Positions 1-64,000 of a stretch of DNA of 64,000 nt are shown here, in pieces. The translations under genes and the position numbers were made by a program. The notes beneath the pieces are model-generated. The model made no database searches. It saw nothing but the letters and a program-made list of their open reading frames with translations, and had not been told where the DNA came from. The stretch covers positions 8,590,388 through 8,654,387 of the forward strand of contig JARUPZ010000008.1 in assembly GCA_031213475.1 (NCBI GenBank), written 5' to 3'. Position 1 is the stretch's first letter, and each line of letters starts with the position of its first letter. This DNA is from Nereocystis luetkeana (lineage: Eukaryota; Sar; Phaeophyceae; Laminariales; Laminariaceae).

Positions 1-660
1 ACAGGTGTCGCCCCCCCCGTGCCTTCAGTTTCATCGCGCATAGGGTTCCATTTAGCATCCCCACTGCTCGTCGATATTTGTCGGCTGTTGCTAACTCAGG
101 GCGTGTCTCAACCCGCTCCGAAGGGCGTAGGAACGAGCGGCACGGAGCGAGTCTGTTCGTGGCGGTTAGTTCCGTTCCTATGTGAAAAAAAACGAACAAC
201 CGTGTCGGGGCCCACGGATAATCCTGGGCCTCGCCGACGTACGAACGGTATACTTTGCCACATGTCACGAGGCACGACACAACACCCATGTTTGTTCGCA
301 ACTGGTGTCGACGTCCATCTTCCGTGGTGTCCATCCCATCTACATGAAACGAGATGATGATGCTTGTGCCCGTTCTATCGGGCAGTTCGGTCCTCCGAAA
401 CAAGAAAAAGGGGCGCAGCACTTGTTCTTCCTCTTTCAAGATGTACGGACTTTCTCGGGCTGCACTGCATCTATTCGTTTTCCATGGCCATTCAGCACTA
501 ATTCACGCGGCAAATACTGTCGCATTCGGTCCGTTCTCATGCTCTTCTGGAGGGGGGGGGGGGGGGTTAAGACACGCCCTCACGCTCTTCTGCAACAAAA
601 ACTCCCTCACGAATACGTTGTACTTTGGTGAGAATTGAGCCCACGTAGTTGGTTTTAGAA
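1..660. repeat. Dispersed repeat family, copy 1
   Basis: Positions 90-545 match 25683-26130 in direct orientation. Shared blocks include GGGAACGAGCGG, TTCGTTCCGTTCCTA, AATCCTGGGCCTCGCC and TTCTCGGGCTGC. Positions 1-90 match 48464-48560 and, inverted, parts of 33560-33730 and 45770-45870. A poly-G run lies at about 551-567. Small frames in it are not conserved between copies, so I call no gene. Confidence 0.7.
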
Positions 661-817
661 GGCACGAGGATCGCCCACCAAGCCACCGGAGGCGCCATCG
701 CTGCACGTTTAGGCCCTTTTTTTCTGATTTCTAAACTCTGAGGGACTGCCCAATGCCGTTGGGAGAGTCCCATCCATTTTTTATTCTTGTTTTGTTTTTT
801 TCTCCTTCACCCTGTCA

Positions 818-915
818 TATTAAATAGGACCTACGGTACACACAAAAACCTACACATTTACCCATTTTTAGTAACCATATTTGGTCCTACTTAATATGTG
901 CCACCGTAAATAATA
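818..915. mobile_element. Degenerate MITE-1 copy
   Basis: The internal sequence AATAGGACCTACGGTACACA and the right arm ending CCACCGTAA match the MITE-1 family. The left terminal GGGGGACC is lost. Confidence 0.7.
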
Positions 916-919
916 CTCG

Positions 920-1131
920 GAAGTCAGGTCGACGGTCACGGCAGGCTCTCCTCCCCCCCTCCCCACCGCTGTTGGTGCCTTCGTTTCTGTCGAGAGAAGA
1001 CTTTGGCCATTTCTTCCGTCGTCGACCACGTACCGACACCCTACTATTAAGAGGCGCTCTCGGCGGTTGATTCCTTTTTTTTTTTTTGGCAAAATCAAGC
1101 AGTTCCCACGACGGTGGGATTTGAACCGACA
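920..1131 (-). mobile_element. Diverged SINE-1 copy
   Basis: The reverse complement contains the family's B-box-like GGTTCAAATCCCACC, then an A-rich tract, a GTCGAC block, TTCTCTCGACAG and the AGGAGAGCCTGCCGTGACCGT tail in the expected order. It is strongly diverged compared with the copies at 24.7 and 32.6 kb. Confidence 0.6.
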
Positions 1132-1147
1132 TAATCAACTCTACTAT

Positions 1148-1252
1148 TTACGGGGGACCATAGTTAATAGGACCAATTATTTATTGTAAGAAGGGTTAAA
1201 TATATTGGTTTTTATGTGTACCATAGGTCCTGTTAACTATGATCCCCCGTAA
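1148..1252. mobile_element. MITE-1 copy
   Basis: Element of 105 bp with termini TTACGGGGGACCATAG and its inverted counterpart ending CCCCCGTAA, followed by TA. It is the first of three tandemly spaced copies. Confidence 0.9.
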
Positions 1253-1333
1253 TATTACGGGGTACAACAAGATTCGCATACGGGAATGCTCCCAAAACGC
1301 CACGCTTAACCGTGTAAGATTCGCAAACGGGTA

Positions 1334-1438
1334 TTACGGGGGACCATAGTTAATAGGACCAAATATTGTTAGTAAAAATGGTCAAATATATAGGTTTTTA
1401 TGTACACCACAGGTCCTATTAACTATGGTCCCCCGTAA
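1334..1438. mobile_element. MITE-1 copy, close to consensus
   Basis: Full-length 105-bp element with TA directly outside both ends (1332-1333 and 1439-1440). Terminal inverted repeats of about 27 bp are nearly perfect, and the whole element can fold into one hairpin. The size and the TA duplication fit a non-autonomous Tc1/mariner-type MITE. No transposase frame for it is present in this window. Confidence 0.93.
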
Positions 1439-1480
1439 TAGTATGCGTTCCTATACGATGGATAGGCTACTCCCATCACA

Positions 1481-1582
1481 GCACCATAGTGAATAGGACC
1501 TACGGTACACACAAAACACCTGTATATTCACCTATATTTACTAGGAACATTTGGTAGTATTTACTACTATGGTCCGCCGTAA
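1481..1582. mobile_element. MITE-1 copy with damaged left end
   Basis: The sequence starts within the arm (CACCATAGTGAATAGGACC) and ends GGTCCGCCGTAA before TA. Confidence 0.8.
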
Positions 1583-1837
1583 TAATTGCGGTGTTCGAGG
1601 ATGCCACTACACCACCAGAGCGACCAGTGTCTTGCTATGTTATCCTCGGTGCACCTACCCGCGAAAGGTCGTGAAATTGTTCATCTTGGGTCAGTTTTCC
1701 GTGAGTTTGTGGGCGAAGGTAGAGAGTTCCTCAAGCCAGGAAGGCGTGCCAGAGAGGTTGTAGGGCGCACGCACCCCTCAGGGAGGAGCTTCAGAGAAGT
1801 TGCAGGGTGCACACCCCCATCGCTCGTCGCATGTGCC

Positions 1838-2190
1838 GACACGGCGGCACATGCGCCAACACCTTTGCGACGCCGTCTACGTGGAAATATCTCGACGAGA
1901 GAGGTCTATCTCCCCAAAGCCACCGTCTTGGTTGTCGTCGTGTGTGCTGTTGCCCCCCAGGGTTTCGTCGTGAGACTCGGCTCGGAATTTCATTTACCTC
2001 CGCAGAGCCACCATTGCCGACAACGGCGGCAAGGCGCGAACACCTTGGCGACGCTGCCTACATGAAAATATCTCGACGAGAGAGATCTATCTCCCCAAAG
2101 TCACCGTCGTGGTTGTCGTTGTATGTGCTGTTACTCCCCAGGGCTTCGTAGAGAGGCTAGGCTCGGAAAGATTGCTGCATGCGGCATCTA
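1838..2190. repeat. Tandem duplication, about 180-bp unit, two copies
   Basis: Units 1838-2017 and 2018-2190 share ATCTCGACGAGAGAG, TCTATCTCCCCAAAG, GGTTGTCGT and CTCGGCTCGGAA-like blocks at the same spacing. The frames through it differ between units, so it is probably non-coding. Confidence 0.75.
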
Positions 2191-2501
2191 TTTTTCCGGT
2201 TTTTGGACGGGACCTCCTTTCGGTCGGGGAGCGGCTGCTTTTGGCAGCTCGCTTTGCTCGCCCGACTTGAGTGGGCAAGTGGGCTGGCCATCAGCTGGGT
2301 TCGCAGTCCGACTTGCCGACTCCAGTCAGTAAGTTGGCTGACAGCGCCTACCGATTAGTTACTACCTGGTAGTCGTAAAATCTTGGTCTGCCGACTAACA
2401 GCTCTGCCCATACACGTTCTCGTAGTGTTCTGTAATTCATCACTTCGTGAGGCTGAGAAACTGAACCCCCGCAATCGCGATTTCCGCTTTTTTTCGCGCA
2501 G

Positions 2502-2626
2502 GAGTCGCTTCTGGCACAAGCCTGTCTTCGACGCGTTGGAGGTGCTGAAGGGCCTGTGCGAGCAGCACGATACCACGCTCGTGTCGGCCTCGTTGCGGTG
2601 GCTGCACCATCACTCTGTCCTGAGCG
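2502..2626 (+). pseudogene. Orphan exon of an AKR7-type aldo/keto reductase
   Basis: The frame from 2503 encodes SRFWHKPVFDALEVLKGLCE followed by QHDTTLVSASLRWLHHHSVL and SG. This matches the stretch RFW..xxFxA....ALRWMxHHSxLxG near the C-terminal third of aflatoxin-aldehyde-reductase-like AKR7 proteins. A pyrimidine tract with CAG ends at 2501, and a GTAAAC donor follows at 2627, so the block has exon boundaries. I find no neighbouring exon: the expected following HGDAV(I/L)(L/I)G segment is not seen, and downstream is a minisatellite. It may be one exon of a gene with very long introns, or a gene fragment carried by a repeat. Confidence 0.6.
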
Positions 2627-2844
2627 GTAAACTTGTGGTGTTGGTGCTCTTGATGCCGCTGAGGCGTGCTTGCTCTGCTCCTAGCTCCTAGGTGTTGTGA
2701 GGCGCCTCACGTGAGGAGCTTTAAGCTCCCCAAACCTGAACGAACTACAAAATCAAGATGAACAATCCCATGGCCTAGAGTGGAAATCTAGAAATACAAC
2801 GAATACAGTTGTAAAACATTAATGGCGTTCCAACGATTTTGGTT

Positions 2845-3645
2845 AGTTCCTCAGTGCCCTTAAGGAGCCTGTTAATAGTCAGAAATATGTTTTATAGTAT
2901 GTATAGCTCCTCAGTGCCCTTAAGGAGCCCCATCAGTGAGAAACATCCCTTATTTTATATCATAGTTCTCGGTGCCCTTAAGGGGCCTACTAATAATCAG
3001 TAATAAACATGCTTCTTCGGGTATCATAGTTCCCCAGGGCCCTTAAGGAGCCCCATCAGTCGGAAATATGCCTTATTGGGCAGTTGCTCAGTGCCCTTAA
3101 GGAGCCTATTAATAGTCAAAAACATGCCTTCTCGGGTATCATAGTTCCCCAGTGCCCTTAAGGAGTCCCATCAGCCAGAACTGTGCCTTATTGGGTAGTT
3201 GCTCAGTGCCCTTAAGGAGCCTACTAGTAATCAGAAACATGCCTTATTGGTTATCATAGTTCCTCAGTGCCCTCAAGGAGCCCCATCAGCCAGAAACATG
3301 TCTTATTGGGTGTATAGTTCCTTATTGCCCTTGAAGGGGCCCCATCGGCCAGAAAAATGCCTTATTGGGTATCATAGTCCCGCAGTGCCCTTAAGGAGCC
3401 TATTGATGGTCAGAAACATGCCTTGTTGGGTATCATAGTCCCTCACTGCCCTCAAAGAGCTCCACCAGTCAGAAACATGCCTTATCGGGTATCACAGTTC
3501 CTCAGTGCCTTAAGGAGGTTCATCAGCCAGAAACATGCCTTATTGGCTATCATAGTTCCTCAGTAGCCCCATCAGTCGTAAACACGCCTTATTGGGTTTC
3601 TAGCTCCTCGGTGCCCTTAAAGAGCCCCCTCAGCGAGAAATGGTT
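2845..3645. repeat. Minisatellite, about 60-bp unit, 13-14 copies
   Basis: The repeating unit reads roughly TTCCTCAGTGCCCTTAAGG, AGCCCCATCAGCCAGAAA, CATGCCTTATTGGGTATCAT, AG. Units differ by point changes, by the alternation of CCCCATCAG with CCTATTAATAG, and by small deletions. The short frame at 3199-3438 only reflects the repeat. Confidence 0.9.
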
Positions 3646-3699
3646 TGGGCGAAACGTGCAACCTCTGTTGGGGCGCGTCTGTTGCTTGTTGTACTACTA

Positions 3700-4330
3700 A
3701 AGTATACCAGTGTGTGCCTTGGAGGGGCAGGTGATGATGGGGACGCTGTAATCGTGTGCAACATGCCGAAAGATTAATATTTCTCGATACGATATCGTCC
3801 ATACGATAACACACGTGCGTTGTGGGGCAGGTGATGACGGCGACGCTGTGATTTTGTCGACTATATCGAACTGTCGGTATAAGGATATCTTGTTTATTTT
3901 TTTATAGTACGTCTAACTTTCGAGACGATATCCGACCACGATCAAAGATGTCAGGAGACATGTACAAGGCAAACCACGCGCTGTCAAGGGTATAGGGCCG
4001 AGTGTTCCATACTAAGGCCCAGCAGTTTGGTGTCAGTCGAAGCAGGCCAAGGTGAAGTTACTGTCTCTCAAGGGGTGAAATCCTGCCCCCTGACATCTCT
4101 GACATATTTGACCACGATGTCGATACGATGTATCACGTGCAGGGGATGACGGTGATGCTGCAATTGTGATCAATTTATCGACAGCTCGATGTCTCGATAT
4201 TTTTGACAGTCTCAAAACGCTCGACACGGTACTGTATCCTTCAAGGATATTCATACGATGTACCAGGTATCACCTAACCCTAACCTGCACGTTGTGGGGA
4301 AGGTGACGACGGCGACGCTGTGATCGTGTG
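3700..4330. repeat. Degenerate repeats around a GGTGATGACGGCGACGCTGTGAT motif
   Basis: Variants of CAGGTGATGACGGCGACG followed by CTGTGAT occur near 3727, 3829, 4141 and 4299. They are interspersed with CGATATCG/ATACGATGTA blocks at irregular spacing. No coding region is supported. Confidence 0.55.
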
Positions 4331-4429
4331 CGGATCTACTTTGGGCCAAGTTAAGGCGAACGTCGATGCCTGCGCGGATGACACCCCGTTACCCCAGGTG
4401 AGAGGACGGGACATCCTCGTTTTGTTTCT

Positions 4430-4710
4430 GGCCAGTACAGTATCAAAGATGTGCGACGAAAAATGGGACGGGGACGGGGGGGGGGGGGTGCATTCATATC
4501 ATGCATAGCCGTAGTCGAATGACCGCAGACCCTCGCTTCCCTACACTGCCGGGACGGAGCACATCGGATTTTCACAGACCTAGCAGACAATCTTGCACCA
4601 AGCGCGAATCGCCGTGAGGTGTTGGGCGAGTCTATATGGGTGGTGAGATGCATCCTTCTAATAATCACAGTCATCCATTGCAGGAGGCGGGGGGGGGGGG
4701 GGGCGTACTC
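4430..4710 (+). repeat. Poly-G-bounded dispersed repeat with a short conserved frame
   Basis: Homopolymer G runs border it at about 4477-4488 and 4688-4702. The + frame contains CRDGAHRIFTDLAD and REVLGES. Related peptides are encoded by the inverted copies at 8050-8350 (CRDGAYQVFTDQSDIAC) and 57086-57310 (CRDGARRVSTDEAEIVC). Three-way similarity suggests a dispersed element whose body once coded for protein. No named family is recognised. Confidence 0.6.
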
Positions 4711-4739
4711 ATTTGTTGCTCGCCCTAGTCAATTGATCA

Positions 4740-6330
4740 TTGACCAGTCATCCCTTTCGAACCGAAGCACCGTTCCTACTCCTAATGCACCTCCAACATG
4801 TGGGCGCTCATTACGTTGTTTCCATATATTACATAGAGACGTTTTGCTATTTATACGTATCCCCTTCCTGTTTCGCCGCCTGTGGCCGCCATCTATCTCC
4901 TAGGATAGCGATCGGTTTGTCGCTGCTATCTAGTGTACCAAACTCCTCCAGGTCACATTCGTCTATTTCCCTCATCTCCTCTTTCAACACAACCCGTTCC
5001 TCCTTGTACATGTCACATTGTCCTACTATGTGAATTCTAGCCTCGACTGCTTTGCCACACGGGCACATCTGTACATCTACTTCGTCCTCCTGCCCGCTAC
5101 TGGCTGATATACCTCTTTCTTCTTTCTGGCAGGTCCAGGTCACCTACACTAAATCGCAGTTTCAACGTTTTCGCGGAATCCATTGGACCGTTCTCATTCC
5201 TATCCCTCCGCTTCATCCCCTGTATATCTCCCGGTATTCCTCCGACTTCACCTTGTTTCTTAGCGCTAGCGTTTCCTTTCTTTCTATTTTTTTTCTTTTT
5301 TTCTACTTCTATATTGTACCTCTCAGACGTCTCTGCAGACATCAACTCTTCTTTGGTTCCTCCTATCTCCTTCCGTATTTTCCCCTCTACGCTATCCCGC
5401 CTTTTTCCAGCTCGCCCTGTTGCTACTTTCTCCTAGACAGGTCTGGTCTTACCTAATGGTTTTCACATGGTCTACGCGACTACGGTTTGGCGTAAACACT
5501 GCTCGCCCTTCGCCTATTTTGTCTTCCTTCTCCATCATTGTTCCCATTCTGTCGTTCAAAACCTTTTTTCAATGTTCGGCCTACTGTGCTTGATAGCGTT
5601 ATCGCTCTATAGTACCCCAGGTCAGCCTTATGTCCTTTCTCCAACACGTTTACTACTATTACGGGGGACCATAGTTAGTAGGACCAAATATTGTTAGTAA
5701 AAATGGTCAAATATATACCTGGTAGTTTTTTATGTATACCATAGGTCCTATTAAGTATGGTCCCCCGTAATACTCCTTCTCTCCACCCCCTACTAGTAGG
5801 TGCATACTCGTTTTTCCATATCCAGCTATTCAACATAACCGTCATAGTGAGCATTCTTTCTCCCCCGCACCTCATAAATTCGTTCATCGTTTGGTCTGGC
5901 GGTCTTTGTCTTCATATTGTGAAGTCTAGCTACACACTTCTTTACTGCGCTCCTGGGGAACTCTCTGTGTAATCCTCCTGAACCGCTCTCTTCCCTTTCT
6001 GATGTATGTGTCGTTCGTCTCTTCCCTTTCTGATTTCCTTCTCGAATTCTGCGCCGAACGTTTTGCTGGCTGTGGACGTTCCTAGCTTACGGTAATGCTT
6101 TACTATGTACGTTGTACTTCCCTTCTCCCCTTCGAAGTGCTAACGTTTTTATCGTTCCGTGCTCTTGAGGTAGCTCTTCCGGTGTCTGCCTCTCCTGCTT
6201 GTTTGCAATCCTTTTTATACCTACCCACTGCTGCTTGATCCCGCCCGCCAAAGTCTTCATTCGTTCTATTTACCACGTCTTTCCCTTATCCCTTTCTTAT
6301 TCTCTATCATCTCTTTTACGTTCTTGCTAG
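4740..6330 (-). pseudogene. Decayed non-LTR retrotransposon reverse transcriptase
   Basis: Reading the minus strand from high to low coordinates gives four blocks. First, a linker region with NDEFMRCGGERML and WIWKNEYAPTSRGWREG (about 5890-5775). Second, an RT finger block GYYRAITLSSTVG, then, after a frameshift, KIGEGRAVFTPNRSRVDHV (5640-5455). Third, a lysine-rich segment and LKLRFSVGDLDLPERRKRYI (about 5345-5100). Fourth, a C-terminal zinc-binding-like CPC-x8-H-x4-C (about 5070) with ILGDRW and CNIWKQRNERP. The palm that should hold FxDxxKAYD and YADD is absent, so the copy is an internal deletion derivative. A MITE interrupts it at 5659-5770. Coding-like sequence may continue to about 6840. 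The pyrimidine-rich + strand frames here are its shadows. Confidence 0.8.
5659..5770. mobile_element. MITE-1 copy with internal 7-bp insertion
   Basis: TA-flanked element of 112 bp. It differs in length from the 105-bp consensus by CCTGGTA inserted after ATATATA (5716-5724). It is nested in the minus-strand LINE, between the linker and RT finger blocks, so it inserted after the LINE. Confidence 0.92.
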
Positions 6331-6861
6331 CTGTATCATACGAAGTATTCCTCTCATCCTGTCGCAGTTTTGCTCGATGCATGCCTTGCGTGTGCCATTC
6401 TCCTTGCTCTTACAGTCTTTTTTTGCATCCTCCTCCCACCATTTTCCTGCTCTGTTGCATACTCGCCACTTCTTCCCTATTAGTTTATTTCATGCGATCG
6501 AGACCAATTGCTCCCATCTTTCTATTTGTTTGGCTCGTGGATTGCCCGTCTCTGTATCACTATTGGTTGTGCCTGCTTTTTCTAACAGGCCGGAAAATTG
6601 TTCTTGCAGTTTTGGCTATCTCTTCTCTGGAACTCTGGTGGGGGGCGCTTCATGTGGAAACCGTACAAACACACTGTATCATCACGACGGTTTCAGCGCT
6701 GATCTTGGATGATTTGTTTCTTGTGTCTGTCGCATTGTGGCGACTTCTCTGCCGTTTGTGTTTTTGTCAGGAACTTGTGGATGCCTTCGAGGTGGCTTGG
6801 GACGTGTCCAAGCCTTATTGCCCAAATTATTTCCGCTGACACTCGCAGCAGATGCTCACAC

Positions 6862-6927
6862 ACAGGAGGAGGAGGAGGAGGAGGAGGAGGAGGAGGAGGA
6901 GGAGGAGGAAGAGGAGGAGGAGGAGGT
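6862..6927. repeat. (GGA)n microsatellite
   Basis: About 20 GGA triplets with one AGA interruption. They give rise to poly-Glu, poly-Arg, poly-Gly, poly-Ser and poly-Pro frames in all readings, none of which I regard as genes. Confidence 0.95.
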
Positions 6928-7056
6928 GGGGCAGGGATGTCGTGGTCTCCGGCCCAAAGAGGGCGGCGAGTTGTCTCCTTGATAACGACCTTCAAGATGC
7001 GACTGACCCGTTCTACGATAGAGGTAGCACATTTCCGGTATTTGGTTTATGAAACA

Positions 7057-7258
7057 CGACGGGGTTCCTTGGACCCAAATGGTCTCAATGCCAATCTTGA
7101 TTTCGATAAAAAAACGTTTTGTAGACTCGGGCCATGGGATTGTTCGCCGCGATGCAATTTTATTTTTGCTGAAGTCAGTTTTCGGGTGAGGTATGGAGGT
7201 CCTCAAGTGAGGAGCCTCAGAAAATGTACGGTGAACCTCTATCGTAGAACGCCTCGAA
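7057..7258 (+). repeat. Dispersed repeat, inverted partner of 59640-59858
   Basis: It runs from GACGGGGTTCC to TATCGTAGAACGCCTC. The central CTCAAGTGAGGAGCC is itself a small palindrome. Only two copies are seen in the window. Confidence 0.7.
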
Positions 7259-7299
7259 CGTTTAGGATAGACCTTCCAGGGGCCGGGGTGGGTTCTTCA

Positions 7300-8049
7300 C
7301 GAGTCTGCGGGCTAGGAAGCGCTTCCGATGGTGGAGCCAAGGCACCGGCGCAGGGTCAGCTCAACCCCGATGTCAAGCCCTTATCCAACCCTGGCCCTGA
7401 TCCCAAACCCCGAACGAAAATGGGCCAGAAACGCGGCTGTGCCGCGACTGTTGAAGAAAGAAGGGAAACTCCGCTGATTGAAGAAAACAATAGTTTTCCG
7501 AGGTACCGTGGAACGCGTTTGAGACAACCTGGCGCGCGGGATAGTGAGTGTTTCGACGAGCGTGTACGTAGTCAGAACACAATCGATAAGATTTGTTTGT
7601 TTTGCTGCCTTTCACAAACGCACGTCGCGTCTTTTTCTACTATCCCACCAACGCACACAAGTGGACGACAGAAAAAAAATCTCCTGCTGCGGGAGTTCCT
7701 AGCGACAGCTCATGGTATATTTCCGAAGCACCGTCGAACCATGATTTGCGACCGCTGAAGGCGTGCTCTTCGGTGCCCCGGGTCAAGGCGAGCATGTCCG
7801 ATCGACTATTTGTCAATGGCTATTTTAGTGTTCAGTGCTACGCACAGCTTACTACCGCTCTTGATGTAAATATGAGGGTCGTTTAAAATACATAGTAATG
7901 ACTAATACTTCCTACCAGGTATGTCCTTATCTTTCCGTCCAGAGTCGTCTAAATGTGTGTGGTGTGTTGGATTCCGTCCGACTTTGGTCTCATTACCTCC
8001 TACTACTAAAGTATTTGATTTGTATGAACATGTATTGTCTGCGTTTTTC
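7300..8049. other. No recognisable feature
   Basis: I see short overlapping frames only, without family resemblance. One TACCAGGTA lies at 7913-7921. Confidence 0.5.
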
Positions 8050-8350
8050 TCTGATTTTCTGCCCCCCCCCCTACACCCGGAAATTAAGTAAACTCATTGA
8101 AGCTGTCATCCGTATGCAAGTCCGCCTCAAAGCGGTTCTTAGTAGGATGCAGCTCACTCTTCGTCCGTCTCGCCAGACACCTCACGGCGCTTCGCGCTTG
8201 GTGCAAGCAATGTCTGACTGGTCGGTGAAAACCTGATATGCTCCGTCCCGGCATTGTAGGGATGCGAGGGCCTGTGGTCGTACGACTACGGGCATGCTTG
8301 ATATCGAGTACACATCTCCTATCGAGTACCCCCCGTCCCCCCCCGTCCCT
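8050..8350 (-). repeat. Poly-C-bounded dispersed repeat
   Basis: Copy of the element at 4430-4710 in opposite orientation. It is bordered by poly-C at 8063-8071 and 8330-8346. The minus frame carries CRDGAYQVFTDQSDIAC. Confidence 0.65.
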
Positions 8351-8868
8351 ATGATTTTCTGGTTGTCTATGACCCAAACAGCGGGCGAGAGCACATTCCT
8401 CGCTGTCTTGACCAAAACCATACCAATCTGGACGGACATGCGTAAGGACCGTTTGATGTGCATACCAATGCTCAAGCGTTCCATATTGTTTTGGACATGA
8501 CACCGGGGTTCAATTCAGGGATCAACGATTTCGTCTCCCCGAATTCGGAAAATTAATTATTACCTCTAGTTTCAGTACGATTTTATTTAATCACACTTTT
8601 TTTCCCCGGAACATCTAGAACAATACTCTATGACGCATGGCACGGTAGCGGTATCATTCGATATTTTCGACGAGAAACAATGTCTACCCTGGTATTTTGC
8701 GTCCTCCCTAAAAATAATTGTGAGTGAATCTACTCGACTTGTGGACAAATACCCGGCTTTTAGCCGGAGGTCTATACTGCTGTGTACGAAGGATCGACTG
8801 TGGTGAGCTTAGGCTTTACTTTTACCAATCCGTCGGAGCATAAAAATGGAAATAATACAAAGACTGTA

Positions 8869-8974
8869 TAACGGGGGGACCATAGTAAATAGGACCTATG
8901 GTACACACAAAAACCTATATATTCACCTTTTTTTACCAACAATATTTGGTCCTGTCAACTATGGCCCCCCGCAA
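8869..8974. mobile_element. MITE-1 copy
   Basis: Copy of 106 bp with TA flanks. Its interior, AAAAACCTATATATTCACC, is the empty-site reference for the micro-insertion seen at 48314. Confidence 0.88.
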
Positions 8975-9140
8975 TAGTATAGATGACGAGTGCTCTCTGG
9001 CGCTGGAGTCGTGGGCAGAGAGAAGCATACATACCACAGGACAACAAAGTACACAGGTACACGTACGGTAGCCTGAGCTCAGTCATGAGCATCACAGAGC
9101 ATCCCGGAACCGCCGTGTGTTTTGAACGATTCGGTCTACA

Positions 9141-9775
9141 CTGTAGTACCGATCCGTTGTCGGTTTGGCTCACAGACCCTAGAATATCAGTGTAGTAGTC
9201 CAGGAGTAGACCTCGGGTGGTATTCTGCCCCGACACCAATTGGTTTGGTATTAGGAACGGTTAGGCTCGTCAGTTAACGGCCATGAAGAACAAGCGTCTT
9301 CCCTTTTTGTTTTATTTCTGGTCGAGCTACGAGCGCAACGCGTTTCGCGTTCCCCCGATTCGACCATTCCGGACTCGCTCTTCTTCAGCTGTGTCTGATG
9401 AGCAACCAGTGATCTTGGCCTGAGGGCACCATCAACATTGGTTTCTCTTCTGGGGAACCTCGCATATAACTTCATTTAACCGTAACATGCGTTAGCTTCT
9501 CACCATTTGGCTGTGTCTTGATCGGTCATCGGCAAGCGAATCTGAGCGTAGACGTCAGCTTCAAGCAGCAAACGCTGAACATAAGCCCCTAAGAGGTTAT
9601 GAGCCTCGATACCACGCAACCGAGGCCAACGCTTTGGGAAACACTAGGACCGATCCGTTATCGGTGGATTATCAGTGTCAAAGACCTGGAGTGGTACAGT
9701 GTAACAATGCAAGAGTAGACCTGGAGTGGTATTCTGTCGTAATACCAATTGGTTTCGTGTCTGGAACGGCCTTTT
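9141..9775. repeat. Direct repeats 9141-9260 and 9642-9775
   Basis: Both carry ACCGATCCGTT(A/G)TCGGT, a GAGTAGACCT block, a GGTGGTATTCTG-like block and ACCAATTGGTTT, with similar spacing. No coding potential is evident. Confidence 0.65.
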
Positions 9776-9799
9776 GAGATGACACGTGCTACGATAGCC

Positions 9800-10845
9800 G
9801 CAGCGTTTTGTGCCCGAAACATTTACAACTGCGGTGGCCCCCTAACTTTTTTAGTACTGGAGCCCCAGCGTACATAATAAGATCGTATCGAGTGCGCCTG
9901 CCAAGTGTGTGTATAGTGGGATCCGCGAGGGGGCCAAGGCCTGTCAGTAGTGTGTGTGTGCGATTTGGTTGCCCGCCTTTTGGTTCAAACCTGTCTCAGC
10001 GTTACCGTATTACTCGGTAGAAAACACCCTCCCCTCAGATAGCACACCCTCCCACATGAGCACACCTGGTGATTGATATTTTGCTTTGTTCTGCTTCGTC
10101 ACTTCATCACCGGGGGTACGTTGGACACCACACCCCCGACGGAGGTATGCCTAAAATCGGCATCTAAGAGCCAAACCATCAGCTGTTGGGTGTCAGTCAC
10201 CCTCAACACGAACCGACATGAACATCAGCATGGAGGCAACTGATGCGTTTGATCAAATTGGGCCGAACCAGCCTGAGCCCCCGACCCCACCGGTACCTGG
10301 TGCTCTCGCCCCTCGAGCGACGACCTCGTCGTATTATTCCGGGATCAGCCAGCTTACGCTGCCGGTACTGGTACTACCGGTACCACGTCTGCTCTTCCTC
10401 CTCCCCCTGGTGGGCCTCAAGCCTCGACTACTGGTGCCGCTGCCGGTATCACTTTTGTGACCATTTACGGAACTTGTCACGTTACGTAGCACCGGTATAT
10501 CGAAACAAAATCAGGGCGCAATGCTGCGGTGTACTGTGGTTCAGGGCGTGGACTAGGGACAAAGGGCTCACATGATTATGGAAGAGTTTCATGTAGTGCT
10601 AGTTGGCCAAGGGTCTGTGACCTGCACTCTTCGCGATATTTCACACATATAATACCTATGGCGCCGGTAACCAGGACAAACGCGCCGCGGGTGATTCGTC
10701 GCAGGGGCCTCCGGAGGCCCGCCGGAGTTACAAAAATGTGAAAATTACGTTAACATACGCCTAAAAAACAGCTGTCAAAGTTCATTTACTGTAGACACCT
10801 ACCTGGAAGAACTTTATTTTCACCTACTTCAGCCAAAACCATAAC
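9800..10845. other. No gene recognised; weak similarity to 62.5-62.7 kb inverted
   Basis: CACTTCATCACCGGGGGTACG near 10100 resembles the reverse complement of 62590-62640. The similarity is short, so I treat it as a possible dispersed repeat only. Confidence 0.35.
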
Positions 10846-10849
10846 GGTG

Positions 10850-11130
10850 TCGCAAATTGTATACCCAACAACAGGCTTTTCGACTCCGGCGCAATTATTG
10901 CGCGGCGTGATAGCGCCAATTGTGCTGCGCACTACACGCCTTCCGGCGCCTGTTGCGCCGAACAGCAATCAATACAGACTAACCCAGACTTGCAAATTGT
11001 ATACCCAACAGGCTTTTCGACTCCGGCGCAACTATTGCGCGGCGTGATAGCGCCAATTGTGCTGCGCACTACACGTCTTCCGGCGCCTGTTGCGCCGAAC
11101 AGCAATCAATACAGACTAACCCAGACTTGC
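10850..11130. repeat. Tandem duplication of a 137-140-bp, palindrome-rich unit
   Basis: The units begin GCAAATTGTATACCCAACA (10852 and 10992) and end ACTAACCCAGACTTG. They differ by one 3-bp ACA insertion and by single substitutions. Each unit contains GCGCAATTATTGCGC and GGCGCCTGTTGCGCC inverted motifs. Confidence 0.9.
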
Positions 11131-13255
11131 GCCAGCGCAGCCCTAATTAGCTTCCAGCCGATATATCGGTTTTCCGGTATCGGCGCAAGGGTGGGATTTT
11201 TGCTGTCATCTCTAGGTTCAAGCGTTTGCCTTATCATCACTGGCACTGTGTGGGAATGGAATGTCTGTCTGGCTTCAGACCAAACCCTCTCGCGTGTTAT
11301 CGCATCCTTTGCCACCACATCCCATGTTGCTGGTACCACGGCCCTTATTGTCGAACCCCATGCTAGCACACCGTCTGCGTTACATATGCAAGCAGGCCGA
11401 GGTCTGTTAACGTTCCATACAACAATCACCAATACGGTCAGCACACTCCCTCGCCCTCGATAGCACACCCCCCAGTCACAACGCCCCCTCGCTGCGGGCC
11501 CCCCGTGCATGTTGCTTATCACCGGGGATGCGTCAAATATCACACACCTGCACAACAGCGCACACAGCGATAATTCTTTAACAGGTCAAAACGTTATCAC
11601 CGGGTTGTGCTTTTCTCCGTGTTGTACGGTACGACTTTACGTTGCCAGGGTACGTGCAGCGGCTGTTCCATCAGCTGTAATGTAGAAAGATTGATACTGA
11701 CGTCGGAAGAGAAACAGGGGCGGTTGATGTTGGTGCGTCGTTGCAGAAGAGTCATGGATCTTCATTGTGACACAGCAACGGATTCAACACGTAAAATATG
11801 TAGAGAACTAAAACACACGAAGTAACAGCGGTTGGACTTGTCGAGAAAACTAATTGTAGGAAGTTCGCAAACATATGAGTACTCAGTTGCCGTGAGTATC
11901 AAGCAGGATTACGTTTTGGTATAACAATTTGGCTGAGTAACTTGTCGTTTCGATAAACTGTTAAGAATAGCAATCTGGACTTCGTGTTGGTGTAGCCGCT
12001 GTACTACACAGCAGCAGACGTAACGAGTAGCCTATCGAGTCACTGACCAGAAACTATAGGGTAGGAGCTGATACGTGTAATAAACAGCCTATCTGCTCAG
12101 TAGCAGTAACTTGAACTAGGCATACATACGCTCGGCTATGTACACAAGGATGTTGCTTGGTGTTATTTAATACCAGGTAGTTGTTAACATCAGCATTAAG
12201 GGTATATCTTTTCATAACGTACGGGGTAACAAGAAAACCCCAATAATTCATGTTTCCTGGCAATCGATCGTCGGTTGGTTGTCGGGGCAATAGCAATAAT
12301 GTACGTTCACGAGCAAGCATCCAATGAAAGTTGCTGTGGGCCGGTCAGTAGCACAATCCGGTACATCTATCTACTGAAGTCGTATGGTCGAGAGTGGTCA
12401 ATGAATGGTGGTTACATGTTTCCACTCACCGAGCTGACGACCAACCTCCTCTGCTCTGTCTCGTTTTTTCTTTCGCGTTCTTCATCTTGGCTCCAGAGAA
12501 AGCCATCTCTGCAATATCATACCTGGTACTATTCTTCGGAGGAAGTTGACGAGCTAGTCTAACGCCTGCTCGTGCAAATCGTCTGGACTAGCACGCCCAC
12601 CACAATGCCGCAGATGGACTCTCTTCGTTAACAAATACATATCTTCAACAAGCAAACACACGGGAATTTCGAACATAAATCGTCATCAGAAAAGTCATTC
12701 TCAGTAGTTGGGAAAACCGGTGTTTTGATAGTATTTGTATGGGATGTTCCTATCTATGCGTCCTCTTGGGGCCCGTGGCGTGTCCGTGGTGTGTCCGTGG
12801 GCATTGCCTCGCATGGTGTGACCATTAAGACTCACCACAGTAAATAAAAGGACAAATACTGCTGAGTGTGGGTTACCCCGTGGGACAAGTCGAAACAAAT
12901 ACATCGCCTACAGAACAAAGGAAAACATATTTTGAGCTTTAGTTGTCATCGGGAAGGCAATTAATTATCAGTCTGGAAACGCGACTACTGTATGATTCAT
13001 CCCCCCTAACGTATGATATGATTTGTTGCAAAAAATATGATAACGTGATAACGTAAAGATAAAATGCAGCTGTATCTCCCATTGTACAAAACAGAAGGAT
13101 GGGCCAGCAGTTACAGAGGGGGGCAGGCGGGAGGGAACAGGGGGGATGGGATGGGAGGGAAGGAGTTATAGGGCTGGCCCTGCTATTCTAGCGGTCTAAG
13201 GGGGCCCCGATAAATCACCACACCAGGCCTTCAAAATTGTCAATACTGTCGTGTT
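11131..13255. other. No recognisable feature
   Basis: Unstructured sequence on both strands. TACC[A/T]GGTA micro-motifs occur at 12171 and 12520. No exon-like conserved peptides were recognised. Confidence 0.5.
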
Positions 13256-13259
13256 TTCT

Positions 13260-14810
13260 CGAGGCGTCTCCGCCTGATTGCGAAGCATGGGGTAGGTATA
13301 TAGCCTCCGTTTGTTTGGCGTTTTTGGCACAGTCGCACATTCGACCCAACTTCCCGAATTGGCTGATGACATTTTTATCCATCCCTTGATCGTCGTGTGA
13401 TTTGTACCCACGACTATTCAGGGTGGGCCAATGACATGGAGTGCGTAATACGCGGTATACTTGGCAGTACATTATATATACATATATGGTAACGTATATA
13501 GAGTTGCTTGGGCTGCTTAGAAAAAACGATGTCACACCTCTGACAGGCGGTGTGCATGGCGACATAGGGGAGCCAAACTAGTCTACTGGGTTTCCCACCC
13601 AAGCCACTGCTACTTGGACCCGATATGTCCTGGTTTCTGTCCCCTAGCCATGCTCTTGCCGGAATGATAGCGACGACGATGGAAAGGGCCAATAAGCATA
13701 TGATGGATTCTCAACTCCCAGCACCGGCATCCCTGCGCCCCGAGGGTAACGATTCCACACTGACCACACTGACAATAGTCAACCATTTCCGATTGTATGG
13801 TTCCTTTTTTTTCGGAACGAACCGGGTCCATCTATGTCAAATAATTGTTATGGCATACTGCTTGTGAAGCTATTTAAACAGTTTTGTGCAATTATTCGAA
13901 CAAAATTACCTCATGTATGTGTAGGAACAATACCAAGCCTCATACAAAGACAACAGTTGGTAGTGTTGACAAGCCAGACGCCCATGCCAGCGCAAAGCGA
14001 CCGCCAGTGTGGGAGCGCCTCTGCGATGCAAGGGAAGTTCAAGGAAAACTCGGGTTGAGAAAATCCAATAATATTGGAACTGCCCTTCTTCCCGTAGGAG
14101 TTAGTGACTGAGTGTGTGCGGTGACATTCTGCGTCGCACGCGCCGAAAGCAACACATATTTTCAGCTGAATATCTCGACATCGACGGGGTCCACGAAGGC
14201 CCCTGACTTGCACCAATTGCACTGGGAAGGGCGGGGGCTATATCGATTTTTGTTTTCTACAGGTGCTAATATATACCAGGTGTGATGGTATCACGTAGCT
14301 ATGGGGGGGGTGCAAGACGTGCCAGTATGAGAAGATAGGAAAACCCGTTCTGCGAATGGGCGTATGATCACGTGACGTGCTACGGTAGTATCGGAAACGT
14401 CTCCACAGATCGTGCATGCATGAAGGTCAGGGGGCAGGCAGTCTGGTACGTGACGCGCGTGAGCCGTCGAAGCCTCATTACGAGGTGTGGGGTAAGTTTA
14501 TAGTCTCCTTCATTTCGTTTCGAATGCCCGCACCTTCGACCTCGCCTTCATATATTTTGTGATGATTATTATATGGTCGTCTTCCTCCGATCGTCGTGTG
14601 ATCCGTACCTACGACTAGTCAGGGTGGGCTAATGCGGTGGTACCAAATAGCTATGAGGGGGTGCAATACGTACCAGTATAAATAAGAAGATAGACAAATA
14701 CGTACTATTCAAATACACGCATGAAATCACATGACGCGCTTGCAATGGAAACGCCTCTGTAGATTGTTCATGGATTTACACACATGGTTCAGGGGAAAGT
14801 CCGTTTTTTT
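13260..14810. repeat. Diverged local duplications
   Basis: 13265-13435 resembles 14465-14640 (shared GTCGTGTGAT, CACGACTA-like and CAGGGTGGGC blocks). 14283-14455 resembles 14641-14808 (TAGCTATGAGGGGGTGCAA, CCAGTAT, AGAAGATAG, CACATGACG). Together these suggest an old tandem duplication of a unit of roughly 350 bp. Confidence 0.6.
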
Positions 14811-14814
14811 GGTA

Positions 14815-14919
14815 TTTCGGGGAATCATACTTAATAGGACCTATGATACAGACTAAAACCTATATATGTACTTAATTTTAGGAACAATATTTGGTCCCAT
14901 TTGCTATGGCCCCTCGTAA
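14815..14919. mobile_element. MITE-1 copy, diverged
   Basis: Copy of 105 bp with left end TTTCGGGGAATCATAC, right end CCCCTCGTAA and TA on both sides. Confidence 0.82.
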
Positions 14920-15750
14920 TAATTGACTGGTCTCTTTCCTGTATCCTGCTGTCGAGCTCTCCATGATGAGATATACAACTGAAAAACATTCTAAAAAAAA
15001 GCGTGCCCTGGCCAGTATCGACATCCCTGTGGGCCCTCCTCTATATGGCGCACCATGATGTTATAAGGCTCACTGAAGATTGGGTAGGCGTTCGGTTATC
15101 CTTTTTCCAGTAGCCCAACGGACTAAGATCTGACACAGGTACAACGTACTCGCAATAACGAACGAAACACCACTGCAAACCAGTATTATTATTAACTAGT
15201 TACAGCTATATGTGATATGGGGTGGTAGTGGAGTATAGAATGGTCATGGGATAGCCGTAGCATCAAGGCCCTGTTCCCGAGGCCCCGCAGTTTCCTTTGC
15301 AGTACGATGGTTACTGTAGGCGATAGGAAAAGAGTAGACGAGCGCGGGCCCGAGAAAATTTCCTCGGACAAGTAAGTGTCTTTACCCGTCTGGCGGATAA
15401 ATAGAAGGAGATTAGAGTGGGCTTGGTTTGATGTCTTGAATCATTCCGTTACCGCGATACTCGGGTACTACAACATACCTGGTACATATTACAGTTGTTA
15501 GGGCATCTGTATACGATACCTACCCACCCAACCATACCCACCCAGTCACCATGAACGGTTCCTGCGCTGATGCTTATCGCTTAGCAGCGAATACGATCCA
15601 TAGACTGTTTCTGTTACACAGAGTACGACGAGTGTAAGATGAATCAACATCCGATATTTACAGTATATATAGCTCTGCAGGTAGTAGTTTAACAACTTCA
15701 ACGCGCCTGTCACGCTTCATTGTTGTCCTTTTTCACGACGTCCCGTGGCA
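14920..15750. other. No recognisable feature
   Basis: No coding or repeat match was seen apart from TACCTGGTA at 15476-15484. Confidence 0.5.
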
Positions 15751-15757
15751 CCACCTG

Positions 15758-16141
15758 CGGCAAACCCTTCCACGGCATCTTTCACGGTATACCACCGAAC
15801 CCTCCCCGGACCTCCACGGCATGCCATGGAGCCCTAACCCCAACCCTAACCCTGACCATAACCCTAACCCTAGCCCGAACTCGAACCCGAACCCTAACCC
15901 TTACCTAGGTGCCGTGAAAATTTGGGTGCCATGGGGGTTGCCATGGCATTCCGTGGGGTTACCATGGAGTGCCATCGCGGTTGCCACGGGGATTGCCATG
16001 GTACCACCCGTGGCATGCCACGGCACCCCCCAAGGCGTGCCATGAAGTCCTATGCCACACCATGGGATGCCGCGGGGATGCCATGGTATGCCATGGGTGG
16101 TACCATGGCTATGCCACGCAAAATTCAAAAAGTGTAGAACC
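15758..16141. repeat. CCATGG-rich module A with interstitial telomere-like tract
   Basis: ACCCTTCCACGGCAT and GGACCTCCACGGC blocks are followed by a degenerate CCCTAA/CCCGAA tract (15833-15904), then 230 bp of GCCATGG/GCCACGG/GGGGTTGCC repeats, ending near GTGTAGAACC. It matches module B at 17688-18041 in order and orientation. Confidence 0.8.
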
Positions 16142-16146
16142 TTGGT

Positions 16147-16710
16147 GCGAGGTTGGGCCGGTGGCGGTCCGTACGGGGTTAACTGGAGGTACAAGCACTC
16201 TTACTCGGGGTTTGGGCGCAGCTTTCGATTTTATAAGACCGCCATCAGGTTTTTCAAGCCGACGCAATCAGTTTAACTAACCCGTTCATTACGCAATCAG
16301 TCAGTCTTGATGGCACCACTTTCGGTTAACGGGTGCGTTGACCCCGCATAGTCGACCCTTCCCATTTATTTGGCACCCTAACTTGGCATTATAGGAGCCT
16401 AACGCTAAAAAATGTCGTACTAGGTAAAATGCGAGGTGGGCCACCGGTGGTGGCCCGCACGGGATTTATCGCATTTATTTCCAGGCGCTCAAACTCAGGG
16501 TCCGGGCGCAGGTTTCTGCTACACAAAACTTCCACCGTCTATGACGACGCAACTGTTACGGGGGACCATAGTAATTAGGACCAAATATATATATATGGTG
16601 AGTAAAGATAGCGAAATATACCGGCTTTTGTGTGTACCGTAGGCCCTATTTAATATGGTCCCCCGTAATAGTCAATTAAAACCCGTTTGTTGTGCAATCC
16701 GTCTTGTGAT
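16147..16710. repeat. Diverged direct repeat, second copy split by a MITE
   Basis: 16147-16305 and 16431-16710 share GCGAGGT.GGGCC, a CGGGAT/GGGGTT segment, GGG(T)CCGGGCGCAG-like, GACGCAA and AACCCGTT blocks. The MITE at 16556-16668 interrupts the second copy after GACGCAACTG, and the first copy provides the unoccupied site. Confidence 0.6.
16556..16668. mobile_element. MITE-1 copy with expanded AT interior
   Basis: Copy of 113 bp with intact ends (TTACGGGGGACC and GTCCCCCGTAA). An (AT)n expansion accounts for the extra length. Confidence 0.88.
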
Positions 16711-17071
16711 CGCTTTCATCCAGCGATGCGCGACGGAAGCGCAGAGGCGTATGCGTGTGGTCGACTGCGTCGGCCCACAAGCAAAACTACGGTAAACTGG
16801 AGCATTTTCAAACAGGGCGAGGGGCTCTTGAAATGGCGCGTTCGACCAACGAACCTGTTGCAGTGTCTGATGGCCTTGGCCTCCGTTTTGCTTGGCGATT
16901 ACCCGTCGAGTGCAGAAACCTTATACTGTATCTATGCGTTACACGTCGTCGTTTACAGCAATAGGACTACAGTTGTCCCGCTATGGGGATACGCTACCTA
17001 CACCAGTAGGTTAGGACATTGCGCCCAAATCGGGACTGCAAGTCTAGATGGGAAAAATATATGGAGGCGCC

Positions 17072-17360
17072 GTTCGTCCCGGTGGTTCGATGATACCCTC
17101 GAATACCGCTCGTTGCCAGGTAGTATTATTGTGTTGATCCCGTGAACTTAATCCCGCCGCCGTGGTAAGAATTTCGGAAATTTTTGTGAAAAAAAGAAAA
17201 CGAAAAGGAATTGAATTGCTGAGGAAGCGTAGCTTGGCTTGGGCAAACGCAATCCGACGCGAGTCGACGAGGGAAGAAATGGCCGAAGTATTCTCGCGAC
17301 AGGAAAAGGCCTTCCAAGGCAAGAACCGTGGTGGGGGGAGGGGGGGAGGAGAGCCTTGCG
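17072..17360 (+). mobile_element. Diverged SINE-1 copy
   Basis: The head CGTCCCGGTGGTTCGATG resembles the A-box region of SINE-1. Downstream blocks GGAATTGAATTGCTGAG, GCGAGTCGACGAGGGAAGAA and TTCTCGCGA follow in family order, with the tail lost after a G-rich run. A TGCCAGGTA variant interrupts it. Confidence 0.65.
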
Positions 17361-17687
17361 AATATTATGGTGGATGTCCTTGCAGTGTGTGGTTCGTTCG
17401 GATTGACACTTTCCGAATCCAAGAAAGAGACCCCCGTACCTGGTGGCAAATCGTATGGACAGAGTCCCTTCTGATACCGAGGCAGCCGGCCAGGTGTAGA
17501 TGCAAACCACCAAGTTGGTGTTACCTTGGGGCAACTGTGTGCGAGAACGCCGACCTTACGGCTAAAACCTACCGGCTCGTGAAGCTGGCCAGCCTACACG
17601 TTTCAGACGGTATAGTTTGCCAGTACACGACGAGCCCACTCTACCCCTCCCGTTCAGATACGCATGCTCCAAGCCGAGGTATTGGGG

Positions 17688-18041
17688 CAAAACCTTCCAC
17701 GGCATGCCACGGAACCTTCCACGGACCTCCACGGCCTGACATAACACCCTAACCCCTACCCTTACCCTGACCCTGACCCAATCCCTAGGAGGTGCCGTGG
17801 ACATTGGGGTGCCGTGGGGGTTGCCATGACATGCCGTGGGGTTGCCACGGAATGCCCTGGGGGATACTCTGGCGGTTATTGCGGGGGTTGCCATGATACC
17901 AGCATGGAATGCCACGGCGTGTCATGGAATCCTATGCCACGCCGTGGGATGCCGTGGGGATGCCATGGTATGCCATGGGTGGTAGGTACCATGGTATTGC
18001 CACGGCATGCCACGATAACGTCTGATAGTAGTGTAGAACCC
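17688..18041. repeat. CCATGG-rich module B with telomere-like tract
   Basis: Second copy of the module at 15758-16141, 1.9 kb away. It has a shorter degenerate CCCTAA/CCCTGA tract (17747-17791) and the same GCCATGGTATGCCATGGGTGG core. Confidence 0.8.
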
Positions 18042-18072
18042 TTCTGCCCGAGAGGCTCAACCTATGACACCT

Positions 18073-18318
18073 CGCGGGCGTTTTTTACCTTCGGTGTGCC
18101 TTGGCCTGGCAGTCCAAACAGTAGCACAGCAGAGCCGGCCCTCGACCCACAGTTCAACGCGGGCGTTTACCGCCTCCGATGAGCCTTAGCCTGGCAGCCA
18201 GAACAGTAGCACAGCAAATAGCTGGTCCTGGACCCAGTTCAACTCGCGCGTGCCGCCTTCGATGTGCCTTGCAGTCAGAGCAGCAGTGGCACAGGTGATC
18301 TGGCACTTGACCCATTTC
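18073..18318. repeat. Tandem repeat, about 84-bp unit, three copies
   Basis: Each unit has CGCGGGCGTTT(T/A)CC-like, GTGCCTTGGCCTGGCAG-like, AGTAGCACAG and GACCCA.TTCAA blocks. The third unit is the most diverged. Confidence 0.75.
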
Positions 18319-18978
18319 AATCTCCAACCCTCGCAAATGTAGGCTTTCGTGCGAGAGGTATTGGGTGGCGTGCAGCAGCTCGAGCGATGCGCTTCCCTCG
18401 CCTCGTCGATTCGGACGAGTATCGAGTTGTTGCATGTGCAATTGATTTCCTGTTAATTTCACGCGTTAAAATAAAATAGGGCTGCCTGGCATCAGACACC
18501 ACCTGATGCACGGTGTGGGTCTGTGTGCTCTCCAAACTAAACACCTATTTCTACCTCCAGGATACCCAGTGTTCAAGCCTCATCCTTGGCAGACTCTTTC
18601 GCGTGGCAGGAAGGTCAAGTAGTAGTAGAACGAAAGTTTATGCGGTGATGCGCATCGCTCATGGAAACCCCGTTACTTTGTGTGAATACGACAAACGCGA
18701 CACAGCCAGTATACAGCCCACTGTGAGGGAGAAAATCATGTTGAGTGCACGGCAGTGCTGGCTTCTTCGCCCGCTGAACTGTCGCACTGTCGCCCTCTGC
18801 CTAAAATTGTTTCTTTTCGTCCTCATAAAGCCCCCCGTGAGCAACGCAGTTTTCTCCATGGCGTAAGCTGTACCTACCTGGTATGGTGCAAGCTGTGTCT
18901 CTATAGAGTACATAGTGTAAGTACGACACATTTGACTTGTATGACAACCCATCCTAGTACCCTCGCACTATTATACTT

Positions 18979-19095
18979 TTACGGCGGACAATAGTAAATA
19001 CCTGGTAGGACCAAATGTTGTAGGTATAAAACGGTAAATAGATATGGTAGGTTTTTGTGTGCACCGTAGGTCCTATTTACTATGGTCCCCCGTAA
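18979..19095. mobile_element. MITE-1 copy carrying a 7-bp micro-insertion
   Basis: The expected AATAGGACC reads AATA-CCTGGTA-GGACC (18999-19007). The right end is canonical, and the left end is TTACGGCGGACA. The element lies 36 bp upstream of the LTR element's target duplication. Confidence 0.87.
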
Positions 19096-19135
19096 TACAA
19101 GCTACTAGTTACTACTGTATAGCTCCAGCGACAGC

Positions 19136-19531
19136 TGTTTTTGGTATGCGGTAGCTTGATACGGGTCTGCGGATATATTGTGGGGTTTCGTATTATTATG
19201 TATCGGGGCATTATTTAGTATGCCTCGTGGATGGAGGGATGGAGCTGCTCCTCCGGGAGCAGTCGATGATGTTAATGATACGGCCCAGGCTTTGATGTTA
19301 ATGATACTGCCTGTCTATATGTGAGTGGTGCAGCCGGTGACAATCTTGGTGCGGCTTACCTCCTGTGTGTGGTTTATGTGGTGGGGTCTCTGACAGAAAG
19401 GTATTGATCCACCTGGTGTGTGTTGTGTTTGGCTTATTGTAACTAGTATTTTATTCGCTCTTCCTCAACGATCATGGTGTAGACCACGCGTGTATCGCGT
19501 GCACGCGTCCGACAGCTCTTGTGATCAAACA
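19136..19531 (+). repeat. 5' LTR
   Basis: It runs from TGTTTTTGGTATGCGG to GTGATCAAACA. It differs from the 3' LTR by scattered substitutions and small indels, for example TATTATTATG versus TATTATG, and GCTCTT versus GCTCCTCCT. Confidence 0.85.
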
Positions 19532-19575
19532 CGATATCGTGACTCCGGGCCCGGAGGACGCTGAAGGGTTATACT

Positions 19576-21287
19576 GTGATAGAGGATAGCACTTACTGGT
19601 GGAAGGGCTTCTGTGGTGGTATGGCGCAAAGGGAGGAGCTGCTTGGTATGGAGGCGCAGCAGGAGCGGCAGTATGGAGGCCGAGGGCAGCAACAACCTCG
19701 GCCTCAGCAGCAGCACCTTGGTGGGCAACAGCAGCAACGCTGGGGTGGAGGCCAGGGTTATCAGCAGCATCATCGGCGGCAGTATGGAGGCCGAGGGCAG
19801 CAACAGCCTCAGCCTCAACGGCAGCAACGCTGGGGTGAAGGCCAGAGTTATCATCATCATCAGCAGCAGCAGCAACGGCGGCAGCCACATGCTGCTTCGG
19901 AGTGGTGCACTGGGGCGGCTGGTAACACCGATCGCGTGTGGTATCAGCCTGAGTCCCCTCCGCCTGCAGCAGCGTCGATTTACGGATCCTGCGCACGGTG
20001 TGGCGCCCGAGGGCATAGGGATGTGATTTGCCGTGCACCCAACAGTGTGTGCGACGACTTCATCTTTCATGGTCGCATGGCCAGGCAGTGTATCACTGCC
20101 CAGCCTGCTGTCGTCTACGCGCCGAACTACTACAGTACGCTGCAGGCTGGAACGCCGGCGCCCTAGCAGCCACGGGTGGAGCCGGCAGCGACGAGCTCGG
20201 CAACGAGCTACTCAACCGATGTGGTGTAGAGTTGCCGCCGCGAGCCTCCACCAAACGAGCTCTGTGATGCCGAAGAGCCGCGTGTAACGTCTGTGCTGCA
20301 GCAGGATTACCCTGAGGTCGTGGACCTTGGTATTGCGCTTTGCCCGACGTGATGGATCTCGGTGATGCTAAGCCTGAGGAGGTGGAGCTTGTTGCTGCTT
20401 TGCCCGACATGGTGGAGCTCTCTGAGGCTAAGCCCGAGGTGGAGCTTGGTGTTGCCGTGTCCGAGGTGGTGGAGCTTGGTCTTGCTTTGTCCGAAGTGCT
20501 GGAGCTCGGTGATGCTGAGCCTGAGGTCGTGAAGCTTGGTGTTACTGTGTCCGAGGTGGTGGGCCTTGGATATGCTGAGGCTGTGGTCGTGAAGCTTGGT
20601 CTTGCTGTATCCGAGGTGGGGCTTGGTGTTGCTGTCGCTGTGTCCGAGGTGGTGGGCCTTGGTGATGCTGAGCCTGAGGTCGTGAAGCTTGGTGTTACTG
20701 TGTCGGAAGTGCTGGAGCTCGGTGATGCTGAGCCTGAGGTCGTGAAGCTTGGTGTTACTGTGTCCGAGGTGGTGGGCCTTGGTGATGCTGAGCCTGAGGT
20801 CGTGAAGCTTGGTCTTACTGTGTCGGAAGTGCTGGAGCTCGGTGATGCTGAGCCTGAGGTCGTGAAGCTTGGTGTTACTGTGTCCGAGGTGGTGGGCCTT
20901 GGTTATGCTGAGCCTGAGGTGGTGGAGCTTGGTGTTGCTGCGTCCGACGTGCGCAACTCCGGTCAGAAGGGGGGGTCAACGTACCCCTTCGACCGGGGAA
21001 AACTCATATGGGCGAGGCTGGCACCGAGTGGCTGGGAATACGGATCTGGCTCGGTTTGGGGAGGGTATGGTGGCGGATGGGGAGACGGGGATTACGAGGA
21101 GGCGGGGACTAGCAGCGGCAGCAGCAGCGGCAAGCGAGATTTCCCGTTCGACCCTGGGAAACAGGCATGTAATATTTTTCCGGTGTCGCTCACTTTAGTT
21201 TTGGTGCACTGGATCTTTTTTGTTTGTCGTTTTTTGTTTGTTCTTTTCTGTGCTTTCGTTGTGTTTGCCTGGTATGTTCTCAAATGA
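19576..21287 (+). pseudogene. Gag-like gene, broken: Q-rich region, zinc knuckle, acidic 20-residue repeats
   Basis: The first part (19576-20166, 196 aa) has Gln/Gly-rich repeats with QYGGRGQQQP twice, then a CX2CX4HX4C zinc knuckle, CARCGARGHRDVIC. A degenerate second knuckle follows (VCDDFIFHGRMARQC, lacking the second Cys and the His). TAG stops at 20164 and 20227 interrupt the same frame. A frameshift near 20335 joins it to the 315-aa frame at 20340-21287. That frame is built of about ten 20-residue units of the type EVVGLGDAEPEVVKLGVTVS and then two PFDxGK motifs (YPFDRGK and FPFDPGK). Its position directly after the 5' LTR, plus the knuckle, suggests Gag. The function of the acidic repeats is unknown. 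Confidence 0.7.
20300..20945 (+). repeat. 60-bp coding minisatellite inside the Gag-like gene
   Basis: About 10-11 units of a 60-bp sequence, alternating GAGGTGGTGGGCCTTGGTGA and GAAGTGCTGGAGCTCGGTGA starts with GCTGAGCCTGAGGTCGTGAA. The length is a multiple of three and the frame is kept across all units, which argues for selection on the protein while the array expanded. Confidence 0.85.
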
Positions 21288-21952
21288 AGTGTGCAATATT
21301 GCGGAAGGTGTGGACTACCTGGTACCTGGTATGTCTTTTATGACAGAAGCATTTCCACCGCAGCTGCTGTCTACGTACCCGTATATTAACCAGAGGGTAT
21401 GAGGGAACCGTACCACGTCTGCTACCTGATTCCATACTGCTGTGTCTACCCAGGCCGCGAGTTGGCAAAACGGACGTACCTGCGTGGCCAATTACCCACT
21501 TGAATATGAGGAAGACCAACTATGAATAGAAATCGGTACTGACGTTGTCTTGTCACCATTGTTTTGAGTGAAATCATGAGGGGGGGTTTGATGGCATGAT
21601 TCTACTCGTAGACATAGTGCATAATGATGTGACTCGTTATCTAACGAGTAACCTCGGTTTCTGGCACGAACTGGCTTGATTTCTGACGCTGGCCCACCTG
21701 ATACTGCCCACTGCACCCTGCGGCTTTGCGAGAGATGTAGTCCATGTCGCGGCAACATGGAGCCGCGGCAGAAGACAAGTGTCGCATCCGTATTGTAGGG
21801 AGCAGGAGACGGAGGTTGAGAGGTGGGGTTGTGGGGGATTTGGACGTGATTTTGTTTCTTTCTATTTCATGGTTGAGGTATTTTGGAGTCGTAATGACAT
21901 CGCAACTTTTTTATGATGAGTGTTTTGTCGTCTACCGTGCAGGGGGGGCATG

Positions 21953-22087
21953 GTAGCTGTACTCGGTAACACGACGAAGCCTTTCTATCGCAGATAGTGG
22001 AGTTCAGTTGGAGTGTCATAGTAGCTGTACTCGGTAACACGACGAAGACTTTCTATCGCAGATGGTGCAGTTCAGTTGGATTGAGCT
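21953..22087. repeat. 67-bp tandem duplication in the LTR element interior
   Basis: Two units beginning GTAGCTGTACTCGGTAACAC and ending AGTTCAGTTGGA, with about four differences. A second set of three ~47-bp units around GGGATTGCCGTTTTAC lies at 22900-23010. Confidence 0.8.
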
Positions 22088-23071
22088 CATAAGTGGATGC
22101 GGGCCATGCACGCAAGGGCACTGACCGGAGGTCTGTCTCTGGTGGAGTGATTTTGTGCGCGGATGTCTGTTCTTCGCTTTCCTCTACTGGATGTAGATAT
22201 CTAAGGCATTTATTTGTTTAACGGGGAGTCTGAGTTCAACACGTACGGTCGGCAGAGCAGCATGCCGATTTTCTCATCAAACCGTTGCCCGCTGAGATGT
22301 TTCGTTTTGGGCTTGACTTTGTGATGAATTGTGGTGATTTCTTTCGTTTATTTCTTGGTTTCGGATATTTTGGGGTATTGGGTGATGAGAACGGAGAAGA
22401 GTGATTTTTAGGGAATTGGAGAAAGTATTGGGATGTACTCATGCGTTGAGTAATATTAATACGCCAATAGGGTATGCCGATGGTCTTGATGAATCGTGCC
22501 GTACCCGTTGGCCATTGGTTAAGTATGCACAACGTACAGGGGACCCAAAATTACTATTATTGAGTAGTATCCATAGTACTTTCAAATTCATATGCAGTTT
22601 GTTGTTGACTTTTGCATACTCCCGGCGTGAGCACCTACTATTAATAATAGCAGGGGGGATATTATAGTTCGATTTGAGATGTGTTACGTCAGGGACGTTC
22701 TGTTATTCTGCTCTTTCAGAGTGCGAAACAGGGGGGCCGATACTATCGGGCGGTACGATATCTATGTGAAGACGGTGTTATTGATTTTGTTTGAAGGTTT
22801 TACCAACATACTTACGTTTGTAGGATTTTTTTCTTTCTCATAGTTACTATCTTGATATATTTTAGGAGGTCTCTACTGGAATCGATGTTGAGAGATTTTG
22901 TATCGGGATTGCCGTTTTACATTGGCGATTCTGAAGGGTGGGTTTTGGGATTGCCGTTTTACCTTGGCAACAAAGAAGGATGGAATTATTGGGGCTGCCG
23001 TTTAACCTGGCAATTGGTGAGAAGATATTCGAGACCAGGTACCTATCGTATCGAGCACCGAATAGGGGGGC

Positions 23072-23481
23072 GGTTTGTGGTATGCGGTAGCTTGATACGA
23101 GTCTGCGGATATTGGAGGTTTCATATGTTGTGGAGTTTCGTATTATGTATCGGGGCATTATTTAGTATGCCCCGTGGATTGAGGGATGGAGCTGCTCCTC
23201 CGGGAGCAGTCGATGATGTTAATGATACGGCCCAGGCTTTGATGGTAATGATACTGCCTGTCTATATGTGAGTGGTGCAGCCGGTGACAATCTTGGTGCA
23301 GCTTACCTCCTGCGTGTGGTTTATGCGGTGGGGTCTCTGACAGAAAGGAATTGATCCACCTGGTGTGTGTTGTGTTTGGCTTATTGTAACTAGTATTTTG
23401 TTTGCTCTTCCTCAACGATCATGGTGTAGACCACGCGTGTATCAAGTGCACGCGTCCGACAGCTCCTCCTGTGATCAAACA
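23072..23481 (+). repeat. 3' LTR
   Basis: It pairs with 19136-19531. It contains an extra TTGGAGGTTTCATAT-like segment near its start, absent from the 5' LTR. The sequence after its CA end is ACAGC, identical to the 5' flank. Confidence 0.85.
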
Positions 23482-23503
23482 ACAGCCTTCACACAATTGC
23501 ACT

Positions 23504-24595
23504 TTGGTTTACAGAGTTGGAAAACGAAATTTGGAATGGTCGCGGGTCATGACAAGATGGGAAAACTGACGACTGGTCTAACGTTTTTTTTTTTGGTTCT
23601 TGAGGCCGGATCTTATGCATTTTTTTTAGGTGATTATATCACTACTGTTTACGGAGGCTTCGGGGTATCTGGTTCCATATCTGATCAGATTTTACCAAAA
23701 TCACGTCTTATGGGGCCTGTTTGGTGAAAAAATGTTCCTCCGAGATTTTATCACTCCTGAAATTCCATGAAATGTTTTTTTTTGGCAACCTTTTCTGATT
23801 AACTCTGAAAGTGATAAAATTCGGCTTTGCACAAGATCTCGGTGGCATTTGACAATTTTGTTTAGGTTATAGACTGAGTTCATGACGGGTCACGACGCTA
23901 CATGCTTGGTTACGCCCGTACACAGCTGGGCTCCAACACTTGTGCATCGGCCCCCACGGAGAGGGAGGGCATCAGTACCTTGGCCGCCATCGTGTCCCTT
24001 GCGGCCGCCCAGTTGCAGCTGCTCTAGGCAAAACAACTTTGGAAACGAATAGGACGAGAGACTACAACAGCAGCACTATCAAAACAATCAAACGTTTTTT
24101 TTCTGTCTACGACCGCCGCAAGCAGCTCATGTTCCGCGAGGGCGAGAGCTCCTTTCTGGTCCAGCGACTAGCAAACCCGTTTCGCAGCTCCCCAGGGGGT
24201 TCCACATTACGCTGCTTCCTTCGAGGAGCTGGTGGTGAAGGTTGATCGCCCAACCTGCCGTGAGCGATTCTCGTTCGCGTCGTGGTCCACGTGGAGTTCA
24301 AAATGTCGGTTCTGTTCTGTTTTTTTAGTTCTCCTATGAAATAAAATCAAAATCACGATAAGCGCACCGACCTGGTGTGGCTTTTTGCCGTAGGAAAATC
24401 CGACTTTCTGCCTGTTACAATCACTCAAAAAAAATTGCATAAGACCCAGCCTGAGATAGATACATTTTTCTGATTTTTTCTGTTTTTTTTTCTTCATTGA
24501 CGAAAATAAATCTCCAACATGACCAGTCGTCAGTTTTTTCATCTTGTCATGATCCACAACCATGCGATATTTCACGTTCCAACTCTCAAAAACCA
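23504..24595. repeat. Inverted repeat pair of about 75 bp, 1 kb apart
   Basis: The left arm 23504-23580 (with AGTTGGAAAACG, CATGACAAGATGGGAAAAC, TGACGACTGGTC) is complementary to the right arm 24521-24595. This could be a 1.09-kb TIR element. No clear target duplication or transposase frame is seen between the arms. Confidence 0.6.
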
Positions 24596-24705
24596 AAAAT
24601 GAAAAGTTATTCCCGTGAAGAGTAGATTTAAATATTATCCTATTAATAATAATAGGGTTATTAATGAGCTGGAAAAGCTCAAGACATTGTTCTCCATAAT
24701 TGCAA

Positions 24706-25065
24706 GCCGGTCGCCCCGGTGGTTCAAGTGGTTAACCTCGAATTCTACTTGTTTGAGTCCTGGGTTCGAGCCCCAGGAGGGTCGGACCTTGACTTTATTT
24801 GCAAAAATAAAAAAAGGGATTCAATTGTTGAGAGCGCCTTGCAGCGTGGGTAGGCACAATTCGATGCGAGTCGACGAGGGAAGAAAAGGCTGAAATCTTC
24901 TCGCGATAAAAAATGAAGGCACGTACCGTAGCGGGAAGGGGAGAGAAGAGCCTGCTATGTGACCCCGGATCTGAGTTACGAGTTGGAAGGAGAGAGAGAA
25001 GAAGATGTGCGAAGATAATGAATGGGATGAAAAAAAAATAAAAAAATAAAAAAACAAATAAAAAA
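24706..25065 (+). mobile_element. SINE-1, full-length copy
   Basis: A tRNA-related head carries an A-box-like TGGTTCAAGTGG and a B-box GGTTCGAGCCC 45 bp later, as expected for an internal RNA polymerase III promoter. The body has GGGATTCAATTGTTGAGAGC, GCGAGTCGACGAGGGAAGAA and GACCCCGGATCTGAGTTACG, followed by a purine-rich stretch and an A-rich tail. The head cannot fold as a complete functional tRNA. Two TACCTGGTA motifs (25066, 25073) follow the tail immediately. Confidence 0.85.
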
Positions 25066-25682
25066 TACCTGGTACCTGGTAGTAGTTTGGCAGGTAGGTG
25101 TTAATACAACAGCCTATAAATATGATAGAATGCTTCGCAGAACAAAACAAGTTTCACATACGGCTTCCCCTTGGTGATACGATCATGTAAACACTTCTAT
25201 TATAGTGTCGAATGATCCGACGTATTGGCCGATTTTTGGCCTAGAAAACACGAATTTACGAATTTATATAAGAAGAAAGGCAGTTTATATGTTTAAATCC
25301 ATACCAGTGGTACGCAACAACGCCTCCGCCAGTACTACGAACAATGTCCATATCTCGCAAACTACATCTTCCCCACGCCAAAAATCTCCTCAGTGATGCG
25401 TTCCCCTTGTTCATGCGGGTATGCGGATATCTTCAGTGTTGAATAAAACGATGTATTCCGGTTTGTATTGCCCGAAGGTGGAGTTTGATGTGTGTCTTAG
25501 GAACCTGCTCGTTTTTCATTATATTTTTATCATGCTTGCTGTCCGACAATGTTGTATTGGTTGATAGAGTGTTGTTCTAAAAAAATATTGTAACAACTAT
25601 ATATAGCTAGCTGCTGTACCTGTAGCTTTTGTTTCCTGCAGACTATAAGCACGTCTGACGAACGTGTGTCGGCCTGTTGAGG

Positions 25683-26130
25683 GTGTGTCTTAACTCCCAC
25701 CAAAGAGCATGGGAACGAGCGGAACGGAACGAGGCTGTTCGTGGTCATTCGTTCCGTTCCTACCTAAAAAAACGTGTTTGGGTCCATGCAGAATCCTGGG
25801 CCTCGCCAGCGGAATCGGCACCAACGGTATCCTTTCGACATGCTAAAGCAAATTGGTGTCCATATCCACAACCGTTCTCATTTTATGCATCGTTCCCATT
25901 TTTCCGATTTGTCTGTTATCTTCGGTGGTGTCCATCTACATCAAATAATCTGCTATTTATTTGTTCCCGTTCGGTCGGGCCGTTCGGTCCTCCCAAACAA
26001 GAAAAAGGGGTGCAACACTTATTTTTCCTCTTCCTGGATGAACTGTTTTTCTCGGGCTGCGCTGAATCTATTCGTTTCCCATAACCAAGGAACACCACTT
26101 CATGCGGCAAACAATATTCCATTCGGTTCG
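25683..26130. repeat. Dispersed repeat family, copy 2 (matches 90-545)
   Basis: Same order of blocks as at the start of the window (GGGAACGAGCGG through TTCTCGGGCTGC to ATTCGGTTCGTTC). It ends where the SINE poly-T begins. Confidence 0.7.
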
Positions 26131-26138
26131 TTCCAATG

Positions 26139-26478
26139 TTTTTTTTTTTTTTTTTCTCATCCTATTTATTGTCTTCGCACATCTTCTTCTCTCGCTCCTT
26201 CCAACTCGTGACTCAGATCCGGGGTCACATAGCAGGCTCTTTCTCCCCCCTTCCCGCTACGGTACGTGCCTTCATTTTTATCGCGAGAATATTTCAGCCT
26301 TTTCTTCCCTCGTCGACTCGCAACGAATTGTGCCTACCCACGCTGCAAGGCGCTCTCAACAATTGAATCCTTTTATATTTTTGCAAATAAAGTCAAAGTC
26401 CGACCCACCTGGGCCTCGAACCCAGGACTCAAACAAAAAAAGTAGAATTCGAGGTTGACCCACCGGGGCGACCGGCTC
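26139..26478 (-). mobile_element. SINE-1 copy
   Basis: The poly-T at 26139 corresponds to the A-tail. The reverse-complemented head, with GGTTCGAGGCCC and GGTCGCCCCGGTGG, ends near 26478. A deletion has removed part of the A-box region. Confidence 0.82.
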
Positions 26479-26764
26479 ATGCTCTCTGGGGGCCATCCTA
26501 TCAATACGAGCATGTGACATATTGTGCCAACGCAAACACACAAATGTTCGGTTTCGGTTTCGCTTGTTTTCGTTTTTTTGCCTTTCAAACCGACCGAAAC
26601 CGCCCGCCTTGTTTGAGAAAAAAGAAAAAAAAACGATCGAGCCACGTTTTTCAGTTTCGGTGCACAACCCGGCTGGGTGTACTAATGAAGCCGGGAGACG
26701 ATTCAATTTGAAGACAACACACAAGTGGTAGGGGATGGTATACCACATACCACAGCTCGTTAGT

Positions 26765-26853
26765 ATATATTTCGCTATTTTTACGAACAATATTTGGTCC
26801 TAATGGTATTTACTATGTATGGTCTCCCGTGATACTATACCGGTATGTTATAC
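26765..26853. mobile_element. Truncated MITE-1 copy (right part)
   Basis: ATATTTGGTCCTAATGG and the arm ending GGTCTCCCGTGATA remain. The left arm is missing. Confidence 0.65.
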
Positions 26854-27068
26854 TTCCGTTGTCTGCCGTAGTATTACTACTGCGTACAGGTTGAATAGGA
26901 TATTTCTCGACCCTGACCTTAACTATTGTTTACAGTAGGATTGAGAGTTGGTCCCACCATTTAGTCGTACCGTTCCCTTACGATTGATATATGATAGTGC
27001 CGTGCGCACTTGTTGTTGTTGTTGTTGTTCTCACATTAAGTCTCTGACGAAGGAGTCCGTGGTCACGC

Positions 27069-28850
27069 GCAGGTCAGAGGTATAAGCAGACGACCCAGTT
27101 CTTATACCCAGGCGGCGTTATCCACGAAAACGCTGACCTCTCGCTCGAAATCGACCGACGGATCCGCCTCATGCGAGCATGCCTCAAACGGTTCGGCCCG
27201 GAATTGTATGATAGGACGACCGCCCCCCTTAGCCTTAAAGTCCGAATGCTGAAGGCCGAGGTGATTGAGACCCTGCTGTACGGGTGTGTGACGTGGACCC
27301 TCAGAGCGGAACACTTTGCCAAGCTTCGAACGGCTCACCACCAAGTCCTGTTGCGAGTCATTGGTTTCCAGCGCCGACTTCATACTGACCATGCCACCCT
27401 CTCGTACGCGAAGGCCCTCAAGATGACACGTTGCGAGAGCATCGAAACGACCATTCGTAAACGGCGGCTCTTCTTTGCGGGGGGCGTGGCACGGCAAAGC
27501 AAGGAGCGATTACCCAGTCGGGTAATGCTCGGGACGATAGCTGGTGGGGAGAACCCGAGACCAGGCGGACAGTGTAAGACTTGGCATAGATGCATAGTCG
27601 AAGACCTTAGGGAGTTCCGAGCCACCGAAGGGTCAACGGAAGTTGCCCCCTTGGTGTTTGGAGTTGAGACCGCGTTGTGGCCCACTGCAGCCAAAAAGGT
27701 GGGGAAGTGGTACCGGGGGATCCTTGAAGCAGCCGAACGGTTCATGGTGAGGTGGCACGAGGCTGAGGCTGAGATGAGTAGACAGCGCCGCGCATCCGCC
27801 GTGGATGGTGCCCAAAGGAACGGGGGGGGAGGGGGCAACAGGAGAAGTGGCGGAAAGCCCGACCGAGGGAATGCGGAGAGGGGGGGGAACAGGAGGGGTA
27901 GAAGGGAAACGGCGGTAGACGAAAGTAGGAAGGAGATGGCGGACAGGGTAGCAAGGCACCAAGTCGGCTAGGAAGTAGAATATGACCATACTACTAGTGC
28001 TACCAACTGGTGCAGCTGGCTCGAACGTGGTCTTCCCTTGTCTTCTCTTTTAGTTTTGTTTTTTTTTCTCCCTTGCGCTGACTCTCCGTGATTTTCATTT
28101 CATTTTTTCTCTTCCTCTTCCTTTTCTGATTGATAAGCCGTACTGAAGGAGCCGTGTGGCGTGGTTGGAAGACGAACCTGCTCTGCTCGGCTCGTATTGT
28201 CTGACGCCAAGGGGCTGGGCATAGTTGACGAACGCAGGGCGGAGACGGCAGTCTGGGTAGCAAGGTACCAGGCGGATTAGCAGGGAGAACCTGGCTGTAC
28301 TACTCGTACCACAAGCTGCTGCCGCCACCTGGAAGGTGCTTTGGGCTTTGGTCTGCCTGTTATTTCCCCTTTGTTATTTTTCCTTGTTACTTTCTCCTTG
28401 GTTCTTTGTCTCACTCTGTTCACAAGCAGTGGTGTTTTTTGTTATTTCTTCTTTTTTCCAGCTCGTTCTTTTTCAAGTGTTGGCCACCTCGCCTGCGGGG
28501 GGGGGGGCACGACAGATTGTTTCTCTTAGATTTTGCTTTCATTTTTCTTCTTTTCTTTTTCGATTTGTCTACCTTGTTTTTGTTTTCTCTTTGATTGTTT
28601 CTTTTCGTTTCACGATTTCATAGATTGCGTATGTCGTGCCTGTCGTATCTAGTATGATGACATGGCTTTGCATTGCCCACTGCAGTTCACACTGCACACG
28701 TGGCAACGTAGTATCTCTGTGGCGTAGCTTTGTGACCACAGAACTTGTATCTCTTCTAGGATTGAAGAATCGGCACGGACACTGGTTGTGCTGGATGTCG
28801 ACGGGTAGAAAGAACGGTTTAATGTGAAGAACACACACACACACACTATT
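27069..28850 (+). mobile_element. LINE copy A, 5'-truncated, with C-terminal ORF and 3' UTR
   Basis: The frame to 27971 encodes the RT C-terminal region found in LINE copy C: FLYPGGVIHENADLSLEIDR, LKVRMLKAEVIETLLYGCVT, HHQVLLRVIGFQRR, ending VARHQVG. It begins abruptly after the palm, as expected for incomplete target-primed reverse transcription. It continues through an 880-bp 3' UTR to GGTAGAAAGAACGG and an AC repeat. Compared with copy C (50.8-52.56 kb) it keeps a Trp codon (27706-27708) where copy C has a stop. Confidence 0.88.
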
Positions 28851-28899
28851 TCGTACCAGGTACTCTTCTTCTTTCGTTTTCTCCCATCGAGACGTACAC

Positions 28900-29250
28900 T
28901 TTTTTTTTTTTTTTTTCCTCATCCCATTTATTATCCTCGCCCATCTTCTTCTCTCTCTCCTTCCAACTCGTAACTCAGATCCGGGGTCACACAGCAGGCT
29001 CTTCTCCCCCCTTCCCCCCACGGTACGTGCCTTCGTTTTTATCGCGAAAATATATCTGCCTTTTTTTCCCTCGTCGACTCGCATCGAATTGTGCCTCGTA
29101 CCCACGCTGCATGGCGCTCTCAACAATTGAATCCTTTTTACTTTTATTTTTGCAAATAAAGTCAAATGTCCAACCCACCTGGGGCTCGAACCCAGGACTC
29201 AAACACAAGAGAAATTCGAGGTCAACCACTTGAACCACCGGGGCGACCGA
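28900..29250 (-). mobile_element. SINE-1 copy
   Basis: Full-length minus-strand copy, from the poly-T at 28900 to GGTCGCCCCGGTGG at about 29250. It contains a GGTTCGAGCCC-equivalent B-box. It sits between the two inverted LINE 3' ends. Confidence 0.87.
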
Positions 29251-29491
29251 CCTATTAACTATCAAAATAATTATTGTATTCTTAACAGCCTGCTTGGTGA
29301 CCACACAGCACAGACAAGATGAGCTCGACAGGATTGCAGGGAAGTGAGCCATTAATAATAATAATGCCATCATCATCACTATAATCCATCTTGGTACCCC
29401 GTCTGTGGCTTCGTCAACCATGCCGCACCTCCGGAGAGGATACGCCAGACGATAGGAAACAGAAAAGGAGGCTCTTCATCCAAATATAAGT

Positions 29492-29592
29492 AACCCCTTT
29501 AGAACCGCCGTCCCATTTATTTTGGGTACAAGCTACTTGAAATTTCGAGTGGTTTGCCCCCAAAACGGGGCTGCGGTTGGTTCTAAAAGGGG
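29492..29592. mobile_element. MITE-2 copy
   Basis: The arms AACCCCTTTAGAACCGCCG and CTGCGGTTGGTTCTAAAAGG pair. Internal GGGTACAAGCTACTTGAAAT and GTGGTTTGCCCCCAAAAC match the family. Confidence 0.75.
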
Positions 29593-29649
29593 AACGAGCA
29601 AAGAAAATGAAAAGGATGGAGCAAGAAGAACGAAGAGATATATATATGT

Positions 29650-30424
29650 GTGTGTGTGTGTTCTTCACATTAAACCGTTCTTTCTACCCGTCGACATCCA
29701 GCACAACCAGTGTCCGTGCCGATTCTTCCATCCTAGAAGAGATACAAGTTCTGTGGTCACAAAGCTACGCCACAGAGATACTACGTTGCCACGTGTGCAG
29801 TGTGAACTGCAGTGGGCAATGCAAAGCCATGTCATCATACTAGATACGACAGGCACGACATACGCAATCTATGAAATAGTGAAACGAAAAGAAACAATCA
29901 AAGAGAAAACAAAACAAGGTAGACAAGTCGAAAAAGAAAAAGAAGAAAAATGAAAGCAAAATCTAAGAGAAACAATCTGTCGTGCCCCCCCCCCCGCAGG
30001 CGAGGTGGCCTACACTTGAAAAAGAACGAGCTGGAAAAAAGAAGAAATAACAAAAGACACCACTGCTTGTGAACAGAGTAAGACAAAGAACCAAGGAGAA
30101 AGTAACAAGGAAAAATAACAAAGGGGAAATAACAGGCAGACCAAAGCCCAAAGCACCTTCTAGGTGGCGGCAGCAGCTTGTGGTACGAGTAGTATAGCCA
30201 GGTTCTCCCTGCTAATCCGCCTGGTACCTTGCTACCCAGACTGCCGTCTCCGCCCTGCGTTCGTCAACTATGCCCAGCCCCTTGGCGTCAGACAATACGA
30301 GCCGAGCAGAGCAGGTTCGTCTTCCAACCACGCCACACGGCTCCTTGAGTACGGCTTATCAATCAGAAAAGGAAGAGGAAGAGAAAAAATGAAATGAAAA
30401 TCACGGAGAGTCAGCGCAAGAGAG

Positions 30425-30467
<43 letters not shown>

Positions 30468-30541
30468 GAAAGAGAAGACAAGGGAAGACCACGTTCGAGC
30501 CAGCTGCACCAGTTGGTAGCACTAGTAGTATGGTCATATGG
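29650..30541 (-). mobile_element. Inverted copy of the LINE 3' end (copy B)
   Basis: This block is the reverse complement of 27979-28850, with breakpoint at ATGGTCATAT (30541). It shares GGCTCGAACGTGG with copy A where copy C has GGTTCG, so B is closer to A than to C. A T-tract of copy A has become a run of about 40 A (30427-30466) here. Confidence 0.88.
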
Positions 30542-31565
30542 AATGCATAGATAGATGGGATTGAAAAAACGAAATAACGGCAGTGCGTCATCATCGATAC
30601 GTGCTACCAGGTGCAGAATATCAACCTATCCGTCGACATGATGAAAGCCGAGCTCCATTGATTGTATGCGGTATTCACAACCATTTCAATATCGATACTG
30701 CCGTGCCCTATAAATATGTATAGTACGCCGCCGAATGTGTATATCGAATACCTGGTATTTGACGAAGATTGTGTTTCATGCACACCATCCAACTGTCATT
30801 TTGGCATTTTGAGGTCATTCCAGCAGGCGATGCAAAAGTTGACCCCTTTTCTTTTAGGGGTCACACAGAAGTAGTAGCCCATGGATGTATGGAGGTGGCG
30901 AACCCTCTCTACTCCCCGCGGCACAGCCTCTTTCTTGTCACACTCTACTCTACTCCACCCACGGTCTGCTCCGCCGCATATATATTATTCGCTCGCAGGT
31001 TTTCACGTGTACACCCCTGTCGACGCGCGCCCGCCCGTGATCCTTTTCTTTTGTTCTGCAAGGTCATCGAACTACTGGAGGTCGCCTGCGCTGTGATGTG
31101 AGTGTAGTCTCGTTGTCGCGAGGGAACCACGGATTTCGTTCCGGGTCCGCGAACGAGGAAAACAGTAAACATCAAAATGGTCAACAGGTAGAAAAATGGA
31201 AACGCCCCGCCAGGAGGCCTTCGAATAATGTTTTGATTTCGTTAGAGAACAACATGTAAAACATGTACCAGGTAGTAGACATGATTCACAACCGGAACTT
31301 CGCGAGACACAAATAAAAAGGACGAGTACGTGTAGAACGCTTTGGCACATTTATTTATGTATATTGCCAATATCAGTAACCACGGTCGACGTGAAGTACC
31401 GGCACGAACCGGTGGTTCGATCGTATGCCGTGCCCGAGGTTGCATCTATCTCTGGGAAAAAGCAGCAAATACATGATTTGCCCTCACCGTGTTTTACATC
31501 CCTTCGCGCGCGCTGTGACGAAGATGGGAATCCTGTGCACACACATCCATCCGTACGTGACTGCT
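30542..31565. other. No recognisable feature
   Basis: Only TACC[A/T]GGTA motifs at 30749 and 31266 stand out. Confidence 0.5.
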
Positions 31566-31567
31566 AT

Positions 31568-31805
31568 AAACCCTTTTAGGACCGCGGTCCCGATTTGGGG
31601 ACAAATAACTTGAAATTTGATTGGTTTGTCCCCAAAAGGGGACTGCGGTTCTAAAGAGATTAATTCCTAGCCCTCGTACGAGTATATTGGTGTAGGTTTA
31701 TCCCTGATGGAACTGCAGTCCCGTTCTCTATTCTCGAGACAAAACACTCAATTTCCAGTACTACTGACTGTAGTTTGCCTCAAAAATGGGACTGCAGTCT
31801 TGAGG
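31568..31805. mobile_element. Two MITE-2-related copies
   Basis: 31568-31664 has arms ACCCTTTTAGGACCGCGGTC and GGACTGCGGTTCTAAAG. 31702-31805 is a more diverged copy (GGAACTGCAGTCCCG with GGGACTGCAGTC) with the central segment in the opposite orientation. Confidence 0.65.
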
Positions 31806-32591
31806 TCGAGGATGCAGACGATTAATTGTGGCCTCACACTCGCAGGTAGCGGCAACGGCTGTCGCTATCAAAAGCTATCGCGCTGCCTTTCGACATATTT
31901 CCACTCGTGTCTGATCCACGTACGTACAAACATATATATATATATATAAATGAACAGCCGTTACTGCTGTATAGTACGAGCTGGGTCAGCAGCTACTGAG
32001 CGAACGAAAGTCTTCTCGAGGCTATGGCGCCACCGCCTTTGAGGTGGGACTTGCAAATAGTGAGCACACAGGACACAGCAGTACTGCTACTACTACTGCT
32101 GGGGTGTGCATGAAGGGTGATGATGAAGGCGTGATGAAGATCATGAAATTGTTCATGGCACCTGGCTGGATCTGTCCTGAAATTGTTTTAGAATCGAACT
32201 GGATCTGGTCGGTATCGACGCCCAAAAACACTCGAAAGTGTCGTCGTTGGCTCTGGAGATAAATGTGCTTGTAGTCTACACCTACTCGTTCAGGGCGTTA
32301 CTACTGTCCGTAGGTCAGGCCCGAAGGGGGACACTCCTTTTTACAAGTATTCAGGTACTGGTGAAACAGATGGGTGTGTGGCAGCTCCAAGCATCAATAT
32401 TCTCAACTGGACTCGGTACCGACAGACATGGTACTACCCCCCCTGCTCGGTAGAACAAAAGGTAAGACACGGAGATGATCGATTACAGCAGTTATATTCT
32501 CCCGATCTGTCGCCCATCCAGAGTTTTTGCGAAGAACGATTCCCACCAGATACGTAAGCATACAAAAATACTCGACACAATCAGCTGTACT
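31806..32591. other. No recognisable feature
   Basis: Contains an (AT)n run near 31933 and short tri-nucleotide runs. No coding evidence. Confidence 0.5.
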
Positions 32592-32932
32592 GCGGTCGCC
32601 CCGGTGGTTCAAGTGGTTAACCTCGAATTCTACTTGTTTGAGTCCTGGGTTCGAGCCCTAGGAGGGTCGGACTTTGACTTTATTTGCAAAAATAAAAAAA
32701 GGGATTCAATTGTTGAGAGCGCCTTGCAGCGTGGGTAGGCACAATTCGATGCGAGTCGACGAGGGAAGAAAAGGCTGAATTCTTCTCGCGATAAAAATGA
32801 AGGCACGTACCGTAGCGGGAAGGGGGGAGAAGAGCCTGCTATGTGACCCCGGATCTGAGTCACGAGTTGGAAGGAGAGAGAGAAGAAGATGTGCGAAGAT
32901 AATGAATGGGATGGAAAAAAATAAAATAAAAT
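32592..32932 (+). mobile_element. SINE-1, full-length copy
   Basis: Nearly identical to 24706-25065 across head, body and tail. It ends in an A-rich/AT tract at 32920-32951. Confidence 0.87.
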
Positions 32933-32954
32933 ATATATATATATATATATACTC

Positions 32955-33120
32955 TCCTAAAACAGCAGTTTGTTGTGTTATCTCTCCTAAAACAGCAGTT
33001 TGTTGTGTTATCTCTTGTGTCGTAGTTTTGTGACCACATAGCTTTTATCTCGTATTAATAGAACTGAAGAATGAGCACGGGCACTGCTGTGTGCCAGATA
33101 CCAACGACTAGAAAAAACCG
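32955..33120 (+). repeat. LINE-tail module copy with TATTAATA insertion
   Basis: It contains TTGTGACCACATAGC and GAAGAATGAGCACGGGCACT in the order of the LINE 3' UTR end. TATTAATA lies at 33053-33060 where LINE copies read TTCTAGG. A 40-bp direct repeat (CTCTCCTAAAACAGCAGTTT) precedes it. Confidence 0.65.
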
Positions 33121-33227
33121 CACAATCTATGGGATGAACACCCATAATATATACCCTGGTATAAATATATTATGTATGTATGTACGTATATAATATACCA
33201 GGTATGTATTTATATATACTATTAATA

Positions 33228-33454
33228 TGACGGGGGACCGTAGCGGGAAGGGGGTAGAAGGGCCTGCTATGTGACCCCGGATCTGAGTTACGAGTTGGAG
33301 GGAGAGAGAGAAGAAGATGTGCGAAGATAATTAATGGGACGAGAAAAAAAAGCAAAAAAAAACAAACAAATAGTAGTTGATAAAAATGGTTAAATATAGA
33401 GGTTTTCATGTATACCATAGATAGGTCTTATTAACTATGGACCCCCGCAATACT
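33228..33454. mobile_element. MITE-1 interrupted by a partial SINE-1
   Basis: The left MITE end TGACGGGGGACCGTAG is followed by the SINE-1 3' half (33240-33370), from CGGGAAGGGGG to an A-rich tail. Then comes the MITE right half, from AAAATGGTTAAATATAGAGG to GGACCCCCGCAATA. Confidence 0.75.
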
Positions 33455-33479
33455 GGTACTAAATAACGATGAAGATAAC

Positions 33480-33830
33480 AATTGGCGTCCCCGATGACGT
33501 CCGCGTTCCCACCAAGATCATTTTCGTGTGTTCGAGTCTAGTCGAGTGCATACTCGTATTAATAGGGTTTTTTTTTCGCATAAAATGAGTAGCGGAAAGC
33601 GCGAGAGCGTGAGTGAGCAGCACTCACTCGATAAAAATCGACGAGCGGGTTGAAAAGTTTAACCCTATGCGCGATAAAGACAAAGTCACGTATCGGTGGG
33701 GGAAAAAGACGAAATTTGTGACCCCGGCTTGTCCAGAAGGTCTCTGAGCTCTGAGGGTAAAACCTCCCCCTGCAGTGGCACGAGTTGAGCTGGAAAGGAA
33801 AGTTAACGTGATACCCTGGTACATTAAAAT
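33480..33830 (+). mobile_element. SINE-2-like copy, damaged head
   Basis: It aligns with 45618-45905: GTTCGAGTCTAGTCGAGTGC (B-box-like), GCATACTCG, TAGCGGAAAGCGCGAGAGCG, GCGCGATAAAGACAAAGTCACG. Copy-specific TATTAATA (33557) sits where the other copy reads CTCGTAGGAAC. Confidence 0.6.
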
Positions 33831-34564
33831 AAGGCACGATGCTGCGATTTCGATGTTGATGCCAATTTCGAGCTGAAGATTGAAATTTAACATCATGCCA
33901 GGTATAACACATACGCACATGTACATGCATATCTGGCCCTCTGTGTCATGTATATGTAAATACCCTCCCTGAACTGTGTTATTTGAACCGCATGCGTCAA
34001 ACAGTGGATACCTGCCTTCTTGTTTTTTTCAGGTGAGCTCGTGGATTTGTTCGGGTGGATGTGTTCTGCGCCGTGTCGTTGTACTGCTGTCATGATATCA
34101 TCTGTGATTACATCGTCTTCGAGAAAACTATCCACGTACATTATAGTGAGCGTGTATAATAAGCGCCACTACATTTACACCTACCTGTTGTTGGACGTTT
34201 CGGCCACCAAAGCCATTTAGAGGTTCCTCAGTAGACGGAATCGGGATAATACCGGTATTTTCACGGGCTCAGTTTGGACAAGACAACATCGGGATATTAC
34301 AATCTGCACGGGGATCGGAATTTCATTTATCGCACGAGATCGTCCCGAATCTTATGAAATCCCGGAGAAGATAACCCGAGGAAAAAAATCCCGAGGACCG
34401 CCTTGTTTTGTTCAGGGCGTAAAAGTCGCCAATTTCCGCGCGTTTGCGTAGGAAATAACCTTACTTTTCTGAACGACCTAATTCTAGGTACAGCGCCTAT
34501 AAAACGATTCGCCGGAATTTTCGAGAATTGACCGAGTAGGATTAACGTCGTGTCACATTCAATC

Positions 34565-34595
<31 letters not shown>

Positions 34596-34605
34596 CTTCA
34601 CATTC
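33831..34605. other. No recognisable feature
   Basis: No coding or family match is seen. A (TTG)n run lies at 34565-34594. Confidence 0.5.
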
Positions 34606-34607
34606 AC

Positions 34608-34955
34608 TTTTTTTTTTTTTGTTGATCCCATTTATTATCTTCGCACATATTCTTCTCTCTCTCCTTCCAACTCGTAACTCAGATCCGGGGTCACATGTAG
34701 CAGGCTCTTCTACCCCCTTCCCGCTATGGTACGTGCCTTCATTTTTATCGTGAGAAGATTGCAGCCTTTTCTTCCGTCGTCGACTCGCATCGAATTGTGC
34801 CTACCCACGCTGGAAGGCGATCTTAACAATTGGATCCTTTTTTATTTTTATTTTTGCAAATAAAGTCAAATGTCCGACCCACCTGGGGCTCGAACCCAGG
34901 ACTCAAACACAAGTAGAATTCGAGGTTAACCACTTGAACCACCGGGGCGACCGGC
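34608..34955 (-). mobile_element. SINE-1, full-length copy
   Basis: It runs from the poly-T at 34608 to GGCGACCGGC at about 34955, with the B-box complement GGGCTCGAACCC and A-box complement CCACTTGAACCACC intact. Confidence 0.87.
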
Positions 34956-35017
34956 TGCTCAATGTTACAATAATATATTATAGTTGATTATGGACAGTGC
35001 GCGACAGCACTGCAGGA

Positions 35018-35280
35018 TGTGGACGGGTAGAAAGAACGATTTTATGCGAAGAACACACACATACTCTGGTTTTCGCTGGGGATCGCGGCTTATCGTTGCG
35101 TGTGCTGTCTGCTGTATGTAGTAAGTGCGTGTTTGTGTCATTCACATCAAACCGTTCTTTCTACCGATCGACATCTAGCGCAACCAGTGTCCGTGCCGAT
35201 TCTTCAAGCCTAGAGCACGAGAGAGATGAGCTCTGTGATCACAAATTTACGTCACAGATATATTATTGCTGATACAACAG
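35018..35280. repeat. Two LINE-tail module fragments in opposite orientation
   Basis: 35018-35056 is the + end (GGACGGGTAGAAAGAACGAT). 35135-35280 is the reverse complement of a larger part (TCAAACCGTTCTTTCTACCG, CAACCAGTGTCCGTGCCGAT). Confidence 0.65.
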
Positions 35281-35387
35281 CAACGACATACTCGTACACA
35301 TTTTGTGGATAGATAGGGGGAAAAAAAACACGTAAAAAAAACAAAGAACTCTTTCGTGCCTTTTCGTAGGCGATGTGGCAAGACACT

Positions 35388-35866
35388 TTTACGAGGGACC
35401 ATAGTAAATACGACCAAATATTGTATGCATACGTAGGGAAATATTATGCAGGTTGCTGTGTTTCCGGAGGTCCTATTTACTATTTATTTTTATTTTTATT
35501 TTTTTTTGTTTTTTTTTTTTTTCTCATCCCATTCATTATCTTCGCACATCTTCTTCTCTCTCTCCTTCCGACTCGTAACTTAGATCCGGGGACACGTAGC
35601 AGGCTCTTCTCCCCCCTTCCCGCTACGGTACGTGCCTTCATTTTTATCGCGAGAAGATTTCAGCCTTTTCTTCCCTCGTCGACTCGCATCGAATTGTGCC
35701 TACCCACGCTGCAAGGCGCTCTCAACAATTGAATCCCTTTTTTTATTTTTGCAAATAAAGTCAAAGTCCGACCCTCCTGGGGCTCGAACCCAGGACTCAA
35801 ACAAGTAGAATTCGAGGTTAACCACTTGAACCACCGGGGCGACCGGCTTCGGTCCCCCGTAATAAA
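35388..35866. mobile_element. MITE-1 split by a full-length minus-strand SINE-1
   Basis: MITE sequence runs from TTTTACGAGGGACCATAG to CCTATTTACTAT and resumes after the SINE with GGTCCCCCGTAATAA. The inserted SINE-1 occupies 35483-35848. The consensus TACTATGGTCCC at the junction shows where the SINE landed. Confidence 0.82.
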
Positions 35867-36120
35867 TGGTGTTAGTGCACCGCCGTTCCGATTTTTCAAT
35901 CCTACGCACGAGTGCAGAGATGGAGATACAATTTTAAAAGCTCTGGCTCCAAAAATACGACATGGGAGAGAAGCTTCATACCGGTACCAGGTATCTATTC
36001 ATTATATATAGACAGCGTGATACCCGATTTACAACTTCATTACATATACCAGGTAGTATTTTATTACATATAGTATTGTTTGTAATACCAACTTGTTTTA
36101 AAATATATACCAGGTATACC

Positions 36121-36266
36121 GTACCGTAGCGGGAAGGGGGGAGAAGAGCCTGCCTGCTATGTGACCCCGGATCTGAGTTACGAGTTGGAAGGAGAGATAA
36201 TAAGATGTGCGAAGATAATAAATGGGATGAGGAAAAAAAACAAAACAAAAAAATAAATAAATAAAT
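36121..36266 (+). mobile_element. Partial SINE-1 (3' half)
   Basis: It runs from ACCGTAGCGGGAAGGGGGGA to the AAATAAATAAATAA tail. Copy 2 of the segmental duplication, at 41450-41465, lacks it (AAATATATACCTCACG), giving the empty site. Confidence 0.75.
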
Positions 36267-37586
36267 ACCTCACATTGTCATGCTCCGAAATCATCTTATT
36301 TTGTACCTGGTAAGCTGCTTTCGTGCAATGCTCCAAGGTCTTGTCCTTTGCGACGTAATCTTCGAAACACGCGTGTGTTCCTGCCCTCCTGCGCTTTGAA
36401 CATCCGGTCATCATCATCTTCCGCCGCTTCCCCCGAGTTCCATCGAAATAAGAGTCTCTCGAGCTACCGAGGGGATCGCGCACAATCAATGCTCTCTGCC
36501 GTCTTTTGTACACTACATACGCCGCGCCGTGGACTATAATTATTGTAGACAACAAAGCAGTACCTCCCTCTATAACTCTGCAACAACACCCAATTTATAA
36601 ACCATCCTTCCTATCTCCTTCTACCGCAGCACGCTGCTGTACACACGTACACACACAATCATGCACGCTTGACACCAGAAGGTATCTTCCCCTGTCAAAG
36701 CTTGTTTGTCCTCCCGCATTGTTGGTGGAGATTGTATGAAGCTTCAGTTCCGCCGCACTTTGTTGTTACATATCGAAAACCCGCCGCATCATATATTATT
36801 CACAGCTGAACCTCCCACTTTCTTTCATCATTCTCGTGTCGCCTGATCTACACGTCCACCTTCAACCAAGCAAGTATGCCGTTGACGACAAAAGGATCTT
36901 TTAGAGTGAAGGTGAACGTCACGTCAGAGTTTACCGTAATACTGGCATGCCCCGCACTTTCGTCCGTATCGTACCACGTTCTCCCCAACTTCGTAGGTAA
37001 TCGTGTATCTCGCCGAAATAGCGATCAGCGTTCGTTCGTATCAAACGCGCCCGTCTCCATTCCCGTAGCAATCATCCGTGCGTACACCGCGTCGAACCAA
37101 CATTAATCTGCACCTCCCCATATTGATATATCCTACGAGCATCGTCTGGCCTTTGCTCAGGACGACCCAATCCGGCACACTCTTCTGTGGATGACCACCA
37201 TAATTACAGCCGTTCTTCGTGCAGATACGTCTCGTACGGCATCTACATTGTGCGTTACCACTGCTGCTGCCGTCTCCATTATCCTCGTGTTTTGTGATTA
37301 AGTAAGTTCGACATCGTTTTCATTTCATTACCCTACCAGCACGGTAGTCTGACCGCTGCTCTGACACCCCGATTTAACACACATCATCCTCTCGATTAAA
37401 GTGATAATATTGACAGGCGTTCATTCGGATACGCCGCGTACACAGCAGTTATGTTTTGCGTTATCACTATTGCCGTGGATCTTTTCATTTCATGACAACA
37501 CGCAGCAAAAAAAATAGTTATGGCACTCAATCGATAAAACATTTCGTCTGCTACAAAAATGGTATTATACCTGGTATGATATACCG

Positions 37587-37742
37587 AGGTCTGTCTCATA
37601 CGACACATTTTTTTTTGCCTGAAACCATAGTCATCATTTCGCTTTCTTATTTTATGTTTCTCCTGCTCCAGACACCTGTCCGAGGTCTGTCTCATACGAC
37701 ACCATTTTTTTATGTCTGAAACCGTAGCCATCATGTCGCTAT
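37587..37742. repeat. Tandem duplication of about 93 bp
   Basis: GAGGTCTGTCTCATACGACA with a T-tract, GAAACC.TAG.CATCAT and TCGCT occurs twice (37587 and 37681). Confidence 0.7.
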
Positions 37743-38407
37743 GTTATTTGTAAGTAAGTTTCCCCTGCTCCATCCAGACGCCGGTCCGGCCCACGCCACG
37801 CATCATCAACCAAGGTGTGAGCACTGTAACACTAGGAGGGGTCGGAGCCCAAAACCGGCGTTATCCGTCAAGAGTTCATGGCGGGATCGTTGGGTTTGTC
37901 GACCGATGTCATCTACGCGCCTCCTCCGCAAGAAGAAAACAAATAACGATTTTGTACGTAATATATATGACAAAATCTTGTTTCCATCCCCGCGATGAAC
38001 AGCGTAGCCCGGTAGAAAGGTCCGACCACAGCTGCTAGTGCTGGACATACTATTGGGGGCCCGCAGCAACATTGAAAGTGTATGCATACCATTCGTAGCT
38101 TCGTGCTGCTGAAGCCACGGCTCCATTATACTTGTTAGCAGCTACTGTATACATTACATACGTGCTGCTGTAGACTCCCAACAAAAACGTCGACAACGAC
38201 GATTAATAATAAAGTTGCAGTGTGAAATTTCAGAGAGGGAGCAAGCACACCAAATAAATTATCGCACACTTCATATTTGCAACGCTTATTGGGGTCCTAC
38301 ATAAAGTGACTCACAAAGTGGCTTTCATGAATTTAAAGCACGGTGCCACAGTTAATGTCCATCCCATGTATTGGCTCACCTATTATAGCTCGTATATTAC
38401 CTACAGA

Positions 38408-38470
38408 AATCTGGCCCGACCGCCGCGGGGGCGGGAGAGCCTCTTTCTCCCTATAATACATAAATATAAC
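38408..38470. repeat. Short dispersed block, also at 45178-45240
   Basis: Shared segment: AATCTGGCCCGACCGCCG, GGGCGG, then a T-rich stretch. Class unknown. Confidence 0.55.
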
Positions 38471-38674
38471 CCTGTAACCGTAAGCAGGGTAGGCGGTTCC
38501 CAGTCGTCGCCGTATGGGTACGACAGGCATGTACTCGTACAGCAGCCGTTGTTGTTCAATTACGAGTATAGTATAAATTGACTTCTAATAATGGAGTCTG
38601 AGGGAGCATTTCATATATATACCAGGTATAATAGACTTCGGATATATTCTCACTTTGTCATGACGTTCACGTAT

Positions 38675-38765
38675 CTTTTAGGACCGCAGTTCCGTGTAGG
38701 GGACAAAACTAATCAGAAGTAAGTGGTTTATCCCCAAAACGGGACTGCGGTTCTAAACGGGTTAA
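38675..38765. mobile_element. MITE-2 copy
   Basis: The arms CTTTTAGGACCGCAGTTCC and GGGACTGCGGTTCTAAACGG pair. TTAA follows the right end. Confidence 0.75.
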
Positions 38766-39660
38766 TAACGCCATGCTTCTCGAACCACAACAACCTGCTG
38801 CGTCTGCCTGGAAGTTGCTTCTTGTTTCGGGTTTTGGTTGCGCTCCGGTTTGCCTTTTTTTGTATTCGGTGATGGGTCTTGCTGTGTTTGTATGTGTTGG
38901 TATTTTGATTGTTTGGGTTGCTTGTCTTGGTTTGCCCCATTTCCGGGGGGCCCGGCATTTTTTCGTTGTTGTTTTTTCGATTTGTGTTCTAATGAGATGT
39001 GTGTGTCGTACATATCGTATACAGGGATAGCGGGACACTTTGTATCCCTGGACAGGTCAGCTTATTTTTGCCGGTACTCGTTGGTACTCACGTTGATGTT
39101 CGCTTAGAGATAGAGAGGAGCTTTATTCCTTTCGTGCACGACGGAGACTGAGACCACGCTCGTGCCTCTCAGGAAATCCCCTGGTTTCCCACACCTAAGA
39201 CAAGACTTCCAAGTACAACAAATACGATCCCAGTGCCAGAACCCAGGTAATTACCGGGCTTTCAACCTCATACAAAGCAGTATCATAACACTAGCCCACT
39301 CTGATGAGCCGTATTTGCAGACTTATGGGAAACTCATGGAAACCTCGATTCCACAAACTAAAACACGAGTCGAAGATGCGGCTCCTCAAAACCCACTCCC
39401 ACACCTTTGAGCGGCAAGGCGACGAAGTCGGCAAGTACGTAAAAAAATGAAAGAAAGACGTAGACTAAAAGGGCAGGAGGAAATCGTCAACGAAAAATTA
39501 TCTCCATGTCACCCGCGACGGGGGGGGGGGGGAGGAAGATGGAGGGGAAAGTGAAAAGTGAATATATAAAAAACGAGAAGAAAACATAACACGGGAGATG
39601 TCAAGAAACACCGAAAACCCATCCTACAACTCGAGAACATTGCACTGCATTGTCTATTCT
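38766..39660. other. No recognisable feature
   Basis: Short frames only. A G-run lies at 39520-39532. Confidence 0.5.
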
Positions 39661-39666
39661 GCTTCA

Positions 39667-39910
39667 TTTTTTTTTAATCTGATCCCATTTATTGTCTTCG
39701 CCCATCTTGTTGTCTCTCTCCTTCCAACTCGTAACTCAGATCCGGGGTCACATGCATACCAATGTAACAATGTAGGAAATACATACCGGTATGTCGTAGT
39801 TTTGTTTCCACAGAGCTTGTGCACCATACCTGCTGTATCTCTATGTAGGATCGAAGAATCGGCACGGACACTGATATTCCTGACGAGTAGGACGAACGGT
39901 TAAAACTAAA
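39667..39910. repeat. SINE-1 fragment (minus) joined to LINE-tail module (plus)
   Basis: 39667-39752 is the SINE-1 3' end, reverse orientation. 39795-39905 carries GTAGTTTTGTTTCCACAGAG and GATCGAAGAATCGGCACGGA, followed by CACTG. Confidence 0.65.
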
Positions 39911-40019
39911 AGAAAAGCGCTCACAGATCTCTTATCTCTACGCTTGTAGAGAAATATTTTATCATATTAGTTCTCCTTTCACCTTTCATCTTTCATGCAC
40001 CCGTTCTCGGTAATCTCTA

Positions 40020-40450
40020 GATCTCAACCTCGAACCCGGCAGTTTCCCGTCCGGTCAGTTCGTGGGGGTCTGTAGTAACTTCCTAAAACATTACAAGTAA
40101 ATTCTCTTCAGCTTGGGAGAGTCACGTCTCGCAATACCCATGGAGCTCGGGTCCACTTTCCAGCTCAACTCGCAAAGTAAAGGACGTTTTACCCACCCTC
40201 AGAAGTAGCGACCTTCCTATTTCTAGAATATACAAAATACGAGTGCCATCACGAATGTGGGTGTTCTTCACAGTAAGCTGTTCTTTCTACCCGTCGACGT
40301 CCAGCACAACCAGTGTCCGCGCCGATTCTTCAATCCTAGAAGAGATACACAAGTTCTGTGGTCACAAAGCTACGCCACACGAGATACTACGTTGCCACGT
40401 AATCACCACAGCAGTAGTGGGCAATGCAATGCCATGTCACCCTACTGGGT
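40020..40450 (-). repeat. SINE-2/LINE-tail module copy
   Basis: 40255-40445 is the reverse complement of the LINE 3' end module. 40140-40205 resembles the SINE-2 body near 33765-33810 (CAGCTCAACTCGCAAAG, GTTTTACCC). This composite supports a SINE whose tail equals the LINE tail. Confidence 0.6.
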
Positions 40451-41369
40451 ACGAATACAATTAAATCATTCGCGTTCTTTAAAAAGCAACTGCAGTTCAT
40501 ACTGGGAGAGTTCACGCCCACCGCTTGGGGAGCAAAAAGCGCGTTTGTTTTATGATTTCTCGTGCCCTAAAGCACCTCTCTCTACAGATGTGGCGTGTTC
40601 TCGTGATACTTTTTTGTCACGTACGTACCTGTGTTCGGCTCAAAATTGACTCGAAATACCTCTCTACCGCCGTACGGTATCAGGTACCAGATATGTTTTT
40701 TGTGCGATTTAAGATCCAAGAGCATGCAGATTGTCGATTGTGTTTGTTTGTCCTTCCCCCTGTAATAATACTATTAATAGTATCACTAATATCTTTCATT
40801 CTCGGGGTACCTTCCTTTTGTCCTCATATATCCAGTTTGCCTCATGTTCGCAGTAGTATTTGTTTTTGTCGGTACGTACTGCATTAATCGTTTTTTTTCC
40901 GTCTCTCGGACAACTACTACTGTAAGGAACAAAGCCAGGCAAAAATAATCGTTGGTTTGGTCCATGATCAACGCCACACGCCACTACCGTACCTTAATTG
41001 TAATCACACCCAAATGTTATAATATATGGCACGTATCGTACATGAAGAGTCTACTTTTTTTTCTTTTTCTTTTTTATCCTCCGGCGGATTGGTAAAAATA
41101 AAGCTTAAGCTCACCACACTTCCACGTTCGTGTCGTGTGTCAATTTAGCCCAGTTGGGCACGTTGACCCGACCTGACCCCCGTACTACTACTACTGCTGT
41201 AGTGCAGTATTAATATTAATAGTACAACTGACTGTCAAATATTGTATCTAGCCCATAGAATAAACCAATCGACCGCTCTGGTTACATGCGCTCACGGCAG
41301 GGCATGCACCTCACCTAATTTTATACGAAGTATTCCATGGTATATTCGTACGTATTCTTGCGTCCCATC
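40451..41369. other. No recognisable feature
   Basis: Contains TATTAATA at 40772 and a double TATTAATATTAATA at 41208. No coding match. Confidence 0.5.
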
Positions 41370-44050
41370 TATTAATAATACATAGACAATGTGATGCCCA
41401 ATCTATAACTTCATCATAGTATTGCCTCTACTACGAACTTGTTTAAAAAATATATACCTCACGTACTCACAACTTTTTTAAGCTCCCTTCATGCACCAAC
41501 GTAAAAAAAACGTATCTCTTACATACTCCGAAATCACCTTTTGCAAGCTGCCTTCGTGCAACGTTCCAACATATTGTCCTTTGCGACGTCATATTTGAAA
41601 CACGCATGTGTTCCTGCCCTCCTGCGCTTTGAACATCCGGTCCTTGTCATCTACCGCCGCTTCACCCGAAGTCCATCGAATCTTTCGCGCTACCTAGGGG
41701 TTAACGCAATCCTCTCTGTTGTCTTTTGTACACTACATACGCCGCGCTGTGGACTACCACTGCAGACAACAAAGCAGTACATTCCTCTATAAGCTCTGCA
41801 ACAACACCCAATTTCCAAATCATCTTCCCTATCTCCTTCTACCGCAGCACACTGCTGTACACACACAATCATACAGCTTGACACGAGAACGTATCTGTTT
41901 GTCCCGCCGCGTTGTTGGTCGATATCGTACTTTGCCGTTACGTATCGAAAACCCGCCGCAATTTTTAATATTTAACCAACCGACTTCACCTCCCGTAAAG
42001 AGAGAGTGAGAAGCGAGGCTCGCTACACCGCGTTGTTGGTAGCCCGTGGCGATGATGATGAGTTTCGGCGCGAAGACCTTGCCCCGAGCAAAGACAACTC
42101 AACTGCATACAGCAGCAGCGGAAGGAAGAAGCCTGCCCGCAGCACCTTTGGTGAGACAACGCAAACCGCCTTCACGGTGCGAGAGACGTTGGATCTCCTA
42201 GCAGGAGCGGATGTATGACGCGTATGCGCGGTTCGTTTATCATCCTCCGTCGTTTCACGTTTGCTCGTGCCGGCTTCGTTAGATCCCCGTCGATTTTTAC
42301 CACTCGGCTTGACGCTGCTGCTGCTGCTCCTCCTCCTTCTGTTGTTTCACCATCGTATGATGATGCTGTTGGCACCCTGCTCGAGCTTCACTACTACTTT
42401 AATCAGTAAGAATCACGATGATCCAAAACAGCTTTTCACGACGTCAAACCTCGCCCTATATCACCTGTGTAGCAGCCGGTTTGACGGTTTTTGGGGGTTG
42501 TACCGACATTTCTCGCGGCTGGAAAGCGTTCGATTTCTCTGTGTTATACTCGATACTCCGAGTATACTCGGAGTATCGAGTAATTTTCGTACTCCGAGTA
42601 TTAGAGTATCGGTGGCCTAAATACTTGGAGTACTTGCAGTATGAGCAGTACTGAAGTGCCAAAATCTCGGAGTACTGGGAGTATGAGCAGTACTTACACT
42701 CGAGTACAAGCAGTACCCGGAGTACAAACGTCTAAATTACTCGGAGTACTCCGAGAATCGCGAGTATTGAACCCAGGAATACTTCATCATCCGAGTAAAA
42801 TACTCCGAGTAATACTCTAACCCGGAGTATATTGACGTATAAAACCCTGAAATACTCCGAGTATTAGCCGTACCTCGGAATTCGAAACCCTGAAATACTT
42901 CGAGTATTTATTTTTTTGCAGTACGAAATGCCAAAGTACTCCGAGTACTTAAAGTAGGATCAATACAAGATCCGCAGATACTTCAAGTACAACGAGTATT
43001 CCAGAGTAATGTATCCCAAAATACTCGGAGTACAGCAGCAGTATTTCAGCGTATCGAATCCCTAAAATACTCCGAGTACAAGCAGTATTGAGAGTGATCA
43101 TGTGATCATACCTGAAATACTCCGAGTACGAGCAGTCTCCCGGAGTATCGAGCCCTGAAATACTCCGAGTACTCGCAGTACCTGAAGTAATTATCTCCGA
43201 TACTCGTTACTTTACTCAAAGGTACTCGGAGCATCTTTCTGCACCTTCACATATTGATATCTCACGAGTATCGTTTGGCCTTTGCTCAGGACGACCCAAT
43301 CCGGCACCCTCTTCTGACGATGACCACCATAGTTACAGCCGTTCTTCGTGCAGATACGTCTCGTACGGCATTTACATTTTCCGTTACCACCCTTGCTGCC
43401 GTCTCCATCATCTTCGTGTTTGTGATTAAGTAAGATCCACATCGTTTTCATTTAATTATCCAGCACGATCGTCTGATCTCTGCTCTGACACCTCGACTTA
43501 ACACACCTCATTCTCTGGATTTAAAATGATAATATTGACGACCGTTCATTCGGATATGTCGGCGTCCGATCCTGCGGGCACTCCTTGCATCCGTGGCATT
43601 TGGATATTTAGTACTACTCACACTCGCACTTACTCGCAACATTCAGGCAGTATTTCGAGGTTTGAAGTTGAGTACTGCTCACAATCCCAGTCACTCGATA
43701 TTTGAGGCTGTAATCACCCCAATAGTCTCAGCATTCAGATTACGAAATTTTCTCGATACGGAAACAATCGATACTCCGAGTGTGGTCCCTCTGCTGTGCG
43801 TTTATCGTATTACCCACGAATTGTATTGCAATGTGCTGCTGCAACCAACTACTAATAAAGTTGCAGTGTGAGATTCCAGAGAGGGAGCAAACACACATCA
43901 AATATATATTGCACAATTCATAATTTGAACTCTAATTGAGGTCCTACATAAAGTGACTTACAAAGTGGTTTTCAGTAATTTAAAGGAAACGCGGCCACAA
44001 GTAGTGTCCCTCTTATGTGTGTATTGGCTCACTCATTATAGAACTACATA
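41370..44050. repeat. Segmental duplication, copy 2, with array insertion
   Basis: This is the partner of 35980-38400. The block order is conserved, but about 1.2 kb (roughly 42000-43240) is inserted relative to copy 1, mostly the palindrome array. The minus frame near 43250-43440 retains CKCRTRRICTKNGCNYGGHR and QKRVPDWVVLSKGQTILVRY. The one near 41545-41660 retains CSKRRRAGTHACF before a stop. Confidence 0.75.
42541..43235. repeat. Array of 11-bp palindromes TACTC[C/G]GAGTA
   Basis: I count 14 exact CTCCGAG/CTCGGAG cores in under 700 bp, plus many one-mismatch versions. They lie in a looser 58-62-bp unit with a recurring CCCTGAAATACTCCGAGTA and GCAGTA. One more copy lies outside, at 44238. 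Confidence 0.85.
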
Positions 44051-45175
44051 CGTACTTAGATCACAACCCCTGAGCGTGCTCGGTTGGTACATCCCTGGCC
44101 TCTTAGAGCTCCCACTTCCAAACCGCCTCCTTTCATTACTTGCCGGACCTTTCCAGCAGTTCTTTGTTTTCTCCATTTCTCTTGGCACTCTCGGTCCTTT
44201 CTTCCTTTTTTCTTCTTCCGTTTCATGTGCGTGCGTGTACTCCGAGTACGGCACCGCGGGAGAGCCCGGCACCGTCGCGGGTGTCAGTGGGTGCTGGCGG
44301 GTAGAAGGGGGGTTGCAAGGAGTTCGGTCGCCGCTTTTGTGCCTAGGCGTCACGTGTGCCTCGAGACGCGAGGGATACATGAACGGGCTTTGACTGGCTT
44401 CCGTTTGTGATTTTTGATAAAAGTATGTACGAGTTATAAAGGTCATTCGGGATGGCAAGATAATGTTCAAGCGGTGCTTATTTTTGCGACTACGCTGATG
44501 AAGTTGAAAGAAGGAGGTGTGCAGTTTGAACACCAACGTTATCGAGCTGGCGAACGGAGGCCACGGTGAGCACCCGACTTCACGCGAGGCGGGCGACGGG
44601 GCTGATTGTGGCAGAGATTGATAAAAGCTTTACCCGGACCAAATCGGTGGCGAGGTGGTCGCGAGAGGGGCGGGCGGCGTACGAGGCTGAGAGAGAAGCT
44701 CTTCTGTGCGATTCTTTTATTTACTTCTTTTCGACCGGGTGTAAGGTGTTCCAATCAGGCAGAACATTATTGCACGAGAGGGGATGGGGTTTTTTTCTTC
44801 TTTCCGAATTCTCGGTTTCGTTTTCATTGTTTCTGCTGCTGTGCCGTGCTGTGCTTTCGCGTTCTTCGTACATACGAGTACAGACATAGACCATATCAAA
44901 ATAAGAGAATAAGTACAGCAGTAGTACTCTACCTAGGGTATGTACGGACGTACGACATCCGCGACGCGAAGCGTATTATGTGGCGTCCGAGCTGACGTCT
45001 GAGCCATTTTTTCCTGAAGCATGGCGGCGGAACTCTTGGCATTATCAAGTCGCCGGTTTGCAATTACGATCCTTCAAAAAACTAAATTCAATCGTGAACC
45101 TCTGTTCGCTTCGCTTAACTTGATGTACTTTTTTCCTTCCTGAGCGAAGCGCCTTGTAGCTCCTACAATATCTAC
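44051..45175. other. No recognisable feature
   Basis: Several frames of about 100 codons overlap on both strands, with no family motifs. None is called. Confidence 0.5.
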
Positions 45176-45234
45176 AGGAATCTGGCCCGACCGCCGTGTG
45201 GGCGGAAGGGCCTTTTCTTTCCTTGTTGATAATA

Positions 45235-45576
45235 TGTTCTCCCTTCTTTTTTCGCTCCTTCCCAGTATTAATAGTAACTTATATTCAGGGTCACATAGCA
45301 GGCCCTTCTCCCTCCTCTCGACTGCGGTTCTTGCCCTGGAAGGCATTTTTTATCGCGAGAAGACCTCAGCCCTCTTTCTTCCCTGGTCGACTCGCATCGA
45401 ATGGCGCCTACCCATGCTACTATTAACATCATGGTAAGCACTCTCAAAAGTTGATTCCGTTCATGAACAGTTTCGCGAATATACACGCACAAACTTCGAC
45501 CCACACCACGCGGCTTTCGAACTCCAGCATCAACTCTTTGGCAGCATTCGAAGGTACCCTCGCCCACCGGGGCGAT
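45235..45576 (-). mobile_element. Diverged SINE-1 copy
   Basis: The reverse complement has the SINE-1 blocks GGTGGGCGAGGG, GCGAGTCGACCAGGGAAGAA, GGTCTTCTCGCGAT and GGGCCTGCTATGTGACCC in order. TATTAATA interrupts the 3' part at 45266. Confidence 0.65.
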
Positions 45577-45617
45577 AACATACTACGTATTCGTTGGCGA
45601 AGGACGATCGTATCTTC

Positions 45618-46130
45618 GGCCGGCGTCCGCGGTGGCCTGTTGGTTAGGTGGTCCGCGTGCCTATACTGAGATGAGTTTCTTTCAGTTCGAGTCTAACCGA
45701 GTGCTGACTATGCATACTCTCGTAGGAACTATTCTTGCTAAAATATTGACTAGCGGAAAGCGGGAGAGCGTGAGTCAGCAATTTTCGATGGGGTTCGACG
45801 AGCAGTGGGCCCGCTGAACACAAACGCGCGATAAAAGCAAAGACACGCACCGAGGGGAACAAGGGACAACACCTGTGACCACGGTTCTTGTCCAGAAGAT
45901 CGCCGGGGGGCAAAACCTCGAAAGTAAAAGTAGCGTTGAAAAAAATAGACTTCCGGTACGTAATGAATGCTCGACAGCATTGCACACTTTGCTTCCTGCA
46001 TTGCAGTGTAGTGTCTCTGTAACAAGAGCTTTCTTTGTGAACACAGAGAGAGCTCGTATCTCTTCAAGATTGGGTCGTCGACACCGACACGCTTTGTGTG
46101 TGCTCGATGTAATTCGACCGGGTAGTTTTT
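45618..46130 (+). mobile_element. SINE-2, composite: tRNA-like head, body, LINE tail
   Basis: The head GGTGGCCTGTTGGTTAGGTG and the B-box-like AGTTCGAGTCT are spaced as in tRNA promoters. The body (TAGCGGAAAGCGGGAGAGCG, GCGCGATAAAAGC) is shared with 33480-33830. The 3' part (45990-46125) is a diverged LINE-tail module (GTAGTGTCTCTGT, TTTGTGAACACAGAG, CTCGTATCTCTTCAAGATTG). Confidence 0.65.
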
Positions 46131-47110
46131 TTTTTCTCACGTACTGAGCTTCGAAAGCCGCTCGAGGGGTGTGTTGTCTTGTGTGCTCATACGGTAAACC
46201 TCACCCTACACCCCGAACCAAAACCACGACAATTCCCACACCGGTCCACACAACAAGGGCATGGAAATTACCGCGGTTGACATTATTGGTGTCTGATGAC
46301 GGGTAGAAATAATGAAGTAATAATGACAGTAGGTTTAATCTGGAGACACACACAGACTGCTGCACTACCGCGGTGCGTTTACGTGTACGACGTATGTACG
46401 TACGTACGTCACCGGATGTGGACCAAACGCGTCGAAACTCTTCTTTCATGTGGCCAAAGAGATGGTCTATTAATAGCTGGGCTTGGAGAAAGTTCTCCGA
46501 ATCTTGTCTGGTTGAAAATCAACACTGAGTGCGTGCGAAGCGTCTGGCATTGTTTCGGACCTCGGGTATATCAATAGTATGCTTGGTACCCGCGTTCGCT
46601 CCCCAAGACATACATCATACTCGTATGACGCCTGTGTTTTTTCGTCTTCACATTATTATTAGATCGTCCTTTTCACTCACAACTTCATCAGTATGCTCGT
46701 ACTCGCACCACTTTATCTGTCCGTCCTGATTATTTATGGATATCCCAGAGATGTACTACCTGGTACCACGTATTAATATTGGTGGGATCACAGACTGTGC
46801 TGTGAGATAGAGAAAGCCCAAAAGCAAACAAAACATAAAATAGTAAATTCGTGGACGAAGCATGAAACGCCTGCATCGTACCGGGTACGAGATCACAACC
46901 ACACGAGCATCGACACTTCGTCCTTAAAACAACGAGATAACGCCTCGACCAAACATATCGAACACAACAATCTAAGATACGGGCGGTACAGAGATGCGAG
47001 CGGCAAAACCCTCTTCCGTATGTCTGACGGGGTCTCAAGTTTGATACCTCATTGTAGAGATATGAAGAGGAACCATATGGCTTCTGAGGAGACGACTAAC
47101 CCTGACCTTG
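46131..47110. other. No recognisable feature
   Basis: TATTAATA at 46468 and 46771 and TACCTGGTA at 46757 are the only notable motifs. Confidence 0.5.
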
Positions 47111-47204
47111 ACCTTTTTAGGGCCGCAGTCCTGTTTTGAGGACAGACTACTTGGAAATTGAGTGCTTTGTCCCCTAAGCGGGACTGCGCTCCAAAAGGGG
47201 TTAA
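47111..47204. mobile_element. MITE-2 copy
   Basis: The arms CTTTTTAGGGCCGCAGTCC and GGACTGCGCTCCAAAAGGGG pair. TTAA follows at the right. Confidence 0.75.
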
Positions 47205-47309
47205 CCCTAAAACAACTAGGAGTCGTTCTCAAGGAACGTTTCCGGAATCCGACTGGAAGTCTGAATTCTCCGCCTCTGGGATATCCCGGGGCTCTTTCCG
47301 TTTTGTGTG

Positions 47310-47430
47310 GCATTGCCTCGCCCACTGCAGTGCTTACTGCATACGTGGCAACGTAGTATCTCTGTGGCGTAGCTTTGTGACCACATAACTTGTAGCTCTT
47401 CTATTAATAGGATTGAAAAAGAAGAACGCA
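47310..47430 (+). repeat. LINE-tail module copy with TATTAATA insertion
   Basis: It matches the LINE 3' end from GTGGCATTGCC to TTGTAGCTCTTCTA. It then reads CTATTAATAGGATTG (47402-47409) where LINE copy A reads CTAGGATTG. Confidence 0.8.
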
Positions 47431-48260
47431 CACATGCTACCTTCTAGTCCTGGTTTCTATCTAGTTTCTAAAAGAAACTTGTCTCTGTAGAAACGGGAGC
47501 TCGTGTGGGTTACAATGGGACAGGTATTAATAGTGCACCGGCTGATGCGCAGCTCGACCCTGCCATGAGGCGCCGGAGAAAAAAAAGAAATACGTACGAG
47601 TATTAATTATTAATATTTATTTTGCCATCCGACAATGTGCAGCAGGATCTTCAACATGGATCACTCATAACTTTCCCGAAAGAAGAAAACCTCGGAAACA
47701 AAAGGAAACCCATGCACCAAGTCTACAAGTCTACCTCCCTTCCGTGCCAACTTTCGATAGTTTTGTGAAGTATCAATTCAAGTCGTCAATGCCGAAGTAA
47801 ATTGAGTACACTAATCTGGTGCGAGGAGGGGCGCCTCGCATCGCTTCCTCTGACCCTAAAGAGTCGTTCACAGATAAAACCAATCCCATCCGGAGAGACA
47901 TAACTATCTCCGAGATTTCCCCACATAAATTTTAGCTACACATGAATCACACCAACCAGTAAATCAAATTGCATCAGACATTTGTGCGAATATTAACTCG
48001 ACAACTGCTACGTCCTACCAGTACAGATTACATTGAAACCCGACACTACAATGTATTGAACGTGGAAGCGTGCATGGTGAGCTTGATTTTTTTTTTACCA
48101 ATCCGCCGGAGGATAGGGGGTCTAAAATACTTCGTAGAATGCGGTAGTATAACAGGTTGTAAGACCTCAAGTATTCAGCGAAAGTACACAACAAGTGGTA
48201 CACCCAATTCGATCGACACCAGGCATCCTGCACTGCCGTCGACGGGACAATGTCTATACA
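47431..48260. other. No recognisable feature
   Basis: No coding or repeat-family match is seen. TATTAATA occurs at 47525 and 47608. Confidence 0.5.
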
Positions 48261-48267
48261 TACAGTA

Positions 48268-48379
48268 CTACGGGGAACCATAGTTAATAGGACCTATAGT
48301 ATACATAAAAACCTACCAGGTATATATTTAACCATTTTTACTAACAATATCTCTTCCTATTAACTATGGTCCCCCGTAA
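48268..48379. mobile_element. MITE-1 copy with internal 7-bp insertion
   Basis: TA-flanked element of 112 bp. The interior reads AAAACCTA-CCAGGTA-TATATT (48314-48322) where the copy at 8869 reads AAAACCTATATATT. Confidence 0.9.
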
Positions 48380-48463
48380 TAGTAAATTTTTCAAGTGATC
48401 ACTTTTACTTTCCAACCGAAACCGTACGAGGTACCCTCATCAATTCTGGACAGGCCGTGGTCA

Positions 48464-48600
48464 CAGGTGTCGCCCCTTCCCCCCCCCCCCCGATACGTGC
48501 CTTCGTTTTTATCGCGCATAGATAGGGTTCAGCATTCCCACTACTGCTGTTTGTCGATTTTCATCGAATGAATGTTGCTAGTAATAGCTCGCGCTTTCCG
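48464..48600. repeat. Dispersed repeat matching window positions 1-90
   Basis: ACAGGTGTCGCCCC, GTGCCTTCGTTTTTATCGCG and the GCATTCCCACT blocks match. Its reverse complement is part of the SINE-2 body. Confidence 0.65.
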
Positions 48601-48635
48601 CTAATAATATTCCTTTTTTCTGCAAGAAAAAGTCC

Positions 48636-49109
48636 TACCAGGTACGGCAAGCAGTATACCAGGTAGTCCATGTACTCGGTGAGACTCAAGCCCACAAAAA
48701 AAATGGTCTTGATGGGCACGCGGGTCACCTTGCGAGCCACCGTGGGCGATGCTTGGAACTACAGTAGTAGTCGGATACATTCGTAGTTCATTAAACTCTG
48801 CAGCTTCGTATTTCGTCTTCCTCAAATACGGACTACTGCTGCTGTCTTCCCTGCATGAGGCCCCGTACAGCAATACGTAGTACGCGTGATCGATTGATAA
48901 CACACAGCAGTTTGCATATAAGTACCTGGTACCTGGTATGAGCTACGACCAAATCCTCTCGATCTCGCTGCTGGTCTTTGTTATTTTGTACCAGGTACTT
49001 CGTTATTCAGTGTTATATGTCTACAGACGCAAAGCCAATACAATCAGGGGTAAATACGCGAGGTATATTGATTGTTTTTCGGAAGATACCACATACCTGG
49101 TACCTGGTA
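48636..49109. repeat. Densest cluster of TACC[A/T]GGTA micro-motifs (7 in 475 bp)
   Basis: Copies lie at 48636, 48657, 48923, 48930, 48989, 49094 and 49101. The 48923/48930 and 49094/49101 pairs overlap by the shared TA, which would arise if a second event used the TA made by the first. Confidence 0.9.
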
Positions 49110-49139
49110 CGTACTATTGCACGTATTCTGCTTACTGCA

Positions 49140-49320
49140 CAACAACTACTATGTGGCATCTCTTATTGCGGTATCTTGTGTCGTACTTTAGTGACCACAT
49201 AAAATATGTATATTGTACAATTAATATTGTTGATAATAATAGTATTATAGGCCTGGAGGAGTGAAGAATCGGCACGGACACTGGTTGTGCTCTATGTCGA
49301 CTTGAAAAAACGACACACTG
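49140..49320 (+). repeat. LINE-tail module copy directly upstream of LINE copy C
   Basis: It contains TTAGTGACCACATAAAA, GAGTGAAGAATCGGCACGGA, CACTGGTTGTGCT and ATGTCGACTTG. It sits head-to-tail with the following LINE. Confidence 0.65.
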
Positions 49321-49324
49321 GTAT

Positions 49325-52300
49325 TACAGGCATTGGCCATGGTCCTTCATTCAACGATGTAATATCGCATACAACAAGGCCAACCAAAGGTCGAAAAAGA
49401 GGTACCACCCCCTGCACGTCGCCACCGCAGACAGACATGGATGGTGTGAGTCTGCCGAAACCTTGGCCGTATTCATACCAGCATGGAGAGCCAGGGGGGG
49501 ATGCACGACAATTCTTGCGTGCCCACCCCCGGGACAGAACCGGTTGGAAGACCCTGAGATCTGCGTGTGCGAACCTGCAGAAAGAAGGTGATTGCCGCAG
49601 GACTGCATGCGTACTTCGAAGCGTACCTTGCCGAAACCGAACGACTCCAAGCGAACAACGACCAGAGAGGCTTTTACAAGCACCTTTAGAGTACGGTAGG
49701 ATTGGAAGGGACTAAAGCGACGAGCGAACAGTTCATGAGGGACGAGGATGGCACGCTCTTACTGGATAAGGTGCGAATTCATGAACGATGGGCGGGGTTT
49801 TACCACAAACTCTTGAACACGAAGTCGCTGAAACTCGATCCCACGATTATCGACCTCTTGCCACCGCGACCGCCTAAACTGTCGCTTGAAGATGAACCAT
49901 CCATAGACGAGATGACAGAAGATGTCGAATTGGAAAGCTGTCTGGCCAGATAGTCTCCCGGTCGAACTCCTAAAAATCGATCACCCGGCATTCGCCCAGT
50001 GATTTCACAATATCCTTGTCAATGTTTGGTTAACAGGAGAAGTCCCTCAGCAATGGAAAGATGCGATCATCAAGGTCCTTCACAAAAAGAAGGATCGAAG
50101 TGACTGCAACAACTACAGAGGGATTTCGCTTGTTGCCCACGCAGGCAAAGTGCTGTTGAAAATCGTCGCGTCACGCCTCAGCAACTACTGCGAGACCGAG
50201 GAACTACTCCCTGAGGAACAGCGCGGCTTCCGCCCCGCACGATCAACGATTGATATGTTGTTCGTCGTGCGCCGGCTGCAAGAGCTCGGACGACAGAGGA
50301 AAATCCCTTTATACGTGTGCTTCATCGATCTGCAGAAAGAGTACGACTCTGTCGACCGAGAGCTGTTATGGAAGGTACTCACACGCTTTGGCGTACCAAC
50401 TAAGATGCTGAGAATTATCCGTAATTTCCACGATGGCATGCGGGCTCGCGTGCGTATTGATGACGGCGAGCACTCGGAATGGTTTGATGTCACGCAGGGG
50501 CTGCGGCAAGGCTGTGTACTATCACCGTTACTGTTCAACGTGTTCTTCGCTGCTGCGTTACATGTCGTACTAGTACGCTTCAGCCAAGACGAAGCCATTG
50601 TAAGGGATTTGGTCCAACTCAGTGAAGCTGGAGTAGTTCGAACAGGGAAGGAGGAGCCATTGGCGTGCGCGAGAAGGTCTGTATAGGGCATGATGTGTCT
50701 TCGAAGCAGCAGGCCTCACGGTGTCGGAAAAGAAGACAGGGACAATGGTCCTACAAACACCAGACCAGACAACCCTCGCACCACCGCTCGTCATCGAAGC
50801 GGCAGGCCATAGGTATAAGCAGACGACCCAGTTCTTATACCTAGGCGGCGTTATCCACGAAAACGCTGCGCTCTCGCTCGAAATCGACCGACGGATCCGC
50901 CTCATGCGAGCATGCCTCAAACGGTTCGGCCCGGAGTTGTATGATAGGACGACCGCCCCCCTTAGCCTTAAAGTCCGAATGCTGAAGGCCGAGGTGATTG
51001 AGACCCTGCTGTACGGGTGTGTGACGTGGACCCTCAGAGCGGAACACTTCGCCAAGCTTCGAACGGCTCACCACCAAGTCCTGTTGCGAGTCATTGGCTT
51101 CCAGCGCCGACTTCGTACTGACCATGCCACCCTCTCGTACGCGAAGGCCCTCAAGATGACACGTTGCGAGAGCATCGAAATGCCCATTTGTGAACGGCGG
51201 CTCTTCTTTGCGGGGGGCGTGGCACGGCAAAGCAAGGAGCGATTACCCAGTCGGGTGATGTTCGAGACGATAGCTGGTGGGGAGAACCTGAAACCAGGCG
51301 GACAGTGTAAGAGTTGGCATAGATGCATAGTCGAAGACCTTAGGGAGTTCCGAGCTACCGAAGGGTCAACAGAAGCTGCCCCCTTGGTGTTTGGAGTTGA
51401 GACTGCGTTGTGGTCCACTGCAGCCAAAAAGGCGGGGAAGTAGTACCGGGGGATCCTTGAAGCAGCCGAACGGTTCATGGTGAGGTGGCACGAGGCTGAG
51501 GCTGAGATGAGTAGGCAGCGCCGCGCATCCGTCGTGGATGGTGTCCAAGGGAACGGGGGTGCAGGAGGCAACAGGAGAAGTGGCAGAAAGCCCGACCAAG
51601 GGAATGCGGAGAGGGGGGGGGGCAGGAGGGGTAGAAGGGAAACGGCGGGAGACGAAAGTAGGAAGGAGATGGTAGACAGGGTAGCAAGGCACCAAGTCGC
51701 CTAGGAAGTAGAACATGGTCATTACTACTAGTGCTACCAACTGGTGCAGCTGGTTCGAACGTGGTCTTCCCTTGTCTTCTCTTTATGTTTTTTTTTTCTT
51801 TCTTGCGCTGACTCTCCGTGATTTTCATTGTTTTTTTTTTTCTCTTCCTTTTCTGATTGATAAGCCGTACTGAAGGAGCCGTGTGGCGTGGTTGGATGAC
51901 GAACCTGCTCTACTCGTTTCGTATTGTCTGACGCCAAGGGGCTGGGCATAGTTGACGAACGCAGGGCGGAGACGGCAGTCTGGGTAGCAAGGTACCAGGC
52001 GGATTAGCAGGGAGAACCTGGCTATACTACTCGTACCACAAACTGCTGCCGCCACCTGGAAGGTGCTTTGGGCTTTGGTCTGCCTGTTATTTCCCCTTTG
52101 TTATTTTTCCTTGGTTCTTTGTCTTACTCTGTTTACAAGCAGTGGTGTTTTTTTTTCTTCTTCTTTTTTCCAGCTCGTTCTTTTTCAAGTGTTGGCCACC
52201 TCGCCTGCGGGGGGGGGGCACGACAGATAGTTTTTCCTAGTTTTTCCTTTCATTTTTTTTATTTTTCTCTTTCGATTTGTCTACTCTGTTTTTTTCTTCT

Positions 52301-52560
52301 CTTTCATTGTTTCCTTTCGTTTCACTATTTCATAGATTGTGTATGTCGTGCCTGTCGTATCTATTAATAGTATCATGACATGGCTTTGCATCGCCCACTG
52401 CGGTGCGTACTGCACACGTGGCAACGTCGTATCTCTGTGGCGTAGCTTTGTGACCACAGAACTTGTATATCTTCTAGGATTGGAGAATCGGCACGGACAC
52501 TGGTTGTGCTGGATGTCGACGGGTAGAAAGAACGGTTAAATGTGAAGAACACACACACTG
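49325..52560 (+). mobile_element. LINE copy C: 5'-truncated non-LTR retrotransposon
   Basis: The element comprises a broken ORF (about 49560-51703), a 3' UTR, and the end module GGTAGAAAGAACGGTTAAAT followed by an AC repeat. No endonuclease domain is seen upstream of the RT, so the 5' part is lost. The 3' UTR (51715-52560) is shared with copies A and B. TATTAATA at 52362 interrupts it relative to copy A. Confidence 0.88.
49560..51703 (+). pseudogene. Reverse transcriptase ORF of LINE copy C, inactivated
   Basis: A pre-RT linker (FYKHL, EQFMRDEDGTLLLDKVRIHE, about 49660-49800) leads to the RT. RT motifs visible are [51 protein letters not shown] (usual KAYDSVD) and [14 protein letters not shown], to about 50560. 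After a stop at 50684-50686 the frame resumes as VFEAAGLTVSEKK, so the intervening segment that normally holds YADD is missing. The C-terminal region (50721-51443) ends at a TAG where copy A has TGG; the frame otherwise continues to 51703 (VARHQVA). Several upstream frameshifts exist near 49600-49970. This copy cannot encode an active enzyme. Confidence 0.87.
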
Positions 52561-52960
52561 CTGCTGCTGTAGGTGGGTCGTCGTTGTGGCCAACAACACA
52601 GACAGTCCTTAGTGGACAGGCGCAGTGAACTCACTTATGCGCAGTCATCGGTGACTGACTCTCTCATCTATTTATACCTGCGTGTAGCGGGTGTGCGCAA
52701 GCAAGCAATCTTCGCGTCCACGACACACCTATAGCGGCGGCACGTATACCTCTGGTACAGTATCAGCTTCGTTTCACAGAAACACACACACCTGATCCCC
52801 CGCCCCCTCCGTGGGTGTCATGCTACGTCCTCGGCTCACTGCGATTTGTTCTGTGTCTCAATTGTCACCGACGTACTGGTCGACGACCATACATGCGTTG
52901 CATACTCGTACTCGTGTTGCGAGGTTACGCGGTAGAGGTACGTAGCGTCTATACTTTCGA
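52561..52960. other. No recognisable feature
   Basis: No coding or repeat match is seen between the LINE end and the next MITE-2. Confidence 0.5.
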
Positions 52961-53095
52961 GGGTTCCGCAAGAAACCCTCTTGGCACTGCAGTATCGTTT
53001 GGGGGACAAACTTCTTGGAATTTGAGTGGTTTCGTCCCCGAAATAGGACGGGACTGCGTGGCGCTAAAAGGGTTAATTGCGGAACCCCCGAAAAG
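52954..53095. mobile_element. MITE-2 nested in the centre of another palindrome
   Basis: Outer arms TTTCGAGGGTTCCGCAA and TTGCGGAACCCCCGAAAA pair with each other. The MITE-2 copy (about 52972-53076, arms AAACCCTCTTGGCACTGCAG and CTGCGTGGCGCTAAAAGGG) occupies the apex. Confidence 0.65.
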
Positions 53096-53275
53096 ATGGA
53101 TTGGCTTCAGTCCTAGAAGGGTTACGCTCTGTAATTTTCTCCCCAAATCCTGATTCGAAGAAACACCATACCTGGTATATATAGGCGATAGGTGCCCGAC
53201 GACCAATCCCGAATATGTCGAGTTATTTCGCGGGCCCATAGTTGCCAGAACCCATCAGCTACTACTGCACGCAAA

Positions 53276-53346
53276 CATCCTACCAGGTATATATTACGGT
53301 ATTTTTACCGAGCATATTTGGTCCTGATTGCTGTGTTTCCCCCGTC
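53276..53346. mobile_element. Truncated MITE-1 with CCAGGTA at the same position as 48314
   Basis: CCTACCAGGTATATATTACG is followed by ATTTTTACCGAGCATATTTG and TTTCCCCCGT. Sharing the insertion site with the 48.3-kb copy suggests either a subfamily derived from an inserted copy or a preferred TA. Confidence 0.7.
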
Positions 53347-53660
53347 AGAAGAAGTATACCACGAATTTCCTGCAGCGTAAAACTCTACCACTATAGTAGT
53401 GGTAGTGATGTTCCAACTGTATTGGGTCAAGGAGCCCGGTCCGGTCAGGAATAGCTTGGCCACAATATGCGGTATACCCCTGCCGCAGCAGTAGTAGCAC
53501 GTACGTGCCGACACTCTTTTTTTCCCTATCGCGTCCCTCTCGTATTCCACTCTTCTTATCGAGCAAATGATCCTGCTGTGGCTTGGTTGCTGCGTTTGAT
53601 TCCGCCCCGCCGCGCGCTCCCTTTCTTTGTGTTGCAGATCTCGTCGCCCAGAGCAAGAGG

Positions 53661-53710
53661 CACAGCAGCAGCAGCAGCAGCAGCAGTTTTACAAACCACA
53701 AAAAAAAAAA
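53661..53710 (+). repeat. (CAG)n and poly-A tract just upstream of the epimerase start
   Basis: About eight CAG/AGC triplets (53661-53686) and then an A-tract (53700-53710) lie 35-85 bp before the epimerase ATG. They are probably in the 5' untranslated region. No TATA box or other core promoter element could be assigned with confidence. Confidence 0.6.
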
Positions 53711-53744
53711 GAGAAACGCACTCCTTCAAAAGCGCGTCAAAACG

Positions 53745-56700
53745 ATGCCAACGGCTAAAAGAATATACGCAATTCTGAGCGCGCTCGCTCTCGCGCTAAC
53801 GGCCGCGACAGACACCGAGTCACCGAACGATGCCATCCCCAAGCCGGAGTGCGACTTGAGCAAGAACATATTGATGCGATACTCCACGTCGTCTTCGCGC
53901 CTGTACATCGAGTCAGCCGACGGTATCACGCGTGGCGGCTGTGCAACGTTGTCTCAAATCTGGGAAGCTCAGGGGGGGAACGAAGCACCCCTGTACGCCG
54001 TCGACCCCGCGACCGGCGCTCTGAGCGACACCATGACAGCTACGTGGTTGCTGACTCAGACGATGTACGTGGAAGACGGCATCACGCTCCAGGTAAGGGC
54101 TGACCGGGCCGGGCTGGCCAGTGTTGTAATTCACGTTTAGCGCTAACGATACAATCGCGATATATACGAAACTAGACGGCGAAAGAATCTCCCGTGATCA
54201 CGATATGTCATGAAAATAAAAGTACGAAATGGTCAGCTGTATTTTGAAATGCAGCAACGCCTCCGAAACCTTCCGTAAAACAGTACAAGAGCAACGTTAC
54301 AAAAAAAAGAGGTTCCCTGTTTCGTCCACCTGCTAGCAGCATGGAGCCCATCTCGAATCCAATGCTGGTTTTACTCACATCTCCAGTACATTCCTAATTC
54401 ACTGGTTTTATATATATTTTTCAGGGTCAACATTGTTCTTTGCTGACACGCCCCGCATGGACAACCGTCTTGAGGGCCACCTCCATTTTGTGAAGGGTTG
54501 TGATTTTACGATACAGACTAAAGCTCCAGAGGCACAGGCGCATGCTTCTCCTGGCGTTTCCTTCGTTCACTTAAAATTCATGTACGCACTGCACATATTT
54601 AGTGTAGTTTTCACCTTTTCCACCACTGGCAAAACAAAGTAGCCGGCCTTTCGCCACGTTTACTTTTTGACCCCCACCCCCGCTCCCGTTCCTTCGTGTT
54701 CAGGTACACGGTACCTCGGCCGGTGGCGATGCCGACGAGCTGCGTCTTCTCAGTATGGACGGCTTCCATATCAACCTGCGCGCTTACGGTGGAAGTCTGG
54801 ATTTCGTTAGCACCAGGGTGAGTTTCTGCATTTATTTCGAATCGCACATGTGATCAATCGCACCTCCGGTTGTATCACACACACGCTATCGCACATGAAC
54901 TTCTGGTGGCCTCACGCACCCTTACCACATACCGGTGCCTGGTATAGTATGTATCCTGATTCGAGAACCACTCTTAGTGGTCGATGAAATGGGCCTGAAC
55001 TCTTCTCTTGGAGGGTTTAATCTTGCGTGGTACAGCACGTACGCCACAAGGTCCACGATACTTACTGCTTCGAGCTTTGTGTGCAAAGCTTCGGCATGCA
55101 CGCAAACTAATCAAGCACGCATTTGTAGCCCGGCGTTATCTTCAACTATGTAATTGAAGAAGAGTAGTTTTCCATTGAGACCACGGATAAGAATTCAGGG
55201 AAACGAGCTGATGTGATTATCGATCTTCGTTCGAGCGGTGACGTCGAAAATCTACCTCGTCCCGGACCCAAGTGTGCTCTTAACACGGTATCGCATTCTG
55301 CACGCGGTCCGTACCCTGTGGGGGAAGCTATCAGCCACCTGGCACAGTCTCATCTGCGTATCTCGTATTGGCATTGGACCTGTTGGTTCACACTATGATA
55401 GTCTACACTGTACCAGCAACTGGAATGAGCAGACGTGACCACCGCCTGATTTTGTGCATTTGCTGGTTGTTTTGCCGTCAAGACATCGACGAGCGATTGA
55501 TTGTGGCTGTTGGTATCCCGTGGTTGGTATTATGTACACACTGGTCTCATCGCCTCCCGAACGTCGTTCGGGGTTGACCCCTGAATGACGTGTGCCTTCC
55601 TTGTTTCCACTCACTGCTGTACCGCGATACTGCTGCGATAAAGGTAACGCATACTGCTGCCACCGCCGTTCTCCTGCGTGATGTTGGTATTGTAAAACCA
55701 TGGCTTGGTTTCGCCACACGCTCCTCTTGTGAGACGACAGTGTAGCAGCCAGTAACCGCGCACCCATCATATTTTCCAAGGAAACAGACGTTGGCTGGGG
55801 TACTCCTACGTGTTCATTTTCACATTGACATGCGTTCCCTGTCGTCGTCAGGAGGCTACGGCTGATCGCGGTTACCATCCTCCACCCTTCCACGCCAAAT
55901 ATGCTGCTAGCTTTAGGCTCTCGGTTTCTCCCTCTATCGTCTACCTCGTACAACCTATCAGGTGTTTTCGTGGGACACCACCACGAACGCCCCCGACGAA
56001 GATGAGACCGACGGCCGGTCATACATCAGCGCCATCTCGGAAGTCGTCACCGACAACAACCAGACTTGCCTCGGCTTGGCCAAGGACGATATGGGAGAGG
56101 CCCGGATGGACATCGAGGACAGCGAAATCGGCTACCTTGGGCACCAGGCCAGCGAGAGCTACGGACTCACATGGAAGGTGGGGGTAGAAACAGCACACAG
56201 CCTTGAGATAGGCCAAAACAAAACCCTGGTTTCGTCTCCTAGATGGTGGAAAGGATGATAAGAAGCCACGTCAGGCTCCTGCTTGCTCGATACCATATAC
56301 CCATATACTACTGTGGGCGTTCGGAGGGCTGATAGAGCCTACTACAGGTACCTGCTGCCCTTTCCCGTGCACAGGAGGTCCGGACAGCTGATACAGAGAG
56401 ACCAATTCGGGCCGTTGCTGTCGTGCGGGCTTCCGCAAACGTTTGCCGAAGGTGGATATTGCTTGTCTAATTTTCTTCCTTCACTGCCCGGGGTCGACCA
56501 CATTCTGAATCCGTCAACCATTTGAGCAGGTCCGCGGGTTCTGCACGGACAAGAGCAACCCCGAGGTGTTCGACGAAGTCAACGTGTACGGCAACATTTA
56601 CGACTCAGACATACACCACAACCGTTTCGGAGTGTACACGTACGGCCACCAGCAGGGAGACTGGAGGAGGAACAAGATGCACGACAACTCCGGGTACGGG

Positions 56701-59700
56701 TTCGACCCCCACGACGACAGCGACTTCTTGACCATCCACGACAACACCGTCTACAACAACGGGTACCACGGCATAATCGCCTCCAAGCGCTGCAACGGGG
56801 TTTCCATCCAGGTAGGTTCCGCTTGGGCTCCCTTCGGTTTACACCCGCAGGGCGGCCGTACGCAGCGTTATTTGCTCGGTGTTCATATCTTCAAACCATG
56901 GGAGGACTTTGTGCTTGCAACAATTTCTCCCTGGGGTGCTATGGGCGTCTCAGACGGACACGAAGTGAAAATGACAGCTCTGTACTGGTGCTCGTTCGAC
57001 CGGGCTTGATGTCGGTATTTCAAGGGACGCCGGTTGGGACGCCGGTTTAACGTCACACATTCATCAAGACCCCTGGACCGATTCCCCCCCTCCCCTATCC
57101 GTCTGCAAGAAAGTCAAGCAGTTCTTAGTAGGACATAGCTCACCCATTCATGCGGCTAGCCCAACACCTCACGTTTCGCTCCGCGCTTGATGCATACAAT
57201 TTCTGCCTCGTCGGTGGAAACTCTACGTGCCCCGTCCCGGCATTTGAAGGAGTGCGACGGTACGACCACGGTAATGCATGATGTCGAGTACCAGCTCTCC
57301 CCCCCCCGCCTATTCTTTATAGCCACTGCCTTTTGTTCTTCAACCGACTCTCAGGGAAACGAGGTCTATGGCGGTGATACTGCCGGCATATTCCTTCACC
57401 GAAGCAGTGACGACGCCACAGTAAGAGGTGAGAAGTCGTGATCGCACGAGGCAGCCCGCCTGGAAGATGTCAAAGTCACAGGTGGTGGGGGCGTACCACG
57501 AGGTAGCACGAAATCGTTCAATATATTTCCAACGCTACACGGTTGCTCGTCGTATGTATTGGTCGACCGTTTGTCAGCCAGGCTGTTGCGCGCTTTATCG
57601 GCAGACGTTGTAGAGGTATGTCGAAATTGGCCCACATCATGAGTTGTTCGTGGAGGGATGGAGATGTATCATATTATGGCGGACCCTAGTGGACAGGGAC
57701 ACGAAGTTTTGGTAAATATAGGCAAACATGTAGATTTGTGTGTGTGTGCCGTGGGCCCTATTTACTATGGTCCCCCGTAATAATATATATGCTTGTAGGA
57801 ACTTCGTGCAGCAGTATATTTTGTACATAACTGTGTTCAAGTTGTAGTCATTTGTTGTGAATGGCGGGGTAATTGTTGATGTTGATATATAATCGCTATA
57901 TTGCATACCAGGTACCAGTAAACACGCTGTACCAACGTATAACGAGGGATTTTATTCAATACAGAAGTAAAAGAGTTTTATTTACCACTACAAAAACAAA
58001 CGTGTTTTACATCATGGGACAGAGTTGTGCGTGGCCGCAAGACACACGAGAAGGAAAAACAAAGAAGAGGAAGCATTCATATCCTCGATCCAGAACTCCG
58101 GTGCACGTTGTCATTACGGGATAGCGCGTGACTACCACTGTCTTGAGCGTCAGCATGCGGGGGGCAAGGGAAGGACAACCCACATCAAACTGTGTTGGAC
58201 TCCTCACGAAACTGACTAAAAACGAACAAATTCGCAATAATATAGCACCATACCTGGAAGCACGTGCACCATTTTATGTACCATCAATGTTTGTAGTTTT
58301 ATTCTATTCCCTGGCACATGGTACACAACACAGACCACAGCAACAGAAAGTAGCCAGTCCTTCATCGCTTTCCCGGAGCTCTCTCTAGAACGTAAAGCAG
58401 GAGCTGGAGATGCAACGTGAAAACCTGCCCGAAGATCGTGAGCTACGAGGATGCAACGGTGTTGTCCTTGGGGTTTGACTTGGATGCACGCAATCGAGGG
58501 GAGGGGGGCGGGAAGGAGGAGGGAGGGAACACCACAACTACGAGTGTTTTTTTTTTTTCATGTTTGGCAGATTCGTTTCCCGGACAACTTCAAGCGGGCG
58601 CAGTCAGGCTCTCCGCGGCCTCTCCTGCGGACGCTGGACGAGGGCCCTCCCTCACACACCAGAACAGACACGGCGCTTGTACCCGGCCGAATTGGAAACG
58701 CGGCGGCCGAAGGAGAAACGTGACCCACACAACATCACAGCAGCGGCCCACCCTTCAAAATATTTATAATGCTCCAAGAAACGTCAAGTTGCGCCGTGTG
58801 AAAAAAGGCACCGTAAAATCAAGTCTAAGAATGCTCGAAAAATTGAAAAATTAGAAGCTCTCATTCGCTAGTAGTATCAGTGCCAAGATTTCAACAACCA
58901 CGGTGTTCAGCATGAGGCTCACACGAGGTGCACCTCGGGCCACGTAGTGGGCCACTCTTCCCCGCGAACGCTACGGGCCTGCCCGATCGCCTGCCCTTGG
59001 AATGTCAGGCACCCAAGATCGTCAAACCTCCTCGGGGAGGCTAAACTTGCTTGTTGAAGCCGCATGTTTCGATTTCACTTATGCGCGATGTCTCAAGTAT
59101 ATGCCGGTGTGTTTTTTATCTCCTCGGAACCTTACTCGATAGCACGAAACTATCGCTCCCGTACCAGGTAACTACGTCCACGACAACGGCGACGCTGGGA
59201 TGGCGATGCTCGAGTCCTTCGGGGCTGACGTGTCGAACAACAAGTTCGAGGACAACAGGTACGGCGTCAGGCTCTCCGTGGGATGCGGCAACAACGTCTT
59301 CTCCAACAACGTCATCAGCCGCTCTACCGAGTGAGAAACGTTTCCTGCCAGGTTTTTGCATGTAGGCCATGGCGATCCGTCTCTCCATCCTTCTGTCTGT
59401 GGAGGGGACAAACTAGGTTTCCCCCAGCCCATTTGATCTCCTGACATCTTTGATATGGCCTGGGCACATTTAATATCGAGGGGATGTTATCCACCCCATA
59501 TCTCCGGGTTTGCCGTTGACTCCAATATCTAGACATGTTTTCAGGCCATCTTGTTGCAGCCGCTCGTTCGACACGCTGCTGTTGGGGGGCTGGCTCGTGC
59601 CTTAGCATCGCGGGTACCTACCTCATCCTAGTGTTCGTCTACAGCAGAGGCGTTCTACGATAGAGGTTCACCCTATTTTTTCTCAGGCCCCTCACTTGAG

Positions 59701-61322
59701 GAGCTCCATACCTCACCCGAAAACTGACTTGAGCAAATAGCAGATTGCATCCCATAGGGAACAAGCCTCTGACTCAAGCATACACACACGTCGTCAATTT
59801 TGAAAACAAGTTTGGCATTCCGACGACTTTGGGTTAAGGAACCCCGTCCTTTCATAAAATACTCTATTACGGGGGACCATAGTTAATAGGACCAAATATT
59901 GTAAGTAAAAATTGTCAAATATATAGGTTTTCAAGTATACCATAGGTCCTATTAACTATGGTCCCCCGTAATAGCGGAACTGTGCCACCGCTATTGTAGA
60001 ACGCGTCAGCAGATTGTGATTATCTCCAGATTGGCCTTCCGCACTTTCTCAACGGGGGTCTATACCTCGAATTTGGGGCGCTGCAGTGGTCAAAACTACG
60101 GCAGTCGTGGTCAAAATTCAGACGACAAAAAAACGAGGCAACATACCACCCCGCACTGAACGTTGTCATTGTACTTGCGAACGGCTGCACATCCCCCGTC
60201 AGCAATCGCCACCCACGAAATCGGGCCACGTTTCTCTTGGAGTTTGTGGTGACGTCGAGCGCAACGGTCGTAAACAGTCGGGAACGACTCATGATGTGTT
60301 TTTCGTGAACCAAAAACCGCCAGCCAGCAGAACGTGAGATTCGCAGAATCGACAAAACATTCAAGTTCTCGCGCCTGGGACTGCCGCAGTATCAATATGG
60401 CTGCAACAGCTACACTGCGAAAATGGATTCACGCAACGTTCCTCGCTGATCGCTTTCAACCATGAAACCGATGTACTCGAAGGAAGTGCAGAAAAGCAAA
60501 ACACGATCGCGCGAGAGATACCGCAGTACACTATTAGACCACTGGAAGTAAAAAAAAGGGAACAGAAAAGACGAAACGCCATGGGATATGGTTTGGCACA
60601 CGCAGTTTTTGTGAACCCGAGAGAACATGGAACTTATTCGAGCATACAACTTAGTCCGCTTTCAAGTCGTTGTCATATTTTGGCGAAAACGCCTACTACG
60701 ATTATACCACTGAAGTACTACTCTGTTGATTGCGCGAGGTCGATAACACATTCCTGAGAGTTCCGTCGTGGCCTTAAGCTTAACCCCTTTAGCACCGCAC
60801 TCCCACTGTGGGGACGAAGCACTCAAATTCCAAGTAGTTTGTCCCCCGAACGGGGCTGCGGTCCTAGAAGGGTTAAAACTGTTCGGGCGGAGAGCAAAGC
60901 GTATATCGGTAAGAGCTATCACACCGCACAGTATGCAGGCAGTACTACTGCTTGCTGTCGTTTCTTGCTCGAATGACCTCTTGTTGTGAACACCTGCCCT
61001 CCTCAGGTTCAACACCTTCTCGTACATTGGAGCCGACAAGCCGGAGGTTGGTGATTCCGGACGGTCCCAAAATACCGTATTCCGAGAGAACACCATCGTC
61101 GGTGGAGGGCAGAGCGTCAAGATCAAGGAGGCGGACGGTACCCAGTTCATCGACAACACGTTCGAGAATGCTACACAGATCCGATTCGACGGCGCCAAGG
61201 GGACCCTCATGTCGGGGAACGTCGGTCTCGACCATTCGGAGGTGCAGGTCGCCAATGACGCTTGTTTCGACGAGCGCTCTGACGAGAGCTTAAAGGTCGT
61301 AGACTTCGAGCCCGTCTGCTAG
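53745..61322 (+). CDS. Mannuronan C5-epimerase, 7 exons, 503 aa
   Basis: The product should convert D-mannuronate to L-guluronate residues within alginate, at or outside the plasma membrane. Exons: 53745-54092, 54704-54817, 55962-56177, 56530-56811, 57355-57427, 59168-59330 and 61007-61322. They total 1512 nt, and every junction is GT-AG with matching phase (0,0,0,0,1,0 up to codon splits at G345 and E399). The ATG at 53745 has A at -3 and starts a hydrophobic signal-peptide-like N-terminus (about residues 1-21). Residues 155-500 resemble the right-handed beta-helix of AlgG-like epimerases. Visible motifs are YGHQ (264-267), the catalytic-type DPHDDSD (285-291), ASKRC (310-314), FLHRSSDD (333-340), and repeated DN/NN turns. 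No frameshift or stop is present, so the gene appears intact. Family membership is from recognition of the sequence; enzyme activity is inferred. Weakest points are the exact start and exon 5, which is only 73 nt. Introns measure 611, 1144, 352, 543, 1740 and 1676 bp, and several contain repeats. Confidence 0.92.
56812..57354 (+). other. Epimerase intron 4 carrying a poly-C-bounded dispersed repeat
   Basis: Positions about 57086-57310 of this 543-bp intron match (diverged) the repeat at 8050-8350 in the same orientation and the one at 4430-4710 inverted. Shared pieces include a CCGTCCCGGCATT-like core and homopolymer C runs at both edges. The insertion is confined to the intron and leaves the splice sites GTAGGT and TCTCAG intact. 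Confidence 0.65.
57674..57780. mobile_element. MITE-1 copy in epimerase intron 5
   Basis: This is a 107-bp palindromic element. Its left end is degraded (TTATGGCGGACC), its right end is canonical (GGTCCCCCGTAA), and TA lies at both flanks. It sits in the 1740-bp intron 5, where no other coding exon is needed to keep the reading frame. Confidence 0.85.
59640..59858 (-). repeat. Dispersed repeat in intron 6, inverted copy of 7057-7258
   Basis: Shared blocks, inverted relative to the 7-kb copy, include the GAGGCGTTCTACGATAGAGG end, the TCACTTGAGGAGC block, the ACTTGAGCAAAT-like middle and the AAGGAACCCCGTC end. No terminal repeats or coding capacity are visible, so the class is unknown. Confidence 0.7.
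59867..59971. mobile_element. MITE-1 copy in epimerase intron 6
   Basis: This is a full-length 105-bp copy with both termini intact (TTACGGGGGACC and GGTCCCCCGTAA) and TA on each side. It is close to consensus, so it is probably a recent insertion. Confidence 0.9.
60784..60872. mobile_element. MITE-2 copy in epimerase intron 6, flanked by TTAA
   Basis: Palindromic element of about 89 bp. The left arm CCCCTTTAGCACCGCAC pairs with the right arm GCTGCGGTCCTAGAAGGG. TTAA occurs exactly outside both ends (60780-60783 and 60873-60876). TTAA target duplications with C-rich ends are known for piggyBac-type elements, so a piggyBac-driven non-autonomous element is the inference. Confidence 0.7.
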
Positions 61323-64000
61323 CCCAAGCAGCGAGTTCGTCAACTGTTAGTTTAGCCCACCCTCTACCCCATGTTCCTTGTTTCGACGAGAGCTTCTCTC
61401 CGGTTTGCATATTTTGGGGATTTGCCCGGCACACAGGGATTTGTTTTTGGGAATTCCGAACGTGACTACGAGTAAAGACGATGGGTTTCGGGCTTGATTG
61501 GTGTCGGAGTACCGGCGTCCGTGACCGAAGCACGCGCGCCGCCCGATTTGTCCCCCGATCGCCATTGCGATACGAAGTATTAGCTCTACCGCCTGTTACT
61601 GTAGAGGGCCACCCGACGACGAGGGTTTTGGGCAGACGTTCAGCGCCTGTGCCCTAGATAAGTGAGTATGCAGTACTGCTCACTCACCAAAGAGCGTACA
61701 GCACATATCATGCTCATGACGCTTGTTTCTGCTTGCAGGCGTTACTGTTTCAACTGGTGGCACGCATAGATATCATACCGTTGGGGGGGGCTCTCGCGTA
61801 TACGTCTGTACGAGTAAAATAACGGGTATTGTCCGGGATCGAGCCCTCGAATACGATATCCACGGAGGGTCAAATGCGTTACGCCAGGCTATAATTTTAC
61901 TGTAGCAGTACCTCACGTGGACACATTGGTTGCTGTCGTGAGACTCCCCAAGGAGAGCGTTCGGCAGGGCGAACCGGTTTTGGGTGGTCTAAACCCCCAA
62001 GCCCTTTATTTCAAGACCACGTGGGAACGAGTACTAGGTGGTGTGCTGTAGTTACAAAGAAGTGTTCACAATTTGAATAATTTTGCTCTTGGTTTATCGA
62101 GGAAGACCTGGCGAAGATCCAGCGATGGGAGGCGCCCCTAGAGGGCGAATTGTAGTTTTTTGTCACCTGGAAACGCAACGATGGGAGGCGCCCCTAGAGG
62201 GTGATTTTTATTTTTTTTTGTCACCCGGAAACACGCACCTAGTGTACAGCTTTTGTTCGCGTGCTGCTGTGATAGATACGCTTACCCCCGTGGGGTTGGC
62301 GAGGTGCTTGAAGCGTGTGACAATACAAGAAGACCGCAAGGGAAGGCACGAACTTTTCAACGTAGTAAAAGCGTTGTTCTCGGTAGCGTACATGTATCGT
62401 GATGGAAAGTACATTCAGGACGTTGTACGACAGCGCCAGGTGTGGGATAAACCCACAGATATAGTTGCACCGCCGGGAACTTCGGCGCCGGTCGTGTTCA
62501 TGGTGTAACCGTATCGCACGACGGTGTAAACCTCACAGCCCGGTGACAATATTCGGGTTAGCTCCGAAACCAGTTATCACCCGGTGTGTCATACTCCGCG
62601 GGTGTGACAGCGTACCCCGGTGATGAAGTAAGTGTATACTTCGGAAATTGATTTGGCGTATCACTACTTTTTTGGGGGGGGGGGGTGATAGCAGTAGTTG
62701 TAAAGGAGCTGGTGGCCACACTCGAGGCTGGAAGAAGTGTGATGGTACTTGATGCCTGGGAGGTTTCGCTGCCGCTTTCGGCAAAGACGGGCAGGAGGTG
62801 TAGCGCCAGTGGTTGTGGTTTGGGTTTGCCAAACTGTACTTTTGTTGTGGCAGCCACTCAGCAGCAGATGCAGTCAGTGCCTGGGGCGTCGACGTAGCTA
62901 TGCCGTGGCGGGCGTTTGTCAACAGCAGGAGGTACACTTGGGTGTGGTTTGCCGCAAAAAAAAACACGTGGTCGAGCCTTGAGTGGCCGTAGCGGCAGTC
63001 ACTTGCTCCCCACGGCTTTGGGCCATGGGTTTGTACGGCCAGGCAGCTCCCCTACAAACATTTTCCTGGTCTCCATACCATGCTGTGGTACGCTCGCACA
63101 CACGTACGTGTGGGTACGACGTTCTTGCTCGCGTGCGAGATATCACCCAGAGGTGATGTCTAGGAGGTGCCATACTGATCATGAGGCATGACACCGCATG
63201 GGGAGTGGTACAACGTGCGCCGGTGATCTATCAAGTACCGGTACCAGGGATGTAGTTCAGGGATTTTTGTTCAACACCCGTGTAGTGTACTTCGGGGGTG
63301 AGGTATACAACATAAAGGGTTTTATCTACACTGCCGTTAAAGTACTGTAATATGTACCAGGTATGCTGTGAGTTTCGCACCTGGGGGGAGGAATCATTAG
63401 CGTTCGTCCCGGGCGGATCGATGCTGAGTCCTGCTGCGCGGCAAGGAGCTCACTATCACAGGTCTTTCTGTGTTGTACGTATATCGAAATCCGTTGTCAT
63501 CGTCGTTTTCTGGATTGTGGGGGAGAGAAATTCCACCCATCGGTCAGACACCTGTGCTGCAGCTTCCTGCAATCTTAGAGTATCTCGACCACCCCCATTT
63601 TGCCGTATCTCTCTCTACCTTCTGTAACGTCGACCGGGTTCTAACTATTGTCGTACGGTGTACAGTTATCTTCGGACGATCAAGCTCCGGATGGTGCGGT
63701 ACCATTCGACTACTCCGAATTAACTCGAGCGAAAACCAAGTTTGAAAATAAAAGTTATTCCGAACCCCCGGCTACTTGTGCCCCCCCCCCCCCCCCCGCC
63801 CCATAAAAAAAAACAAAGTGGGCTGGGTGGGGCGGCAGAAAAAGGCACAAACCACTGAGTTGGATGACCAACCCAGTGACTACCTTTTGTCTACTCAACC
63901 TCGCAACATGCGCTTGGCTGCGACCGACATGGTAATGCTGACTTGGAAGTGATGTCTTTTGTAGAGGGGACGGCGTGCGGGGCCGTCACATTGTAACCTC
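61323..64000. other. Downstream of the epimerase: no gene recognised
   Basis: Contents are a tandem duplication of about 57 bp (62120-62237; GATGGGAGGCGCCCCTAGAG twice), a G-run at 62671-62683, one TACCAGGTA at 63355, and a C-run at about 63781-63797. Frames such as 62083-62508 have no family resemblance. No polyadenylation signal could be assigned to the epimerase with confidence. Confidence 0.5.

Follow-up and report, generated by a model that had tools for sequence, protein, structure and literature searches.

Exact copies of the motif TACC[A/T]GGTA occur 37 times in the 64,000-nucleotide stretch of Nereocystis luetkeana DNA analyzed here (the window), and these copies, save the few expected by chance, are probably excision scars of a cut-and-paste transposon that targets TA. 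An earlier note on this DNA had listed 36 of them, all of which proved to be exact, and had overlooked one further copy at 4261. The motif centre is T in 19 copies and A in 18, and since the two forms are reverse complements of each other they represent one motif; the 37 copies correspond to 33 events, of which four are tandem pairs. Markov simulations of the 64-kb window (40 per order) gave mean motif counts of 0.3, 0.5, 0.85, 1.2 and 6.3 for orders 1–5, respectively, confirming that the motif lies far above chance (37 versus 0.3–1.2 for orders 1–4). In the whole assembly (465 Mb) it was found at 182,395 places compared to 1,744 for the reversed pattern used as control, which is not near expectation either. 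Neither Rfam families nor tRNAs were detected when the window was scanned for them, and a literature search with the motif strings returned no mobile-element title among the matches listed.

The single copies, all exact matches to which no strand was assigned, are of form TACCTGGTA at 2363..2371, 12520..12528, 15476..15484, 18875..18883, 30749..30757, 36304..36312, 37568..37576, 46757..46765 and 53169..53177, and of form TACCAGGTA at 4261..4269, 7913..7921, 12171..12179, 28854..28862, 31266..31274, 33196..33204, 35985..35993, 36047..36055, 36108..36116, 38620..38628, 48636..48644, 48657..48665, 48989..48997, 53281..53289, 57906..57914 (followed by CCAGTA), 59162..59170 and 63355..63363. Tandem pairs, likewise without strand, are located at 21316..21331 and 25066..25081 (both TACCTGGTACCTGGTA) and at 48923..48938 and 49094..49109. 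Three more scars lie within copies of the repeat MITE-1, whose ends are approximate: 5657..5774 (plus strand, TACCTGGTA at 5716-5724), 18979..19098 (plus strand, TACCTGGTA at 18999-19007) and 48266..48381 (minus strand, scar at 48314-48322).

Comparison with sister copies of the repeats supports the view, already taken in the earlier note, that the motif is a derived 7-bp insertion at TA and not a deletion. Scars were present in 5 of the 28 MITE-1 copies, and four of these five occupy one and the same TA with centres T, T, A and A, indicating at least two independent hits on an ancestral empty state. Empty sites in MITE-1 have one TA, scarred sites two, and the sisters of the scars at 5716, 18999 and 48314 are 7 bp shorter with TA at the site (for the copy at 5657..5774, empty sisters at 1332 (95%) and 59860 (93%)). 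The scars at 48314 and 5716 are in the identical TA of the element, whereas that at 18999 is in a TA different from the one used in other scarred copies. The possibility that an ancestral motif was lost by deletion was rejected on these MITE-1 copies, 23 of which lack it. Sister sequences of several other repeats are also 7 bp shorter at the motif site. The clean empty site previously reported for 36304 needs qualification, its duplicated copy at 41522 having CA instead of TA and an extra 3-bp gap nearby. The inverted-repeat sister of 28854, near 29,700, has small gaps there and is not a clean empty site, and a weak MITE-like sister of 53281, at 8904, has a 1-bp gap nearby. In a 276-kb sample, in which loci L001-L004 had been picked for carrying the tandem motif, an alignable sister was available for 24 of 92 events; at least one sister was gap-free near the collapsed site for 11 of these 24 and none for the other 13, and both sister rows listed for an event near 830 of L020 have CA, not TA. 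Among the distinct contexts of repeat-alignment gaps remaining after removal of simple repeats, 14 were 7 bp long, 77 were 6 bp and 13 were 8 bp; the expected clustering of lengths at 7 bp was thus not visible as a peak, but 6 of the 14 contexts with 7-bp gaps contain the motif.

The sequences flanking the scars (at the collapsed site) showed a palindromic consensus, approximately WANNANR-TA-YNTNNTW, alike on the left and the right, with a second TA exactly 7 bp away in 29 of 88 cases on each side compared to 6.0 expected (tandem pairs included). After removal of tandems (75 events), a flank matrix reached a leave-one-out AUC of 0.87 in telling scar TAs apart from a sample of 3,000 other TAs, and scar TAs scored 5 times the average TA. 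GC content within 50 bp was 0.43 beside scars and 0.47 beside all TAs. Because the consensus often has a TA 7 bp away, a scar makes its own good target, and the earlier suggestion that overlapping pairs reflect repeated use of a newly made TA is borne out by 15,917 tandem pairs in the assembly compared to 2 in the control. Tandem pairs are, however, commoner than a 5-fold target effect accounts for, and pairs of the same orientation are in excess (40 of 59 among the pairs listed, p 0.004), so that some tandems may come from another process, for example a 7-bp duplication.

Besides the main motif, a minor form with an extra G, TACCAGGGTA, was found at 11,422 places genome-wide (control, 409), compared to 1,578 (control, 362) for its mirror TACCTGGGTA. 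In the window the minor form is located on the minus strand at 8685..8694, 33152..33161 and 33812..33821, with flank scores at percentiles 0.832, 0.999 and 0.965 among TA sites, respectively, and the mean flank percentile of the 11 minor-form sites examined was 0.79. Among 19 places chosen for a G after CCAGG, seven carried TACCAGGGGTA (two of them being one duplicate), one carried TACCAGGGGGTA and 11 carried neither. Slippage of a run in the 9-mer was rejected as the origin of the minor form by the 7:1 asymmetry, since TACCAGGGTA and TACCTGGGTA would then be equally common. The palindromic target with a TA 7 bp away and the minor form TACCAGGGTA with its rare mirror TACCTGGGTA are what is new in this analysis; the signature at the target and the occurrence of G variants on one side both favour excision of a transposon over simple micro-insertion. 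Together they narrow the inferred transposon end from CC, as originally proposed along with a GG at the other end, to 5'-CCAGG; no element with such ends was found in the 276 kb.

On the excision reading, a transposon would enter the TA of the palindromic target, with duplication of the TA, and upon its departure the break would be joined with five nucleotides of the transposon end between the two TAs, giving TA-CCAGG-TA on one strand and TA-CCTGG-TA on the other. The element would have 5'-CCAGG at its ends, or perhaps CCAGGGG, with a cut in the non-transferred strand about 5 nt inside. Either both 3' overhangs could anneal by CC/GG pairing round an A:A mismatch, which would be resolved to A or T, or the overhang of only one end could be retained. 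Should the cut or slip amount to 6, 7 or 8 nt, the product would be CCAGGG, CCAGGGG or CCAGGGGG, respectively. A fresh scar, having two TAs 7 bp apart, would be a favoured target, and a second hit on it would generate a tandem pair. In a more far-reaching version, which we regard as unlikely, about 0.6% of all TAs in this genome have been hit by a transposase that targets TA and makes a terminal stagger of unusual length (5 nt), scars seed further scars, and resident elements are either vastly outnumbered by scars or absent; in its most extreme form, the enzyme itself adds the 7-bp unit and the element was never resident.

The element itself was sought in several ways. A search of the 276 kb for TA-flanked inverted ends up to 6 kb apart, identical in their first six bases and differing at no more than 3 of 16 positions, gave 91 pairs, and no element with TA-CC..GG-TA ends was seen. 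Two CCAGG pairs were present among those with an initial C or at most 2 mismatches; one, CCAGGCGG, belongs to a large inverted repeat, and the other, in L009, consists of two scars face to face, so that neither represents an element. TACCWGG and CCWGGTA lacking the closing TA, in the window and the sample, revealed no repeated inner sequence resembling a transposon end: three such unclosed ends have CCAGGCGG in common and are located in repeated copies of the window near 28266, 30226 and 51993, and the apparent end CCAGTGTAAA is a tandem array confined to one locus, L016. In the assembly, element ends within the preferred target (TANNANRTACCAGGVS) numbered 325 + 332 compared to 286 + 298 in the reversed control (657 versus 584 in total), indicating that filled sites continuing in this way are not abundant. 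Two candidates, L044 and L047, share TACCAGGGGTGTAC; neither had a partner end within about 3.2 kb, and they may be decayed longer scars. Regarding the transposase, searches of the assembly gave no match to PF01359 (uninformative, as the model matched none of 14 control genomes), to PF13358 (3 of 14 control genomes matched) or to a Tc1-type catalytic stretch of Sleeping Beauty; introns or divergence could hide a transposase from these two Pfam models and one protein. As these limited searches found no element or transposase, membership of Tc1/mariner is not claimed, and of the footprints of a Tc1/mariner-like transposon proposed earlier we retain excision at TA and leave the family label aside.

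Tc1/mariner excision footprints (Sleeping Beauty, Mos1, ZB) share with the present scars the TA target, a flanking TA at either end and, apparently, a scar built from terminal bases of the transposon. The insertion at TA with TA duplication seen in MITE-1 agrees with this family, as does the symmetric, AT-rich consensus, since ZB, SB and Bari have palindromic AT-rich targets according to PMC7913693. The 5' end of Mos1 given by a primer in PMC2642840, TA-CCAGGTGTACAAG, starts TA-CCAGG and matches the end inferred here. On the other hand, the Tc1/mariner footprint described in PMC7913693 is 2–4 bp, whereas the main scar here is 5 bp and the minor forms are at least 6 bp (a 6/7/8-bp G series). 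The core reported for ZB is ATATATAT, whereas fixed positions here extend to 7 bp on each side, and very many scars are accompanied here by no element found. Mariner-Tc1 elements do live in brown algae: for Ectocarpus, PMC12477816 describes 17 families with almost 12,000 copies, including TcMar-1, TcMar-2 and TcMar-N1 families/MITEs, and the words 'footprint' and 'excision' are absent from its main text. The diverse cut-and-paste elements of Ectocarpus in the same article include PIF/Harbinger. These duplicate a 3-bp ANT or TNA, whereas the repeated unit here is TA and the base flanking it varies. PiggyBac targets TTAA and excises precisely without a scar, unlike the TA target and 5-bp scar found here.

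Several other origins of the motif were weighed. A transposase or integrase might act at TAs with no resident element, inserting the 7-bp unit from a fixed short end or oligonucleotide by abortive cut-and-join. Very many copies with no element found would suit such a process, and the palindromic target and TA duplication need only an integrase; yet a fixed insert alone leaves the one-sided CCAGG(G)n series unexplained, which looks like the product of a real end whose cut position varies or whose joining slips. No process of this kind is known to us, and we consider this origin quite improbable. A dispersed functional or ancestral sequence, such as a protein-binding site, a satellite unit or part of a repeat, would account for the near-palindrome, as in many binding sites, and for the position common to four MITE-1 copies. 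It is very unlikely in view of the MITE-1 copies lacking the motif, the 7-bp-shorter sisters of several other repeats and the flanks, which show a target signature and not a conserved context.

Two further readings are set against the age of the scars. One-mismatch, decayed relatives of the motif exceed background (88 versus 59 expected), and scars are common to the diverged duplicated stretches L004/L007, stretches with common scars being 84–93% identical; the scars therefore look old and inherited. Long TA-bounded germline elements might be removed in the sequenced tissue and leave a 7-bp residue, as ciliates do have TA-bounded excision by enzymes derived from transposases, and the internal eliminated sequences of Paramecium are excised in very large numbers by a domesticated transposase. 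However, that excision is precise, recurs in the somatic nucleus with every sexual cycle and ends in a single TA without a scar, whereas scars here are kept, decay and are duplicated; to our knowledge brown algae have no germline/soma split, and we hold this origin to be highly improbable. An assembly or library artefact is scarcely credible: the extreme number of identical short inserts might suggest one, but the decayed relatives and the scars common to duplicated stretches speak against it, and a target preference reaching 7 bp on each side is unlike a library step.

If the copies are excision scars, this one genome holds about 170,000 records (counted as events) of former transposon sites, from which it would be possible to measure, on a large scale in a natural genome, how targets are chosen, how ends are joined once the element has left and how often excision occurs. 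The scars also add a source of 7-bp frame-shifting insertions, and if no element was ever resident they would represent a new kind of insertion mutation. Virus contigs scanned for MITE ends and reverse transcriptase yielded neither, and nine stretches of them each carried one tandem place and two to three motifs, which was judged to be chance level.

Exact matching found 37 copies of TACC[A/T]GGTA in the window, comprising all 36 copies listed in the earlier note and one more at 4261, and these copies correspond to 33 events, four of which are pairs with a common TA. Means for Markov-simulated windows (40 simulations per order, orders 1–5) were 0.3 to 1.2 copies for orders 1–4 and 6.3 for order 5, in line with the excess over chance claimed earlier. 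In the whole assembly (465,085,209 bases in 1,987 contigs), TACCWGGTA occurred 182,395 times versus 1,744 for a reversed-pattern control, a frequency far from expectation, and the tandem form, in which two scars have one TA in common, occurred 15,917 times versus 2. In a 264-kb sample (the window together with 20 stretches, each 10 kb long), 88 canonical motifs were seen versus 2.57 expected under an order-3 model. The window is above average in scars, since its density of 0.58 per kb compares with 0.39 in the assembly and approximately 0.26 in the 20 stretches (51 motifs in 200 kb).

Collapsing the 7 bp and then aligning the sites revealed empty sites in sister repeat copies for the scars at 5716, 18999 and 48314, as had been described, whereas the comparison at 36304, also regarded as clean, was weaker, the sister reading CA and showing a further gap difference. 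Of the 92 events in a 276-kb comparison set, four loci of which were chosen for their tandem motifs, 24 could be aligned to a sister; at least one sister was gap-free near the site for 11 of them, and none was for the other 13. Among the matches listed (at most two per event), gap-free sister rows read mostly TA and in some cases CA at the site. In the short repeat family MITE-1, scars were present in 5 of 28 near-full aligned copies: four occupied a single inner TA (centres T, T, A and A), and the fifth lay close to the left end. In this family, therefore, the empty state is ancestral, not the motif with later deletion, and the inner TA must have received at least two hits. Gap lengths over all repeat alignments had no peak at 7 bp (14 contexts, 6 being the motif). 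MITE-1 itself is approximately 105 bp long with ends TTACGGGGGACCATAG, has many window copies between 816 and 59973 and 28 near-full copies in the 276 kb, and its inner TA is a hot target. Two diverged duplicated stretches of the comparison set (L004 and L007) have three scars in common, one of them tandem, all intact in both at a flank identity of 84–93%.

Flanks of the collapsed scars showed matching preferences on the left and right (T/A at position 7, A at 6, A at 3 and purine at 1 before TA, mirrored after TA), which are the expected trace of a symmetric integrase complex. A flank matrix built from 75 events without tandems told scars apart from a sample of 3,000 other TAs, with a leave-one-out AUC of 0.87. 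A further TA lay at exactly 7 bp in 29 of 88 cases on each side versus 6.0 expected (tandem pairs included), and TAs within a scar scored 5 times the average TA when tandem events were excluded. Since a scar consists of two TAs 7 bp apart, pairs with a common TA are explained, at least partly, by this target preference, and to that extent their earlier reading as reuse of the new TA stands. The approximately 166,000 events on approximately 26.7 million TAs (extrapolated from the TA density of the window) occupy 0.62% of TAs; if all TAs were equal, 2,077 adjacent pairs would be expected with each pair counted from both members, or, by our own arithmetic, half of this (approximately 1,040) with each counted once by arrival order. 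The 15,917 pairs observed are 8 to 15 times this expectation. This excess is larger than the 5-fold effect of the target, and regional hot spots may contribute to it. Among 59 listed forward tandem places, all within 2.9 Mb of the start of contig 1 and with two triples counted twice, same-orientation pairs were in excess (40/59, p 0.004), suggesting that part of the tandem pairs may be 7-bp duplications; the centre order was A-then-T in 14 and T-then-A in 5.

Tc1/mariner elements are cut at TA on their 3′ ends and a few bases inside on their 5′ ends, leaving 3′ overhangs on the flanks. With a putative element ending in CCAGG and a 5-nt cut, the overhangs would anneal through CC/GG pairing on either side of an A:A mismatch to give exactly TACC[A/T]GGTA, and joining slipped by one would give CCAGGG; alternatively, the overhang of one end would be retained, the cut falling 5 to 8 nt into a CCAGGGG.. 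end. The two routes fit equally well and are indistinguishable from sequence. End joining predicts that the mirror of the minor form, the scar variant with an extra G, should be rare, and this was matched by the sample (11 minor, 0 mirror) and then by the genome-wide counts (5,725 + 5,697 for TACCAGGGTA, control 195 + 214; 780 + 798 for TACCTGGGTA, control 185 + 177). Run slippage in a finished scar should yield both forms equally and was rejected as the source, because TACCAGGGTA far exceeds TACCTGGGTA. Flank scores of the 11 minor-form sites had a mean percentile of 0.79 (0.26 to 0.999). In 19 places with G after TACCAGG, which were selected for that G and yield no rate, TACCAGGGGTA was present in 7 (two being one duplicate), TACCAGGGGGTA in 1 and neither in 11. 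The series CCAGG, CCAGGG, CCAGGGG and CCAGGGGG suggests a donor end of 5′-CCAGG, perhaps CCAGGGG, read from TA inwards. Seven TACCAGGGTA copies at an exact spacing of 528 bp (contig 1, assembly positions 1305185–1308362) probably represent a satellite whose unit contains a minor-form scar.

The insertion, its TA site, the symmetric target and the one-sided variants are observed and agree with the proposal of Tc1/mariner-like excision, in which the element, its ends and the stagger of the cut are inferred; neither an element in 276 kb nor a transposase match was found. No TA-flanked inverted ends CCAGG..CCTGG plausible as an element were present at up to 6 kb apart in those 276 kb with their 92 scars, which by our own Poisson arithmetic bounds such elements at roughly 5,000 genome-wide if they are shorter than 6 kb and have kept their ends. 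Ends in the preferred target numbered 657 versus 584 for the reversed control, with a continuation selected to exclude scars and decayed scars, so that filled sites of this type are not abundant. Weak searches of the assembly gave no match to the PF01359 profile (3 first-look candidates; 0 of 14 control genomes detected), the PF13358 profile (30 first-look candidates) or a Sleeping Beauty stretch (2 first-look candidates). The scars may work like Tc1/mariner excision; the likeness is one of working and does not extend to a claim of class membership. Tc1/mariner scars of 2–4 bp are described in a passage of PMC7913693, which also gives a ZB target palindrome, ATATATAT, similar in SB and Bari; for mariner-like elements, a passage of PMC2642840 gives an overhang of two or three nucleotides. 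The 5′ end of Mos1, as contained in a primer of the latter paper, starts TA-CCAGGTGTACAAG, its likeness to the proposed donor end being five bases only. In Ectocarpus, 17 Mariner-Tc1 families are reported in PMC12477816, in the main text of which the words 'footprint' and 'excision' do not appear. Judged from listings, searches of one open-access library gave no earlier report of a TACC[A/T]GGTA scar.

One-mismatch relatives in the 264 kb numbered 88 versus 59 expected, with intact copies approximately 85 above expectation, and the flanks of 41 core variants scored above average for likeness to scars (mean percentile 0.75). This ratio of about one decayed per three intact copies suggests, as a rough estimate, that scars are on average a few per cent diverged, given steady activity.

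The window also contains two non-LTR retrotransposon copies. Copy 1 (50003–51443) has a reverse transcriptase domain (PF00078), whose frame at 50003–50683 gave 2,514 protein matches, with two from Ectocarpus and one from a Chloroflexota bin among the 120 matches listed, which makes a brown alga or close ochrophyte the likely source; the frame of copy 2 (27048–27971) matches the downstream part of copy 1 over 300 nt at 97%. A large inverted repeat at 28038–30454 has arms of 523 nt (97%) and 268 nt (99%), 0.8–1.4 kb apart, and a second MITE-like family (approximately 92 bp, GGACCGCGGTCC-type ends) occurs at 31573, 38675, 47114 and 60786. At 20316–21287, a 30-bp repeat coding for VSEVVELGDAEPE-like units makes up an open frame that had no Pfam match, and long open frames lie on the opposite strand too. 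A degenerate tandem array with GTGCCCTTAAGGAGCC occupies 2839–3626, with periods near 57–60 and 115 bp.
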